From Sabellastarte sp. h YS-2021 (taxonomy: Eukaryota > Annelida > Polychaeta > Sabellida > Sabellidae): DNA of 64,000 nt. The stretch covers positions 161,619,609 through 161,683,608 of the forward strand of contig OZ024929.1 in the NCBI GenBank assembly GCA_964017235.1, in the 5' to 3' direction. A program made the position numbers and the translations under genes. Below the pieces are notes generated by a model. The model was given only the letters and a program-made list of their open reading frames with translations. It made no database searches and had not been told where the DNA came from. Shown here piece by piece: positions 1 to 64,000 of this stretch. How positions within the stretch are numbered: position 1 is the stretch's first letter; each line of letters begins with the position of its first letter.

Positions 1-1285
1 TTCTTACTATAACATCTTTAATTAGAGGATTTTAATCAAATATGTTGTTCACATATTTCTTGATGAGCTGTGCCATAGCATATTCTCAGAGTTACAGTGT
101 CATAGCTAAGTCAGTAATAGGCTAATACCTAAATTGATAGTTAATATTTGAATAAATCACTTGTAACTACAAAAATATTGAATTGAGAGCATTTTTCTGA
201 AATATGTTGTTCGCCTTCTTTAGGACTGCAAAAATATTGAATTGAGAACATTTTGGTGAAATAAATTGTTCAACTACTTTTTTATGTTTGTGTCGGTGGC
301 AATTTTTAGCTGCAAAACTATTGAATTTAGAGTGTTTTTATGAAATATATTGATCACCTTCTTTTTTGAATAAATAACTTGTAACTACAAAGTTATTGAA
401 TTCAGAGTGCCTTTATGTTCACCTACTTTTTGATATACCATGTCAATTGTCAGAGATGTGTCTCAATAGCTAAGTGAGTAAAAGCTACATTGTTAGTTCA
501 CTGTTGGATAAATCACTTATAACTGCAGAAAAATTAAATTAAAATAATTTTTTGTGAAATACATACATTTTTCTCTCTACTACTTTTTTGATGTTCTGTG
601 TTGTGTAAAATTTACAAAGAGCTGTAGTTTCATAGCTGTCATATATATAACTACTTTGACATTTTGCCGTTCAGTACATCACTTTAACACTATTAAATTT
701 AAAGGATTTTCATTTTGTTGTTAATCTACTTCTTGATGATCTCTGTCATGGTATATTTTCAGAGCTATAGCTTCATAGCTAACTTAGTAACACATGTACC
801 TACTTTGACAATTCAGTTGTGGGCAAATATTTCAGCATTGTATGTTTATAGCTAATTGAGTAATATGTACTTTGACAGTTCATGATTGAATAAATTACTT
901 ATATGTATTTGCAAACATGTTGAATTAAAATAATTTTTGTGAAATACATACTCTCTACTACTTTTTGATGTTCTGTTTTGTGGAAAAATTTCAGAGCTGT
1001 AGTTCCATAGCTGAGTAATAACTACTTTGACATTGTGCCATTGAGTAAATCACTTTAACACTATTAAATTTAGAGAATTTTCTATTTTTTGTTCATCTAC
1101 TTCATGATAATCTCTGTCATGGCATATTTTCAGAGCTATAGAATATAAATCCATAGCTTGGTAATACCTACTTTGACAGTACAGCTTTAAGCATAATTTT
1201 CAGCACTGTCTGTCTATATCTGAGGAATGTTAATATGTACTTTGATAGTTCATGATTGAATCTATTATAACTGCAGAAATATTGA
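1..1285. repeat. Degenerate satellite monomers (about 160 bp)
   Basis: No gene is seen here. The stretch is made of poorly conserved copies of one unit of roughly 160 bp, recognisable from recurring pieces such as CTACTTTTTGATG, TTTCAGAGCTATAG, CATAGCTAAGTGAGTAA and ATAACTGCAGAAA. These pieces also occur, in the same order, in the cleaner arrays at 2040-3805 and 3806-5900, so this is an older relative of those arrays. DIRS copy A begins at its right edge. Confidence 0.75.
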
Positions 1286-1515
1286 TTTTATTGCGTTAAT
1301 ACATCCTATCCAATGGACAATATGCTAAACCGGTCCGCGCAGACCGGCCCGCCAAACACCAGAAAAAGACGTCCTGTGTTTCCACTGGCTGGCCGGTCCG
1401 TAGTACTGTGCACTCCCCAGATGGCGCCTTGTACTTCCTTCCTGTCTAGACAACCTGACGTCATAGCATCTTTTTCGTTTGGCGCGTGTACTGTGCGGAC
1501 GTGTTTTTTCATCAT
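1286..1515 (+). repeat. DIRS A left inverted terminal repeat
   Basis: Begins TTTTATTGCGTTAATAC and contains the palindromic stretch ACCGGTCCGCGCAGACCGG. It is the reverse complement, with few differences, of 18463-18687. The extreme end is also found in inverted form in the internal complementary region at 18308-18405, the diagnostic layout of DIRS elements. Confidence 0.85.
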
Positions 1516-1563
1516 CTCCAGAGTTTAAAGGAAAAGTGTTCATTATGACGGATTTTGAACGTT

Positions 1564-1602
1564 ATTATCTCCCGCCGGGCTTTAGCCCGGGAGGGAGATT
1601 AT
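1564..1602. other. Terminal hairpin of family 1 satellite element
   Basis: Arms ATTATCTCCCGCCGGGCT (1564-1581) and AGCCCGGGAGGGAGATTAT (1584-1602) pair over about 18 bases with a two-base loop and one or two mismatches. The same hairpin, slightly diverged, is found at 63613-63647. Confidence 0.75.
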
Positions 1603-2039
1603 GAAATGATGCCTGTGCGTGCGTGCGTGCGTGTGTGCGTGCGTTAGTTAGTCACGCAGATTCCTCCAAAACTACTACAGCTACAGATTTTTTGTAAATT
1701 AATTGTCCCAATGAATTTTCACGCCCTCGAAAATTTTTTTGGTTTTATGGACTTAGGCCTAAAGATAACTGAGTAATAGCTATCTTAGCTACTTGGAGTA
1801 AAGGGCTCATAACTCAAAAACTATTGCAGTTACAACTTTTTCTTCAAATATGTTGTTCAGCTACTTTGTCCTTAGCTATAAGATGGTACATAGTTTGGGT
1901 CCCATTGCATGCCATAAGTGAGTAATAGCTATTTTCTCATTTGTAGCTAAATAACAAAAGGAGTAAATGTCAAATATCTTCAAAAGTATTAGAGTTACAG
2001 AAATCTTTTCAAATATGTTGTTCATCTACTTTTTGGTAA

Positions 2040-3805
2040 GCTATCACATAGTAAAGTTTCAGACCTGTTGCACCTTGGATAGCTGAGTAATAGCTACTTT
2101 GAAATTCTGACTGTTGAGTAAAGCCATTGTAACTCCAAAACTATTGCAGTTAGAGTGTTTTCCTAAAATATGTTGTTCAGCTACTTTGTCCTTAGCTATA
2201 AGATGGTACATAGTTTGGGGTTCTATTGCATGCCATAAGTGAGTAATAGCTATTTTCTCATTTGTAGCTGGGGCCACGGTGGCAGAGTGGTAACACTCTC
2301 GCCTCCCACCTCTGCGGCCGGGGATCGATCCCCGTCATGGCCGTAAGTGGGAAAGCTGGTAGTTGCTTGCCGTTGGTCGGCAGTTTACAGTACACAACCC
2401 TAGCGAACTCTATGTACTGGTTTCCTCTGCCCTTCCAACTACCCGTCGTGATATGACCTGTACAGTGTTGAAAGCGACGTAAAACCCCAAATAAACAAAA
2501 TAAACAAATCATTTGTAGCTAAATAACAAAAGAAGTAAATGCCAAGTATCTTCAAAAGTATTACAGTTACAGAAATCTTTTCAAATATGTTATTCATCTA
2601 CTTTTGGGTAAGCTATCACATAATAAAGTTTCAGACCTGTTGCACCGTGGATAGCTGAGTAATAGCTACTTTGAAATTCCGACTGTTGAGTAAAGCCATT
2701 GTATCTCCAAAACTATTGCAGTTAGAGTGTTTTCCTAAAATATGTTGTTCAGCTACTTTGTCCTTAGCTATAAGATGGTACATAGTTTGGGGTTCTATTG
2801 CATGCCATAAGTGAGTAATAGCTATTTTCTCATTTGTAGCTAAATAACAAAAGAAGTAAATGCCAAATATCTTCAAAAGTATTAGAGTTACAGAAATCTT
2901 TTCAAATATGTTATTCATCTACTTTTGGGTAAGCTATCACATAGTTAAGTTTCAGACCTGTTGCACCATGGATAGCTGAGTAATAGCTACTTTCAAATTC
3001 CGACTGTTGAGTAAAGCCATTGTATCTCCAAAACTATTGCAGTTACAGTCTTTTCCTAAAATATGTTGTTCAGCTACTTTGTCCTTAGCTATAAGATGGT
3101 ACATAGTTTGGGGTTCTATTGCATGCCATAAGTGAGTAATAGCTATTTTCTCATTTGTAGCTAAATAACAAAAGAAGTAAATGTCAAATATCTTCAAAAG
3201 TATTAAAGTTAGTGAAATCTTTTCAAATATGTTGTCCATCTACTTTTTGGTAAGCTATCACATAGTAAAGTTTCAGACCTGTTGAACCTTTGATAGCTGA
3301 GTAATAGCTACTTTCAAATTCCGACGGTTGAGTAAAGCCATTGTAACTCCAAAACTATTGCAATTAGAGTGTTTTCCTAAAATATGTTGTTCAGCTACTT
3401 TGTCCTTAGCTATAAGATGGTACATAGTTTGGGGTTCTATTGCGTGCCATAAGTGAGTAATAGCTATTTTCTCATTTGTAGCTAAATAACAAAAGAAGTA
3501 AATGTCAAATATCTTCAAAAGTATTAAAGTTAGGGAAATCTTTTCAAATATGTTGTCCATCTACTTTTTGGTAAGCTATCACATAGTAAAGTTTCAGACC
3601 TGTTGAATCTTTGATAGCTGAGTAATAGCTACTTTGAAATTCTGACTGTTGAGTAAAGCCATTGTAACTCCAAAACTATTGCAGTTAGAGTGTTTGCCTA
3701 AAATATGTTGTTCAGCTACTTTGTCCTTAGCTATAAGATGGTACATAGTTTGGGGTTCTATTGCATGCCATAAGTGAGTAATAGCTATTTTCTCATTTGT
3801 AGCTA
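2040..3805. repeat. 321-bp tandem repeat (dimeric higher-order satellite)
   Basis: About four to five head-to-tail copies of a 321-bp unit; landmarks recur at 2631, 2952 and 3273. Each unit is itself two diverged subunits of about 160 bp. One carries AACTCCAAAACTATTGCAG and AGCTATAAGATGG, the other ATCTTCAAAAGTATT and AGCTATCACATAG. Each has the same order of pieces as the 133-bp monomers further right. Open frames on the minus strand recur once per unit and are by-products of the repeat. A SINE (2270-2508) interrupts the array. Confidence 0.9.
2270..2508 (+). mobile_element. tRNA-derived SINE with 12-bp target-site duplication
   Basis: The head has a pol III A-box-like segment (GGCAGAGTGGTAACAC) and a B box (GGGATCGATCCCCG) in tRNA-like spacing. 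The tail ends in an A-rich AATAAACAAAATAAACAAA. It is flanked by perfect 12-bp direct repeats TCATTTGTAGCT (2258-2269 and 2509-2520), which fixes both ends. The host sequence is the 321-bp satellite. A relative lies at 62975-63203. It encodes no protein. Confidence 0.92.
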
Positions 3806-5900
3806 ATTGAGAGCTTTCACTTGGTGAAGTTTCAGACCCTTAGCTAATTACTCACCTACTCAAAATGAGTAAATGCGAATTATCTCTAAAAGTATTGCAG
3901 ATAGCCAATTTTTCTCAACTCATTCACCTACTTTTGGAAGAGCTTTCACATGGTCAAGTTTCAGACCCGTAGCTAATTACTCAAAATGAGTAAATGCTAA
4001 TTATCTCTAAAAGTATTGCAGATAGCCAATTTTTCTCAAATAACTCATTCACCTACTTTTGGGAGAGCTTTCACTTGATGAAGTTTCAGACCTGTAGCTA
4101 ATTACTCACCTACTCAAAATGAGTAAATGCTAATTATCTCTAAAAGTATTGCAGATAGCCAATTTTTCTCAAATAACTCATTCACCTACTTTTGAGAGAG
4201 CTTTCACTTGGTGAAGTTTCAGACCTGTAGCTAATTATTCACCTACTCAAAATGAGTAAATGTGAATTATCTGTAAAAGTATTGCAGATAGCCAATTTTT
4301 CTCAAATAACTCTTTCACCTACTTTTGGAAGAGCTTTCACTTGGTGAAGTTTCACACCCGTAGCTAATTACTCACCTGCTCAAAATGAGTAAATGCGAAT
4401 CATCTCTAAAAGTATTGCAGATAGCCAATTTTTCTCAAATAACTCATTCACCTACTTTTCAGAGAGCTTTCACTTGGTGAAGTTTCAGACCTGTAGCTAA
4501 TTATTCACCTACTCAAAATGAGTAAATGCTAATTATCTCTAAAAGTATTGCAGATAGCCAATTTTTCTCAAATAACTCATTCACCTACTTTTGAAAGAGC
4601 TTTCACTTCATGAAGTTTCAGACCCGTAGCTAATTATTCACCTGCTGAAAATGAGTAAATGCTAATTATCTCTAAAAGTATTGCAGGTAGCCAATTTTTC
4701 TCAAATAACTCCTTCAGGTACTTTTGGAAGAGCTTTCACATGGTCAAGTTTCAGATCCGTAGCTAATTACTCACCTACTCAAAATGAGTAAATACGAATT
4801 ATCTCTAAAAGTATTGCAGATAGCCAATTTTCTCAAATAACTCGTTCATCTACTTTTGGGAGAGCTTTCACTTGGTAAAGTTTCAGACCCGTAGCTAATT
4901 ATTCACCTGCTGAAAATGAGTAAATGCTAATTATCTCTAAAAGTATTGCAGGTAGCCAATTTTTCTCAAATAACTCATTCATGTACTTTTGGGAGAGCTT
5001 TCACTTGGTGAAGTTTCAGACCCGTAGCTAATTGTTCACCTACTCAAAATGAGTAAATGCTAATTATCTCTAAAAGTATTGCGGATAGCCAATTTTTCTC
5101 ATATAACTCATTCGCCTACTTTTGGGAGAGCTTTCACTTGGTGAAGTTTCAGACCTGTAGCTAATTACTCACCTACTCAAAATGAGTAAATGCTAATTAT
5201 CTCTAAAAGGATTGCAGATAGCCATTTTTTGTCAAATAACTCATTCACCTACTTTTAGGAGAGCTTTCACTTGGTGAAGTTTCAGACCCATAGCTAATTA
5301 CTCACCTGCTCAAAATGAGTAAATGCTAATTATCTCTAAAAGTATTGCAGATAGCCAATTTTTCTCAAATAACTCATTCACCTACTTTTGGGAGAGCTTT
5401 CACATGGTGAAGTTTCAGCCCCATAGCTAATTACTCACCTGCTCAAAATGAGTAAATGCTAATTATCTCTAAAAGTATTGCAGATAGCCAATTTTTCTCA
5501 AATAACTCATTCATCTACTATTGGGAGAGCCATCACTTGGTGAAGTTTCAGACCCGTAGCTAATTATTCACCTACTCAAAATGAGTAAATGCTAATTATC
5601 CCTAGAAGTATTGCGGATAGCCTTCACATGGTGAAGTTCCAGACCCGTAGGTAATTACTCAGCTACTCAAAATGAGTAAATGCTAATTATCTCTAAAAGT
5701 ATTGCAGATAGCCAATTTTTCTCAAATAAGTCATTCACCTACTTTTGGGACAGCTTTCACTTGGTGAAGTTTCAGACCTGTAGCTAATTACTCACCTACT
5801 CAAAATAAGTAAATGCCTATTATCACTAAAAGTATTGCAGATAGCCAGTATTTCTCAAATAACTCATTCACCTACATTTTGGAGAAGTTTCACATGCTTA
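3806..5900. repeat. 133-bp satellite array, copy 1
   Basis: Around sixteen tandem units of about 133 bp, with occasional shortened units. Each contains GAGAGCTTTCACTTGGTG, AAGTTTCAGACC, TAGCTAATTACTCACC, AAATGAGTAAATGC and ATCTCTAAAAGTATTGCAG. The same satellite forms the body of the two elements at 51022-54537 and 58850-61510. No coding potential is seen. Confidence 0.92.
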
Positions 5901-7014
5901 AGTTTTTTTATGAATTTTTAAAATAAATTTTAATACATTAAAATTAATTAAATCATGCACTAAATCAATTATAACTTGAAAAGTACTGCATTTAGAGCAC
6001 TTTGTGCAAATATATTATGCAGCTACTTTTGGGTCAGCTATAACATAGTAAAATTTCAGACCTGTAGCTCATGGCATAGCTGAATAATAACTACTTTTAG
6101 GTTATCACTGTTGGGTAAATCACTTATAACTTGAAAACTTTTGCATTTACATTATTTAGTTTCAGTATGTTATTCACCTATTTTGAGGCAGCTATAACAT
6201 AGTAAAATTCCAGACCTGTGGCTCATTGCATAGCGGAGTAATAGCTACTTTGAAGTTCTTACTCAACACTAAATCATTTATAACTTGAAAAGTATTACAT
6301 TTAGAGCATTTTGTTAAAATATGTCATTCACCTACTTTTTCCGTAGCAACAACATGGTGAGTAACTTGGGTGTCTATCTGAATAGCTAAGTGAGTAATAG
6401 CTACTTTTGGGCTTTTCACTAACTTCCATCATGAGTAAAATCACTTGTAACTTGAAAACTATTGCATTTAGAGAATTTTGTGCAAATATGTTATTCACCT
6501 ACTTTTGGGTCAGCTATAACATACTAAAATTTCAGACCTCTAGCTCGTGCCATAGCTGAGTAATAGCTACTTTTGCCTTTGCCGGTGGATACATTTTGCA
6601 TCTGGCCACAGATGCATCCTTGGTCTAGTCTCTAAAAGTATTACAGGTGGGCAATTTCTTCTAAATAAGTCATTCACCTACTTTTGGGTGATCTACCACA
6701 TAGTGAAGTTGCAGAACTGTAGCTCTTTAGATGGCAGAGTAATAGCCACTAAAATAAGTAAATGTCTTGTATCTCTAAAAGTAGTACAGATAGGCTATTT
6801 CTTCTAAAGACGTGCTTCCCTACTTTGAGTTGATCTGCATAATGAAGTGGCAGAACTGTAGCTCTTTGGATGGCAAAGTAATAGCTACTAAAATGAGTAA
6901 ATGCCTTTTGTCTTTAAAAGTATTGCAATCAAACATTAAACTTGTCACTTCTACATGTGCCTCCATCTCGCAGGAAAATTTATATTCCACTATCTTTAGG
7001 ACATCTAATTTATA
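5901..7014. repeat. Diverged satellite monomers with an internal hairpin
   Basis: Units of about 150-170 bp related to the 133-bp and 321-bp repeats, recognisable from TATAACTTGAAAA, CAGACCTGTAGCTC and GAGTAATAGCTAC. At 6597-6616 there is a perfect 8-bp hairpin, TGCATCTG and CAGATGCA around the loop GCCA. It may mark the end of a separate element embedded in the array. Nothing coding is seen. Confidence 0.7.
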
Positions 7015-7028
7015 CGGCAGGAGATAAA

Positions 7029-8066
7029 TGCATGCGTCAGAATGCTTGTTTGCAAATATTTTAGAGTAGAAGGGTTATCTACATATCAAGCACGGATATA
7101 CGTTAAGAAATCTGCTGGAAACGCTCCCTAGTTGACTCAATTTAGTGTTGATGATAGGGCAGTAATCTACGAGATATATGAAGGCAGCCATTTTTTAGTT
7201 TCCTCCCATTCAACAATTGTGTTGTTAGGGGCAGATCGACAATATTAAGAAATATAATGGATATTCTTACAAGGTATTTTTATCCGTGTTTTTTGTTTGA
7301 ATGTACCTGCTGTAACCTTTCAGCTACAATCACCGTAGAAACGTCTTTTCTAGTACTACAAATAGAAATCACAGGAAACTTCAGTCTACGTAGTTTGGAT
7401 CACTGTAAAGAAGGAATTCCCCAAGCAAGAGATGCATTCTTCATCTTCAGAGCGCACTGGTACCGACTTCTCTGCTGTATAGCATCAGTCACACCAGCCT
7501 AGCTCGAGTATTTAGCATTTTTTCATCAGAAGCAAGAGATGAATTCTTCAGTTTCTTCAGAGTTAAGTCACTCTCAGTCCCACCCTTGTGGACCCGGCAT
7601 TTGTGTCGGTAATAAGGGCCAGGAAACTGGTTTGAGTGTACAGCCGGCTGAGAAGAAGAACCGACTTCAGACCGGCCAGGACTTTCATCAACACAGCGCA
7701 CTGGTCCAGGCTTCTCTGCATTTAAAGCATCAGCCGATCGGCCAGCTTAAAAGAACGCGACCTCTGACGTCATATCCAGTCAGCCAATCGCGTGTCCCTC
7801 CTACCAATTCACGAAGCTGGTCACGTGATTCACCGACTAGGTCACGAAGTTAATCACATGATTCACCGAACTAGAAGGTCGGAAGGGCATTCTTTGCACT
7901 CACTTCTACTCTGACTCCAGTTTTTAGTTCCTGAAATTCACCTCCAGCGCACTGGTACAGACTTTGCTACAGGCATCAGTCGACCAGTCAGCTCACTTTT
8001 ACTGTGATATAAGGAAAGAACGCGTCCAGTGAGAGCATCTCCCCGAAGTTGGTCACGTGATTGGTA
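7029..8066 (+). mobile_element. DIRS A gag-like remnant region
   Basis: A GC-richer stretch resuming DIRS copy A after the satellite element. Recurring phrases such as GCGCACTGGTCCAG and GCACTGGTACAGAC resemble the GCGCACTGGCCCAG and GCGCACTGGTCCAG repeats in the gag-like part of copy B (36950-37170). Several copies of GGTCACGTGATT also occur. The first 200 bases have no recognisable match. It is broken in many places and no product is proposed. Confidence 0.5.
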
Positions 8067-8130
8067 TCGAGACGATTCGCCCCAAAATCAAACTGGCACC
8101 AATTTACAAATAGACAACTCGCCCCATATT
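8067..8130 (+). repeat. Left inverted terminal region of the PHD element
   Basis: Holds two copies of the motif RAYTCGCCCCA (about 8074-8083 and 8115-8126), the inner one followed by TATTATG. Its partner is 10038-10101, where three copies lie on the opposite strand. The spacing suggests protein-binding repeats next to the terminus. Confidence 0.6.
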
Positions 8131-8562
8131 ATGTTTGGTATCAAATTAATCGGAGGAAAATACTTATTTTAACTTTCCTCATATAAATAACACCATTCAT
8201 ATCCTATCTACCCCATATACTGTAATAGTGCAAAGGTTTATTTTAATTTACTTCTGAGATTATAGAGAGATTAAGGTGCTTACTAAGTCACAATAGGATG
8301 GACTGCCTCAGTGTTAGTACAATTGGGAATATCAAAGAGAAGCTATGCTAATACATTAATAATAGGATTGTCCATGAATTGCCAATTGCTAAGGTAGGGT
8401 GAGAATTGATATTACTTATGTCCAATTATGGATTGGGTTTAATGAATTGTCAATTATGAAGGGATGGGGAGATGTTGGCATTGTTAATTGTTAATTGCAA
8501 CTGTTTTGGCAATTAGTGGCTAACAAATAGGACCACTGAGTAGTGGTGTCACAATATTTGTG

Positions 8563-8570
8563 TATAAAAG
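8563..8570 (+). promoter_or_regulatory. TATA box of the PHD-finger gene
   Basis: TATAAAAG followed by a G-run, 77 bases upstream of the first ATG (8647) of the PHD-finger reading frame. Position and sequence fit a pol II core promoter. No initiator could be singled out. Confidence 0.6.
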
Positions 8571-8646
8571 GGGGGATCAATTTCAGCAAAATCATTCAAG
8601 TCCTGTGTTTAGCACAGATGACATAGAAATTGGTTCAAGGGAAAAC

Positions 8647-9598
8647 ATGACTGATTTATGTGTAACTTGTACAAAGGTTGTCAGGCCAAGACAAGAGGCT
8701 ATCCAGTGTGATAGTTGTCATGGATGGCAACATAAAACCTGTGGGACAAATATTTCTAGAGATTTTTATAAACGTTTAGTGAAAAAGGAGGTTAATCTAG
8801 AGAACTGGCATTGCAGTATATGTTTAATTCCTAGAGCTGTAAGTATATTAATAATTTATTTTAATTAAATGAAGTTTAACAAATTAAAATGTTAGTGTAA
8901 TAATTAACAAATTTAATTAGAAAATTAAGTATCTTTTTAAAGTTTAAAATTTAACTGTTAATTTACGTTTAAATTTATTTGTTAAATTGATTGTAAAATT
9001 AATTTTAAATTTAATTTTTAATATTTTTTTAAATAATTTTCAAATTAAAAAAATAATTTTAAAATTAAAAAAAAAATTTTGTTTCGTTAAATTTTACTTT
9101 TACAAAAACTGATATTCTGTTACTTACTTTCAGGAATCTTTTCTCCCAACCACTGAGAGCACAAGGCTGAGTATAGACATCATGGACACAGTGGAGCCTT
9201 TCCTTAGAACAACTCTGTCTCAAACGGAGTCTGATGAGAACACTCCTCCAGATGGTTTGGAGCCTAATGTCCCTGCTCCACCAGAAGACATGGAATCTCA
9301 TGTCCCTGCTCCACCAGAAGACATGGAGTCTCATGTCCCTGCTCCACCAGAAGACATGGAATCTCATGTCCCTGCTCCACCAGAAGACATGGAATCTCAT
9401 GTCCCTGCTCCTCAGCAAGATGTCCCCAATGGACTTGTCAATGAGACTTATACAGTTGTGCACCCTGTCAATCAAACATTTCAAGTAGCTCCAACTGAGG
9501 AAGAGCCAGACATTAACTATACCCTTCCAAGAGGCAGAATTTGTCGCCATTCAAGCCCGGATGGTGAGACAAGAGACCTTAGAAAGATGTCAGCGTAA
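8647..9598 (+). CDS. PHD-like zinc-finger protein with 11-residue repeats, two exons
   Basis: Exon 1 is 8647-8838 and exon 2 is 9134-9598, joined across an AT-rich intron with GTAAGT and TTTCAG ends and phase 0, giving about 218 residues. Residues 1-64 hold a Cys/His pattern typical of PHD-like fingers: CVTC, then CDSC, WQHKTC and WHCSIC near the end. Exon 2 opens with a Ser/Thr-rich stretch and then four exact or near-exact copies of an 11-residue repeat VPAPPEDMESH. I chose the ATG at 8647 because it follows a TATA box and precedes the finger directly. PHD-like fingers usually bind histone tails or act as protein contacts. Here the finger probably belongs to a transposon product. A different frame just downstream (9561-9770) looks protein-like, so the C-terminus may be wrong because of a frame change or an unseen splice. 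Confidence 0.6.
9269..9412 (+). repeat. 33-bp coding minisatellite
   Basis: Four full 33-bp units (9269-9301, 9302-9334, 9335-9367, 9368-9400) and a partial fifth. Each encodes VPAPPEDMESH. The units differ only at a few silent positions, so the array expanded recently. It creates open frames on the other strand and in the +1 frame that are not genes. Confidence 0.9.
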
Positions 9599-9770
9599 AG
9601 AATACAGAATATTAAATGAAAAATTGATGGAACTCTGGGAACAATTCAATGCTGGGGATATTGGGGCCAAACAACTTCTCCGTGGCTGTGGTAAACTCTA
9701 CAGACCAATTTTCAAAAAGAGAGATCAAGATGAACTTGAACTAGAAGTTGCAGGGGAAGCAAGAGTGTAA
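9561..9770 (+). CDS. Possible continuation of the PHD-finger protein in another frame
   Basis: A 69-residue frame overlapping the end of exon 2, with a charged, helix-prone composition (ERCQRKEYRILNEKLMELWE and a GCGKLYRPIFKKRDQDELEL segment). It is unlike the repeat shadows nearby and ends shortly before the poly(A) signals. It may be the true C-terminal part of the PHD-finger protein, reached through a one-base frame change around 9540-9560 or through alternative splicing. I do not recognise the domain. Confidence 0.35.
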   Translation: MVRQETLERCQRKEYRILNEKLMELWEQFNAGDIGAKQLLRGCGKLYRPIFKKRDQDELELEVAGEARV

Positions 9771-9967
9771 CTGACTTAATGTTTATGATTATGGTTATTA
9801 TTAAGGTTTGTATGGTTTGTAACAATACTAATAAAAAGTGCTTTGTGTTTTTGTAGTGATAATAGATATTGCTTATTGCTGTAGTTGTTGTTATGGTTGT
9901 AGGAAAGTAGTTTTGTAGTGATAATAGACAGTGCTTGTTGTTGTTTGCTGTTGAAACCCATATTGCA

Positions 9968-9985
9968 AATAAATAAATAAATAAA
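9968..9985 (+). terminator. Clustered polyadenylation signals
   Basis: Overlapping AATAAATAAATAAATAAA about 200 bases after the last protein-like frame of the PHD element and before its right terminus. They would serve as the poly(A) signal for the plus-strand transcript. Confidence 0.5.
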
Positions 9986-10037
9986 AATGCTCAGTATTCT
10001 TTGTTGTAATAATATGTTAATAATTTTTATTGCACTA

Positions 10038-10101
10038 AAACCCAAAATCTGGGGCGAGTTGGCAGTTGGGGTGAGTTGGAATATGGGGCGAGTTGTCCCG
10101 A
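10038..10101 (-). repeat. Right inverted terminal region of the PHD element
   Basis: Reads TGGGGCGAGTTGGCAG, TGGGGTGAGTTGG and TGGGGCGAGTTGTCCCGA in series. These are the inverted counterparts of the motifs at 8067-8130. The LINE 3' end abuts it directly. Confidence 0.6.
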
Positions 10102-10270
10102 CTATTGTTATTGGCTATTGTTAGTAACTATCTTAAAGCATATTGTAAATATTTGATCCCAAGTGTTTGCGTTCAGATTCAATTTCAGATCATCAGACCA
10201 TTTTCCTTTTAACGCCAAATTGCAACTCTGGTTAACCATGTGAGTATAGTACCATTTTGAGCCAGGTTTA

Positions 10271-11050
10271 CTAAAAAATCAATGCAATGATCTTTGGGAT
10301 TGTTGGCTGGCTGTACAGAAAGTTATTGTCTTTTCGGTTTGTCTTGACAAAGTCATAGCACAGGGATTTTACCCTCAGATATTCAAGAAAATTACTAATT
10401 TTAATATTGTATGTATTTTCAATTTCTACTAAACTCATAATGGTCCCGTTTATATCGACAATATCACCCACATATTTGATTCCTCCTTTAAACCACCTGG
10501 GCAAGTACAAAGTTAACCTTGATATTTTGGGATTATACCATATTGGTGTAAATAGTATGTCAGAACTAGTTTTTATGAAGTCATGTTCTGAAAAGTCACC
10601 CCATATAGATAGGACTTCTATCCAAAATTGGTTACTGATAATATGAGTCAAAGTTTTGCACCATACAGTTCCAAGTTCAACTAAACTTGAGACACTACAA
10701 ATAGTTTTCTGAAAGAGAATTAACCACGGAGAAGTGTACTGAGTGAAGAGTTTTTTGATCCATGTTAACTTGAGTGCTTTCATAAAAGCTCTAATATCTA
10801 CCATCCTTAGTCCCCCTTCTCTATAGTCTTGAATTATGGTAAGTCGCTTTATTTTATCTGGTTTACCTAACCAAATGAAATTATACATCAATTTTGACAA
10901 ATCTTTAAAAAAGTGGTCACCTGGGGATGGTATACTACTGAAAATATGATTAAATTGTGGAACAATAAAAGTTTTTAACACTGTAATTCTACCAAAGACA
11001 GTTAAGTTTCTCTTTCTCCAATTTGTCAATAATTTTTTTACATTGCTCAA
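10271..11050 (-). CDS. LINE reverse transcriptase C-terminal part (frameshifted)
   Basis: Continues the LINE protein after the frame change: WRKRNLTVFGRITVLKTFIV and FIWLGKPDKIKR match the thumb and post-RT region of this LINE group. It ends at 10271. Sequence with matching character (KWYYTHMVNQ, NTWDQIFTI) continues in a third frame to a stop at 10108-10110, and the switch again lies at a T/A homopolymer (about 10273-10278). The LINE coding region therefore has two frameshifts and almost no 3' UTR. Confidence 0.75.
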   Translation of the reverse strand: MSNVKKLLTNWRKRNLTVFGRITVLKTFIVPQFNHIFSSIPSPGDHFFKDLSKLMYNFIWLGKPDKIKRLTIIQDYREGGLRMVDIRAFMKALKLTWIKKLFTQYTSPWLILFQKTICSVSSLVELGTVWCKTLTHIISNQFWIEVLSIWGDFSEHDFIKTSSDILFTPIWYNPKISRLTLYLPRWFKGGIKYVGDIVDINGTIMSLVEIENTYNIKISNFLEYLRVKSLCYDFVKTNRKDNNFLYSQPTIPKIIALIF

Positions 11051-13460
11051 GTGCTGATGAGTAGTTTAAAGTTGGAATCTCTTCCAAATCAACAGAAAAA
11101 GATATTCCCAGGAGCTTAAATCTAGTTATTCCCCATTCTAGTCTATTTGTGACTTTTAACTTTTCTTTACAATGCTTTTTCCTTCCTATCCATACAAGTT
11201 TAGTTTTATTGGTATTTATTTTTAGACCGGAAAAAGAACCGAAAATTTCAATTGTATTCAATGCAGCCTGTAAGGAGCTCTGACTACCATCCAAAATCAG
11301 CGTAGTATCATCGGCAAATTGCGTAATTTTAATTTCTATTTCATCTACATATATTCCATTGATTTTTTTGTTCTTTTTTATAAGGTAATTTAAAATTTGT
11401 CCACATAAAATAAAGAGATAAGCAGCTATAGGATCTCCCTGTTTGCAACGGCGTTCAATTGAAATGAAATCTGATTTTACCCCAGCTTGTAGAACGCATG
11501 CCTTGATATTGTTGTTGAACATCTTTATCCAATGAATAAAACTCGTTCCAAAGTCGAAAAAGGTGAGAGTATTGTACATAAATTTCCATGATATTGAGTC
11601 AAACGCTTTTTCAAAATCAATCAACATCAACAGTCCATCCAGTTCCTTTACTTCAGTGTAATGCATTATGTCATATATTAATCTTGTTGTTTCACCGATG
11701 TATCGACCCTTAACAAAGCCAGTTTGATCCTGTGATATTAATTTATTTAATACAGTATTCATTCTTGCAGCAATTGCGGAAGACGCTAATTTATAGAGAA
11801 CACTAAGAAGAGAAATAGGACGCCAGTTTTTTATATTGTCTCTCGCTTTGTCTCCTTTTGGAATACAATTTATAATTGTTTGTCGCATTGAGATAGAAAG
11901 CATACCTTTCTCATAGCAATGATTTAGAGCATTGAGTACTAGATATTTTAACTTTACCCAAAATACTTTAAAAAATTCAGAAGGGAAGCCATCAATGCCT
12001 GGTGTCTTGTTATTTTTCATTTTTTTTAGGGCAATTCCCAGTTCGTCAATAGTTAATGGACCTTCCAAAGCAGTGGCCTCTTTTCTGGACAATTTCGCTA
12101 TATCGGTTTTTTCTAACATAGTTTCCAGATCAATATTGTCAATCTGATCATCCCTAGATTTAAAAAGATCAGCATAAAATTGCTTCACAAGGTTTAATAT
12201 GGCATTTTGTTCAAACACTGTTTCACCATTTTTAAGTGTAAGCTTTTTTATTGTTTTATCGATAAAGTTTTTTTTTTTGAGATTACAAAAATATTTTGTT
12301 GGTTTTTCACCTGATTGGAGCCATCGTGCTTTTGATCTTATCATGGATCCATTCATTTTAACCTTTCGTATTGTTTGCAATTGGATTTGTCTTATTTCTA
12401 AATTTTCATGATAATTTTCATCATGCGGATTTGATTCTATATTTTCAATTTCCTGAATTAGCTGACTTTCTTCTCTTGTAGCAGCTTTTTTCAGATTGAT
12501 TGAAAATTTAGTTGTGATATCCCTAATTTTTAATAGCATCATTTCAAGTAAGAGATCATATTCAATTACAAATTGCAAATCAAAATTACAATTTTCTTTT
12601 ACAAAGTCAGGATCATATACTGGAGAACAATATCTGAGTTTTACTTCATCAATTGTTTGATTTACTATATTTATATAGTCTATATTTTGGAGTAAACTAC
12701 AATTAAATTTCCATAATCCTCTACCACGCTTGAATGAACTAAGTTGAATGTTAATTTCTAATAAGGAATGATCTGAACGATAACCAGGATGGATTTTACA
12801 ATCACTAATTAGGTCTAGAAGAGATTCCGGACAGATGAAGTAATCTAAACGTGCCTGTTTAACAGGGTTTTTACGCCTCCAAGTATATTGTCTTAGCGTT
12901 GGGTTTATGATGCGGTAAGCGTCTTTTAAATTATAAATTTGCATAGTTTCTAATAAATGAAGTCTGGATTGTGGATTGTTGATGTTGACATAGTTATAGC
13001 TATCAATCTCAGGGTTAAGGATTAAATTTAAATCTCCACAAAGTAGGATATAATCTTGTTGATTCTCATCTACCAATTTTCTTATATTTTCAAAAAAACT
13101 TGGACAGTCCACATTTGGAGCATAGACATTAATCAGTCTGATGGAGACATTAGTAGTGCTGAAATCAAGAACCGTATAGTTTCCAGTTGTGTCAAATTCT
13201 GTATATATTATTTTATATTCAAAGTTATTTTTAAAAAGAACAGCAACTCCTCTGGAGTTTGTTTTATATCCATTTATGTAGCATTCACATTCAGATATTA
13301 AGTTCAATAGGTTCCCATCATTTGAGGTTAAATGGGTGTCTTGGAGACAGATAATGTTTGGTTTAAATCGTTTCATATAGTCTAAAACATCAGTTTGTTT
13401 TGATCTATCCCTTAAACCTTGACAATTTGCCGATAATACTTTTAGCTGGTCAACTAACAT
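10989..13460 (-). CDS. LINE endonuclease-reverse transcriptase, main part
   Basis: 823 codons. Residues 1 to about 240 form the apurinic endonuclease: LSANCQGL, CLQDTHLT, GDLNLIL, RLDYFI and YRSDHS are its ordered motifs. The reverse transcriptase follows, with KTPGIDGFPSEFF, IPKGDKARDNIKNWRPISLL, DFEKAFDSISW, RCKQGDPIAAYLF and the catalytic FADD in QFADDTTLIL. The residue after Gln in the second endonuclease motif is Asp where the family normally has the metal-binding Glu. The frame ends early at 10989. The expected continuation (WRKRNLTVFGRI) is in another frame at 10271-11050, and a seven-base T run (11033-11039, A on this strand) lies just where the frames change. The copy is therefore probably inactive. 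Confidence 0.88.
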   Translation of the reverse strand: MLVDQLKVLSANCQGLRDRSKQTDVLDYMKRFKPNIICLQDTHLTSNDGNLLNLISECECYINGYKTNSRGVAVLFKNNFEYKIIYTEFDTTGNYTVLDFSTTNVSIRLINVYAPNVDCPSFFENIRKLVDENQQDYILLCGDLNLILNPEIDSYNYVNINNPQSRLHLLETMQIYNLKDAYRIINPTLRQYTWRRKNPVKQARLDYFICPESLLDLISDCKIHPGYRSDHSLLEINIQLSSFKRGRGLWKFNCSLLQNIDYINIVNQTIDEVKLRYCSPVYDPDFVKENCNFDLQFVIEYDLLLEMMLLKIRDITTKFSINLKKAATREESQLIQEIENIESNPHDENYHENLEIRQIQLQTIRKVKMNGSMIRSKARWLQSGEKPTKYFCNLKKKNFIDKTIKKLTLKNGETVFEQNAILNLVKQFYADLFKSRDDQIDNIDLETMLEKTDIAKLSRKEATALEGPLTIDELGIALKKMKNNKTPGIDGFPSEFFKVFWVKLKYLVLNALNHCYEKGMLSISMRQTIINCIPKGDKARDNIKNWRPISLLSVLYKLASSAIAARMNTVLNKLISQDQTGFVKGRYIGETTRLIYDIMHYTEVKELDGLLMLIDFEKAFDSISWKFMYNTLTFFDFGTSFIHWIKMFNNNIKACVLQAGVKSDFISIERRCKQGDPIAAYLFILCGQILNYLIKKNKKINGIYVDEIEIKITQFADDTTLILDGSQSSLQAALNTIEIFGSFSGLKINTNKTKLVWIGRKKHCKEKLKVTNRLEWGITRFKLLGISFSVDLEEIPTLNYSSALEQCKKIIDKLEKEKLNCLW

Positions 13461-13806
13461 TTATAGTTTTTTTATGAGCTCCATACACTGCAAGATTATC
13501 TAGATTTACATTATCAATACTTAGACTTTGAACAATTGATATGACAAAGTTTACAGTAAACTTTAACAGAACTTTAATAAATGCAAGGCACAAAGATAGT
13601 ATTGTTAGCAACATTCGATTGTCTTTAACACATTTGAGCAGAAATTCAATGTATAAAAAAATGGCAAGTAACAACAGGAACAGAATATATACATATTTAC
13701 AGAAAAGCACTTTTAATAATGGACACTCCATCAAAGTTAGGGTCCGGTACTGGAAAAATCTAAATAATTATACTATTAGACTAAAACAATTACCAGAAAA
13801 AGTCAT

Positions 13807-13966
13807 TAATAACAGCTATAAGTGTTATAAGTGAATCAAATAAAGCTTAAAGCTAAATCGAGCAGTTATTGTGGTAAATGTCACCCTTAATAACAGCTAT
13901 AAGTGTTATAAGTGAATCAAATAAAGCTTAAAGCTAAATCGAGCAGTTATTGTGGTAAATGTCACC
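13807..13966. repeat. 81-bp direct tandem duplication
   Basis: Two nearly identical copies with period 81 (TAATAACAGCTATAAG at 13807 and 13888; GGTAAATGTCACC closes each). They lie upstream of the LINE coding region and may be promoter repeats of its 5' UTR, as such LINEs often carry. Confidence 0.85.
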
Positions 13967-14423
13967 TCACTTAACAAAAAATGAAAACTTTTGTACCTAT
14001 GCACACTTTTCAGTTAGATCAGTAATTGACCCAAGATAGAACACATAAACCAGAAGTTCTTTTAAACATACCTTATTTAAAAACTTTTGTACACCAATAC
14101 ATAATGCACACATCAAAGGCATACAACCCATGAAGAAAACAAAAGACATTGAGACCATTGTTGACTATTACATTACATGATATTGTAATAACCACAAGAT
14201 GATGTAATAGTGACTGCTATCTTAAATTAATTGTCCAAAATTGTGTAAAATATATCGAGAAGTATCATACAGAACATATTGTTCAACATTAAGTTTTTCA
14301 TTATGTAAAGACTTATTTAAAAACTTTTGCACAAAAGAAATACCTTAATTAATGGAGGAAACGTGCAGTAGACTGAATTCAACACAAAAGATAGTTGTAA
14401 ATTTCCTTCAGTAAATAATTGCC

Positions 14424-14640
14424 GACCGGGTACCGGCTACACAGCCTGTACAGTTGCTTTAACAACTGGTTACAGTGTACCAACAGGGTACCTGCTACAC
14501 AGCCTTGTACACTTACTTCAACAACTGGTTACAGAGTGTACCGACCAGCTAAACAGCCTTGTACATTCTTTTCAACAACTGGTTACAGAGTGTACCCACT
14601 GGGTACCGGCTACACAGCCTGCATTGAACAGCTTGCTTTA
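14424..14640. repeat. Minisatellite of about 60 bp
   Basis: Four imperfect units around GGTACCGGCTACACAGCC and CAACTGGTTACAGAGTGTACC. From here to about 15060 the sequence is rich in ACCGGT- and TGGTTACAGA-type words, like the gag-like part of DIRS copy A, in which it probably lies. No product is proposed. Confidence 0.65.
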
Positions 14641-15076
14641 TATTAGCTGCTTCCAGAGCCTTCCTGCCTCTAGCCGGCCACTCCTCATCAGCAGCCTATT
14701 CACCAGCCTAAGACTGATGACGGGCCTAATAGTGTGTAGTTCCTGACAGGAAGTTTTTTCCTGCACAGAAACTGCTTCAACCGGTTAGAGCTCATCAACC
14801 GGTTACCGGCTATACAGTTTTCATGAGCAGTTTTACTTCACACCAGGTAGTTACAGAGACTACCAACCTGCTATCAGGTGCAATTACTGTCTTGCCCCTT
14901 TTCAATACTGGTTACAGAGAACCGGAACTGACCAGACCCACCTGGGGATCACCTCATTAGTAGACCACTGACTAAATTTAGTGGTCAGCCCAGCCTACCA
15001 GTTTACTGGTTACAGAGTATCACAGGCTAGAGATTTACTATAGCCAAAAATTGCTGGTTACTGAGAAAACAAATGT

Positions 15077-15077
<1 letters not shown>

Positions 15078-15107
<30 letters not shown>
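15078..15107. repeat. Poly(T) run of about 30 bases
   Basis: An uninterrupted T tract between the minisatellite-bearing part and the reverse transcriptase region of DIRS copy A. Its length may be an assembly or sequencing approximation. Confidence 0.9.
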
Positions 15108-15108
<1 letters not shown>

Positions 15109-15139
15109 AACAGCAAGAGAAAAGGGTGGTCCACACTCA

Positions 15140-17900
15140 ACAAGCTTTGATTGTGTCCGGCCAGGGGTCAGCCATCATACAAACGACAATTAATGTGAAG
15201 AGTTGTGTCAGCCCCGGACTGGACCACAGCAATAACAGATGGCTTTTTAACTGGTTTTCATTGTCACCAGTCCGGACTACTGTCCGGAGGGACAGAAAAT
15301 GTTTGTCAGACTACCAAATATCCCAAATGTGGCACACAGTCTGCCTGTAGAGTCCAGACTAAATCTGTTTCGGGAACTTGGGAAACCTTGAGGGCTGGTA
15401 CCCTAGGTAGTACAAATGTTGAAGGAGGGCTACACTCTCCCTTTCTAGTCAAGATTAAACTTGACAGGGTCACCAAAAATCCATCAGCTTATGGACAAGA
15501 TGCAGTCGAGCCAGTTCAAAATCTCTGGGCTTCTTCAGCTGACCTCTCTTGGTTCCCAAAACAACACAGCCGTTGGAGACCTATTTTGGATCTGAACAAA
15601 CAGCCCAGGACATATCAAATTTCATGTCCAGGGTCGGACATACCAGTTCAAAGCACTGTCTTTCGATCTGTCCACTGCACCCATGGAGCCCACTGTAGTA
15701 GCAAAGGAGTTGAAACTGATGGCCATACTCAAGGGTATAATAATCCACCAGTACTTAGACGACTGGTTGGTAAAGCCACATCCCACCAGGTTTGTCTCCA
15801 GCATAAATCGAAACTGGAACCAAACGCGGGTCTTCGACCTTGTAGGTTACCAGTTCGACCTCATGGCCGGTCGGGTCTGACCTATACCGGGCCATTGGCA
15901 GAACCTTCAGGACAAACACTAGAAATACTGTCACTACCGGTTTGTTCGGTCCATCAGTTCATGTTTACTAACAGCCACAGGAAAGCAAGTTCACCTAGGT
16001 CGACTTCATAGGAGACCCATACAGTGGCATCTCAAAAAAAAACAAAAAAAACTGGAGGGTACCAGAGTCACTAGAAAAGGTGATTCCTATACCAAGGTGA
16101 TAGCACCCACATTTACAAGGGTGGTTGCAAGAGGACAATGTCCTTACAGCCCAACCATTACACCCAAATTAACTTGATCTGCAAATTTTACAGATTCATC
16201 AAAGCAGGGTAGGGCGCTCACTTAAACGAACACACTGCAGGAGGCACCTAGTCTTTCTAGCCTTACAAGAGTTCCAAGACCTCTGCATACACAAGATAGT
16301 ACTTGTAGAGACAGACAACACCACAGTGGTGTCATACATTAACAGGGAAGGAGGCATGAGGTCGGGCCCACTTTGTGCTTTACTATGGAGAATCTTGACC
16401 TGGTGCGCCAGAAATCAAGTAACTCTAAAAGCCCGACACATTCGAGGCCGGCTGAGTGTGGTCGCAGACAAGCTATCCAGGCTAGACAAGACCACCCAAA
16501 CAGAGTGGTCTCTCCTTCAGGAGGTCTTCCAAGCAATATGCAACAGGTGGCACCGGCCTCAAATAGACCTATTTGCCACGAGGTTGCCCTTGTTTGTGTC
16601 ACCGGTACCGGATCCCCTGGCCACAGCAGTGGATGCACTCAGTCTGCCATGGTAGGATCAGGAAGCATACACCTTCCCACTATCAGCCATATTGGGCAAA
16701 GCAGTGAGGTTGCAGGACTCCCCATGCAAGAGAATCATTCTGATTGCTCCGGGGTGGCCCATCATGCCTTGTTTTTGGGATCCAGTGGCCTTGTCCAGCC
16801 AAATCCCACTGAGCCTGCCCAATCTGCCCAACCTGTTGACCCAACCATTCAATCAGATCCCTCACAGAAATCTGACAAATCTTAATCTCGATGCACGGCT
16901 CCTGGAGCCTCAGAATTCGAGGAGCAGAGCTTCGCTGAGGCGGTGGCAACAAAAATTTGATTCTCCTCAAACGGGATCAACCAGATCAGTCTATGCGGCA
17001 AAGTGGGCCATTGTTACAAGTGGTGCGTCACTAATCAGGTGGACCTCAGGGTACCCTTGTAAAGTCAGTTGCTGACTTCCTTATGTACCTTATGAGGACA
17101 GGAAGATGCAGCCCAGCACCATTGATGGTTACAGTTCAGCCATTGCTGATAAACTGGGAAATTCACCCTTCAACAAGGACAAAAATCTTGCTCGTCTCCT
17201 GGATAGTTTCCACAGAGACAGACCCAAAGGCAGGAGGGGCATACCCTCCTGGAACTTTTCACTGGCCGTGCACCAGCTAAGACTCCATTTGATCCAATCA
17301 AGGAGGCCTCCTTGAAGCATTTGACCTTCAAGACGGTATTCCTCTTGGCCCTTGGGTCGGGCAAGCGCAGAAGTGAGATTCATGCTTGGCAAAAAACTGA
17401 TATATTGGACACCAATCCGATTGGTCAAAGGTGTCCCTGTATCCATCACCCAGCTTTCTATCCTAGAATCAGCTGGCCATAGAGGGTCCAGACAGTGTGA
17501 CCCCTGGGGTTATAACAGCCCTGGCCCCAACTCTGGATAGATTCCTCAAGTCTGACAGGTCCCTCTGTCCGGTCAGAGCATTGTGCTACTATTTGGACAG
17601 GACCTCAGACATCAGGCAGAATAAGGAGGTGGTTTTTGTCTCCTTTAAGAAAGGCTTCAACAAAGACATCTCACCTGCCACTATCTCCTCTTGGATCAAG
17701 CAGACTGTGATCCTATGTTATGAGCTCTCTGACCAGGAGGCCCACACTTTACATCAGGTTAAAGCCCATGATGTCAGGGCCTTTGCTGCTTCCAAGGTCT
17801 TCCAATCGGGAGTCTCCTTAGATCCAATCTTGTCAGCCTGCCACTGAAGTCACAATACACACAGTTCTATATGAAGGGCGGGGCTTGGGCTGATTCAGAG
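15140..17900 (+). mobile_element. DIRS A RT, RNase H, methyltransferase-like and recombinase region
   Basis: Decayed counterpart of the coding region of copy B. Reverse transcriptase matches lie at about 15320-15900 (YLDDWLV motif near 15750), RNase H at about 16140-16480, the methyltransferase-like segment at about 16540-16830 (RPQIDLFATR) and the tyrosine recombinase at about 16900-17900 (with the AHDVRAFAASK motif of the catalytic region). It has many breaks and is not functional. Confidence 0.8.
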
Positions 17901-18063
17901 CTTTACCAATTGGGCTCGGCAGTGGCTGCTCAACAGATCCACAAGTGGCCCTTAGATTCAGGAGATTTGTATATGCGCATAACAGTTCTTCATGTACATT
18001 AGAATTAAGTGTGGCGTGTTTCCTTCGGGAGGTTTATTTGCATTCTGGGACTGAACTCATCCC

Positions 18064-18107
18064 TCTCTTCCCCTACCTCAGAGCAGGTCTGCAAAAAAAG
18101 GGGGGGC
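18064..18107 (+). other. Conserved 3' non-coding tract of DIRS A
   Basis: CTCTTCCCCTACCTCAGAGC followed by an A-run and a G-run. The same tract is found in copy B at 41824-41872, and a shorter A/G-rich equivalent in copy C near 24340. Retention between copies suggests a role in replication of the family, possibly as a purine-rich priming site; that role is inference. Confidence 0.5.
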
Positions 18108-18307
18108 GATGGCGGTATAGCCCTGGGTAACCGGCTGCTGGCAACCGACCATGGCCTTACAGGGTTTCCTGACCTTAAAGTCAACCCAAGCCTGGGCCTA
18201 TAGGTCTCCTGACGAAGTCAGCCTAGACCGTAGGTTAAAATTTGCTATTACTTGTGAGTTCACATAAGTCCCTAGTAACTTACCCGCCGACCAAGCGGTA
18301 GTTATTC

Positions 18308-18405
18308 AGCATATTGTCCATTGGATAGGATGTATTAACGCAATAAAATTGCAAATTTAATAAGTAAATTAAATTTTTATAAGTTAATACCCTATCCAAT
18401 GGACA
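18308..18405 (+). repeat. DIRS A internal complementary region
   Basis: Consists of the reverse complement of the element's left end (up to AACGCAATAAA) joined to the reverse complement of its right end (AATTGCAAATTTAATAAG onwards). This is the classic DIRS junction used as template to restore both termini through a circular intermediate. Confidence 0.88.
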
Positions 18406-18462
18406 CACAAGACCCCTCCCACCGACCCCGCTATCAGCTTACTAGGGGTCTAAGGTTTAGAC

Positions 18463-18687
18463 AACGAAAAAGATGCTATGACGTCAGGTTGTCTAGACAG
18501 GAAGGAAGTACGAGGCGCCATCTGGGGAGTGCACAGTACTACGGACCGGCCAGCTAGTGGAAACACAGGACGTCTTTTTCTGGCGTTTGGTGGGCCGGTC
18601 TGCGCCGACCGGTTTAGCATATTGTCCATTGGATAGGGTATTAACTTATAAAAATTTAATTTACTTATTAAATTTGCAAATTTATAG
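18463..18687 (-). repeat. DIRS A right inverted terminal repeat
   Basis: Inverted copy of 1286-1515, running to a TTT next to the flank. It shares the CTATGACGTCAGG and GCGCCATCTGG words with the left repeat. By eye about 3% of compared positions differ. Confidence 0.85.
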
Positions 18688-18891
18688 CATTTTTAGACAG
18701 GTGGCGTGTAACCAACCCACCTGTTAGATTGATGTGTCCGACGTCCATCCACATTTTCGTTTCCGGACCCTAACTCGAAAACGCTTTGTCCGATCGAATT
18801 CAAACTTGACAGGGAGATAGATCACCATCACAGCTAGGTTCCTTTCAAAATTGGTGAATGTTCTGTCTGTTCGTTTGTCTGTGTTTTGTCC
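18688..18891 (+). repeat. 150-bp tandem repeat with terminal hairpin, left part
   Basis: Begins with a hairpin (ACAGGTGG at 18697-18704 and CCACCTGT at 18717-18724). It continues with TTTCCGGACCCTAACTCG, AAAACGCTTTGTCCG and GACAGGGAGATAGATCACC. The same unit resumes at 25170 on the other side of DIRS copy C, so C inserted into this array. No gene. Confidence 0.75.
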
Positions 18892-19075
18892 TTTTATTGC
18901 GCTACAATAGCTTACCATGTGGGACTGAATGCTAACTCGGGAGGCCGCGACTCCAGCCAGCGACCAAGAAAAATGGATTTTTGGAACTGGCCAAGTCTGT
19001 GGTTTAGTATGTACCATAGCAGTGTCATTTGGTAATTCGTTCTTCTTCTCTCGTTGGCCGCCATATTGGAAAGTC
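18892..19075 (+). repeat. DIRS C left inverted terminal repeat
   Basis: Starts TTTTATTGCGCTACAATAGC and includes GGGAGGCCGCGACTCCA and CATAGCAGTGTCATTTGG. Inverted match to 24985-25168. Confidence 0.85.
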
Positions 19076-19273
19076 ATTTGAAATATCTCTTAATTATTTA
19101 CTGATTTCTCAGCACATACATATTGTTGGATGTTTATTTTTAGTCACTTGTTTTATTTTATTGTATAGAACGTTCTGTAAACTTTTGGGAAGCACAGGAT
19201 AAGTATTCTTTGAATATTTAACGTTTTGTGAGTTTTCCGCGTTTCCGACTCGGATTTCTTTATTGCAGTAAAA

Positions 19274-21100
19274 ATGTCTTCCCACCAAACTAGTTCAAAA
19301 CCAAGATCATCTAAATGCCGTCACTTCTGCTACCCATTCGATACACACAACTATTGCCCCACATGTAGGGAACCTGGTAAGGGAGATGATCCCTGTGTCA
19401 CCAACCAGTCTCCATGCAATATCTGTTCCAATTTCACAGAAGAACAGCAAATAAAAATTAAACATAGACGTTGGTATATGAGAAAGTAGAAGGCATCGGA
19501 TTTGAATACTAGTAAAGATGATCTTGACCTGTTGGGGGACGATGGTGATGCCTTTTCTGGCTCTCAGGCAGACCTTGGGTGCTGCTGAAAATTTATTTTC
19601 TTCACCTCCCCGTCCCCAATCCTTGCATTTTGAATCCTTGTCATTAAAAACGCCACATACTGTCCCACCCACCCCAGGTACTGCATTGCAGAATAAAATA
19701 GAAAGTAGGCTTGAAAAATCACTGGGTAGTACACTTAACATCCAACTTAAACAAGAAATGGGGATGTTCCAGGCATACATGCTTGAGGCAATGAAGTCTC
19801 TCAGAGACGAAATGCTTTCCTTCAAAAAAGCATCCGAGTCGGATGTAGTTAAGACATCCGACTCTACCCAAGCTGGACCCCAACCTGGAACTAGCAATCA
19901 GCCCGACCCTCTTCCGATTCGGACTTCTAATCCAGTACCATCCGACCACTCGGATGTTCAACCTATGGACACTGAACATTATGGACCTCCACTTCCTCCC
20001 AAGTCTTCTCAAAATGTCCAGTCCGAGCATGCTTCCAAGCAATCGGATATTGAATCCGACCACTCGGAACGTTGTTCCGAATCGGACCACCGTCAAGTAG
20101 TGTGTCCTAAATCAAAGAAGCATTCTGATAAGAGGAAACACAAGTAAAGGGCAAAATATTATTCTCAGTCGTCTTCAGAGGAAGATGAGTCCTCTGTTCT
20201 AATTAAGAAGCCTACAAAACCTCAACATAAGCTTCATCAAGAACCTCAACATCAGGACAGCACAGATCCAGTTTTTATAGGGAGGTAGATATGTCTGATC
20301 TCCCTTCACAATATGCTGAGGATGTGGAAACTTTCAGGCAAATCCTTGATCTCCCTGACCCCAGGGAAACTTTGCCTAGGTCCTCTACCACTGTGCTAGG
20401 CCTGGACGATGAGAAAGGCCAACTGGAGCTAAGGCCAAGAGGCCCTTCTGCTATGCTCCCTTTAAACCCAATTCTCAAAGACGCTTTTGAGAAGTTTGAA
20501 CAAGATTTCTTGGCCTCTAATTTACCTGAGGGTAAATACATCAAACCCCCCAGCTTCAACAGCCAAGTACTACAAAGTGGGGCAACCTTGTTTTGAAGAT
20601 AAGCTAAGATAAGCAAAAATCTGTATCTCTCCAAAGCTCTCTGGGGCCCCTGTGGGCAAAGTTCCCCTACAAGTTCTCAAGGAACTTGAACATCAAGCTA
20701 GGCAGAATCTCTCTACCATCAATTTCACAGCTACTTTTGCTAGGATTGCTTCTTCATGTAACACTATTATGGAGAAGTGCCTACACAGCTGCAAGGCTAC
20801 TTTCAAAAGGGTCAAAAATCAAATCTTGAAGGGTGCCTACCCCAAAAGAGCTGTCAGACGGGGCTATGAAAGCGCCTGTGATTACTTGACCTCATGAATA
20901 AGAGGATTCTTATTCAACAGAGAGTCCTAGCCTGCCTTAGCAAATCTGTAGCCCACATAGTCCAGAGGGAACTATATACCATGGGCAACACTGGCCTTCT
21001 GAGAAGAGAGGCTGAAATGACCCATCTTCAACCACATCTAGGGGACTCGAGACGAGGAACTCGCCCTTTTGGCCTACTCCTCTTTTCAAGTCTCAACTAG
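19274..21100 (+). mobile_element. DIRS C gag-like region
   Basis: The N-terminal segment has a Cys/His cluster (CRHFCYPFDTHNYCPTC, then DDPC and CNIC) matching the one at the start of the gag-like frame of copy B. A Ser/Pro-rich charged stretch and a helical segment follow. It is broken in several places, so only the region is annotated. Confidence 0.7.
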
Positions 21101-21342
21101 TGAAGGATGGAGAGGACTTCCTCCTTTAAAAAGGCACCCCTAAAGACTCTCTGGGTTTTGGACCCTATCAGAATAAGCCCTTTCGTGGTTGCCACCACAA
21201 CAAGAAAAGAGGCTCCTACAGGAAACGCCCCTATGGGAGCAACTCCTCACGAAGCAGTAACCAAACGTTTTCCTCAGACAGAGGAAAACGAACTTCAGAG
21301 GCTCCAGGGGTCGTTTTCAACCCCACAACAGGGGACAAGGGT

Positions 21343-22180
21343 GTGGAAACCCCTCCTCCCAATGACTCCTTTCAAGCCTCCCTCAGTCCACAAGTAGTAG
21401 GTCACCTCCGTTCTTTCAGAAGAGACTGGCTCACAAACAAATGTTCAAACAATGTGTTATACATTATCACCAATGGTTACGTTTTTCCATTCATCTCAAA
21501 ACCAAATTTAGTCAGAGCCCCTCTGATTCATTCAGGTTACAAGGCCCTTCAAAAAGAACTAGCTCTGACCGCTTGTATCCAGTCTCTTCTGTCAAAGAAC
21601 GCAATAGAAAGGGTGGAAAATGTAAAATCTCTCGGGTTTTACAGTCGCCTGTTTCTTGTACCCAAGCCTCACCAAAGGTGGAGGCCAGTAATAGACCTAA
21701 GCAGGCTCAACACCTTCCTACTTGTAGAAAGGTTCAAAATGAAAACACCAAAATCCATCAGGGCTTCTCTGATTCCAGGGGAATGGGTGTCGTCGATAGA
21801 CCTAGCAGATGCCTACCTTCACATCGCCATTCACCCAAACTCAAGGAAGTACCTAAGGTTTTGCCACAGGTCGCAGGTGTTTCAGTTCACTTCCCTTCCC
21901 TTCGGACTAGCCACGGCCCCTCAGGTTTTACAATGATTGTAAAAGAGGTGAAGCTGATGGCCCTGTCAAGGGGAATCAGACTTCACCAGTACCTACACGA
22001 CTGGCTGATCAGGTCCCAGTCTCAGGAAGAAGCCCAAGTGAACACTCAAACAGTGGTAGATCTGACTCAATCCTTAGGATGGATAATAAATCAGGAGAAG
22101 TCCGAACTAAAACCAACTCAGGTGTTCTCCTTCATGGGCTACGAATACCATCTAGATTCAGCCCTTGTAAACTCACTCAA
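21343..22180 (+). mobile_element. DIRS C reverse transcriptase region
   Basis: Reverse-transcriptase homology: LFLVPKPHQRWRPVIDLSRL, SSIDLADAYLHIAIHP, LPFGLATAPQV and a YLHDWL sequence at the catalytic site where copy B reads YLDDWL. Broken. Confidence 0.8.
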
Positions 22181-22439
22181 GAGAGATGGCCAGACTTCAG
22201 GATTTGATCCTACGAATCAAGTCAAAACATGTTTTGACTGCAAGATGTTTGATGTCGCCAATTGGGTTGCTTGCCTCAATGGAGAAGATGGTCCCAGAGG
22301 GACGCCTTCACATGAGGCCCTTTCAGTGTCACCTCAAGGAGCACTGGAGATTTCCTCAGTCGTTGGACACTCTCCTTCCTTGGACAGAAATGATTTCAGC
22401 ACACCTGGACTGGTGGCAGAATCCCGCAAACGTGATGAA

Positions 22440-23200
22440 AGGTTCAGACCTTCATCCCAAAGACCACAGTATCCAACTCTTTACAGACGCCTCAAACGAA
22501 GGCTGGGGTGCTCACTTAGAACAAACCTCTGCAAAAGGTCTGTGGTTAGATAGGGAAAAAAGGCTACACATAAATGTTCTAGAGCTGAAGGCAGTTTCTC
22601 TGACCCTTCAAAGGTTCAAGGACCAGTGTCAAAACCAAACAGTGTTAGTTGCCACAGAGAATTCAACAGTGGTAGCCTACATAAACAAAGTGGAACCCAC
22701 TCAGCGGAGATGTGCGCTCTCCTGTGGAAGATCTTGACCTGGTGCCATTGCTACCAGATAACACTCAAAGCCAGACACATTCCAGAGGGTCTGAATGTGA
22801 TGGCCGACCCGCTGTCCAGGTCGAACCAACTTTAGTCAACAGAATGGTCACTGCATCCGCAGGTGTTCAAACAGATCTGTCTCAAGTGGTTCACTCCTCA
22901 TATAGATCTATTTGCCCCTTGACTGAACCACAAACTTCCACTGTACGTGTCTCCAGTCCCAGACCAAAATGCTTGGGACATAGATGCTCTGAACATAAAC
23001 TGGTTGGGTCTCACTGCTTATGCTTACCCTCCCACGGCTCTCCTTCACAGGGTGATCCAAAAAGTCAGGCAGTCCAACTGCCTGATCATCATAATAGCCC
23101 CAGGTGGGCCAGGGATGCCCTGGTTTTGGGACCTAGTGCAGCTCTCAACAGATCCCACTCCAACTTCCAGTGTGAAGAACTCTGCTCAAACAGTCCTACA
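22440..23200 (+). mobile_element. DIRS C RNase H and methyltransferase-like region
   Basis: RNase H homology (LFTDASNEGWGAHL and LELKAVSLTL) at about 22470-22840, then a methyltransferase-like segment at about 22870-23200 (SPVPDQNAWDIDAL, CLIIIIAPG) found in many DIRS elements. Broken. Confidence 0.7.
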
Positions 23201-23269
23201 ATTATGTGTTCCACAGCAATCCACAACATCTCAACCTCCACGCCTGGTGTCTAGGAGTAGACAGCTCCA

Positions 23270-24260
23270 AGAACAAGGCTTCTCTGTGGAAGTGGCAGAG
23301 AGAAATGCTGCCCTCAGAGATCATCAACAAGGACCATCTACAAGTCAAAGTGGGCCTTATTTGAGAAATGGTGCAGAGAAAATTTGGTGGACTTCTCCAC
23401 TCCATCTGTGAAACAAGTCTCAGACTTCTTTATGTATTGTACCAGAATCTAAACAGGCGCCCTAAATCGACCATTGATGGTTACAGGACAGCCATTGTTG
23501 ACACTCTGGACCCAACGGGGCTCCATATCTCTCAGAGTTCAGACCTTAACAGGTTGCTCTCCAGTTTTCACAGGGATCGCCCCAAATGTTCCAGGAATCT
23601 TCCTAAGTGGAACCTTTCTGTTGTTCCCAATGAGCTCACAAAAGCACCCTTTGAGCCTATGAAAGACAAAGACCTCAAACATCTTACACTCAAAACTGCT
23701 TTCTTGCTAGCTTTGGCCTCCGGCAAGTGCCGCGGCAAAATCCATGCCTGGGTTGCAAACAAAGTATCTAATCTAGGCCAATGGGAAAACGTTGCCTTGT
23801 TCCCCTCTTCAGATTTCATAGCCAAAAACCAACTAGCAAGAGAAGGTTCTCAAAGTGTGTCTCCAGTGACGATTCCTGCTCTAACTACCATTGTAGATAA
23901 ACAATTTAAGGAAGACAGGACCTTGTGTCCGGTACGGGCCCTGAGGTACTATTTGGATCGAACCAAAGACCTAAGAGGGTCTCGATCCCTTCTTTTCATC
24001 TCCTTTAAAAAAGGACATACCTCAGACCCGCTACACTCTCTTCCTGGCTAAAACAAACTATTCTACTTTGTTATAAACAAGCAGACCATTAAGCCTTGGA
24101 TCTCGTCCAAGTCAAAGTACATGACATTAGGGCCTTCGCGGGCTCTAAGGCCTTTTACGGTGGGGTATCGGTGGACCAAATCATGCAAGTGTGTCACTGG
24201 AAAGCTCACAAGACATTTACAAATTTTTACCTAAAAGACCTTACTTGGTCAGACAACAAC
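23270..24260 (+). mobile_element. DIRS C tyrosine recombinase region
   Basis: Tyrosine recombinase (YR) homology parallel to 40640-41630 of copy B: STIDGYRTAIVDTL, LCPVRALRYYLDRTKDLRG, VKVHDIRAFAGSKAF and a terminal HKTFTNFYLKDLTW with the candidate nucleophile Tyr. The family uses this enzyme instead of an integrase. Broken. Confidence 0.75.
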
Positions 24261-24820
24261 AACAATATGTATCTGGGACCAGTAGTAGCGGCACAACAAG
24301 TCCTAGACCCTTCCCCTCAGCATCCTCATCTTCGGGAAGAAAAGAAGGGGGGGGGCACGCCAGCTACAACCAAGTCTTCAGGCGTCTATCCCAGGGTCTA
24401 GGTATTGGTTACCTCTCCAGATGTTCACGGTAAGGTCTTTTATATTTTTAACTGTATAATGTATTTAGTTTTATCAGTGTACCATAATCTCATTTTTAGG
24501 GTGGAAAATTCAGCGAGATGCATGCCTAGGGCTGTATTATTATAGCAGTGATGCCCTTACGGGCTAATTTGAGTGAGCATGGCTGCACTCTCTTCTCTGA
24601 AAACATTTAGACAGTATTTGTACTGTCATTCATTCAATTTTGGTTTTGGCTACTTACAGACCCAACTTTAGAACTGGGGCTCTGTAACTGGGACTTAGAC
24701 TGGTATTTTTTGGACAATATTTGGTATATTTTTGGTATATTTTGTAATTCTAAATTCAAGAAAAATTGACAACATTCCTCCAGTCTCAGCTGTGATCCCA
24801 CCACCGGGTGGTTGAATTCA

Positions 24821-24919
24821 GCATTCAGTCCCGCATGGTAAGCTATTGTAGCGCAATAAAATTACACATTTTAAGTACTTAAATGTAGCTTTTATGAGCT
24901 ACAAGCTTACCATGTGGAA
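24821..24919 (+). repeat. DIRS C internal complementary region
   Basis: Inverted left end (GCTATTGTAGCGCAATAAA) fused to inverted right end (AATTACACATTTTAAGTAC onwards), as in copies A and B. Confidence 0.85.
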
Positions 24920-24984
24920 CTGAAGAAATTCCCACCCTACCTCCCCGCTGTATTTCAGCTGAGGGGGTACGGACTAAATTTACC

Positions 24985-25168
24985 ACAAGAGAAGAAGGAC
25001 GAATTACCAAACGACACTGCTATGGTACATACTAAACCACGGACTCGGCCAGTTCCAAACATCCATTTTTCTTGGTCGTTGGGTGGAGTCGCGGCCTCCC
25101 GAATTAGCATTCAGTCCCACATGGTAAGCTTGTAGCTTATAAAAGCTACATTTAAGTAATTAAAATTT
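24985..25168 (-). repeat. DIRS C right inverted terminal repeat
   Basis: Inverted counterpart of 18892-19075; ends in an AT-rich tract next to GGCTGTCC of the flanking repeat. The exact end is uncertain by a few bases. Confidence 0.8.
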
Positions 25169-25460
25169 TTTAATTTGGCTGTCCTTCAAAAATTTCAGTT
25201 TCCGGACTCTAACTCGAAAACGGTGTGTCCAATCGAATTCAAACTTGACAGGGAGATAGATCACCATCATAGCTAGGTTCCTTTTGAAATTGGTGTAATT
25301 CCGTCCGTTCATTTGTCCGTCAAAATTTCCGTTTGCGGACTCTAACTCGAAAACGCTTTGTCCAATCGAGTTCAAACTTGACAGGGAGATACATTACCAT
25401 CATAGCTAAGTTGCTTTCGAAATTGGTGTAATTCTGTCCTTTCGTTTGTCCATTTATAGC
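25169..25460 (+). repeat. 150-bp tandem repeat, right part
   Basis: Two units with period about 150: CGGACTCTAACTCGAAAACG, TGTCCAATCGA, AAACTTGACAGGGAGATA and CATCATAGCTA recur in each. Continuation of the array at 18688-18891. Open frames here on the minus strand are repeat by-products. Confidence 0.85.
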
Positions 25461-26500
25461 ATAGATCGAATTATGTAACCTAGATTGCAAGTTTTACATT
25501 TCTTAGCACGTCTAACACATTCACCTGAACTGGGTGATCTACCATTTCTTTCCTTGTTTCTAAATGTAATTACAGCAGTCGCTAACCTTATTACTGCCTG
25601 CGCAACCCGCCTTTTGGGGCATCTTTGACCCTCTTGTTCTAAAATATTTGGTACACCATCTTGTGATGTGCAGTGCCATGGCCACTTTCAGAGATGTTCC
25701 TTGAGATATGTGGTCTGGTATTTTTATTATCAGAAAAATAATCCAAGTTTCATTGTTAAATATTTGTATCAGGTTTTGAATGTGTTGGGCTTTGTGAAAA
25801 TTTGTAAATACATGTACCTCTTTCCTGTATTTTACAGGATATCAAAAGGTATATATGTTCAGTGTGCAAATATTGCATTTGTTTTGTTTAAGAGCTAATG
25901 AAAATATTTTTATCTCACAAAGAATTTCAAATAATATTACATGAATTAGTAGAAATTATTAAGATTAGAAAATGCAGCCTTGTGTATGTGCTTGGCAAGT
26001 TTCATTTGCATAATTACTCCAAAACTACATGGTGGATTTTATGTATACTAATCACTCACAGTTGTGAGTTTCCTTAGGTTAGGTTGATGCCCACTTTATG
26101 GGTAACCTTAAAGTACAAAGATTGCTTAAATACAGTGTCTTTAAGGTTGCTGCTCTAATGGCTAATATCCAAAACTAGGTTATGGATTTCGTACATATTT
26201 GGGATATGAGTACACTTAAGTTCATTAAGGCACTAAAGGTCATTGTTTCTATTAGATAACTCTGTAAATCTTAAAATCTAAACCTGCATCTAAAACTCAT
26301 GGTTTAATAGGGTGATGACATCATTTAAAACAGTGACCCCCTTCTGGTAAACCCAAATTGCATGGAACCACTAATTTGTATATGCTTTCATAATTGGCTT
26401 TAGTATAGTTTTCTTAATGGGGGTTCCACTAGGGCCATCTTGTTGGTAACTATGGATTTTTTGAGGGTGGGGAGCAATTTTTACAGAGTTGATTAGGATC
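25461..26500. other. Non-coding sequence, no feature recognised
   Basis: AT-rich sequence with only short, unconvincing open frames. No splice-bounded exon, repeat family or RNA gene was recognised. Confidence 0.5.
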
Positions 26501-27660
26501 AGTTGTGATTTCCCAGCTTGTCCTGGTGGGTCGGGTACCCCTCCCGGACTCTTGATCCCGACTGTGGTTCTGCCCACCTGGTAACTGTCTTGTATGTCTT
26601 GTATGTTATACTGTTACCATCTTGTCGGGAAACACTTGCCGGCCTGTTGTATTCAAATACCCCCCAGCCTCACTCCATGACAGGCCGTAGAACAACACCG
26701 ACTGTACTTGAAGGAAACTGGGCTGCCGTAAGCAACAAAGACCTAACTTGGTCACTACCTGTCAAGACAGGAAGTCTCCATGTCTTTAGTTGCAGAGTCA
26801 GTTTCAGTCTGGCTGGTCCTGAGTTCATACGTCTCCTTTTTTGTATGCAAATCAGAGTAAAACTCTAAATATTTAACTCCGTAAAAACACCAGGTCCTTA
26901 AGCTTCTGTAAAAAGTCTCTCTGGTGTGTAGCTGGTATCTTTGCAGTGATAAACGATGTGTTACAGCAGCCCAAGGGGTTGTTTGATCCCGACTCACGAT
27001 CTCAACTCCAGAAATTCATCAGTCCAGTCGGGACACTGCTCCAGTCTTGTCGGGTTGTCACTACGGCTTGTCCTGGCCTGATATGGCTTTGTCACGTAGG
27101 GGTTTACGGCAGTGTTCAAAATTTGTACAAACAAGTTAATTGCTGTTGGGCTTGTAATGTTAGAAAGTTAGAAGCCCTACACAAAAAGTTGCGAGTTCTA
27201 TTGGAACAAGATATTTTATAACACTTAAACCAGTGAAAAAATGCGTACAAGCTACACTGATTTGTTTTGAGTATTGGAGTTGAACCCTCTACACAGACTG
27301 TGACATTAATTTTATACAAAAAAAATATCGCTTCAGATATGTTACAAGCCCGACGGCTGGCTTTAATGAAAAAATGAAAACCTATCCTTAAACTTAACCG
27401 CAAATGGCTGGTGGGCAGTTTTGAAAACTGGTGTATGGTTTGTCCTGGTAGTTTCCTGTCTAAACATGGAGAAAAGCATCCTTACCCCAACCAAGTCAGG
27501 GGATATGGATCCAGACAAGCCAGGATGTATTACGCCCTGTTCTGGAGGTTTAACCAACTTTTCATTTTATCACCCAAAAAATAGCCCCAATACCCGACTC
27601 AGCTTACCGACGATAGAGTCGTAGGGTCAGTTGTTGGGTCAGCTCCAGTGGGACACCCCC
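26501..27660. other. GC-richer patch with recurring words, possible old repeat
   Basis: Compositionally distinct from its surroundings. CTTGTCCTGG-type words recur at about 26518, 27068 and 27438, and GTCGGG words at about 26624, 27026 and 27049. The short open frames have no recognisable domain. It may be a decayed mobile element, but no termini or protein match could be seen. Confidence 0.35.
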
Positions 27661-28063
27661 ATAAGTTTAAACGACTTTCCCAAAATATTATTTTAGTTTA
27701 TGGTAGTTCACTATTTTAGCATGTATTTCCTTTAGTTGTATAATTTGAATGGTGCATGGAATTTACTGATGCTAATTTCCCCCAATGTAAATTCTGGTGC
27801 AGTTTATCAGGCAGACAACATTGCATGACTTTAAAAGTAAACTAAAAAAATACATGTATTGTCACAGATGAAATTGTCCATATCTTTCAAGTCGCGAGGA
27901 ACCAGTGATGGTTATGTTCCTAACATCACAGATTGTATCACTCATACAGGTAAAATATCAAAACTGAAGCAGGATCCACAAACTACCAGCAAAGTCAAGA
28001 AATGATTTTTGGATCAAAAAACAGTGAAAAATCTATCTAAAATATATGGATGTGTGTCATCAT

Positions 28064-28405
28064 CACTGTGGCCTAGTGGGTAACACACTTGCCTGGGAAC
28101 ACAGAGGATGTGGGTTCAATCCCAAATACATGCAGATACATAGTGCCTCAGATGACCACTTAAAATGGTGGTCCTCCGTCATTGGGTCCTATCCCCAGTG
28201 GCAGGTTAAAGAACCTGAAGGACATTGATAAATGGTCATCCTTGAGCCTCTTTCTTTCAGTTAAGGGAATGTCAGTAATTTGAGAATTGGACTGTACTTT
28301 TACAGTCGAATGGGTCATATAGCGCTTTGAGTCCTGTAGTACATACATAGAGATATTGCACTGAATATAAATACAAATACAATACAAACACAATACAATC
28401 ATAGT
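28064..28405 (+). mobile_element. tRNA-derived SINE, second family
   Basis: The head reads GTGGCCTAGTGGGTAACAC (A-box region) and GGTTCAATCCC (B box, 28113-28123). The body has TCATATAGCGCTTTGAGTCC, and the tail is an AATACA-type repeat. It differs in body and tail from the SINE at 2270. Ends are approximate because no clear target-site duplication was found. Confidence 0.75.
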
Positions 28406-29632
28406 CAAAAACAGTTTAAAACATCTGGGATAACTTTTATCACTTTATGTGACACAGTCTTTGACACACTGTGTACGTTAGGACAATTTCGCTTATTATA
28501 AATGTGTGAATGGGGTATAACCATTTATTAGTCATCTGGTTTAAGATTACCATAATTTCTGTATGCCCCCTCTGTAATAATGCCCCCACTGCACATGCAC
28601 ACAGACAGTTTTGATAACAATTTTCAATGACAATGGGTAAAAATTAAAGCACACAGTCCTTAGTAATGAAAAACCAAAGTCACAGATCTCTAAATTTTGA
28701 AGTTTTTCAATCTGGATCTTATATATAACATAATTGTTACAAAATCATAATAAAATGTTCTGATTTTATCAGTTACATTTTTTATACAGCAGCTCTATAA
28801 AACAATAGGGAATGAAGTACCTTGCTCTGTTAATATTGTCTGTGGTGTTTGTTACCTGTGATACCTACGAAGTCAGAAAACCACCAGACAGAGAACTATA
28901 ATTGAAACATTTGAAAGTAATTGTTTGACTTTAAATTTATTCTTTGTAATTCTATTAGAAGCAACTAATTTACTTTTTAAAGACATAAAACACTTTATAA
29001 TAATCTATTTATCACTCTGACATATTCTGAAAGTACCAGTAACATGGGTATTAGTTGGAGCAAGTCTAAGACTTGGAGCAAGTCTATTTGAAATCAGGTA
29101 TGCTGTCAAGACATTATCATGTATTTTTGAAGTTAAATAAACTATTGAAAATAATATGTTATCATTTAATGTGTTATCATTTAACAAATACAGAATGATA
29201 ACATTTTACTTGATCATTTTGCACTAAGTTAATAAAAAACACTTGCAGGAGAGTGCAAGGTTGTTGTTATCAGTGGCTAATCTGCAGTTTTTGAGTTTAT
29301 GTAGTCTTATTTACTTGTAGAGTTATACACATAATGGGTGTTAAGTATTGCAACATGTCTTTCCAATTGCCATCAAGGTTCCAAAGATAACAAACTATAT
29401 ATGTCATACAAAATGTGAACACAAAAACATAATGACCTTGTAGATATGCCTATGAATACAGTCGAACAAGAGCAAACAGTGAATACCCTGGTCTGATTTA
29501 AGTGAATGAGTAATACAAACATGAGACATTACTCCCTAACATTCACAACAGTGCTACTATTATCCAAAATGTTTGATTTCATAAACTCTGGTTTACTCTA
29601 GGACTTTCTTGTTATACTTAGCCTAACAAAAT
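28406..29632. other. Non-coding sequence, nothing recognised
   Basis: AT-rich with no convincing open frame, exon or repeat family. Confidence 0.5.
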
Positions 29633-29830
29633 CTCACTCTTCCATTGTATTGGAAGTTGTAATGTACTTCAGTGTAAAGATTAATGGTTATATATGAATA
29701 TTGAACCCTCTCCTCACTCTTCCATTGTGTTGGAGTTTGTAATGTACTTCAGTGTAAAGATTAATGGTTATATATGTATATTGAACCTTGGTGTTTAATG
29801 GTTATATATGTGTATTGAACATCAGTGTAA
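29633..29830. repeat. 80-bp tandem duplication with a partial third copy
   Basis: CTCACTCTTCCATTGT starts copies at 29633 and 29713. AGATTAATGGTTATATATG closes each, and a shortened copy follows up to about 29840. No coding content. Confidence 0.8.
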
Positions 29831-29840
29831 AGATTAATGT

Positions 29841-30639
29841 TCAAAGTGAGATGGCCAATTTTTGTTTCCGAGTCAGTATGATGTAAAGGCTGAGGCTCTT
29901 TATTTCAGCTGAAGCACATTGTTTAAAACATTGATAGGGGTTAAAATGACAGGCATAATAAACACGTGACAGTTCAAGACTTCTTGAAAAAACTTTTACA
30001 TAAAACATGTCCCAGCAATATTAATTAAGTGGACTGTCAATATCTGTATCAGTCATATAGACTTCTCAAAGTAAACCTGCATATTGGTGATTACTATTTT
30101 TCATTGGTTCATGAAAAATGATTAATTAAACTGTGCAAACCTTATCAGCAGCTTGAAGCATATTGAAAAAATAAAATAGGAAATGAAAACTACAAAGCAG
30201 GATATATGTATAAAGCTGAGATATGTGATTTGTACTATAATTCTTTGAAAATCATTGGGAAACGTGGCAAGCTACATTAACTCAAGAGATAACATGTTCT
30301 TTTTTGTGTAAATAACATTTGAATCTGCACAAGTCTGAATCAGGCAAACTTGGAAACAAGGAAACAATGAAGGAATCAAAGCTAGTTAAAATTAACTACA
30401 TGAAATGTTGCATGAAATTTTAACTTCATATTATGAGCTACCAAGGGTTGCAATTATGGTGTTGTTACTGATGATTTATGGGGCTATGTAAATGAATGAT
30501 GTGTAGATGATTCTGTTTGTTTTTATGATATAGCTACAGCCATCTGTTTAACACTGTATGATATAATTTTGCTGTACTACACAGCTTGCTTCAAGTGCAC
30601 TGGTATTGACGCACTAAGAAGCAGATTGATTTTGTGGGG
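29841..30639. other. Non-coding sequence, nothing recognised
   Basis: AT-rich; no exon, repeat family or RNA gene was recognised. Confidence 0.5.
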
Positions 30640-30870
30640 GTGTGTTGTGTGGCCCGTTTAGTTCCACCAATCAATGGCTAGGATATGAGACACACCTTCT
30701 AGAATCAAGTAAACAAATCAGCTGAGGTGAAGGTCACCTTTAGAGGCTGAAGCAGCCTCCATATTCTGTGTTTACCAATATTTACCAATATTTACCAAAT
30801 AGTACTGAGCCAGTCTCAACCAGTTCAAAACTCTGAGATAAAAACAGTCTACATTGAGGAAGCGTGAAGA
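30640..30870 (+). promoter_or_regulatory. Candidate promoter and non-coding first exon of the threonine ammonia-lyase gene
   Basis: A sequence of higher complexity with CCACCAATCAATGG (CCAAT-like, about 30664), a perfect 15-bp inverted repeat AGGTGAAGGTCACCT (30725-30739) and a good splice donor GTAAGT at 30871. The first coding exon at 33973 is preceded by a splice acceptor (CAG at 33953-33955), so a non-coding exon must lie upstream; this is the best candidate I can see. No transcript evidence is available. Confidence 0.25.
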
Positions 30871-31779
30871 GTAAGTCAGAGACTTGAATTACATTCAGTG
30901 TGAAGAAACTGGGATATATTGTAAGCAGAGAAGATCTATATTAAGAATAATCTTTATCAACAGGAGCCACAACACATATACTTACTGGTATGACAAATAT
31001 TGAGTTCTTTTAATTCTTAAACTTATTCACTTTTAAAATTGTTAAAATATTGTTAAAATGTTATTAAGTTAGATTCTTAAGTATTTGTAGACTTAATAAA
31101 AGTGTCTTAGAAGAACACATTGAGTCCCAGCTATAGGTGTAATTATATATATATGTTGTTATATTTCAGGAAGTGGCATAAAGAAGTGGCATAAAGAAGG
31201 ATCAATCTATAACATTAAAATTAATGAACATATACGTAATGATATAAATGTCATATATTTCATTGCATTATTTATTGGTAAATGATGCATCAAACCTTTC
31301 TGATCAAAGTCATTAAAAAAGCTGTATTATAAGTTTTGCTTTAATCCACAAATATTAAAATATTTGGCCTCCCAATGAAAGGATGAAAGAGAAACAGTTC
31401 AAGCCACTTTATGGTCTTTAAGTGTATGATTCTAAAATGTCATAGCAAGTAATTCATCTAATTAAGTGTGAAATTTGGGTATTGTAATTAGCCCCATGGT
31501 GGCACCCTTGTATTGTTATAGAGGTTCAGTGGGACAGAAAAATTAGAAAACAGATTAAGGTAAAATTATTTTTTGGAAAACAAAACAGTTTTTATTATAA
31601 TGCATAACTATGTAACTGACCACAGATAATCAGCTTATTGCAATAGTTTTTAAGTTAATAAGTTAATTTTGAGTTAATAATAACAGATGTGATTTATTAA
31701 GAAAATGACAATAATAAGTTCCATTTCACACAATATCAGTTACTTATTTCAATTTCTGAAGTTCATCCACACATTCAAT

Positions 31780-31965
31780 GAGTATGGTTGTGGCATGTAC
31801 ACATTTCACAGTTAAACTATTGAGTGTACACATTCAATGGCCGTTTGCTATTGAATGTGTAGATTCAGTGGCCAAGCCGTTGAATGTACACATTTAATAA
31901 CTAACCCATTGAATCTATACATTCAATGGTTATCTACATTCAATACAACATATATATATATGTAG
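31780..31965. repeat. Alternating direct and inverted short repeats
   Basis: The decamer ACATTCAATG and its inverted forms (TTGAATGT, ATTGAATGTG) alternate about eight times and are followed by an (AT)n tract. The run can fold into several alternative hairpins. No known family recognised. Confidence 0.65.
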
Positions 31966-32395
31966 GATACCACCTGGGCTAGTTGCTTTTTTTAAACTGG
32001 TGCCAATCAGTGTGTCCAACTGTCAGTACATCTCTACATTTTGGATTCTGGACATTCTGAAATTTGACAGGGTGGTAGGACCCCACCCGGTTGCTTTCAA
32101 AATTATTGCCATTTTAAAAACAACATGGCTGCCATGGCTACCATCTTGAAATTCCATTTCTGGACTCTAACTTGAAGACACTTCTGCCTCTCGATTTCAA
32201 ACGTGACAGAGCGGTAGGACAGCAATCAGATAAAGTTGCTTTGAAATTCATAAACTTGGAATTTGTTGCGGAACCTTATTCTTGTTATCGAGTGCGCAAC
32301 TCACCGTTTTTTAATCTATAACCCCATTTTGTTATCAATTAGCAGGCAGAACTTAGATACCATTTAACATTTAATTTATGATATGTTCTTAAACT
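31966..32395. repeat. Diverged copies of the 150-bp tandem repeat
   Basis: GGACTCTAACTTGAAGACAC, TTTCAAACGTGACAGAGCGGT and an earlier copy (CTGAAATTTGACAGGGTGGT) correspond to the GGACTCTAACTCG and AAACTTGACAGGGAGAT blocks at 25169-25460. Strongly decayed. Confidence 0.55.
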
Positions 32396-33632
32396 TGTCT
32401 GCAGTATTTGGTTAAAAGTGTGTATATCCTATCTCCAGGATCGTTTTCAGTCAGTCAAGATTGGTTCTAGTCTTTTGAATTTGTTCAAATTGAAGTTTGG
32501 AGTCCCCCAAGGTTCTGTCTTAGGTCCCCTTCTGTTTTCCCTCTACACAACACCTCTTGGTCAAGTCATCAGAAAATATACCGGAGTCCGTTACCACTTC
32601 TATGCGGACGACACTCAGTTGTTCATTCACTTATCCCCTGATGATAGTCTCAAGTCTTTTGACCGTCTTAAATCATGTTTGAATGATATTCAGGTCTGGA
32701 TGTCTGAAAACAAACTCAAGCTAAATCCTGATAAAACAGAATTCATAGTCTTCGGTGCCAAAGACAGACACAAATGGCTCAGTGACTCACTACCTGTCAA
32801 TATCCTGGGTAATTGCCTCTCTCCCGCAGATGTTGTACGCAATCTGGGTGTTCTGTTTGATGCAAAGTTTTGTTTCACCAATCTCGTAAATTCTGTTATC
32901 AAATCCTGCTTTATCAGCCTCAGGGACCTTCATCGTATCAGGAGGTTTCTTTCTGTGGATACATCAGTGGTGATTGCAAATGCTCTGGTCAGTAGTCGTT
33001 TGGATTATTGCAACTCTCTTTTTCGCAGTTTGTCATCCCGAAATGCTACAAGGCTCCAATATGTTCAAAATGCGCTTGCACGGTTTGTCACTGGTGCTTC
33101 AAAGTACACTCACATTACATCCACCCTTAGGACACTCCATTGGCTACCCGTTAGACAACGTATTATCTTCAAAACCCTAGTTTTGGTCTATAAGTACCTC
33201 ACCACTGGCCAGCCTAAGTATTTTGCACCATATCTCCCCTTGTACAAATCTGCCGTGAATACAAGACGTTCCAATCCCAAAAATTTGTTCCTTCTGGTTC
33301 CCTCTTACTGTCCTTCCATCCATAAATCAAAGGTCCATTTTAACAATAGTTTCTCATATGATGCCCCTAAGTTATGGAATGATCTTCCATATGATATACG
33401 CAGTGCTCCAAATCTCTCCAGTTTCAAAAGTCGACTCAAAACCTACCTATTTCAGAAATCATTCCCACCATAGCTTCTTACTACCAAACACCGGACTGCC
33501 TCCCTGGCAACGACTCGGAACATGTCTAATGTCTCATGATTTATGCCTTACGGATTGGATGGTGTGCCTTAGAATCCGTTGATACGGAGATTAAGCACCT
33601 GGACAACTGATTGATTGATTGATTTGTAACAA
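32396..33632 (+). mobile_element. CR1/L2-like LINE, 5'-truncated
   Basis: Only the 3' part of a non-LTR retrotransposon remains: the second half of the reverse transcriptase, a short 3' UTR and a TGAT-type tail (ACTGATTGATTGATTGATT at about 33608-33625), typical of this LINE group. It lies just upstream of the first coding exon of the threonine ammonia-lyase gene, on the same strand. No clear target-site duplication was found. Confidence 0.85.
32418..33473 (+). CDS. LINE reverse transcriptase, C-terminal 351 codons
   Basis: Open to a stop at 33473. GVPQGSVLGPLLFSLYTTPL and the catalytic FYADDTQLFI mark RT blocks 4 and 5. WMSENKLKLNPDKTEFIVFG and VRNLGVLFD follow, and the C-terminal APKLWNDLPYDIRSAPN and FKSRLKTYLFQ segments are typical of CR1/L2-type proteins. 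The first RT blocks and the endonuclease are missing because of 5' truncation, so the first codon shown is not a real start. The frame is otherwise unbroken, which suggests a fairly recent insertion. Confidence 0.88.
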   Translation: MCISYLQDRFQSVKIGSSLLNLFKLKFGVPQGSVLGPLLFSLYTTPLGQVIRKYTGVRYHFYADDTQLFIHLSPDDSLKSFDRLKSCLNDIQVWMSENKLKLNPDKTEFIVFGAKDRHKWLSDSLPVNILGNCLSPADVVRNLGVLFDAKFCFTNLVNSVIKSCFISLRDLHRIRRFLSVDTSVVIANALVSSRLDYCNSLFRSLSSRNATRLQYVQNALARFVTGASKYTHITSTLRTLHWLPVRQRIIFKTLVLVYKYLTTGQPKYFAPYLPLYKSAVNTRRSNPKNLFLLVPSYCPSIHKSKVHFNNSFSYDAPKLWNDLPYDIRSAPNLSSFKSRLKTYLFQKSFPP

Positions 33633-33972
33633 CAAATAAAGGATGTAAAATAATTGCAATTTAAAGAGAATTTTAGATGTCATATTTTACATACCTTTTT
33701 TTCATGCAATATTTAGAGACCCAGTTGCTGTTATATTTTCTTTAAATATCTGAAACCATGCACACATACTAGACTGTCAGCCGCAGATATATTGTAGTTA
33801 AACCCTGCTTACGATCAAATATCGAAGTACCAGTAACATTAGTACTGCTCAGACAGATTTCCAGGTAAATTTCTTAAATTTAGTAAGTTGGAACTTCCTT
33901 CAGAAATTTCCGACAGAAAGCCCCAATTTTGACCTTTGTACCTGTATAATTTCAGCCTTGGGTTATAACAGA

Positions 33973-34071
33973 ATGGATTCTCAGCAAAAACCTGCCCAGG
34001 ATTCTTGTGAGGAAGAGATCTTGGATCCTTTCTGTGATCCAGATAACCCGGTACAAGTGGAGTTCAGAGAG
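33973..34071 (+). CDS. Threonine ammonia-lyase coding exon 1
   Basis: 33 codons, MDSQQKPAQD at the start and ending VEFRE, phase 0, donor GTGTGT at 34072. The acidic N-terminal extension precedes the catalytic domain. An acceptor-like TTTCAG ends at 33955, implying an upstream non-coding exon. Confidence 0.75.
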
Positions 34072-37000
34072 GTGTGTTTTTCATGTTCTCTAGTTAATTG
34101 CTGCCAGAAGTAGTACTTTTTTTTTTTTTCATTTCGGATACCCTTTTTAGTGCTGCTGAAGTGAACATAAAGACTCAAATTTTCCTTTATCGTGTCTGTG
34201 CTTGCTGGATTTGAACCAGACAAACTGATTTTCAGGTTTTTAGTGATAAACTGAAAAGAGGTAACTGTACTTAAATTGACTGCATATTTCTCCGTGTTAT
34301 AAGTCATCTGTTTACTCTGACATGGTGTAGGTTAAGCCCTCCCCCATCCTAAAGAATTGATACTGGGCATCTGTGAATTTACAGCTGTTTAGTCTTTCAA
34401 TATTCACTTTGAGAAAAAAATGACCCATCTGTGAGTGGATGAATATTGAATAGTACTGAAATTAAAAATTGACCTGAATACAACAATTATTCTGGTCAGT
34501 TATAGCCTATTTGAACAGCAGTAAACAATTATTTATGTGCACATGAGCGCTTTCATATTATCAATATTGCATGCTTGATTTCAGTGTCAATAGTGGACGT
34601 GTTAATATTGGACTCGCGTAGAATTATTTGATTTTTTTTGGATTTTTTTTTGCTACCTGACTTTTTGTATTATGATCAAATCATGTTTCCTGCGTGCATA
34701 TATTACAAGAGGCTTTTATAGGGCTTTATGTGTACAAGACATAAAAGTTGCAAAAATACTGAAAGACGAGAATATAAGTATCATTGTGTAAAGGTTCTAA
34801 TTATCATTAATCTGCATTGATTTTCTGATAAAACATCTTTTGTCTAACATTTTGCTTTTGGCTCTGAATAGCTATCATAACATTGGTGTTTTTCTCATCC
34901 AAAACACTAGTAGCATGAGTACACAGTGGAGTCCCTAACAGTAGAAATCTCTCAAGAATGCCATTTTAAACAGAAATAAATATCTGTGTTTTTTGTGGAT
35001 TTTTCTGTAACTATTTACCCTGCCATCAAGAATTTCTGGCTAAGTAAAATTGTTTTCTTCCCGTAAGAGTGTTTCAATTTAAAAGTATTAACAGACTGTA
35101 TTGTCTACTTTTGTCTGTATTTCTACAAAAAAAAAAAATAGTTTCCTGCTTTGCCTTGTACCAGGGTTTGATGAAAGGAAATCCCCTCACTGTTATGAAG
35201 GAGACAAATGTGTTTGTGTTGTCAGTGTTTTTGTTTTGTGTTAGTTTGTGTTAATGTCACAACAGGAGACCATATAAATTAAATCCATTTTTTGTCACAT
35301 ATTTCATGAAGAAATTCACTGCGGCCTTTCATTTTATACAGGTGAGTGCTTCAGCCTACAGGATCAAGAATGCCATCAACAAGACACCTTGTTCCAAGTC
35401 CCGCCTGTCCAGTGATGTGGGCATGGATATCTACTTCAAGAAAGAGTTCATGCAGCACACTGGCAGGTAGAGGTCGTACTATTTACCCAAATATGAATAG
35501 GCTTCTTGGTGCTGTATATAATTGTGTCCACCAGAGATTCTCTTGTCCGTTTCTTGTGAAAGGTTTTACACCTAGGCTTCACAAATTTACAGCATATGTT
35601 CTGCATCAAAAAGGCTTATCTGGGAGTACTTTTGGCCTCATTTGACTTCAATACCACTTCCAATTTTGATCAAATTTAAATTGCCTATGTCTCACTTATT
35701 ATAGGTCCCAGAGGTTTGGGATCTCTAATAGAAGCATAGGAATAATTCATGGTCTGTGATTCTTTGATGTGGTCAGATTTAACCTTGGACCCCTCCTTTT
35801 AAATAAAACCAGGGTAGCTAAATTGTGTCCAAATAAAAGTGCATATATTTTGCATATTATTGGTCCTAAATGTTTGGGATGCCAAAAGTCAAATGAGATT
35901 AGCAAAAAGTAAAAGTAGGTTTGACGTGTGTAAAAACATAGAAAAATGCGTGCTGGGATTCTGTTTATATACTCAGATTTCATCTTGGACCCTGCTTCAT
36001 AATCAAATGAGTGTAGCCAAACTTAAAAGTGTTTATAACTCACTTTTTTATTGCGTTAATACATCCTATCCAATGGACAATAGCTTATCCGGTCGGCGCA
36101 GACCGGCCCGCCAAACGTCAGAAAAAGACATGTCTCCACCGGCAGGTCGGTCCGTAGTACCAGTGCACTCGCCAGATGGCGTGTCGTACTTCCTTCCTGT
36201 CTAGACAGAGTGACGTCATAGCATCTTTTTCGTTTGGCGCAAACCAGTGCACAGTGGAAAATTTTATCTCTGCCAGAAATTGTGTTTTTTGATAGTTATT
36301 TGCTTGAAATCGTTCTGAATCTTATTAAATTGACGTTACAACTTTATTTCATGAACTATGTCTTCACCTGGCCAGAAGAGAGGGAGTTGTGGCCATGCAA
36401 TGGCGATTTTTGACGGACATGCATTCTGTGCACGGTGTAGGGAAAAGGGGAAAGGTGAGGAACCATGTATCGCTAATAAAGACACTGCAGACTGTTCTCT
36501 GTGTAATTCATTCACCCCTGAGCAACGTGCCCAGATCTCTACTCCATCATACAAAATCAAGAAGGAGAAAAGGGAGGCAAAATGTGTGGATACACAACCC
36601 ACTGACGAACTTGTAGACCCTTCCAGTGTCTCCATTATTGGGGTTGTAAGTGGGCCTAGTGGGGATAAATCCCCTGCCCCTTCTGAAAAGAAACCCAAAA
36701 AGGACAAGCCCCCTGCTAAATCAAAGAAATCATCATCTTCAACTCTCTCTTCTTCCACGGAAGACAAGTTTTCAGCCCTAGAGGACAAATGGGTGGATCG
36801 TTTCAACAGGCTAGAAGCCTTACTTTTAGCCAGATCCATAGAACGTACCTTTTCTTCAGATGTCAGGGTCGCTCCAGATCATCCCCCTCCATTAAATGTT
36901 ACACGAGACTCTGAACCCTTCTTTCAACCAACTGATAAAGCTCTGGATATGTCTCAGCGCACTGGCCCAGACTCTAGTGCTGCCTTGCAGCCGTCGGCCG

Positions 37001-40000
37001 GTAAGCTAACCACAGATCCTGCCTTACAAGGTTCTTCAACTGTTAAGCGCACTGGCCCAGACACTATTGCTTCACAGCAAAAGTCGGCCGGTAAGCTAAA
37101 AGCCAAAGTCAACATTTCTACACAGGGGCGCACTGGTCCAGACACCGCTTCTCAGAAGCATAAGTCGACCGGTAAGCCTAGTACCGACTCTCACCGACCT
37201 TCAACTCTTTCTGCTGAAGGATCCGACCACCCTCCCTCCGACCGACCTTATAGTTCAACCGGCTCCTTTTCACCGACCCCTCAGAAGGGCAGGAAAGACA
37301 GTATCTCTAGTTTGGACTCGGATACCCAGAGTCAGCTCTCCGACACTCCCCCGGTGGAACTGTTTGTAGAGGAGGGAGATTTGTCCGATGACCAGGAATT
37401 TGACCAGGAACTCCCGACGTCAGAAGAGCAAACCTACCGGGAAACCATGAGAGGCATACGATCCTTTATGGGGTGGTCGCATATTCCAGTTATGGACAGC
37501 TCAAATCCCTCTGACGACAATCCTTTTGCGGGCCCCAAGGCTCCGGCACCCAGCAAGATTTCAGTACAAATGCCTACAGAGGACTGGCTCTGCCGAAAGT
37601 TATCTAAGCTCAACCTTAATGTGACTGAGGGATACCCCTCCAGAACCACTGAAGCCGGTATCCTTCCTATGGACCATTTCCTCAGGCCTCCAAAACCACA
37701 GACAAAATGGTATGGTCTTTATTCTGACCAGCAATTAGATCCGGCCACAGTCACCAGTTGGCATACAGGTCCGGCCAAGCTAAACAACAGCTTCGGAAGA
37801 ATAGCCAGGAAAGCCGCCTTGGCAGCTACACCTCCAGCTTCCCGTAGAATCTCACAAGATACGCTTAGGCGTTGGGAGAGGACGGCCAGAGAGGCCTCAG
37901 TAGTGTGTAACCAGACGGCCAGTTTCAACCACTGCTTGTTCAAAGTGCAAGGGGACATGCAGACACAGCTGAAAGTTATCCGATTGGAAAACAAGGGTAA
38001 AGTCTCCAAGAAACTGTCCGAAGCCGCTGAAGAATTGCAATTCCTTATGGAATTTAACTCCAGCATCACACAAGCGACAGCCAAGGCAATGGAACACTTA
38101 ACAGACTTTGTTTTCATTACCATGGGAAACCTTGCCTTGGCCCGTCGAGACTCATACCTCAGCCACTTAAAGAACTGAGTGAAACCGGACACCTTTGCTG
38201 CCCTCAGGACCGGCCCACTTCATATAGCCACCTTGTTTTCAGAAGCAGTTGTTAAGAAGGCTGAGGAAGAGATTGCTCTGTACGATAACAAGAGTCATCC
38301 TACGGCTACCACTTCACATGCTAGACACCGTTTTCACCCGTATGAACAGTCGGATAAAAAGCAGGAGAGTCGGTCAGAGGGAAAACAGGACAGACCTGCC
38401 TGGAAGAATATCAACAGGCGTCCTTTCAAGCGAGGCAGGGGCAAAGCCTCCAACTTCTCTTCCCGACCTTCCCGCGGTCAACAACATTATAAATGACAAT
38501 TATTGTGTTCACAGGGATACAAGTCAGCTGCTGACCCGGACTTTTCACACAAACGAGACAATGAACAATCTGTTAAATTTAGATGTAAAGCCTCTTGTTG
38601 TCAAATTTGTTCCTTCTGCGCCCGGGCTTCCACAAAGGAAAGGGATAAGTCCCGGAGTGCCAGAATGTCAATTAAAAAAGTGTCAATTAAAATCTGTGAA
38701 AAGTGCTTCTTGTGTCACTCAATTGTCTTGTGTCAATTCTGTTTCAAATGTACCAAATGTTGCCCTCACTCTGCCTGTAGGGGCCAGACTGCAAAACTTT
38801 TGCCAAACTTGGCTGGACCTGGGTGCCGGTCCGAAAGTGGTGCAAATTCTGCAAGAGGGCTACACCCTCCCCTTTCGAATCCGACCAAAACTTACAAGAA
38901 TTCCTACAGTCATAAGCTGCTATGCCAATCCTCTCAGGAACAGCTACCTGTTAGAGGCATTGCATCAGCTTATCGACAAAAATGCTGTAGAGCCGGTTTC
39001 CAATCAGACCTCGTTGGGGTTCTACAACCGACTCTTTTTAGTCCCCAAACCCAACAACAAATGGAGACCGATATTAGACCTCAGCAATCTGAACCAATTT
39101 CTCAAAGTGGAGAAATTCAAGATGGAAACACCGGAAACCATCAGAACCTCCCTCCTACAGGGGGAGTGGGTTACATCGGTGGACTTCAAGGATGCTTATT
39201 TCCATATACCGATACAGGAACAGTCCAGAAAATACCTCAGATTTCAGGTCCAGGACCGGACCTACCAGTTCAAAGCTCTCCCTTTTGGCCTGTCCACAGC
39301 ACCCATGGAGTTCACTGTAGTAACAAAGGAGGTCAAACTAATGGCCATACACAAGGGTATAAGAATCCACCAGTACCTAGACGACTGGTTGGTAAGAGCC
39401 AAATCCCCCCAAACCTGTCTCCGACATACCCAGATGCTGGTCAGAATATGCCAGGATCTGGGCTGGTTGGTGAATTTGGAAAAATCAGAACTGGAACCCA
39501 AACAAATCTTCAACTTTGTAGGCTACCAGTTCGACCTCAGGTCCGGCCGGTGGCAAAGTCTTCAAGAAAAGATACAAGCACTTTTGTTACTACCGGCCTG
39601 TCCGGTCCGACAGTTCATGTCCCTGATAGGCCTGCTAACAGCCACAGAAAAACAAGTTCACTTAGGCCGTTTACACATGAGACCCATTCAGTGGCATCTC
39701 AAAACCAATTGGAGGGTACCGGAATCTCTAGAGAAGGTCATCCCTCTACCCAGGTCCCTGCACCCACATTTACAATGGTGGCTAGAAGAAAGCAATGTGC
39801 TCCAAGGCCAACCATTACACCCCATAAAGCATGCTCTGCAAATATTTACAGACGCATCAAAAGAAGGGTGGGGCGCTCACTTAAACGAGTTCACTGCAAG
39901 AGGGTCCTGGTCGGTGCCAGAAAGCAAACTGCACATAAACTATCTAGAACTCAAAGCGGTGTTTTTAGCCCTCAAAGAGTTCCAAAGTCTCTGTGTAGAC

Positions 40001-43000
40001 AAGATAGTTGTAGTAGCAACCGACAATACTACAGTGGTCGCTTACATAAACAAAGAAGGGGGCATGAGGTCAGGCCCTCTATGTGCCCTACTGTGGAGAA
40101 TCTTGACCTGGTGTTCCCAGCGACATGTGACACTAAAAGCCCGACACATCCCAGGCCACTTAAATGTGATAGCAGACAAGCTATCCAGACTGGGTCAAAC
40201 CATCCAGACAGAGTGGTCCCTACTTCCAGAAGTTTTTCATCAGATATGCAACCGATGGCACCGGCCTCAGATAGACCTATTTACCACGAGGTTCAACCAC
40301 AAGTTGCCTCATTTTGTCTCCCCAGTACCGGACTCCCTGGCTGTAGCAGTGGACGCACTTACTCTGCCATGGGAGGAGCTGGATGCATATGCCTTCCCAC
40401 CGACCGCCATATTGGGCAGAGTGGTGGAGAAACTACTGGACAGCCCCTGCAAGAGAATAATCCTAATTGCCCCGGGTTGGCCCAACATACCTTGGTTTTG
40501 GGACCTGGTGACCATGTCCAGTCAAGTCCCTCTCAGCTTGCCCAACCGGCCCGATCTGTTGACACAGCCTTTCAACCAGATTCCTCACAAAAATCTGACC
40601 AACCTAAATCTCCATGCATGGCTCCTAGAGCCACAGCAATCAAACAACAGGGCTTCTCTAAGGCAGTGGCAGCAAGAATTGAGGCTCCTCAGAGGAGCTC
40701 AACCAGATCAGTCTATGAGGCAAAGTGGACCATTTTTACAAAATGGTGCATCACTAATCAGGTGGACTTCAGGTCTCCACCTGTAAAGTCGGTGGCTGAC
40801 TTCCTACTGCACCTCTTTGAGGACAAGAAGTTACAACCCAGCACCATTGATGGATACAGGTCTGCAATCGCTGATAAACTAGGTAATACAACAGTCAATA
40901 TCAGCAAAGATGATAATCTCACTCGTCTCTTGGAAAGTTTCAACAGAGATAGACCCAAAGGGCGTAGGGGAATACCCTCCTGGAACCTCTCCCTGGTACT
41001 ACACCAGTTGACAAAGGCTCCTTTCGAACCTCTTAGGGAGGCATCTCTGAAGCATCTCACCTTCAAAACTGTCTTCCTTTTGGCCCTGGGCTCTGGCAAA
41101 CGCAGGAGTGAGATCCATGCATGGCAACACAGGAACATCAGACACCAATCCGGCTGGTCTAAGGTGTCTCTCTTTCCATCTCCCAGCTTTCTTTCCAAGA
41201 ACCAGTTGGCCAAAGAGGGTCCAGAGAGTGTAGCCCCAGTGGTCATATCAGCCCTGGCACCTACTCTGGATAGATCCCTCAAATCTGACAGATCCCTTTG
41301 TCCAGTTAGAGCCTTACGCTACTATTTGGACAGGACTTCAGACCTCAGGCAGCACAAGGAGCTAGTCTTTGTCTCCTTCAAGAAGGGCTTCGACAAAGAC
41401 ATCTCCCTGCCACGATCTCCTCATGGATCAAGCAGACTGTGATCCTATGCTATGAGCTCTCCGATCATCAAGCCCACACCCTGCATCAAGTTAAAGCTCA
41501 TGATGTCAGGGCCTTCGCTGCCTCTAAGGCCTTCCAGTCGGGAGTCTCCTTGGAGCAGATCTTATCAGCCTGCCACTGGAAATTTCATAATACCTTCACT
41601 CAATTCTATCTGAAGGATGTGGCCTGAGCTGAGCTCTACCATCTTGGTCTGGTTGTGGCTGCTCAACAGATCCACCAACAGACTGGTACCTAGAGGAGAT
41701 CTGTGCCTATGTAAATAGTGTACATATTTGTATATATGCACATATAGTTAAGGAACAAAGGAAAAAAAAAAATCTCACGTACTTCCTCCGGGAGACTTAA
41801 TTTTGTGGGACTGAGCTCATCCCTCTCTTCCCCTACCTCAGAGCAGGTCTGCCAAAAAAGGGGGGGGGGGGAGACAAGGTCGACTCTGACGGTTCCAGTC
41901 TGGTTAACCGGATGATGATATTCGACCATAGCCTTAAGGGGTTTTGACTTCAAGGTCTACCCAGGCTTTCAGAAGGAATTTTCATTGTCTCTAATATGAG
42001 TTCACACAAGTCCCTAGTAACTTACCCGCCAACCAAGCGGTAGTTATTCAGCTATTGTCCATTGGATAGGATGTATTAACGCAATAAAATTGCAAATTTA
42101 ATAAGTAAATTAAATTTTTATAAGTTAATACCCTATCCAATGGACACACAAGACCCTCCCACCGACCCCGCTATCAGCTTACTAGGGGTCTAATAGGTTT
42201 AGACAACAGAAAAGATGCTATGACGTCACTCTGTCTAGACAGGAAGGAAGTACGACACGCCATCTGGCGAGTGCACTGGTACTACGGACCGACCTGCCGG
42301 TGGAGACACAGGACGTCTTTTTCTGACGTTTGGCGGGCCGGTCTGCGCCGACCGGATAAGCTATTGTCCATTGGATAGGGTATTAACTTATAAAAATTTA
42401 ATTTACTTATTAAATTTGCAATTTATTGGCCCTAGAAGTTTGGGATGTGTAACCAGCCAATAGGAATTTGTATGCTCGGATTCTTTCTTGTGTAAAATAA
42501 GGATGGGTACACCTTTGACAAACAAAGCTTAACCTTTGACTTTCACTAATTATTTTATATTGAAAGAGTGTGATGCCCAATACATGCTAGTGATGTATGT
42601 GTATGAATCTATATTTTCTACAGTGTATGTGTAATCAGGGAATGCACGTATATACTTGAATTTTCATTGAATACATGTGTCCCTGATTTTGTCAGGAACT
42701 GTGTGTATTCCTTAAAATTTTCAGGGAATTCAAGATTTCACTGACATGTATCTATTTCATTCATTATACAGTATTCCCAGGCTACACATATTTGCTCCAC
42801 TGTATATACACAGAGCCTTGTGATGCTGTCACTAGTTACACCTTCAATAAACAAACATTAAGCTTGTCATTTGACCTGTCCCTGTTCTTCTAGCTTCAAG
42901 GAGCGTGGTGCTTGCTATACCCTGGTAATGCTGTCTGCTGAGCAGAAACAGAAGGGAGTAATAGCTGCCAGTGCAGGCAATCACGCACTGGCCTTAGCAT

Positions 43001-46000
43001 ACCATGGCAAGCTACTCAACATCCCCGTCACTGTCATAATGCCCATCATTGCCCCGCTCATGAAGGTTCAGAACTGCAGGCATTATGGTGCCAAGGTGAT
43101 CGTCAAAGGCGCAGATATCGTGGAGTCAAAATGCTATGCCCAGATGATGGCGAGGGATGAAGGGTTGATATATGTCAATGGTTATGACCATCCACACATC
43201 CTAGCCGGGCAGGGCACCATGGGATTGGAAGTCGTGGAACAGGTGCCTGATTTGGATGCCATTGTGATTCCAGTTGGGGGAGGAGGTTTGATAGCTGGAT
43301 CAGCACTTGCCATAAAGAATCTCCACCCCCATGTCAAAGTCATTGTAAGTAACACTTCATGGAAGTGCCTCAAAATTGAGGCAAGATATTAAATACTAGA
43401 TTGATTAGTTGATTTATCGATGAACTAAGTGTCTGTGGAACAAAATTTAATATTGTTATCTGATAAAAAATGTTGAAAATGTTAAGACATAGGGAAAAAC
43501 TCTGTTTACTCATTGTGTGGCAGGTCTTGATTTTTACCAGTGATTAAATCCACTAGTATACCTTCAAGCATAAAATAATCTCTAATGTTGAATTTAAATT
43601 AACTAGACTTGTTTCTTAGGTTTGGATTAATAATTTGATCATTTTAAGGTACTGAACCACAAGATTATTATTTATTATGAAAAAAATAGGCCTCATCCAT
43701 TAATAATTGGAAAAGACTAGGTGACCCAACATTATGCATTAATTTATCCCCAGATAACAATTGGAGAGTGTACTGTTGATCTTGGTACCACTGATCTCCT
43801 GCCATTGTTTTCTCAGGGTGTTGAGTCTGAACGTTGCGCGAGTTTCACTGCATCACTTGAAGCAGGTAAACCTGTGTACACAAAGACCCACTCCACTCTG
43901 GCCGATGGTCTGGCTGTACCTCTGGTGGGTGTGAATGCTTTCGCCACAGCAGCCCCACTCATAGACAAGATGGTCATAGTGAGGTGAGTGACACATGGAT
44001 TAATGGATGACAAGTGTCGAAAATATGCCAGTTAAGTTGCATGTGTAGAAAAATGCCAGTTAAGTTACAGGTGTAGAAACAAGCCAGTTGATGTATGTTG
44101 GGACGATGACAGGGTGTCTGGTGAGTTGAAAACAGGTCAATAGTGTTGAGAAGCTTAGTACAAACTACTGAACTGGGCATTAATAAAATTATTAAATTAT
44201 TGTTACTTCCATAGCATGGGTGAAACCCAGCGTTCTTGTAGAACTTTCTATGCAATAGTTGTTTTTAAACATAGGTTTCTTTTTGACACAGATATTTGAC
44301 ATTTTGTTTTCAATAAATTTGTTCACATCATCCTCCATATGTTTGCTTTATTGATACTTGCCGTTGGTTACTACCAAAACGTAATTACCAGGATTTGGGT
44401 CAGTTTTCATAATACAGATATCCAGTTCTGGATTTTTACCCTGTGTCTCACCCCTAATTTATGGGTGTAAAAACATGCCAGATGAGTTACTGGAGTAGGA
44501 ATATGCCAGTTGATTTAGAGGTGTAGAAACATGCCAGATGAGTTACAGGTGAGAAAAAAAACAGGCTAGGTGAGGTACAGGCAGAAAATGATAACAAACG
44601 TAAAAGACTGGCAATCTTATCATTCAAAAAGACAGAAAACTGGTTGATTGTTGCTTACATTATTGCAAAATAATGAAAAGTTTACTTGTATAGAGTAGTC
44701 AAAATGCATACTGTTGTACACACATAATGAGTGGTCTTGCTATAGGACATAAAACTTTTACCACACGTTTGGTTTAGTAAATGAGTTGCATAATTTGATA
44801 GTTTTACATGCATAGTTTTAAACTAGTGGTTTGGCTACAGGACATAAAACTTTTACTACTTGTTTGGTTCAATACAAAAGTTGCATACTTTGATAGTTCT
44901 GCATGTATAGTTTAAACCTAATGATTTTCCCTTGTTAATAAATCCTACTGTAATGGATTAGAATGTATTTTAGGTTGATGTATGTACTTTACTCAGATCA
45001 AGAATCATAAAAAAAACAACTGTAGTTCTTCCAGCAGAACCAAATTCATTAAAGTGGACAGTTCTTTAAGTTCTGCTCACAGAGTTTTCCATAAAACTTG
45101 AAGTGCTGTACTTATGTAATCAACCCCTCTGTATTATCAGTTCTCTGATTGTTCTGTGTTTTTATATTTCTACATAGTGAGGAGTACATAGCCCTGGCTA
45201 TTCTGCGTCTTGTCGAGATAGAGAAGTCGGTGGTGGAGGGAGCAGGAGCCACAGGTCTTGCAGCCATATTGGCGGGCCTCTTGCCTGAACTCAAGAACAA
45301 AAAGTATGTGGCTCACCAATGTATGACATAGGTTGTGGAAAAACTGTAAAGTGATGAAGTATATGCAAAATATGGGCATTTTCCCATCGTCCAAGTTAAG
45401 AGTGAAAGATAGCTACTCATTCTGTGAGATTTTACATGTAATTCTAAAACGTTTTTAATTGACTGCAGATAACATTGACACTTATTCACTGAACCCTTAC
45501 TACAGTGAAACTTGTGAATAAAGACCACCTATGGGGAATAGAAACATGGTCTTTACAAGAGGTTGGTCTTTATATAGAGGTAAAATTAAGGGGAAATACA
45601 AGCTTGGGAATCAAGTGGTCTTTATATTGAGATAGGTCTTTTTATAGAGGTGGACTCTCACACAGGTTAGACTGTGTTGCATTTCTGCAGGGCAGTTATC
45701 CTCTCTCTTGAGTACCATTGACACCAATTTAGCAAACACTTACTGAATATAGGGTTGTAACCTCTCTATGGGAAACATTCTCACCATTATATAGTGCATG
45801 CTCTCTTGTTAATATAGTGTATATTTTGCATACATTTCATGCTTTTTTCTTATTGGGGTTGAAATTACAATGCTACTGTGCGAAATTTTCAAATTTTGTC
45901 TTGCCATTGAGACTAAAAATCCTGTACCGTTTACACTACACTGTATCCTCACTGTGTATATTAGATGGTTTTTATGCATATTTTGATTTGTTCACCAGGA

Positions 46001-49000
46001 TAGTACCCTCCAATAATGCCACCAATATTTTTCTGATCTTAAAGTTGTGTGTATGCAGGGTGGTAATCCCTCTATGTGGAGGTAACATTGACACCACAAT
46101 CCTTGGCCGCTGTCTGGAGAGAGGTCTTGCAGTGGATGGCCGTTTGGTCCGCTTTATTGTCCAAGTCAGTGACAGGCCAGGAGGAATTGCAGAACTCACC
46201 AAACTAATTGCCAGCATTGGAGTCAGGTGACCTTTGTTGTACAGATTTTATTTAACTCTTTGCAAACAAAGTAAAAGTACCAGAGAACTAAGCAAGGATC
46301 TTTGAGTAAATACTAAAATCTTAATTCTTGCCCATATTTGTCTGATTTATATCTACCAGTGTGTAGGTGAAACACCTTTGAAAGTATCATAAACAAGGGT
46401 AGTAAGAGAGCACAGACCAATGACAAGTCCAAACACCTCTGATATTACTTATGAGTACAATGAAAATATTATCCTGGGAGATGTCAATATCCAGCTTGAC
46501 AGTCAAAATTGCTGGACAGAAAATTTCAACACAGTTCTATTGGATTTTGATTTTATTCAACATGTGTCAACACCTACACACATACAAGGACATATCCTTG
46601 ATGTACTCTGCACTAGTAAATCCCTAACTTCCTCAGTTCACCATCATGTAAAGGACGGCATATCAGACCACCTAGCTGTCTTTTTCACTACAACATTCCC
46701 TGTCAAAAATTCCTGTAGAGTAAAACGGTTGAAAATCAGGAAACTTAGCAAGATAAATAAAACTGAATTTATGTCTGACATTGTAAATTCTGAGCTTATC
46801 CAGGCTCCTTACAAAACAGCTAGCTTACTTTCACACCAGTACTTTCATACCCTTAGGAACATACTTGACAAGCATGCACCTGTACATGAATGTAAAACCC
46901 CACAACATGTCAACAAAGGGTTCATCAACAGTGAGATTTTGGCAGCAAAGAGACATAAGCGCAAACTCGAAAGGGAGTGGCGAAAGGACAACTCTGCCAT
47001 AAACCGCAGTAGGTACAGAGCCGCTGTGAACCATTTCAACCGTCTCGTGGAATGTGCAAAAACCAAACACTACAGTGATATGGTTAGGGAAAATGAGGAT
47101 AACCCCAAGGCCTTGTGGAATTCCATAAAGAAAGTCCTCCATAGATCACCAAAAATGGTACTTCCAGATTATACCACCATGAACAGTCTAGTCAACACTT
47201 TTGGCAGGTATTTTGCATACAAAATTACTAAATTAAGATCTGGTTTACTGTCTACTGATGCCGATCCCCCTGTCTCAGGTTCCTACAAAAACAAGTTTGT
47301 CTCTTTCCGGACCATGTCAGAGGAAGAAGTCCTTAAAATCATAAAGTCCACACCAAATAAATCATGTGACTTGGATCCCATCCCAACATCATTGGTCCTT
47401 GAGTGTATCAGTGTGCTCCTGACTCCTATCACAAATATTGTGAACTACTCTCTACAGGAGGGCAGTTTCCCTTCCTGCTTTAAGACTGCACATGTTACAC
47501 CCTTGTTGAAAAAAGCTGGTCTTGACAAGAATATTCTCAAGAATTATCGACCAGTGTCCAACCTCAGCTACATCTCCAAACTCATAGAGAAAGCTGTGGC
47601 TAAGCAGATAAATGAGCATATTGCTCACGAGGGTATATCTAACGAAAACCAGTCTGCATATAGAGCTTTTCACTCAACTGAAACGGTGTTGCTCAAAATA
47701 CAAAATGACATTGCCACATCAATGGACAAGGGTACAGCTGTTGGATTAGTCCTTTTGGACTTATCTGCAGCTTTCGATACAATAGACCACTCAATCCTAT
47801 TCAACTGCCTTCAGCACTGGTATGGCATTGATGGGGTAGTGCTTAAGTGGGTCCAGTCATACCTCCACTCACGCAAGCAGCGCATCAAAATAGATGGACA
47901 TCTTTCAGATGCTTTTCAACTCCCTTACGGGGTTCCCCAGGGCTCAGTTCTAGGGCCACTCCTTTTTACCCTATACACAACCCCTCTCAGTTCAGTCATA
48001 TCTAAATTCAATGTCACCCACCACTTATATGCAGATGACACACAAATTTACTTGGAACTCGACTCTAGAAACTTCGATTCCAGTATCACTGAATTAACAA
48101 ATTGCCTTGAGGCGGTCCAGGCTTGGATGGGAAATAATAAGCTTAAATTAAATCCTGACAAGACAGAATTCATAGTGATTGGTGATGATCAAATTAGAAG
48201 TTCCCTGAAGTCATCTTTCCCAGTGAGTTTGCTTGGCAACACCATGGAACCAGCTGAATCAGTAAAAAACCTTGGTGTCATCCTGGATGCTGAAAATTCA
48301 ATGCAAAGACACGTGGCTAATCTATGTCGCATAAGTTACTACCATCTCCGGGAACTACGAAGGGTCCGCAGGTACTTAAATCATGAAACAGCTGTAAAGG
48401 TGGCAAATGCCTTGGTAAGCAGTCGCCTGGATTACTGTAACACTGCTTTACAACACAAAAAAGGCATATACTAGCAGACTACAGAGAGTTCAAAATGCCT
48501 TATGTCGGACGGTGTGCAAGCTAAATAAATACTGTCATGTTACACCCTTCCTGCACAAACTACACTGGCTCCCCATTCATTACCGTATACTGTTCAAATA
48601 TAATCTCCTCATTTATAAAGCAATACATTTAAGCCAACCTCCATATCTCTCCGCTCTAATTAGGCGGAGTGATCTCACACGGGGCAATCGCCTATCAATT
48701 AACTCATCTAAACCAAATAAACGCTCAGGGCTACGCAGTTTCATAGCAGGGGCTCCCACAGAGTGGAACAAGCTTCCTCAAGCCATCAGAACCATAGAAA
48801 GCATTTCTGGTTTCAGGAAACAGTTGAAAACATACCTTTTTAGATTGGCTTATCCTCCACCATAGCCTATCTCCCCGACCGGACGCTAATATGGAAACTG
48901 ACATCTTTCTGGAACTGGACTATCCCTTTTTGCACATCAGCGCCTTAGAGGATGTTTACATCAAATTTGGCGCTATATAAGTGTTTCTTACTTACTTACT

Positions 49001-52000
49001 TACTTAATGACAAAAAAATTTGTTAAAAAATCTCTGGATACAGACAGAGATCTAAATCACCACAAAAGTTTAGTCGTCCTGTTCTTGTGCCATTGTTGAC
49101 ATTTCCTGAAAATGTCATCAAAATCCGTCCACAACTTTCACCCCACCACCTTTTAAGGCTGTGTGGGTATTATTTTCACCCATGGTGTCCAGATGAGTGG
49201 GCAGGTTGTGGGAAAAAGCTTGTCCGGGCTGTATCTCAGAAACCCTGAGCTGTAAGATGTTGATACTTCGTAGGGACATTGGTTGGGGGTGTAGGTGTGC
49301 AACGTCATGGTGTGACCTTGATTGTATCCTTGGACGAAATTCGGGGATACTTAGGATTCAGTACGGTCATGCCGCCACCACTGCCGCAGAGATTTCATTT
49401 CGGACGCGATAACTTTAAAAATATTTTAGTTTGACCTTTCAATTCGGTATGTGGGTATGTATGGGCAATGCCACAAACACTATTGTTTTGTGACCATGAC
49501 CTTCAATTTCAAGGTGACTGGTGGCCTCTTTATGGTCAGATTTTGGCCATTTTTTCAGATTTTGGCCCAGTTCTCATATACAGAAAGTTAGATCATCCTA
49601 TGGATGGTATATATAATACATATATTTGTCCTCTCAAAGCATGCAGAAATTTGACCTTGAAGCTCTTCATTGAAGGTCATCAGCAGACCGCCAAAGTACC
49701 TCACCGAGGACATTTTTGGCCCTTTTTTTTGAGATATTTTAATTACACACTTAATGCACTGAAAGCATGAAAACATAATACTCTATGTGTCACGCTTCAA
49801 CCATGTCCCGTCCGGGGATATACTGCATCGAGATGCAATATCTAGTTTGACCTTTGACCTTGCTGTAGTGACCTAGAGGTTGAAAATCTTATCTGAGCTA
49901 ATGTGTAGGAAGTTAATACTTGGTAGGGACATTGGTTTTGGGGTGTAGGTGTGCAACATCATGGTGTGACCTTGATTTGACCTTTTGACCTTAGAAACTT
50001 GTCTAGGCTATATCTCATAAATTGTAAGGTGTAGAAGGTTGATACTTGGTAGGGACAGTGGTTGAGGCTGTAGCTGTGCAATGTCATGGTGTGACCCTGA
50101 TTTGGCCTTTGACCTTGTTGTAGTTACCTTGGTCTTTAAAATCTTGTCCAGGCTATATCTCAGAAACTGTAAGGTGTAAGAAGTTAATACTTGGCAGGGA
50201 TATTAGTTAGGGGATGTAGGTGTGCAGCATCATGATATGGTCTTGATTTGACCTTTGATCTTGCCATAATGACCTTGACCTTAAAATCTTGTGCGGGCTA
50301 TATCTCGGAAACTATAAGATGTAAGAAGTTGATACTTGATAGGGACATTGGTTAGAGTGTGTAGGTGTGCAACATCATGTCAAACTGTTTGCTCTGAAAG
50401 TCTCCTGATCTTTGTACGCTTATCATTTATTCTGTGTCTCATGGTGTTGAAAACTATTTCCCTGGGCTGTGGGATACAGGCATCTCCGATGCTGTTTTAT
50501 GAGTTGTTTTACAAACAAACAGACAAAAGCACAATGTAGTAACATATGTTGCTTGATGGAGGTGATTAAGAACTATAACCCTTTGCTTTGCAGCATTAAA
50601 GACATGTTCCATGAAAGAGCCTGGTTGACTTCTGACATTTTCTCAGTTCAAGTAAGTGACATTGGTATATGCGCATAATTTGTAAAATATTGAAAAGCAT
50701 CAGTAAAACTAGTAATTCAAAAATAAAATGAAAGTTGACCTCTTGAAGAAGAACTGTAGGAAGTAGATTTCTCCTTCAAGGAGAAAAGTAGATTGATATA
50801 TGTGGGTTTAACATCACTTTCAACACCTGAAATAGGTCATATAACAATGGGCAGTTGAGGCGATGGAGGAAAGCAGTGCTGACTAATTGTTCAAGATTCT
50901 GCCTTTAAGAAGCAGTCACTCAGCAGCTACCACTTTTGCACTTCAGGATTTGAACCTTCCACCTGAGAGGTGGTATGGGAGGGTTGTTACCCACCATGCC
51001 ACTGGGCCTCCTGTTCATAGAGGGTCATTAAGCGTCCCGCAAGGGACGCTTGTTTGTGTATGGGAGAGCTTCTGGCTCCGCCGGCTCCGCATTTTGTTTT
51101 CCTTATAACTCTGTAACCGTTAGGCGGATTCTTTTCAAATTTGGCAGGTTTAGGCAGTAGCCTTGGGGAATTTTTTTGAATATGCTGCAGTGACATTTCA
51201 ACCAATCAGAGAGGTCACATGACCAAAAATGTCTTTTTTCGATGGGGAAGCTTGTCCGGATGATAACTTGAAAGGAATTTTATCAATTCACCTGAAACTT
51301 GGCAAATGCATTCATTCTATTAAAATCTGGAAATCATTAGATTTTGGCATTGATTGGTCAAGAAATGGCCGAGTAATTAATGATTAATTAATCATTACGA
51401 ATTTTCCAAATAAGGAAAACACAAAAATGCTTATATCTCGAAAACCGTGCTAGATAGAGCGATTTCGACGAAATTTTTGACCCACAGGGTATCTCTGCGG
51501 AGTAGTTTTCCCAATTTTCAAAAAATTTTTCTCTCGCCCAGAATGGCGGCCATTTTGAATTTTCGAAATTTTCGCAAAAATTGCAAAACACAAAAATGCT
51601 TATATCTCAAAAACCGTGCTAGACAGCAATTTCGACAAAATTTTTGACCCGCAGGATATCTCTGCGGAGTACTTTTCCCAATTTTCAAAAAATTTTTGTC
51701 TCGCCAAAAATGGCGGCCATTTTGAATTTTCGAAATTTTCGCAAAAATTGCAAAACACAAAAATGCTTATATCTCGAAAACCGTGCTAGATAGAGCGATT
51801 TCGACGAAATTTTTGACCCGCAGGGTATCTCTGCAGAGTAGTTATCCCAATTTTGAAAAAAAAATTTTCTCGCCAAAAATGGCGGCCATTTTGAATTTTT
51901 GAATTTTTGCGCAAAAATTGCAAAACACAAAAATGCTAATATTTCGAAAACCGTGCTACATAGAGTGATTTCGACGAAATTTTTTATCTTCAGGGTATCT

Positions 52001-55000
52001 CTGCAGAGCACCTATCCCAAAGAGCTTTCACTTGGTGAAGTTTCAGACCCATAGCTAATTGCTCACCTACTCAAAATGAGTAAATGCGAATTACCTCTAA
52101 AAGTATTGCAGATGGCCAATTTTTCTCAAATAACTCATTCACCTACTTTTGGAAGAGCTTTCACATGGTGAAGTTTCAGACCCATAGCCAATTACTCACC
52201 TACTCAACATGAGTAAATGCGAATTATCTCTAAAAGTATTGCAGATAGCCAATTTTTCTCAAATAACTCATTCACCTACTTTTGGGAGAGCTTTCACATG
52301 GTGAAGTTTCAGACCCATAGCTAATTATTTACCTACTCAAAATGAGTAAATGCTAATTATCTGTAAAAGTATTGCGGATACCTAATTTTTATCAAATAAC
52401 TCATTCATCTACTTGTGGGAGAGCTTTCACATGGTGAAGTTTCAGACCCATAGCTAATTACTCACCTACTCAAAATGAGTAAATGCGAATTATCTCTAAA
52501 AGTATTGCAGATAGCCAATTTTTCTCAAATAACTCATTCACCTACTTTTGGGAGAGCTTTCACTTGGTGAAGTTTCAGACCCATAGCTAATTACTCACCT
52601 ACTCAAAATGAGTAAATGCGAATTATCTCTAAAAGTATTGCAGATAGCCAATTTTTCTCAAATAACTCATTCACCTACGTTTGGGAGAGCTTTCACTCTG
52701 TGAAGTTTCAGACCCATAGCTAATTACTCACCTACTCAAAATGAGTAAATGCGAATTATCTCTAAAAGTATTGCAGATAGCCAATTTTTCTCAAATAACT
52801 CATTCACCTACTTTTGGGAGAGCTTTCACTCTGTGAAGTTTCAGACCCATAGCTAATTACTCACCTACTCAAAATGAGTAAATGCGAATTATCTCTAAAA
52901 GTATTGCAGATAGCCAATTTTTCTCAAATAACTCATTCACCTACTTTTGGCAGAGCTTTCACTTGGTGAAGTTTCAGACCCATAGCTAATTACTCACCTA
53001 CTGAAAATGAGTAAATGTGAATTATCTCTAAAAGTATTGCAGATAGCCAATTTTTCTCAAATAACTTATTCACCTACTTTTGGGAGAGCTTTCACTTGGT
53101 GAAGTTTCAGACCCATAGCTAATTACTCACCTACTCAAAATGAGTAAATGCGAATTATCTCAAAAAGTATTGCAGATAGCCAATTTTTCTCAAATAACTC
53201 ATTCACCTACTTTTGGGAGAGCTTTCACTTGGTGAAGTTTCAGACCCATAGCTAATTACTCGTCTACTCAAAATGAGTAAATGCGAATTATCTCTAAAAG
53301 TATTGCAGATAGCCAATTTTTCTCAAATAACTCATTCACCTACTTTTGGGAGAGCTTTCACTTGGTGAAGTTTCAGACCCATAGCAAATTACTCACCTAC
53401 TCAAAATGAGTAAATGCGAATTATCTCTAAAAGTATTGCAGATAGCCAATTTTTCTCAAATAACTCATTCACCTACTTTTGGGAGAGCTTTCACATGGTG
53501 AAGTTTCAGACCCATAGCTAATTATTCACCTACTCAAAATGAGTAAATGTGAATTATCTCTAAAAGTATTGCAAATAGCCAATTTTTCTCAAATAACTCA
53601 TTCACCTACTTTTGGGAGAGCTTTCACTCTGTGAAGTTTCAGACCCATAGCTATTTATTCACCTACTCAAAATGAGTAAATGCGAATTATCTGTAAAAGT
53701 ATTGCGGATACCCAATTTTTATCAAATACTCATTCATCTACTTGTGGGAGAGCTTTCACATGGTGAAGTTTCAGACCCATAGCTAATTACTCACCTACTC
53801 AAAATGAGTAAATGTTAATTATCTCTAAAAGTATTGCAGATAGCCAATTTTTCTCAAATAACTCATTCACCTACTTTTGGGAGAGCTTTCACTTGGTGAA
53901 GTTTCAGACCCATAGATAATTATTCACCTACTCAAAATGAGTAAATGTGAATTATCTCTTAATAGTATTGCAGATAGCCAATTTTTCTCAAATAACTCAT
54001 TCACCTACTTTTGGAAGACCTTTCACACACGAAAATGAAAAATTGTGAATATCTCGGAAAAGCTATTTCTTCTGCTTTAATGCTCGGCGGGAGATACACA
54101 CCACGGCAGTGGTCTTGACAAAAAATTTTGTCTCCCCAAAAATGGTGGCCATTTTGAATTTTCAAAGTTTTTGCAAAACACAAAAATGCTTATATCTCGA
54201 AAACCATGCTATATGGAGTGAACTCAACAAAATTTTGAACCTGCTGGGTATCTCTGCAGAGTAGCCATGCCAATTTTCAAAATATTTTTGTCTCGCCAAA
54301 TATAGCGGACATTTTTAATTTTTTTATTTTTTGCAAAACACAAAAATGCTTATATCTTGAAAACTGTGCTAGATAGAGCAGACTGCGCTGACTTTGGTTG
54401 CCACAACAGTATAAGGCTAGAAACGAAGCATTTTCTTAATACTTTAGCACTCACCTTTATATCCTTTTCGGGACGCTTTGTTTTTGCTATGCAAAAACAT
54501 TATCTTTTTTTTTTGCGAGCGATCCTCTAGTTTATATTGACCCTGCTATTTACAAATCCTGATCAAGTGGTCAACTCCTTGTGACCTCATTGGACTTCAC
54601 TAGAGATGGCATCATAGCTCGCGATATCGTGGATCTTTCGAGGTGCATTATTAATGGACGATATCGAGAAGTTCCGTTGATGGGCGATAATATCGTCATT
54701 GAAATAAATAAACAAACATGCAATATACTACCAACCTAAAATGCCATATTCCAACAAATATCCATAATCCCCAACAACATATAACAAAAAACTTCACATT
54801 TTTCATTATAAAATGACGACAATGTAACAAATTTTCTGATTGGCTAATGGGGTGTGTGACCTTTCAACTCCAGCAACAGGAAGTAGACAGGAAGTGAAAA
54901 AACGAAATGAAAACAAGTATTCTAAACTGCATTATTTTTTTAAAAAACAACAAAATTGGAGTATTTTTACAATATTTTATGTTAGTTTACTGTTTTAATA

Positions 55001-55275
55001 ATGAAAACAAAACAACTACCAGGATATGTAGGTTTTCACGAACCGTTCACGATATCGTCATGAAAAGCATTGGCGATATCGACAGAAAATATTCCTCACG
55101 ATGCCATCCCTAGACTTCACATGGGTTTTTATGTGAAGATGCTTTACAGAAAAGTGCTGTGTTGATTCAGGTGAAGTGTGTGGTGGAGACACGAGACCAG
55201 CAGCACTGTGATGAACTGGAGGCCTTGCTGAGAAGACACTACACCAAGGTCTCATTCGGCCCCCACGTTGTGTGA
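33973..55275 (+). CDS. L-threonine ammonia-lyase (threonine dehydratase, TdcB/IlvA type) with ACT domain, eight exons
   Basis: Coding exons: 33973-34071, 35342-35466, 42894-43344, 43817-43983, 45178-45303, 46059-46226, 50594-50651, 55171-55275. They sum to 1299 bases, 432 residues plus stop, and stay in frame with GT and AG ends at every intron. The enzyme is a fold-type II PLP protein that deaminates L-threonine to 2-oxobutanoate and ammonia; L-serine is often also used. The Schiff-base lysine is Lys77 in SFKERGA. SAGNH is at 101-105, the phosphate-binding GGGG loop at 203-206, and CGGN at 329-332 supplies the residue facing the PLP ring nitrogen (Cys, as in mammalian serine dehydratase). 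Residues from about 353 to the end form an ACT domain (RFIVQVSDRPGGIAEL), a likely allosteric site that serine racemases lack. No signal or targeting peptide is obvious, so it is probably cytosolic. The ATG was chosen as the first in the exon. Introns total about 20 kb and are full of mobile elements. Confidence 0.93.
34072..35341 (+). other. Intron 1, nothing recognised
   Basis: 1.27 kb of AT-rich sequence with poly(T) and poly(A) tracts. No repeat family or exon was recognised inside it. Confidence 0.7.
35342..35466 (+). CDS. Threonine ammonia-lyase coding exon 2
   Basis: 41 codons plus two bases. KTPCSKSRLSSDVGMDIYFK and KEFMQHTG match the N-terminal part of the PLP domain. The donor GTAGAG at 35467 splits the Ser codon of the SFKERGA lysine motif, whose remaining base opens exon 3 more than 7 kb away. 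Confidence 0.92.
35467..36044 (+). repeat. Intron 2 left part with degenerate ~145-bp tandem repeat
   Basis: From about 35690 on, diverged units with TTATAGGTCCCAGAGGTTTGGG, TGGTCAGATTTAACCTTGGAC and GTGTTTATAACTCAC occur. They are relatives of the array at 62031-62590. The unit is interrupted by DIRS copy B and resumes at 42429. Confidence 0.7.
36045..36240 (+). repeat. DIRS B left inverted terminal repeat
   Basis: Begins TTTTATTGCGTTAATAC and includes CCGGTCGGCGCAGACCGG. Inverted match to 42205-42428. Confidence 0.9.
36358..38500 (+). mobile_element. DIRS B gag-like region
   Basis: The first long frame opens with MSSPGQKRGSCGHAM and a Cys/His cluster (HAFCARCREKGKGEEPC, CSLCNSF) shared with copy C. 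A long Ser/Thr/Pro-rich part follows, with three copies of RTGPD-type words (phrases around 36960, 37050 and 37130), then a helical C-terminal part and a basic Arg/Gly-rich end. Such proteins are thought to package the element's RNA. The gag assignment is by position and character; the Cys/His cluster has no named match. Confidence 0.75.
38850..39560 (+). mobile_element. DIRS B reverse transcriptase region
   Basis: Reverse transcriptase blocks: LFLVPKPNNKWRPILDLSNL, SVDFKDAYFHIPIQ, LPFGLSTAPMEF and the catalytic YLDDWLV. Closely similar to copies A and C. Confidence 0.9.
39830..40190 (+). mobile_element. DIRS B RNase H region
   Basis: FTDASKEGWGAHL, LELKAVFLAL and VVATDNTTVVAYIN carry the acidic catalytic residues of an RNase H fold, followed by LKARHIPGHLNVIADKLSR. 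Confidence 0.88.
40250..40570 (+). mobile_element. DIRS B methyltransferase-like region
   Basis: RPQIDLFTTRFNHKLPHFVS, AVDALTLPWEELDAYAFPP and RIILIAPGWPNIPWFWDL match the conserved segment after RNase H that many DIRS elements carry and that has been likened to adenine methyltransferases. Activity is not implied. Confidence 0.65.
40640..41630 (+). mobile_element. DIRS B tyrosine recombinase region
   Basis: Tyrosine recombinase homology in place of an integrase: PSTIDGYRSAIADKLG, LLALGSGKRRSEIHAW (first catalytic Arg), LCPVRALRYYLDRTSDLR, KAHDVRAFAASKAF (HxxR) and the final HNTFTQFYLKDVA with the candidate nucleophile Tyr. It overlaps the preceding coding region in another frame, as is usual in the family. 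Confidence 0.85.
41824..41872 (+). other. Conserved 3' non-coding tract of DIRS B
   Basis: CTCTTCCCCTACCTCAGAGC, an A-run and a run of G, shared almost exactly with copy A at 18064-18107. Confidence 0.5.
42051..42146 (+). repeat. DIRS B internal complementary region
   Basis: GCTATTGTCCATTGGATAGG to AACGCAATAAA is the inverted left end. AATTGCAAATTTAATAAG to CCAATGGACA is the inverted right end, joined head to tail. Confidence 0.92.
42205..42428 (-). repeat. DIRS B right inverted terminal repeat
   Basis: Inverted copy of 36045-36240; ends TTGCAATTT next to ATTGGCCCTAG of the flanking repeat. Confidence 0.9.
42429..42893 (+). other. Intron 2 right part
   Basis: The first ~100 bases complete the 145-bp repeat unit cut by DIRS copy B (GGCCCTAGAAGTTTGGGATG). 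The rest is AT-rich sequence ending in the acceptor TTCTTCTAG (ends 42893). Nothing else recognised. Confidence 0.65.
42894..43344 (+). CDS. Threonine ammonia-lyase coding exon 3 (catalytic core)
   Basis: 150 codons plus one leading base that completes the Ser of SFKERGA. It holds the PLP lysine, ASAGNHALALAY, VIMPIIAPLMK, ILAGQGTMGLE and PVGGGGLIAG. It ends in phase 0 before GTAAGT (43345). Upstream codons that are open in this frame before 42894 are intron. Confidence 0.95.
43345..43816 (+). other. Intron 3, nothing recognised
   Basis: A 472-base AT-rich intron with acceptor TTTTCTCAG. Open codons just before 43817 are intron sequence. No repeats recognised. Confidence 0.8.
43817..43983 (+). 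CDS. Threonine ammonia-lyase coding exon 4
   Basis: GVESERCASFTASLEAGKP and STLADGLAVPLVGVNAF continue the PLP domain. 55 codons plus two bases; donor GTGAGT at 43984. Confidence 0.94.
44010..44110. repeat. Minisatellite in intron 4, first block
   Basis: About three units of roughly 30 bp around ATGCCAGTTAAGTTACAGG and TGTAGAAA. A second block of the same family lies at 44463-44585. Confidence 0.75.
44463..44585. repeat. Minisatellite in intron 4, second block
   Basis: Four units around ACATGCCAGATGAGTTACAG, the same family as 44010-44110, with about 350 bases of unrelated sequence between the blocks. Confidence 0.75.
44731..44930. repeat. Diverged 98-bp tandem duplication in intron 4
   Basis: GGACATAAAACTTTTAC occurs at about 44744 and 44842, with similar sequence between and after (TTTGGTT, AGTTGCATA, TTTGATAGTT). 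Confidence 0.8.
45178..45303 (+). CDS. Threonine ammonia-lyase coding exon 5
   Basis: EEYIALAILRLVEIEKSVVE and GAGATGLAAILAGLLPELKN. It opens with one base completing a Ser codon and ends two bases into a Lys codon before GTATGT (45304). Confidence 0.94.
45304..46058 (+). other. Intron 5 with a short degenerate repeat
   Basis: At about 45490-45660 the phrases TGGTCTTTA and ATAGAGGT recur four times at irregular spacing, like a decayed minisatellite. Otherwise nothing recognised. The acceptor is TATGCAG (ends 46058). Confidence 0.6.
46059..46226 (+). CDS. Threonine ammonia-lyase coding exon 6
   Basis: VVIPLCGGNIDTTILGRCLE contains the CGGN motif. RLVRFIVQVSDRPGGIAELT begins the ACT domain. 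Ends two bases into a Ser codon; donor GTGACC at 46227. Confidence 0.94.
46227..46418 (+). other. Intron 6 left end, nothing recognised
   Basis: 192 bases of AT-rich intron before the LINE insertion. Confidence 0.7.
46427..48474 (+). CDS. LINE endonuclease fragment and reverse transcriptase
   Basis: Open for about 680 codons. The end of the endonuclease is seen (ILGDVNIQLD, GHILDVLCT, SDHLAVFF). The reverse transcriptase follows with CDLDPIPTSL, YRPVSNLSYISKLIEKAVAK, LDLSAAFDTIDHSIL, GVPQGSVLGPLLFTLYTTPL and the catalytic LYADDTQIYL. The ATG in frame at 46420 lies in the target-site sequence, not in the LINE, so it is not an element start. The frame ends at 48474 after VNALVSSRLDYCN-type sequence. 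The rest of the protein is in another frame, with the switch around 48448-48462 (near an A6 run). Confidence 0.9.
48454..48865 (+). CDS. LINE reverse transcriptase C-terminal part (frameshifted)
   Basis: RLQRVQNALCRTVCKLNKYC, LHWLPIHYRILFKYNLLIYK and GFRKQLKTYLFRLAYPPP match the C-terminal segment of the LINE at 32418-33473. One frameshift separates it from the main frame. Confidence 0.85.
49022..50400. repeat. ~146-bp degenerate tandem repeat in intron 6
   Basis: Units with GGGCTATATCTCGGAAACT, TAAGAAGTTGATACTTGGTA, GGGACATTGGTTAGG and GTGTAGGTGTGCAACATCAT recur with a period of about 146 bases, clearest at 49877, 50005, 50152 and 50296. TGACCTTGA-type words fill the rest. Decayed; no coding content. 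Confidence 0.8.
50594..50651 (+). CDS. Threonine ammonia-lyase coding exon 7
   Basis: A short 58-base exon encoding IKDMFHERAWLTSDIFSVQ of the ACT domain. Acceptor TTTGCAG, donor GTAAGT at 50652. It completes a Ser codon and ends in phase 0. Confidence 0.94.
50795..51013 (-). mobile_element. tRNA-derived SINE, minus strand, intron 7
   Basis: Read on the minus strand it has GTGGCATGGTGGGTAAC (A-box region, about 50987-51003) and GGTTCAAATCC (B box, 50946-50956). The end near 50795 reads AAAGTGATGTTAAACCC. It forms part of the intron just upstream of the satellite element. Ends approximate. Confidence 0.7.
51030..51051. other. Terminal hairpin of family 2 satellite element
   Basis: AAGCGTCCC and GGGACGCTT pair perfectly around the loop GCAA. 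The second copy of the element lacks this segment. Confidence 0.85.
51420..52016. repeat. 168-bp tandem repeat, copy 1
   Basis: About three and a half units with TTATATCTCGAAAACCGTGC, GATTTCGACGAAATTTTTGA, GGGTATCTCTGCAGAG and AATGGCGGCCATTTTGAATT. Minus-strand open frames in each unit are by-products. Confidence 0.92.
52017..54010. repeat. 133-bp satellite array in intron 7
   Basis: About fifteen units of 133 bp, more uniform than the array at 3806-5900. Variant units near each end (for example ATTGCGGATACCC with ACTTGTGGGAG) match variants at the corresponding places in the array at 58850-61510. Confidence 0.95.
54601..55112. mobile_element. hAT-like MITE with 8-bp target-site duplication
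   Basis: 512 bp, no coding capacity. The ends are inverted: TAGAGATGGCATC at 54601 and, on the other strand from 55112, TAGGGATGGCATC. It is flanked by perfect 8-bp direct repeats GACTTCAC (54593-54600 and 55113-55120), the duplication length of the hAT superfamily. Several CGATATCG words lie near both ends. It stops 58 bases before coding exon 8. Confidence 0.9.
55171..55275 (+). CDS. Threonine ammonia-lyase coding exon 8 and stop
   Basis: 34 codons and TGA: VKCVVETRDQQHCDELEALL and RRHYTKVSFGP complete the ACT domain. Acceptor TGATTCAG. The 3' UTR follows. Confidence 0.93.
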   Translation: MKCVVETRDQQHCDELEALLRRHYTKVSFGPHVV

Positions 55276-55935
55276 GATGCTACACCAACTGAAACTACTA
55301 CAGTGCATTAGGTACATGAGGAACCAGTCTGAAGTTCCCAATGTTTGAGAATATTGTATTTTAGTAGATATTGTAGGGAACTCTCACTGGAATAGACTGA
55401 ATATTCTCTACAATGAGAAACTGTTGCTTGAGAAACGACTACTGTTTGATCATTTCAGTATCAGACTGTACTCTCTGTGTTAATGGATTTTAGGCAAAAC
55501 CAAACAGGAAGTGCTAAGCTGGAAGAAGAATGTCAAAAATGTCACAGTATTAAAAATATTGCCCCCATCCCGCTTATTTAACTTAGAATATGGAAGATTC
55601 TTTTGAAATTCTTGATTGTAGTGACAGCTTCAAGCCATTAAGATAATCTATTGCATAATTTCTGTTACTAATGCTCATTGTTGGGTTTAAGTGAGCTAGT
55701 GGCCTGGTGGCACATTTCAAATACTGTGGTAAATTGGTAATTTGGCTGGATTGGACTCCGTATACTGTACATACTACCCACAGAAGACTGTTGTTTGCCC
55801 TATGACTGTAGAGGATTTCAGAATAATTTATTTTTTTCCGTGCTTATACCCCTGTTCTTCTGTTGCAAGTTTGACATCCGACTCTTCCCCAATGATCTTG
55901 TGTGAAACATAATAAATTGTCTTGGTTGTATGACT
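55276..55935 (+). terminator. 3' UTR and polyadenylation signal of the threonine ammonia-lyase gene
   Basis: AATAAA at 55911-55916, about 640 bases after the stop codon, followed by a TG-rich stretch (TTGTCTTGGTTGTATG), is the first good poly(A) signal. The end is inferred. Confidence 0.55.
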
Positions 55936-57617
55936 GATCTTTCTCAGTCATGGAAAAGACCTTGAATCCAGTTATTAAAAGTCTGTGCGAACCCTAAATA
56001 TGCTATATTGCTATTTCAAATATTTTGTCTGTGTATTATATAAAGGCATGCCAGAAAACAGCAGTTGGTAATATAAAACAGTGATTGATTTGAAATGTAA
56101 AACCATAATACTTGGATTTATTTTCATGTTGTTTCCTACCAAGTGTTTATTTGAAGCAAACATGAATTTTACCCTGGCAATATGTCGGAAAATGGCACTG
56201 ATATTTTCTAAACAAATTTTACCTGATATTTTCTAAACAAATTTTACCTGATTATCTAGCTGCTAATCCGAACTGGAACCAAAATTCTGTGGCTGTACCA
56301 TAAGTTTACTGAGTTCAATGAGCGGGTGTGAGATTTAGTGTGCATAGTGTTTCCTGACTGCTGGATTGTGAATTCAGCAGTTTGATGATTTCATATTGAC
56401 ATGTTTTAGTGTCCCATCGCATTTCAGGTCTACATATGTTTGCCGTTACTGTCGGTGTTTGTCTGGACGATGTTATACATGTATTTAGCTGTTGTTCATG
56501 TTTGGGAAACAAATACATCTTTGCCAGGATAATACTTTAATTTTTTTTTCTTTCACTAGTTTATTAGATTGACATGTATTATGCAGTCAGATACAAACAT
56601 TAAAAACATAGAGTAAATATTCATTCCTATCAGGGCTTATGGGTCAGTTTAAAGTAATTGTAATAAGCAGAATTTTTGAAATACAACTGAAAATGTTTAG
56701 CAGAGTAATTTCCTTATGTGTGGGCTTCTCCTTAATGAAAATAGCCCTACAGTCAGTCACTATACCCTGCAAAAATAAGGAGATATAATTATGCCTGATG
56801 CCTGTATATTACATTGAAGCAGATATCAACTTGCTCCATCCAACACAGACATATGTGTATTTGTATGGATTCAAACCTCACTTTAATTTATAATGGGATT
56901 TTTGTAAACCATGACCTTCTCAATGATCGACTAATTTTAATGGTCATGTAACGTCCCCACGACTATATGCACTGGAATACACCATTAACTTTCTTGACAT
57001 TAGTCTATTATTATTTATCAAATAAAAAGAGTTATTTGATATTTTCCACTGAAGCTGGAGAGACCCTTGATTCTGGTGCTGGAGATTAACAGACTTAATG
57101 GGTCATATGTTTTAAATATGTTTTATACCAGTAGAATCATGGTGCATAGTAAACAATCAGTCATCTGGCTCCTTTGCACACCATGTTCAGTTGATTTGCT
57201 CAATAAATATTTGTATTTTATTGCTGTTTAATGTTTTTTCAGTGATATATTGTAAAGAATCAATAATACCTCAGTGTTTACTGTATTCTGTTTGACAGAG
57301 CTTGGCTTGGCATAAGCAAGGGGATAAATTTGAGTACAGCAATTCTCCAGTTGAAATTTGCAGAGACATCTGATTAATTGTCATCTTATTAGTAAATTTA
57401 CGGGTTATGCGTCGTATATCAAATGGTTTTAATTATCAATTCAGTGATGGATTGTGTTTAACGACCTTGAAACATTCAAGTAAACCGCTTGTCTATTGAC
57501 CTTACAATAATGGTTCCAGGGCCACTTTGTTTTTTTGTTTTCTCTGTTAAAAATGTCTTGTTTGTTAACATAGAATCTTTGTAGGAATTGATGTATGCCA
57601 GGCTTATAAATCAGTTA
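55936..57617. other. Intergenic sequence, little recognised
   Basis: AT-rich without a convincing exon. A perfect ~26-bp tandem duplication (GATATTTTCTAAACAAATTT) lies at about 56200-56250. Confidence 0.55.
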
Positions 57618-57899
57618 TATGGGAGTCAAATTTGGCAGGTTTAGGCAGTAGCCTTGGGGAATTTTTTTGAATATGCTGCAGTGACATTTCAACCAATCAG
57701 AGAGGTCACATGACCAAAAATGTCTTTTTTCGATGGGGAAGCTTGTCCGGATGATAACTTGAAAGGAATTTTATCAATTCACCTGAAACTTGGCAAATAC
57801 ATTCATTCTATTAAAATCTGGAAATCATTAGATTTTGGCATTGATTGGTCAAGAAATGGCCGAGTAATTAATGATTAATTAATCATTACGAATTTTCCA

Positions 57900-58850
57900 A
57901 ATAAGGAAAACACAAAAATGCTTATATCTCGAAAACCGTGCTAGATAGAGCGATTTCGACGAAATTTTTGACCCGCAGGGTATCTCTGCGGAGTAGTTTT
58001 CCCAATTTTCAAAAAAATTTTTGTCTCGCCCAAAATGGCGGCCATTTTGAATTTTCGAAATTTTCGCAAAAATTGCAAAACACAAAAATGCTTATATCTC
58101 AAAAACCGTGCTAGATAGAGCAATTTCGACAAAATTTTTGACCCGCAGGATATCTCTGCGGAGTACTTTTCCCAATTTTCAAAAAAATTTTATCTCGCCA
58201 AAAATGGCGGCCATTTTGAATTTTCGAAATTTTCGCAAAAATTGCAAAACACAAAAATGCTTATATCTCAAAAACCGTGCTAGATAGAGCAATTTCGACG
58301 AAATTTTTGACCCGCAGGGTATCTCTGCAGAGTAGTTATCCCAATTTTGAAAAAAATTTTGTCTCGCCAAGAATGGCGGCCATTTTGAATTTTCGAAATT
58401 TTCGCAAAAATTGTAAAACATAAAAATGCTTATATCTCGAAAACCCTGCTAGATAGAGCGATTTCGACAAAATTTTTGACCCGCAGGGTATCTCTGCAGA
58501 GTAGCCATGCCAATTTTCAAACAAAAAATTTCTCCCAAAAAATGGCGGCCATTTTGAATTTTCGAATTTTTCGCAAAATTGCAAAACACAAAAATGCTTA
58601 TATCTCGAAAACCGTGCTAGAAAGAGCGATTTCGACGAAATTTTTGACCCACTGGGTATCTCTGCAGAGTAGCCATGCCAATTTTCAAAAAAATTTTCTC
58701 TTGCCAAAAATGGCGGCCATTTTGAATTTTCGAATTTTTGCGCAAAAATTGCAAAACACAAAAATGCTAATATTTCGAAAACCTTGCTACATAGAGCGAT
58801 TTCAACGAAATTTTTTATCTTCAGGGTATCTCTGCAGAGCAGCTATCCCA
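57900..58850. repeat. 168-bp tandem repeat, copy 2
   Basis: Five to six units with the same blocks as 51420-52016. Open frames on both strands recur per unit and are not genes. Confidence 0.92.
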
Positions 58851-61510
58851 AAGAGCTTTCACTTGGTGAAGTTTCAGACCCATAGCTAATTGCTCACCTA
58901 CTCAAAAAGAGTAAATGCGAATTACCTCTAAAAGTATTGCAGATGGCCAATTTTTCTCAAATAACTCATTCACCTACTTTTGGAAGAGCTTTCACATGGT
59001 GAAGTTTCAGACCCATAGCCAATTACTCACCTACTCAAAATGAGTAAATGCGAATTATCTCTAAAAGTATTGCAGATAGCCAATTTTTCTCAAATAACTC
59101 ATTCACCTACTTTTGGGAGAGCTTTCACATGGTGAAGTTTCAGACCCATAGCTAATTATTTACCTACTCAAAATGAGTAAATGCTAATTATCTGTAAAAG
59201 TATTGCGGATACCCAATTTTTATCCAATAACTCATTCATCTACTTGTGGGAGAGCTTTCACATGGTGAAGTTTCAGACCCATAGCTAATTACTCACCTAC
59301 TCAAATGAGTAAATGCGAGTTATCTCTAAAAGTATTGCAGATAGCCAATTTTTCTCAAATAACTCATTCACCTACTTTTGGGAGAGCTTTCACTTGGTGA
59401 AGTTTCAGACCCATAGCTAATTACTCACCTACTCAAAATGAGTAAATGCGAATTATCTCTAAAAGTATTGCAGATAGCCAATTTTTGTCAAATTAATCAT
59501 TCACCTACTTTTGGGAGAGCTTTCACTTGGTGAAGTTTCAGACCTATAGCTAATTACTCACCTACTCAAAATGAGTAAATGCGAATTATCTCTAAAAGTA
59601 TTGCAGATAGCCAATTTTTCTCAAATAACTCATTCACCTACTTTTGGGAGAGCTTTCACTTGGTGAAGTTTCAGACCCATAGCTAATTACTGACCTACTC
59701 AAAATGAGTAAATGCGAATTATCTCTAAAAGTATTGCAGATAGCCAATTTTTCTCAAATAACTCATTCACCTACTTTTGGCAGAGCTTTCACATGGTGAA
59801 GTTTCAGACCCATAGCTAATTACTCACCTACTGAAAATGAGTAAATGTGAATTATCTCTAAAAGTATTGCAGATAGCCAATTTTTCTCAAATAACTCATT
59901 CACCTACTTTTGGGAGAGCTTTCACTTGGTGAAGTTTCAGACCCATAGCTAATTACTCACCTACTCAAAATGAGTAAATGCGAATTATCTCTAAAAGTAT
60001 TGCAGATAGCCAATTTTTCTCAAATAACTCTTTCACCTACTTTTGGGAGAGCTTTCACTTGGTGAAGTTTCAGACCCATAGCTAATTACTCACCTACTCA
60101 AAATGAGTAAATGCGAATTATCTCTAAAAGTATTGCAGATAGCCAGTTTTTCTCAAATTAATCATTCACCTACTTTTGGGAGAGCTTTCACTTGGTGAAG
60201 TTTCAGACCCATAGCTAATTACTCACCTACTCAAAATGAGTAAATGCGAATTATCTCTAAAAGTATTGCAGATAGCCAATTTTTCTCAAATAACTCATTC
60301 ACCTACTTTTGGGAGAGCTTTCACTTGGTGAAGTTTCAGACCCATAGCTAATTACTCACCTACTCAAAATGAGTAAATGCGAATTATCTCTAAAAGTATT
60401 GCAGATAGCCAATTTTTCTCAAATTAATCATTCACCTACTTTTGGGAGAGCTTTCACTTGGTAAAGTTTCAGACCCAAAGCTAATTACTCGTCTACTCAA
60501 AATGAGTAAATGCGAATTATCTCTAAAAGTATTGCAGATAGCCAATTTTTCTCAAATAACTCTTTCACCTACTTTTGGGAGAGCTTTCACTTGGTGAAGT
60601 TTCAGACCCATAGCTAATTACTCGCCTACTCAAAATGAGTAAATGCGAATTATCTCTAAAAGTATTGCAGATAGCCAGTTTTTCTCAAATTAATCATTCA
60701 CCTACTTTTGGGAGAGCTTTCACTTGGTGAAGTTTCAGACCCATAGCTAATTACTCACCTACTCAAAATGAGTAAATGCGAATTATCTCTAAAAGTATTG
60801 CAGATAGCCAATTTTTCTCAAATAACTCATTCACCTACTTTTGGGAGAGCTTTCACTTGGTGAAGTTTCAGACCCATAGCTAATTACTCACCTACTCAAA
60901 ATGAGTAAATGCGAATTATCTCTAAAAGTATTGCAGATAGCCAATTTTTCTCAAATTAATCATTCACCTACTTTTGGGAGAGCTTTCACTTGGTAAAGTT
61001 TCAGACCCAAAGCTAATTACTCGTCTACTCAAAATGAGTAAATGCGAATTATCTCTAAAAGTATTGCAGATAGCCAATTTTTCTCAAATAGCTCATTCAC
61101 CTACTTTTGGGAGAGCTTTCACTTGGTGAAGTTTCAGACCCATAGCTAATTATTCACCTACTCAAAATGAGTAAAGGTGAATTATCTCTAAAAGTATTGC
61201 AGATAGCCAATTTTTCTCAAATAACTCATTCACCTACTTTTGGGAGAGCTTTCACTCTGTGAAGTTTCAGACCCATAGCTATTTATTCACCTACTCAAAA
61301 TGAGTAAATGCTAATTATCTGTAAAAGTATTGCGGATACCCAATTTTTATCAAATACTCATTTATCTACTTGTGGGAGAGCTTTCACATGGTGAAGTTTC
61401 AGACCCATAGCTAATTACTCACCTACTCAAAATGAGTAAATGCGAATTATCTCTAAAAGTATTGCAGATAGCCAATTTTTCTCAAATAACTCATTCACCT
61501 AATTTTGGAA
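58851..61510. repeat. 133-bp satellite array downstream of the gene
   Basis: About twenty units. A block of four units (532 bp) is duplicated: AGCCAGTTTT at 60141 and 60673, AACTCTTTC at 60025 and 60557, and AGACCCAAAG at 60471 and 61003 are each exactly 532 bases apart. Confidence 0.95.
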
Positions 61511-62030
61511 GACCTTTCACACACGAAAATGAAAAATTGTGAATATCTCGGAAAAGCTATTTCTTCTGCTTTAATGCTCGGCGGGAGATACACACCACGG
61601 CAGTGTGGTCTTGACAAAAATTTTTGTCTCCCCAAAAATGGTGGCCATTTTGAATTTTCAAAGTTTTTGCAAAACACAAAAATGCTTATATCTCGAAAAC
61701 CGTGCTATATGGAGTGAACTCAACAAAATTTTGGACCTGCTGGGTATCTCTGCATAGTAGCCATGCCAATTTTCAAAATATTTTTGTCTCGCCAAATATA
61801 GCCGACATTTTTAATTTTTTTAATTTTTGCAAAACACAAAAATGCTTATATCTTGAAAACCATGCTAGATAGAGCAGACTGCACTGACTTTGGTTGCCAC
61901 AACAGTATAAGGATAGAAACGAAGCATTTTCTTAATACTTTAGCACTCACCTTTATATCCTTTTCGGGACGCTTTGTTTTTGCTATGCAAAAACATTATC
62001 TTTTTTTTTTTGCGAGCGATCCTCTAGTTG

Positions 62031-62590
62031 ATCCTAGAGGTTTGGGATGATAAACCAACCTGTAGGAAATCATGGGGTGGGAATCTTTTGGTGTGGTCAG
62101 ATTTGACCTTCAATGACCCCTCCTTCAAGGTCAAACAAGGATAGCCAAACTTAAAAGTGCTTATAACTCGCTTATTATTGGTCCCAGAGGTTTGGTATGG
62201 TAAACAGACAGGAAATCATGGGCTGTGAATCTGTTGATATGGTCCAATTTGACCTTGGAACCCTCCTTCAAGGTCAAATGAGGATAGCGAAAATTGAAAG
62301 TGCCTACAACTCGCTTATTAATGGTGACAGAGATTTGGGATGGTAAACCATCCCATAGGAAATCATTGGCTCGGAATCTTTTGGTATGGTCAGATTTGAC
62401 CTTTGGACCCCTCCTTCAAGGTCAAATGAGGACAGCCAAGCTTAAAAGGGCTTATAACTCATTTATAATTGGTCCTAGAGGTTTGGAATGGTAAACCGTA
62501 GGAAATCATGGGCTGGGAATGTATTTGTGTGGTTAGATTTGACCTTGGACCCCTTCTTCAAGGTCGAATGAGGATATTGCATTTGTAGTA
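62031..62590. repeat. ~145-bp tandem repeat
   Basis: Three to four units with AGAGGTTTGGGATGGTAAAC, GGAAATCATGGGCTGGGAAT, GGTCAGATTTGACC, CCCTCCTTCAAGGTCAAATG and CTTATAACTCGCTTATTATT. The repeat in intron 2 on either side of DIRS copy B is the same family. Confidence 0.88.
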
Positions 62591-62974
62591 TTTCTTTAAA
62601 TATGTTTTAACCTATTTTTTACACTTAAACAATTACCTTGTTATTTTCATTCATAATACCATTTACAGGGCACAACTTTTTTATCCTTTTCTTCTGTCAG
62701 CTTCGGAATTTCTTTCGAACTTGCTGTTCAGTTACCATTTACTGTATTTCTGTACAGCCCTTTTCCTGATAATTATTCTGTCCTCCAATCACCTTCACAA
62801 ATCAAAAACACTCAGTCAGCTGACACAGTGCCCGTTCACGGGCACTCTCCTCTTGTTAATCTTATATGTTTGTAACGTCCTCGATGGCCAAACTTATTGC
62901 CAAGTGTGGCATCCAATCACAGGTTGTCGCCTCTATGGGTTCAATGCCTCCAAGTGGCAATGCTGAGGGCCTGT
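62591..62974. other. Non-coding sequence, nothing recognised
   Basis: No repeat family, exon or RNA gene recognised; the short open frame here has no known domain. Confidence 0.5.
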
Positions 62975-63203
62975 CTGGGCCATGGTGATACAGTGGTAAC
63001 ACACTCGCCTCCCACCGCTTAGGCCTGTGGTTTAAATCCAAGACCATATATGGGAAAGTTGGTAGTTGCTTGCCGATGGTCGGAAGTTTACAGTACAGAA
63101 CCTTGGCCAACTGTATGTACTCACTGTACTGGTTTCCTGAGCCCTTAAAACTATATCGTGATATGACATATAAAGTGTTGAAAGTGACCCCAAATAAACT
63201 AAA
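62975..63203 (+). mobile_element. tRNA-derived SINE, same family as 2270
   Basis: GATACAGTGGTAACACACTC, TGGTAGTTGCTTGCCGATGG, AGTTTACAGTACAGAACC and GTGTTGAAAGTGACCC match the SINE at 2270-2508, with more changes. The B-box region (TGTGGTTTAAATCC) has decayed. Older than the first copy. Confidence 0.82.
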
Positions 63204-63269
63204 TGTCCCAGTATGACCCTGACTTTTGGATGTAAATCCCCAAACTTTGACCTTTGGCTTATATCTAGA

Positions 63270-63440
63270 TGTTATACAAGTACATTATGTACCTGATACA
63301 GGTATGACATACAATTACATTATGGATCTTGTACATGTATGACAGATGATAACATTATGTACTTGATATAGGTAGTGTGATATGATTACATTATGTACCT
63401 TATATACATGTATACAAGTACTTTATGTACTTTACAGTTT
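63270..63440. repeat. Degenerate minisatellite, ~36 bp
   Basis: TACATTATGTACCTGATA-type units recur four times at about 63281, 63320, 63353 and 63389. No coding content. Confidence 0.7.
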
Positions 63441-63612
63441 ACACAGATTTTATTTTGTGTGACCCTGAAAAGTAAACATAATTACATGGGAAGATAATAT
63501 TACATTACTGTTACTGTTCTTATATTGTACTGTAAAAAATAAACAGTATTTTACAGACTAAACTTGTCTTTTTAGCTCTGTCATAAAATAGCATTTTCAA
63601 TGGCCTACTCTT

Positions 63613-64000
63613 ATTATCTCCCGCCGGCACGCCAGGCAGGAGATTATAAAACACATTCCGTGCGTGCGTGTATGTGTCACGTTTTTAAAAAGGGCTGTAC
63701 ATCATACTGGTTGTTTCTCCTTGGCCTTTTCAATGTTTTATGACCTTATTGCTTATGTCGATCTTTTCATTTGATGCTGTTTTTTCAGACCTAGGTCCAT
63801 AGCTAAGTGAGTAATAGCAATGGTGGCTACTTTCAGTAAAGTGCTCATAACTCAAAAACGACTGCATTTAGAGCATTTCTGTAAAATATGTTGTTCAGCT
63901 ACTTTCTCCATGCCTAGAAGATGGTACCATTTTTAGGGGTTTATCTTGATAGCTAAGTGTGAGTAATAGCTATTTTCTGTTTTTAACAATGACCAAAATG
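63613..64000 (+). mobile_element. Hairpin-headed satellite element, family 1, start of a second copy
   Basis: Begins with the hairpin at 63613-63647 (TTATCTCCCGCCGGC and its partner), then CGTGCGTGCGTGTATGTG, then satellite sequence of the 321-bp type (GAGTAATAGC, CATAACTCAAAAACGACTGC, TTGTTCAGCTACTTT). It runs off the window. Confidence 0.65.

Follow-up and report, generated by a model that had tools for sequence, protein, structure and literature searches.

The window analysed here is a stretch of 64,000 nucleotides of the Sabellastarte sp. genome (C3:161619609-161683608; the genome comprises 1.79 Gb in 647 contigs). It was compared with a sample of twenty 10-kb and eight 4-kb stretches taken from eight long contigs. 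All window features described below lie on the forward strand unless stated otherwise. Reverse-transcriptase frames (PF00078) were found at 10992-13460 (reverse strand), 32382-33470 and 46393-48471; the first of these also has an endonuclease domain, as non-LTR retroelements have. A frame of 176 codons (42862-43389) encodes a pyridoxal-phosphate enzyme domain (PALP, 3e-45). A duplication of about 2.5 kb (15599-18106 and 39219-41866; 79% identical over the longest stretch) overlaps a 981-codon open frame (38497-41439), which had no Pfam match at 0.001. Two copies of another sequence (2271-2478 and 62977-63188; 76% identical) have, by eye, the look of a tRNA-derived SINE.

The window also carries tandem arrays of several families. 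Arrays of the A superfamily, with units of 165, 321, 133, 154, and 139 bp, occupy positions 1810-6922 and are interrupted by the first of the SINE-like copies; the module described below is weak in them (TRF, clustering, profiles). Ahead of these arrays are a terminal hairpin, ATTATCTCCC ... GGGAGATTAT with one mismatch (1564-1602; read by eye), assigned to a HINE-like carrier of this superfamily, and behind the hairpin a GTGC microsatellite (1615-1644; TRF). A second ATTATCTCCC-type hairpin with a GTGC-like microsatellite was seen by eye at 63613-63670. The B145 family is represented by an array with modules (49985-50379; TRF, HMM) and by a module in the first B145 unit (49229-49275; HMM, 39.7 bits), upstream of which an eroded hairpin was seen by eye near 49140. 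The C-family array (143-147 bp units; 62028-62576) has only TATAACTCG and the bases upstream of it in common with the module (TRF, profiles).

Tandem arrays of period 80-500, with the module present or absent, accounted for 27,167 of the 200,000 bases (13.6%) of the 10-kb set. Arrays of about 2-23 units occurred in 13 of these 20 stretches, and the module was not in every array. Array units of the window and the 10-kb set, when pooled, fell into 18 clusters, a single one of which takes in the window arrays of 321, 165, 154, 139, and 133 bp (3809, 52021, 58852).

According to the original prediction, repeats of different period share a TATAACTCGAAAA-like core. Profiles were built from 11 seeds from the window and two sample loci. 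The window yielded 23 matches of at least 10 bits and the 232-kb sample 70, part of them being the seeds and their own families; the reversed sequences gave 0 and 0. In leave-one-out profiles, five units belonging to four clusters scored strongly: B145 (14.3 bits), E168 (9.2), F133 (12.8), D139 (10.4), and D435 (22.3), and for each of them none of 200 single-base shuffles scored as high. The A superfamily was weaker, with 5.6 bits in A321 (0/200 shuffles), 2.3 in A160 (6/200), and -0.1 in A133 (178/200). Further values were 8.3 bits in G157, on the other strand (1/200), 3.3 in I127 (2/200), and 1.4 in C481 (26/200); C147, C158, and H192 had no match with the leave-one-out profile. The same was true for eight of nine other arrays, the ninth being N104 (-0.0 bits; 188/200). 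At width 20, a motif test with one unit from each of six clusters placed the core in register in every unit and outscored 60 of 60 shuffles. The degenerate core TATAWCTCRRAAAC occurs 123,734 times in the genome (61,811 + 61,923) and its reversal 207 times (96 + 111), an excess of about 600-fold. The shared core is real, yet narrower than predicted: it holds for the 145-, 168-, 133b-, and 139/435-bp repeats, is weak in the 321/154/133a superfamily, and is partial in the 143-147 bp family. Additionally, an array of about 20-bp units like ATATCTCAAAAAATTGA (L009:1788-2468) is near the core word alone and possibly unrelated.

The second, loosely similar block predicted for several families also belongs to the shared module, which has two parts: TATAWCTCRRAAAC and, past some 19 variable bases, AAAYTTGRCAGG. 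Except for E, where there is an insertion, and for a single copy (54051) with one base fewer, the seeds align gap-free across core, interior, and second block. Mean pairwise identity among eight lineages, picked for their fit to the 19-nt frame, reached 0.72 for the core, 0.57 for the second block, and 0.44 for the interior, against 0.30-0.41 for the flanks and a chance level of 0.27; E is outside this set and a ninth single copy (L014) was not counted. Among these lineages the flanks are near chance and the stretch between the blocks is partly alike. With the gap free to vary, it measured 19 nt in 93 of 100 listed places for an F-type pattern and in 94 of 100 for a D435-type pattern; these counts refer to copies, not to independent events. 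In the window and loci, a stricter threshold gave a gap of 19 in 71 of 98 paired matches versus 2 of 5 in the reversed control, and a looser one gave 74 gap-19 matches versus 5. Genome-wide, the bipartite patterns had 6,503 and 3,101 matches, and their reversed controls none. The module of the E168 array has a gap of 25 nt instead of 19. No claim of novelty is made for either the fixed gap or the array phase described below.

The module is also found singly, in several unlike carriers, with a terminal hairpin and, in most cases, a microsatellite some 50-100 nt ahead of it. By-eye reading of 20 first modules and of L063 revealed the following hairpins ahead of them: AAGCGTCCC (51030), TATATCCCC (L026, L041, L028), TACCCCACAGCCC (L013, L020, L021), ATTACCTC with GTCT (L020 at 871), ACAGGTGG (18697), and CCAGCATTTATGCTG (L063); the B and D carriers were read at their 5' end only. 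For 28 first modules, which include several copies per family, the fold energy of the 150 nt upstream was -13.3 versus -11.0 for the 150 nt downstream (p 0.025), and was also below that of shuffles (p 0.004). Folds of -10 or below were found upstream in 19 and downstream in 14 of these cases, and many of the 28 have no clear upstream hairpin. In L041 (C11:69208214 region), a TATATCCCC-type hairpin and a module stand where the Helitron_like_N stretch of a Helitron copy ends, an arrangement that would fit the insertion of a HINE at this point.

The 5' starts of arrays are phase-locked to the core (16 arrays, several copies per family among them; Rayleigh p 3.5e-4), and 10 of the 16 start within one-fifth of a period from it, within the approximate boundaries set by the repeat finder. 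These are 18 arrays minus two at locus edges, with two 133-bp rows retained that do no more than touch a module of the E carrier. Array ends, in the same test, were not clearly locked to the core (p 0.064).

HINE anatomy was found in one carrier. This E-type HINE copy 1 (51029-54531) consists of a 5' subTIR with inverted repeat, a microsatellite, a central array, a 3' subTIR, and a palindrome, in this order. The 5' subTIR AAGCGTCCC at 51030 is followed after 4 nt by GGGACGCTT, giving AAGCGTCCC-GCAA-GGGACGCTT (51030-51051), of which exact copies exist in the genome. The left-flank microsatellite is made of GGCTCCGCC-like units whose number varies among copies. Behind it are a single module with a 19-nt gap (51104-51148; score 29.4, best reversed 6.1) and, about 158 bp downstream, a second, degenerate module with the same gap (51262-51306; 18.7, best reversed 6.1). 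The E168 array with its 25-nt-gap module follows (51416-52020; TRF, HMM), and a 133-bp A-superfamily array (52021-54026; TRF, self-comparison) is nested in it. The 3' subTIR GGGACGCTT, the complement of the 5' one, is at 54470, and with the palindrome GTTTTTGC-TAT-GCAAAAAC it spans 54470-54498; both copies in the window have the palindrome 33 nt before the end. Copy 2 (57626-62028) is truncated at its 5' end, shares about 96% identity with copy 1, and adjoins the 143-bp array on its 3' side. Its 133-bp array (58852-61520) is nested at the same place in the E168 array, which indicates that an element with a satellite inside a satellite has moved or been duplicated.

The E-type 5' hairpin has 2,965 + 2,968 exact copies in the genome and none in the reversed control. 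The exact E core word was present within 900 bp of 20 of the 21 E-type hairpins listed in C1:0-10.21 Mb. TT precedes the hairpin in all 38 copies examined, one of which (L065) is of uncertain orientation, and T follows CTCTAGT at the 3' end of both window copies. Judged from these flanking bases of filled sites, the E carrier is inserted between T and T.

The F133 carrier offers a link to Helitrons. The hairpin ACAGGTGG ... CCACCTGT (18697-18724; sequence, fold energy) is its likely 5' end, followed by the module of a single F133 unit (18769-18815; HMM, 40.4 bits). An F133 array of two units (25180-25451; TRF, HMM), with modules at 25208 and 25341, is succeeded directly by a 3' tail (25454-25640) that aligns to L063:774-961 with 162 of 188 positions identical (86%). 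The match in L063 sits about 0.5 kb past the point where a 2245-codon Helitron_like_N frame is reckoned to end; the reading covered L062 and L063, which are 4 kb apart. The likeness ends at the same base in both; beyond it, L063 has a C158-like repeat and the window other DNA. An Exo_endo_phos frame in L063, at 2811 and past the shared tail, probably belongs to another element. Helitron_like_N matches number 24 genome-wide. By this alignment, the F133 carrier has its 3' tail in common with a Rep-coding element.

Constraint on the core within families was measured as the share of circular shifts with a diversity not exceeding that of the core, in nine unit sets, two of which (A160 and A133) overlap. 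The shares were 0.60 (A321), 0.50 (A160), 0.70 (A133), 0.50 (B), 0.50 (C), 0.36 (D139), 0.27 (E), 0.09 (F; 8 units), and 0.37 (G; 4 units). Over this range of 0.09-0.70, there is no clear sign that the core varies less than other parts of the unit. The expectation that it would be more conserved than its surroundings is borne out across lineages, where core identity exceeds that of the flanks, but not within families. Array monomers accordingly look like neutral copies, and selection, if any, would act on the source elements.

Since the module also occurs just behind the left end of rolling-circle-type elements, many of the satellites are best read as multiplied element insides. The arrays are most likely central repeats of non-autonomous Helentrons, and we infer that the remaining arrays also lie in HINE carriers. 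A carrier would comprise a terminal hairpin, a short microsatellite, and the bipartite module, in which the core and second block are separated by about 19 nt. The repeat array would begin at the module, so that each monomer receives a copy of it, while the remainder of the unit is replaced or drifts. Retention of the module may reflect a cis requirement of the source elements, such as in rolling-circle re-initiation or strand switching, and not descent alone. As a whole, the explanation that many satellite families are central tandem repeats of HINEs moved by Helentrons, with the module kept for a cis need of the source elements, is one we hold with good though not high confidence. Points against it are the lack of clear core constraint within families, the 25-nt gap in E, and the C and 133a families, which have part of the module at most.

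The strongest competitor, which retains everything but the cis role, is descent only: the module would be the slowest-decaying stretch of one ancient HINE central repeat, now without function. Core diversity that is not reduced within families agrees with this, and the partly alike interior suggests one ancestor. Plain decay, however, predicts something other than a well-preserved core with a mostly 19-nt gap among carriers whose hairpins differ and whose flanks are near chance. We give descent alone somewhat less than an even chance. The original prediction had named two origins, a single ancestor with a strongly retained core or a functional site for a replication initiator or DNA-binding protein, and each was partly right. 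A core alike amid near-chance flanks supports retention from a common source. The single copies near the 5' ends of unlike carriers, mostly with the 19-nt gap, had not been described in the original prediction; they suggest that the module is a cis-acting part of the carriers and not a site at which a host protein binds satellites. A test for ongoing constraint found none.

It appears improbable that the module is left over from coding sequence or from a structured RNA, such as a ribozyme or, read in reverse, the 3' end of a non-LTR retrotransposon. The forward frame 0 is open in seven of nine modules, which is weak evidence for 15 codons, and in each of the remaining five frames stops occur in 5-8 of the nine. 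The whole window had no Rfam match at the gathering threshold, and the one match in 49100-54600 (E 0.84) was far under its own family's cut-off. A resemblance to lepidopteran retrotransposon ends beside GTCT-like microsatellites may speak for this origin. Such microsatellite families have been tied to RTE elements (PMC2887409), and the accessible text of that paper has none of the sought sequence words in print.

Slightly less probable still is a host DNA-binding protein, a centromeric or chromatin factor, that maintains the site in every monomer. A bipartite site with near-fixed spacing would suit such a protein, as would the units of 133-169 bp in the window, which are near nucleosome length. 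Against it are the absence of extra core constraint in the monomers, the single sites at element ends, and the origin of the array-bearing stretches from several contigs. Chance likeness among AT-rich words is very improbable in view of the excess over reversed patterns and the 70 sample matches versus none: at widths 14 and 20, an 11-unit motif test including doubtful families did not clearly exceed its shuffles, but the leave-one-out profiles rule chance out for families B, D, E, and F, though not for C and 133a.

If a mobile-element module explains what is common to unrelated satellite families, the way satellites arise and are named in such genomes could be followed back to a single element class, and the module would open the formation of tandem arrays by Helentrons to testing. 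A bolder version, which we regard as speculative and rather unlikely, makes the module a Helentron replication cis site recognised across very distant hosts, one that licenses movement and sets the start of the tandem unit; unrelated satellites would then converge on the module because only module-bearing DNA was multiplied.

In the Drosophila element INE-1, the microsatellite is followed by a stretch resembling the module, likewise with a gap of 19 nt. The arrays resemble the bivalve Cg_HINE, Cg170/HindIII, BIV160, and pearl (CvA) repeats, which form short arrays of about 160-170-bp units in elements with a 5' subTIR, inverted repeat, microsatellite, 3' subTIR, and palindrome (PMC7492417, PMC5139131). 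Helitron-borne satellites in oysters have been supported (PMC8268682, PMC11136912), and the anatomy of HINE and DINE-1 elements has been described (PMC4067079, PMC2374699). Satellite-like arrays of oyster HINEs have monomers that are dissimilar save for two conserved segments (PMC7492417), and the same is reported for BIV160 and Cg170 (PMC5139131); the likeness to the module is one of description. Two BIV160 primers (PMC5139131), taken as primers and not as the conserved segments, did not clearly match the core, being outscored or equalled by 349 and 1961 of 2000 shuffles. The subTIRs of the E carrier (9-10 bp) are shorter than the 11-15 bp of published HINEs (PMC7492417, PMC4067079). Drosophila DINE-1/INE-1 has in common a 5' block interrupted by a GTCY microsatellite, along with central repeats, a 3' stem-loop, and a TT insertion preference (PMC2374699, PMC4067079). 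It differs in that its central repeats reportedly lack homology among species and that its named 90-bp core includes a (TA)4 repeat (PMC2374699, PMC4067079). Metaseiulus HINEs have subTIRs near both ends, a 3' palindrome, T-rich insertion sites, and, in some copies, tandem repeats (PMC4067079). They reportedly have neither the inverted repeat nor the core sequence of DINE-1, whereas the E-type carrier has an inverted repeat (PMC4067079). Satellites as the insides of elements are thus already known from oysters and Drosophila, and what is added here is a fuller description of the module they share.
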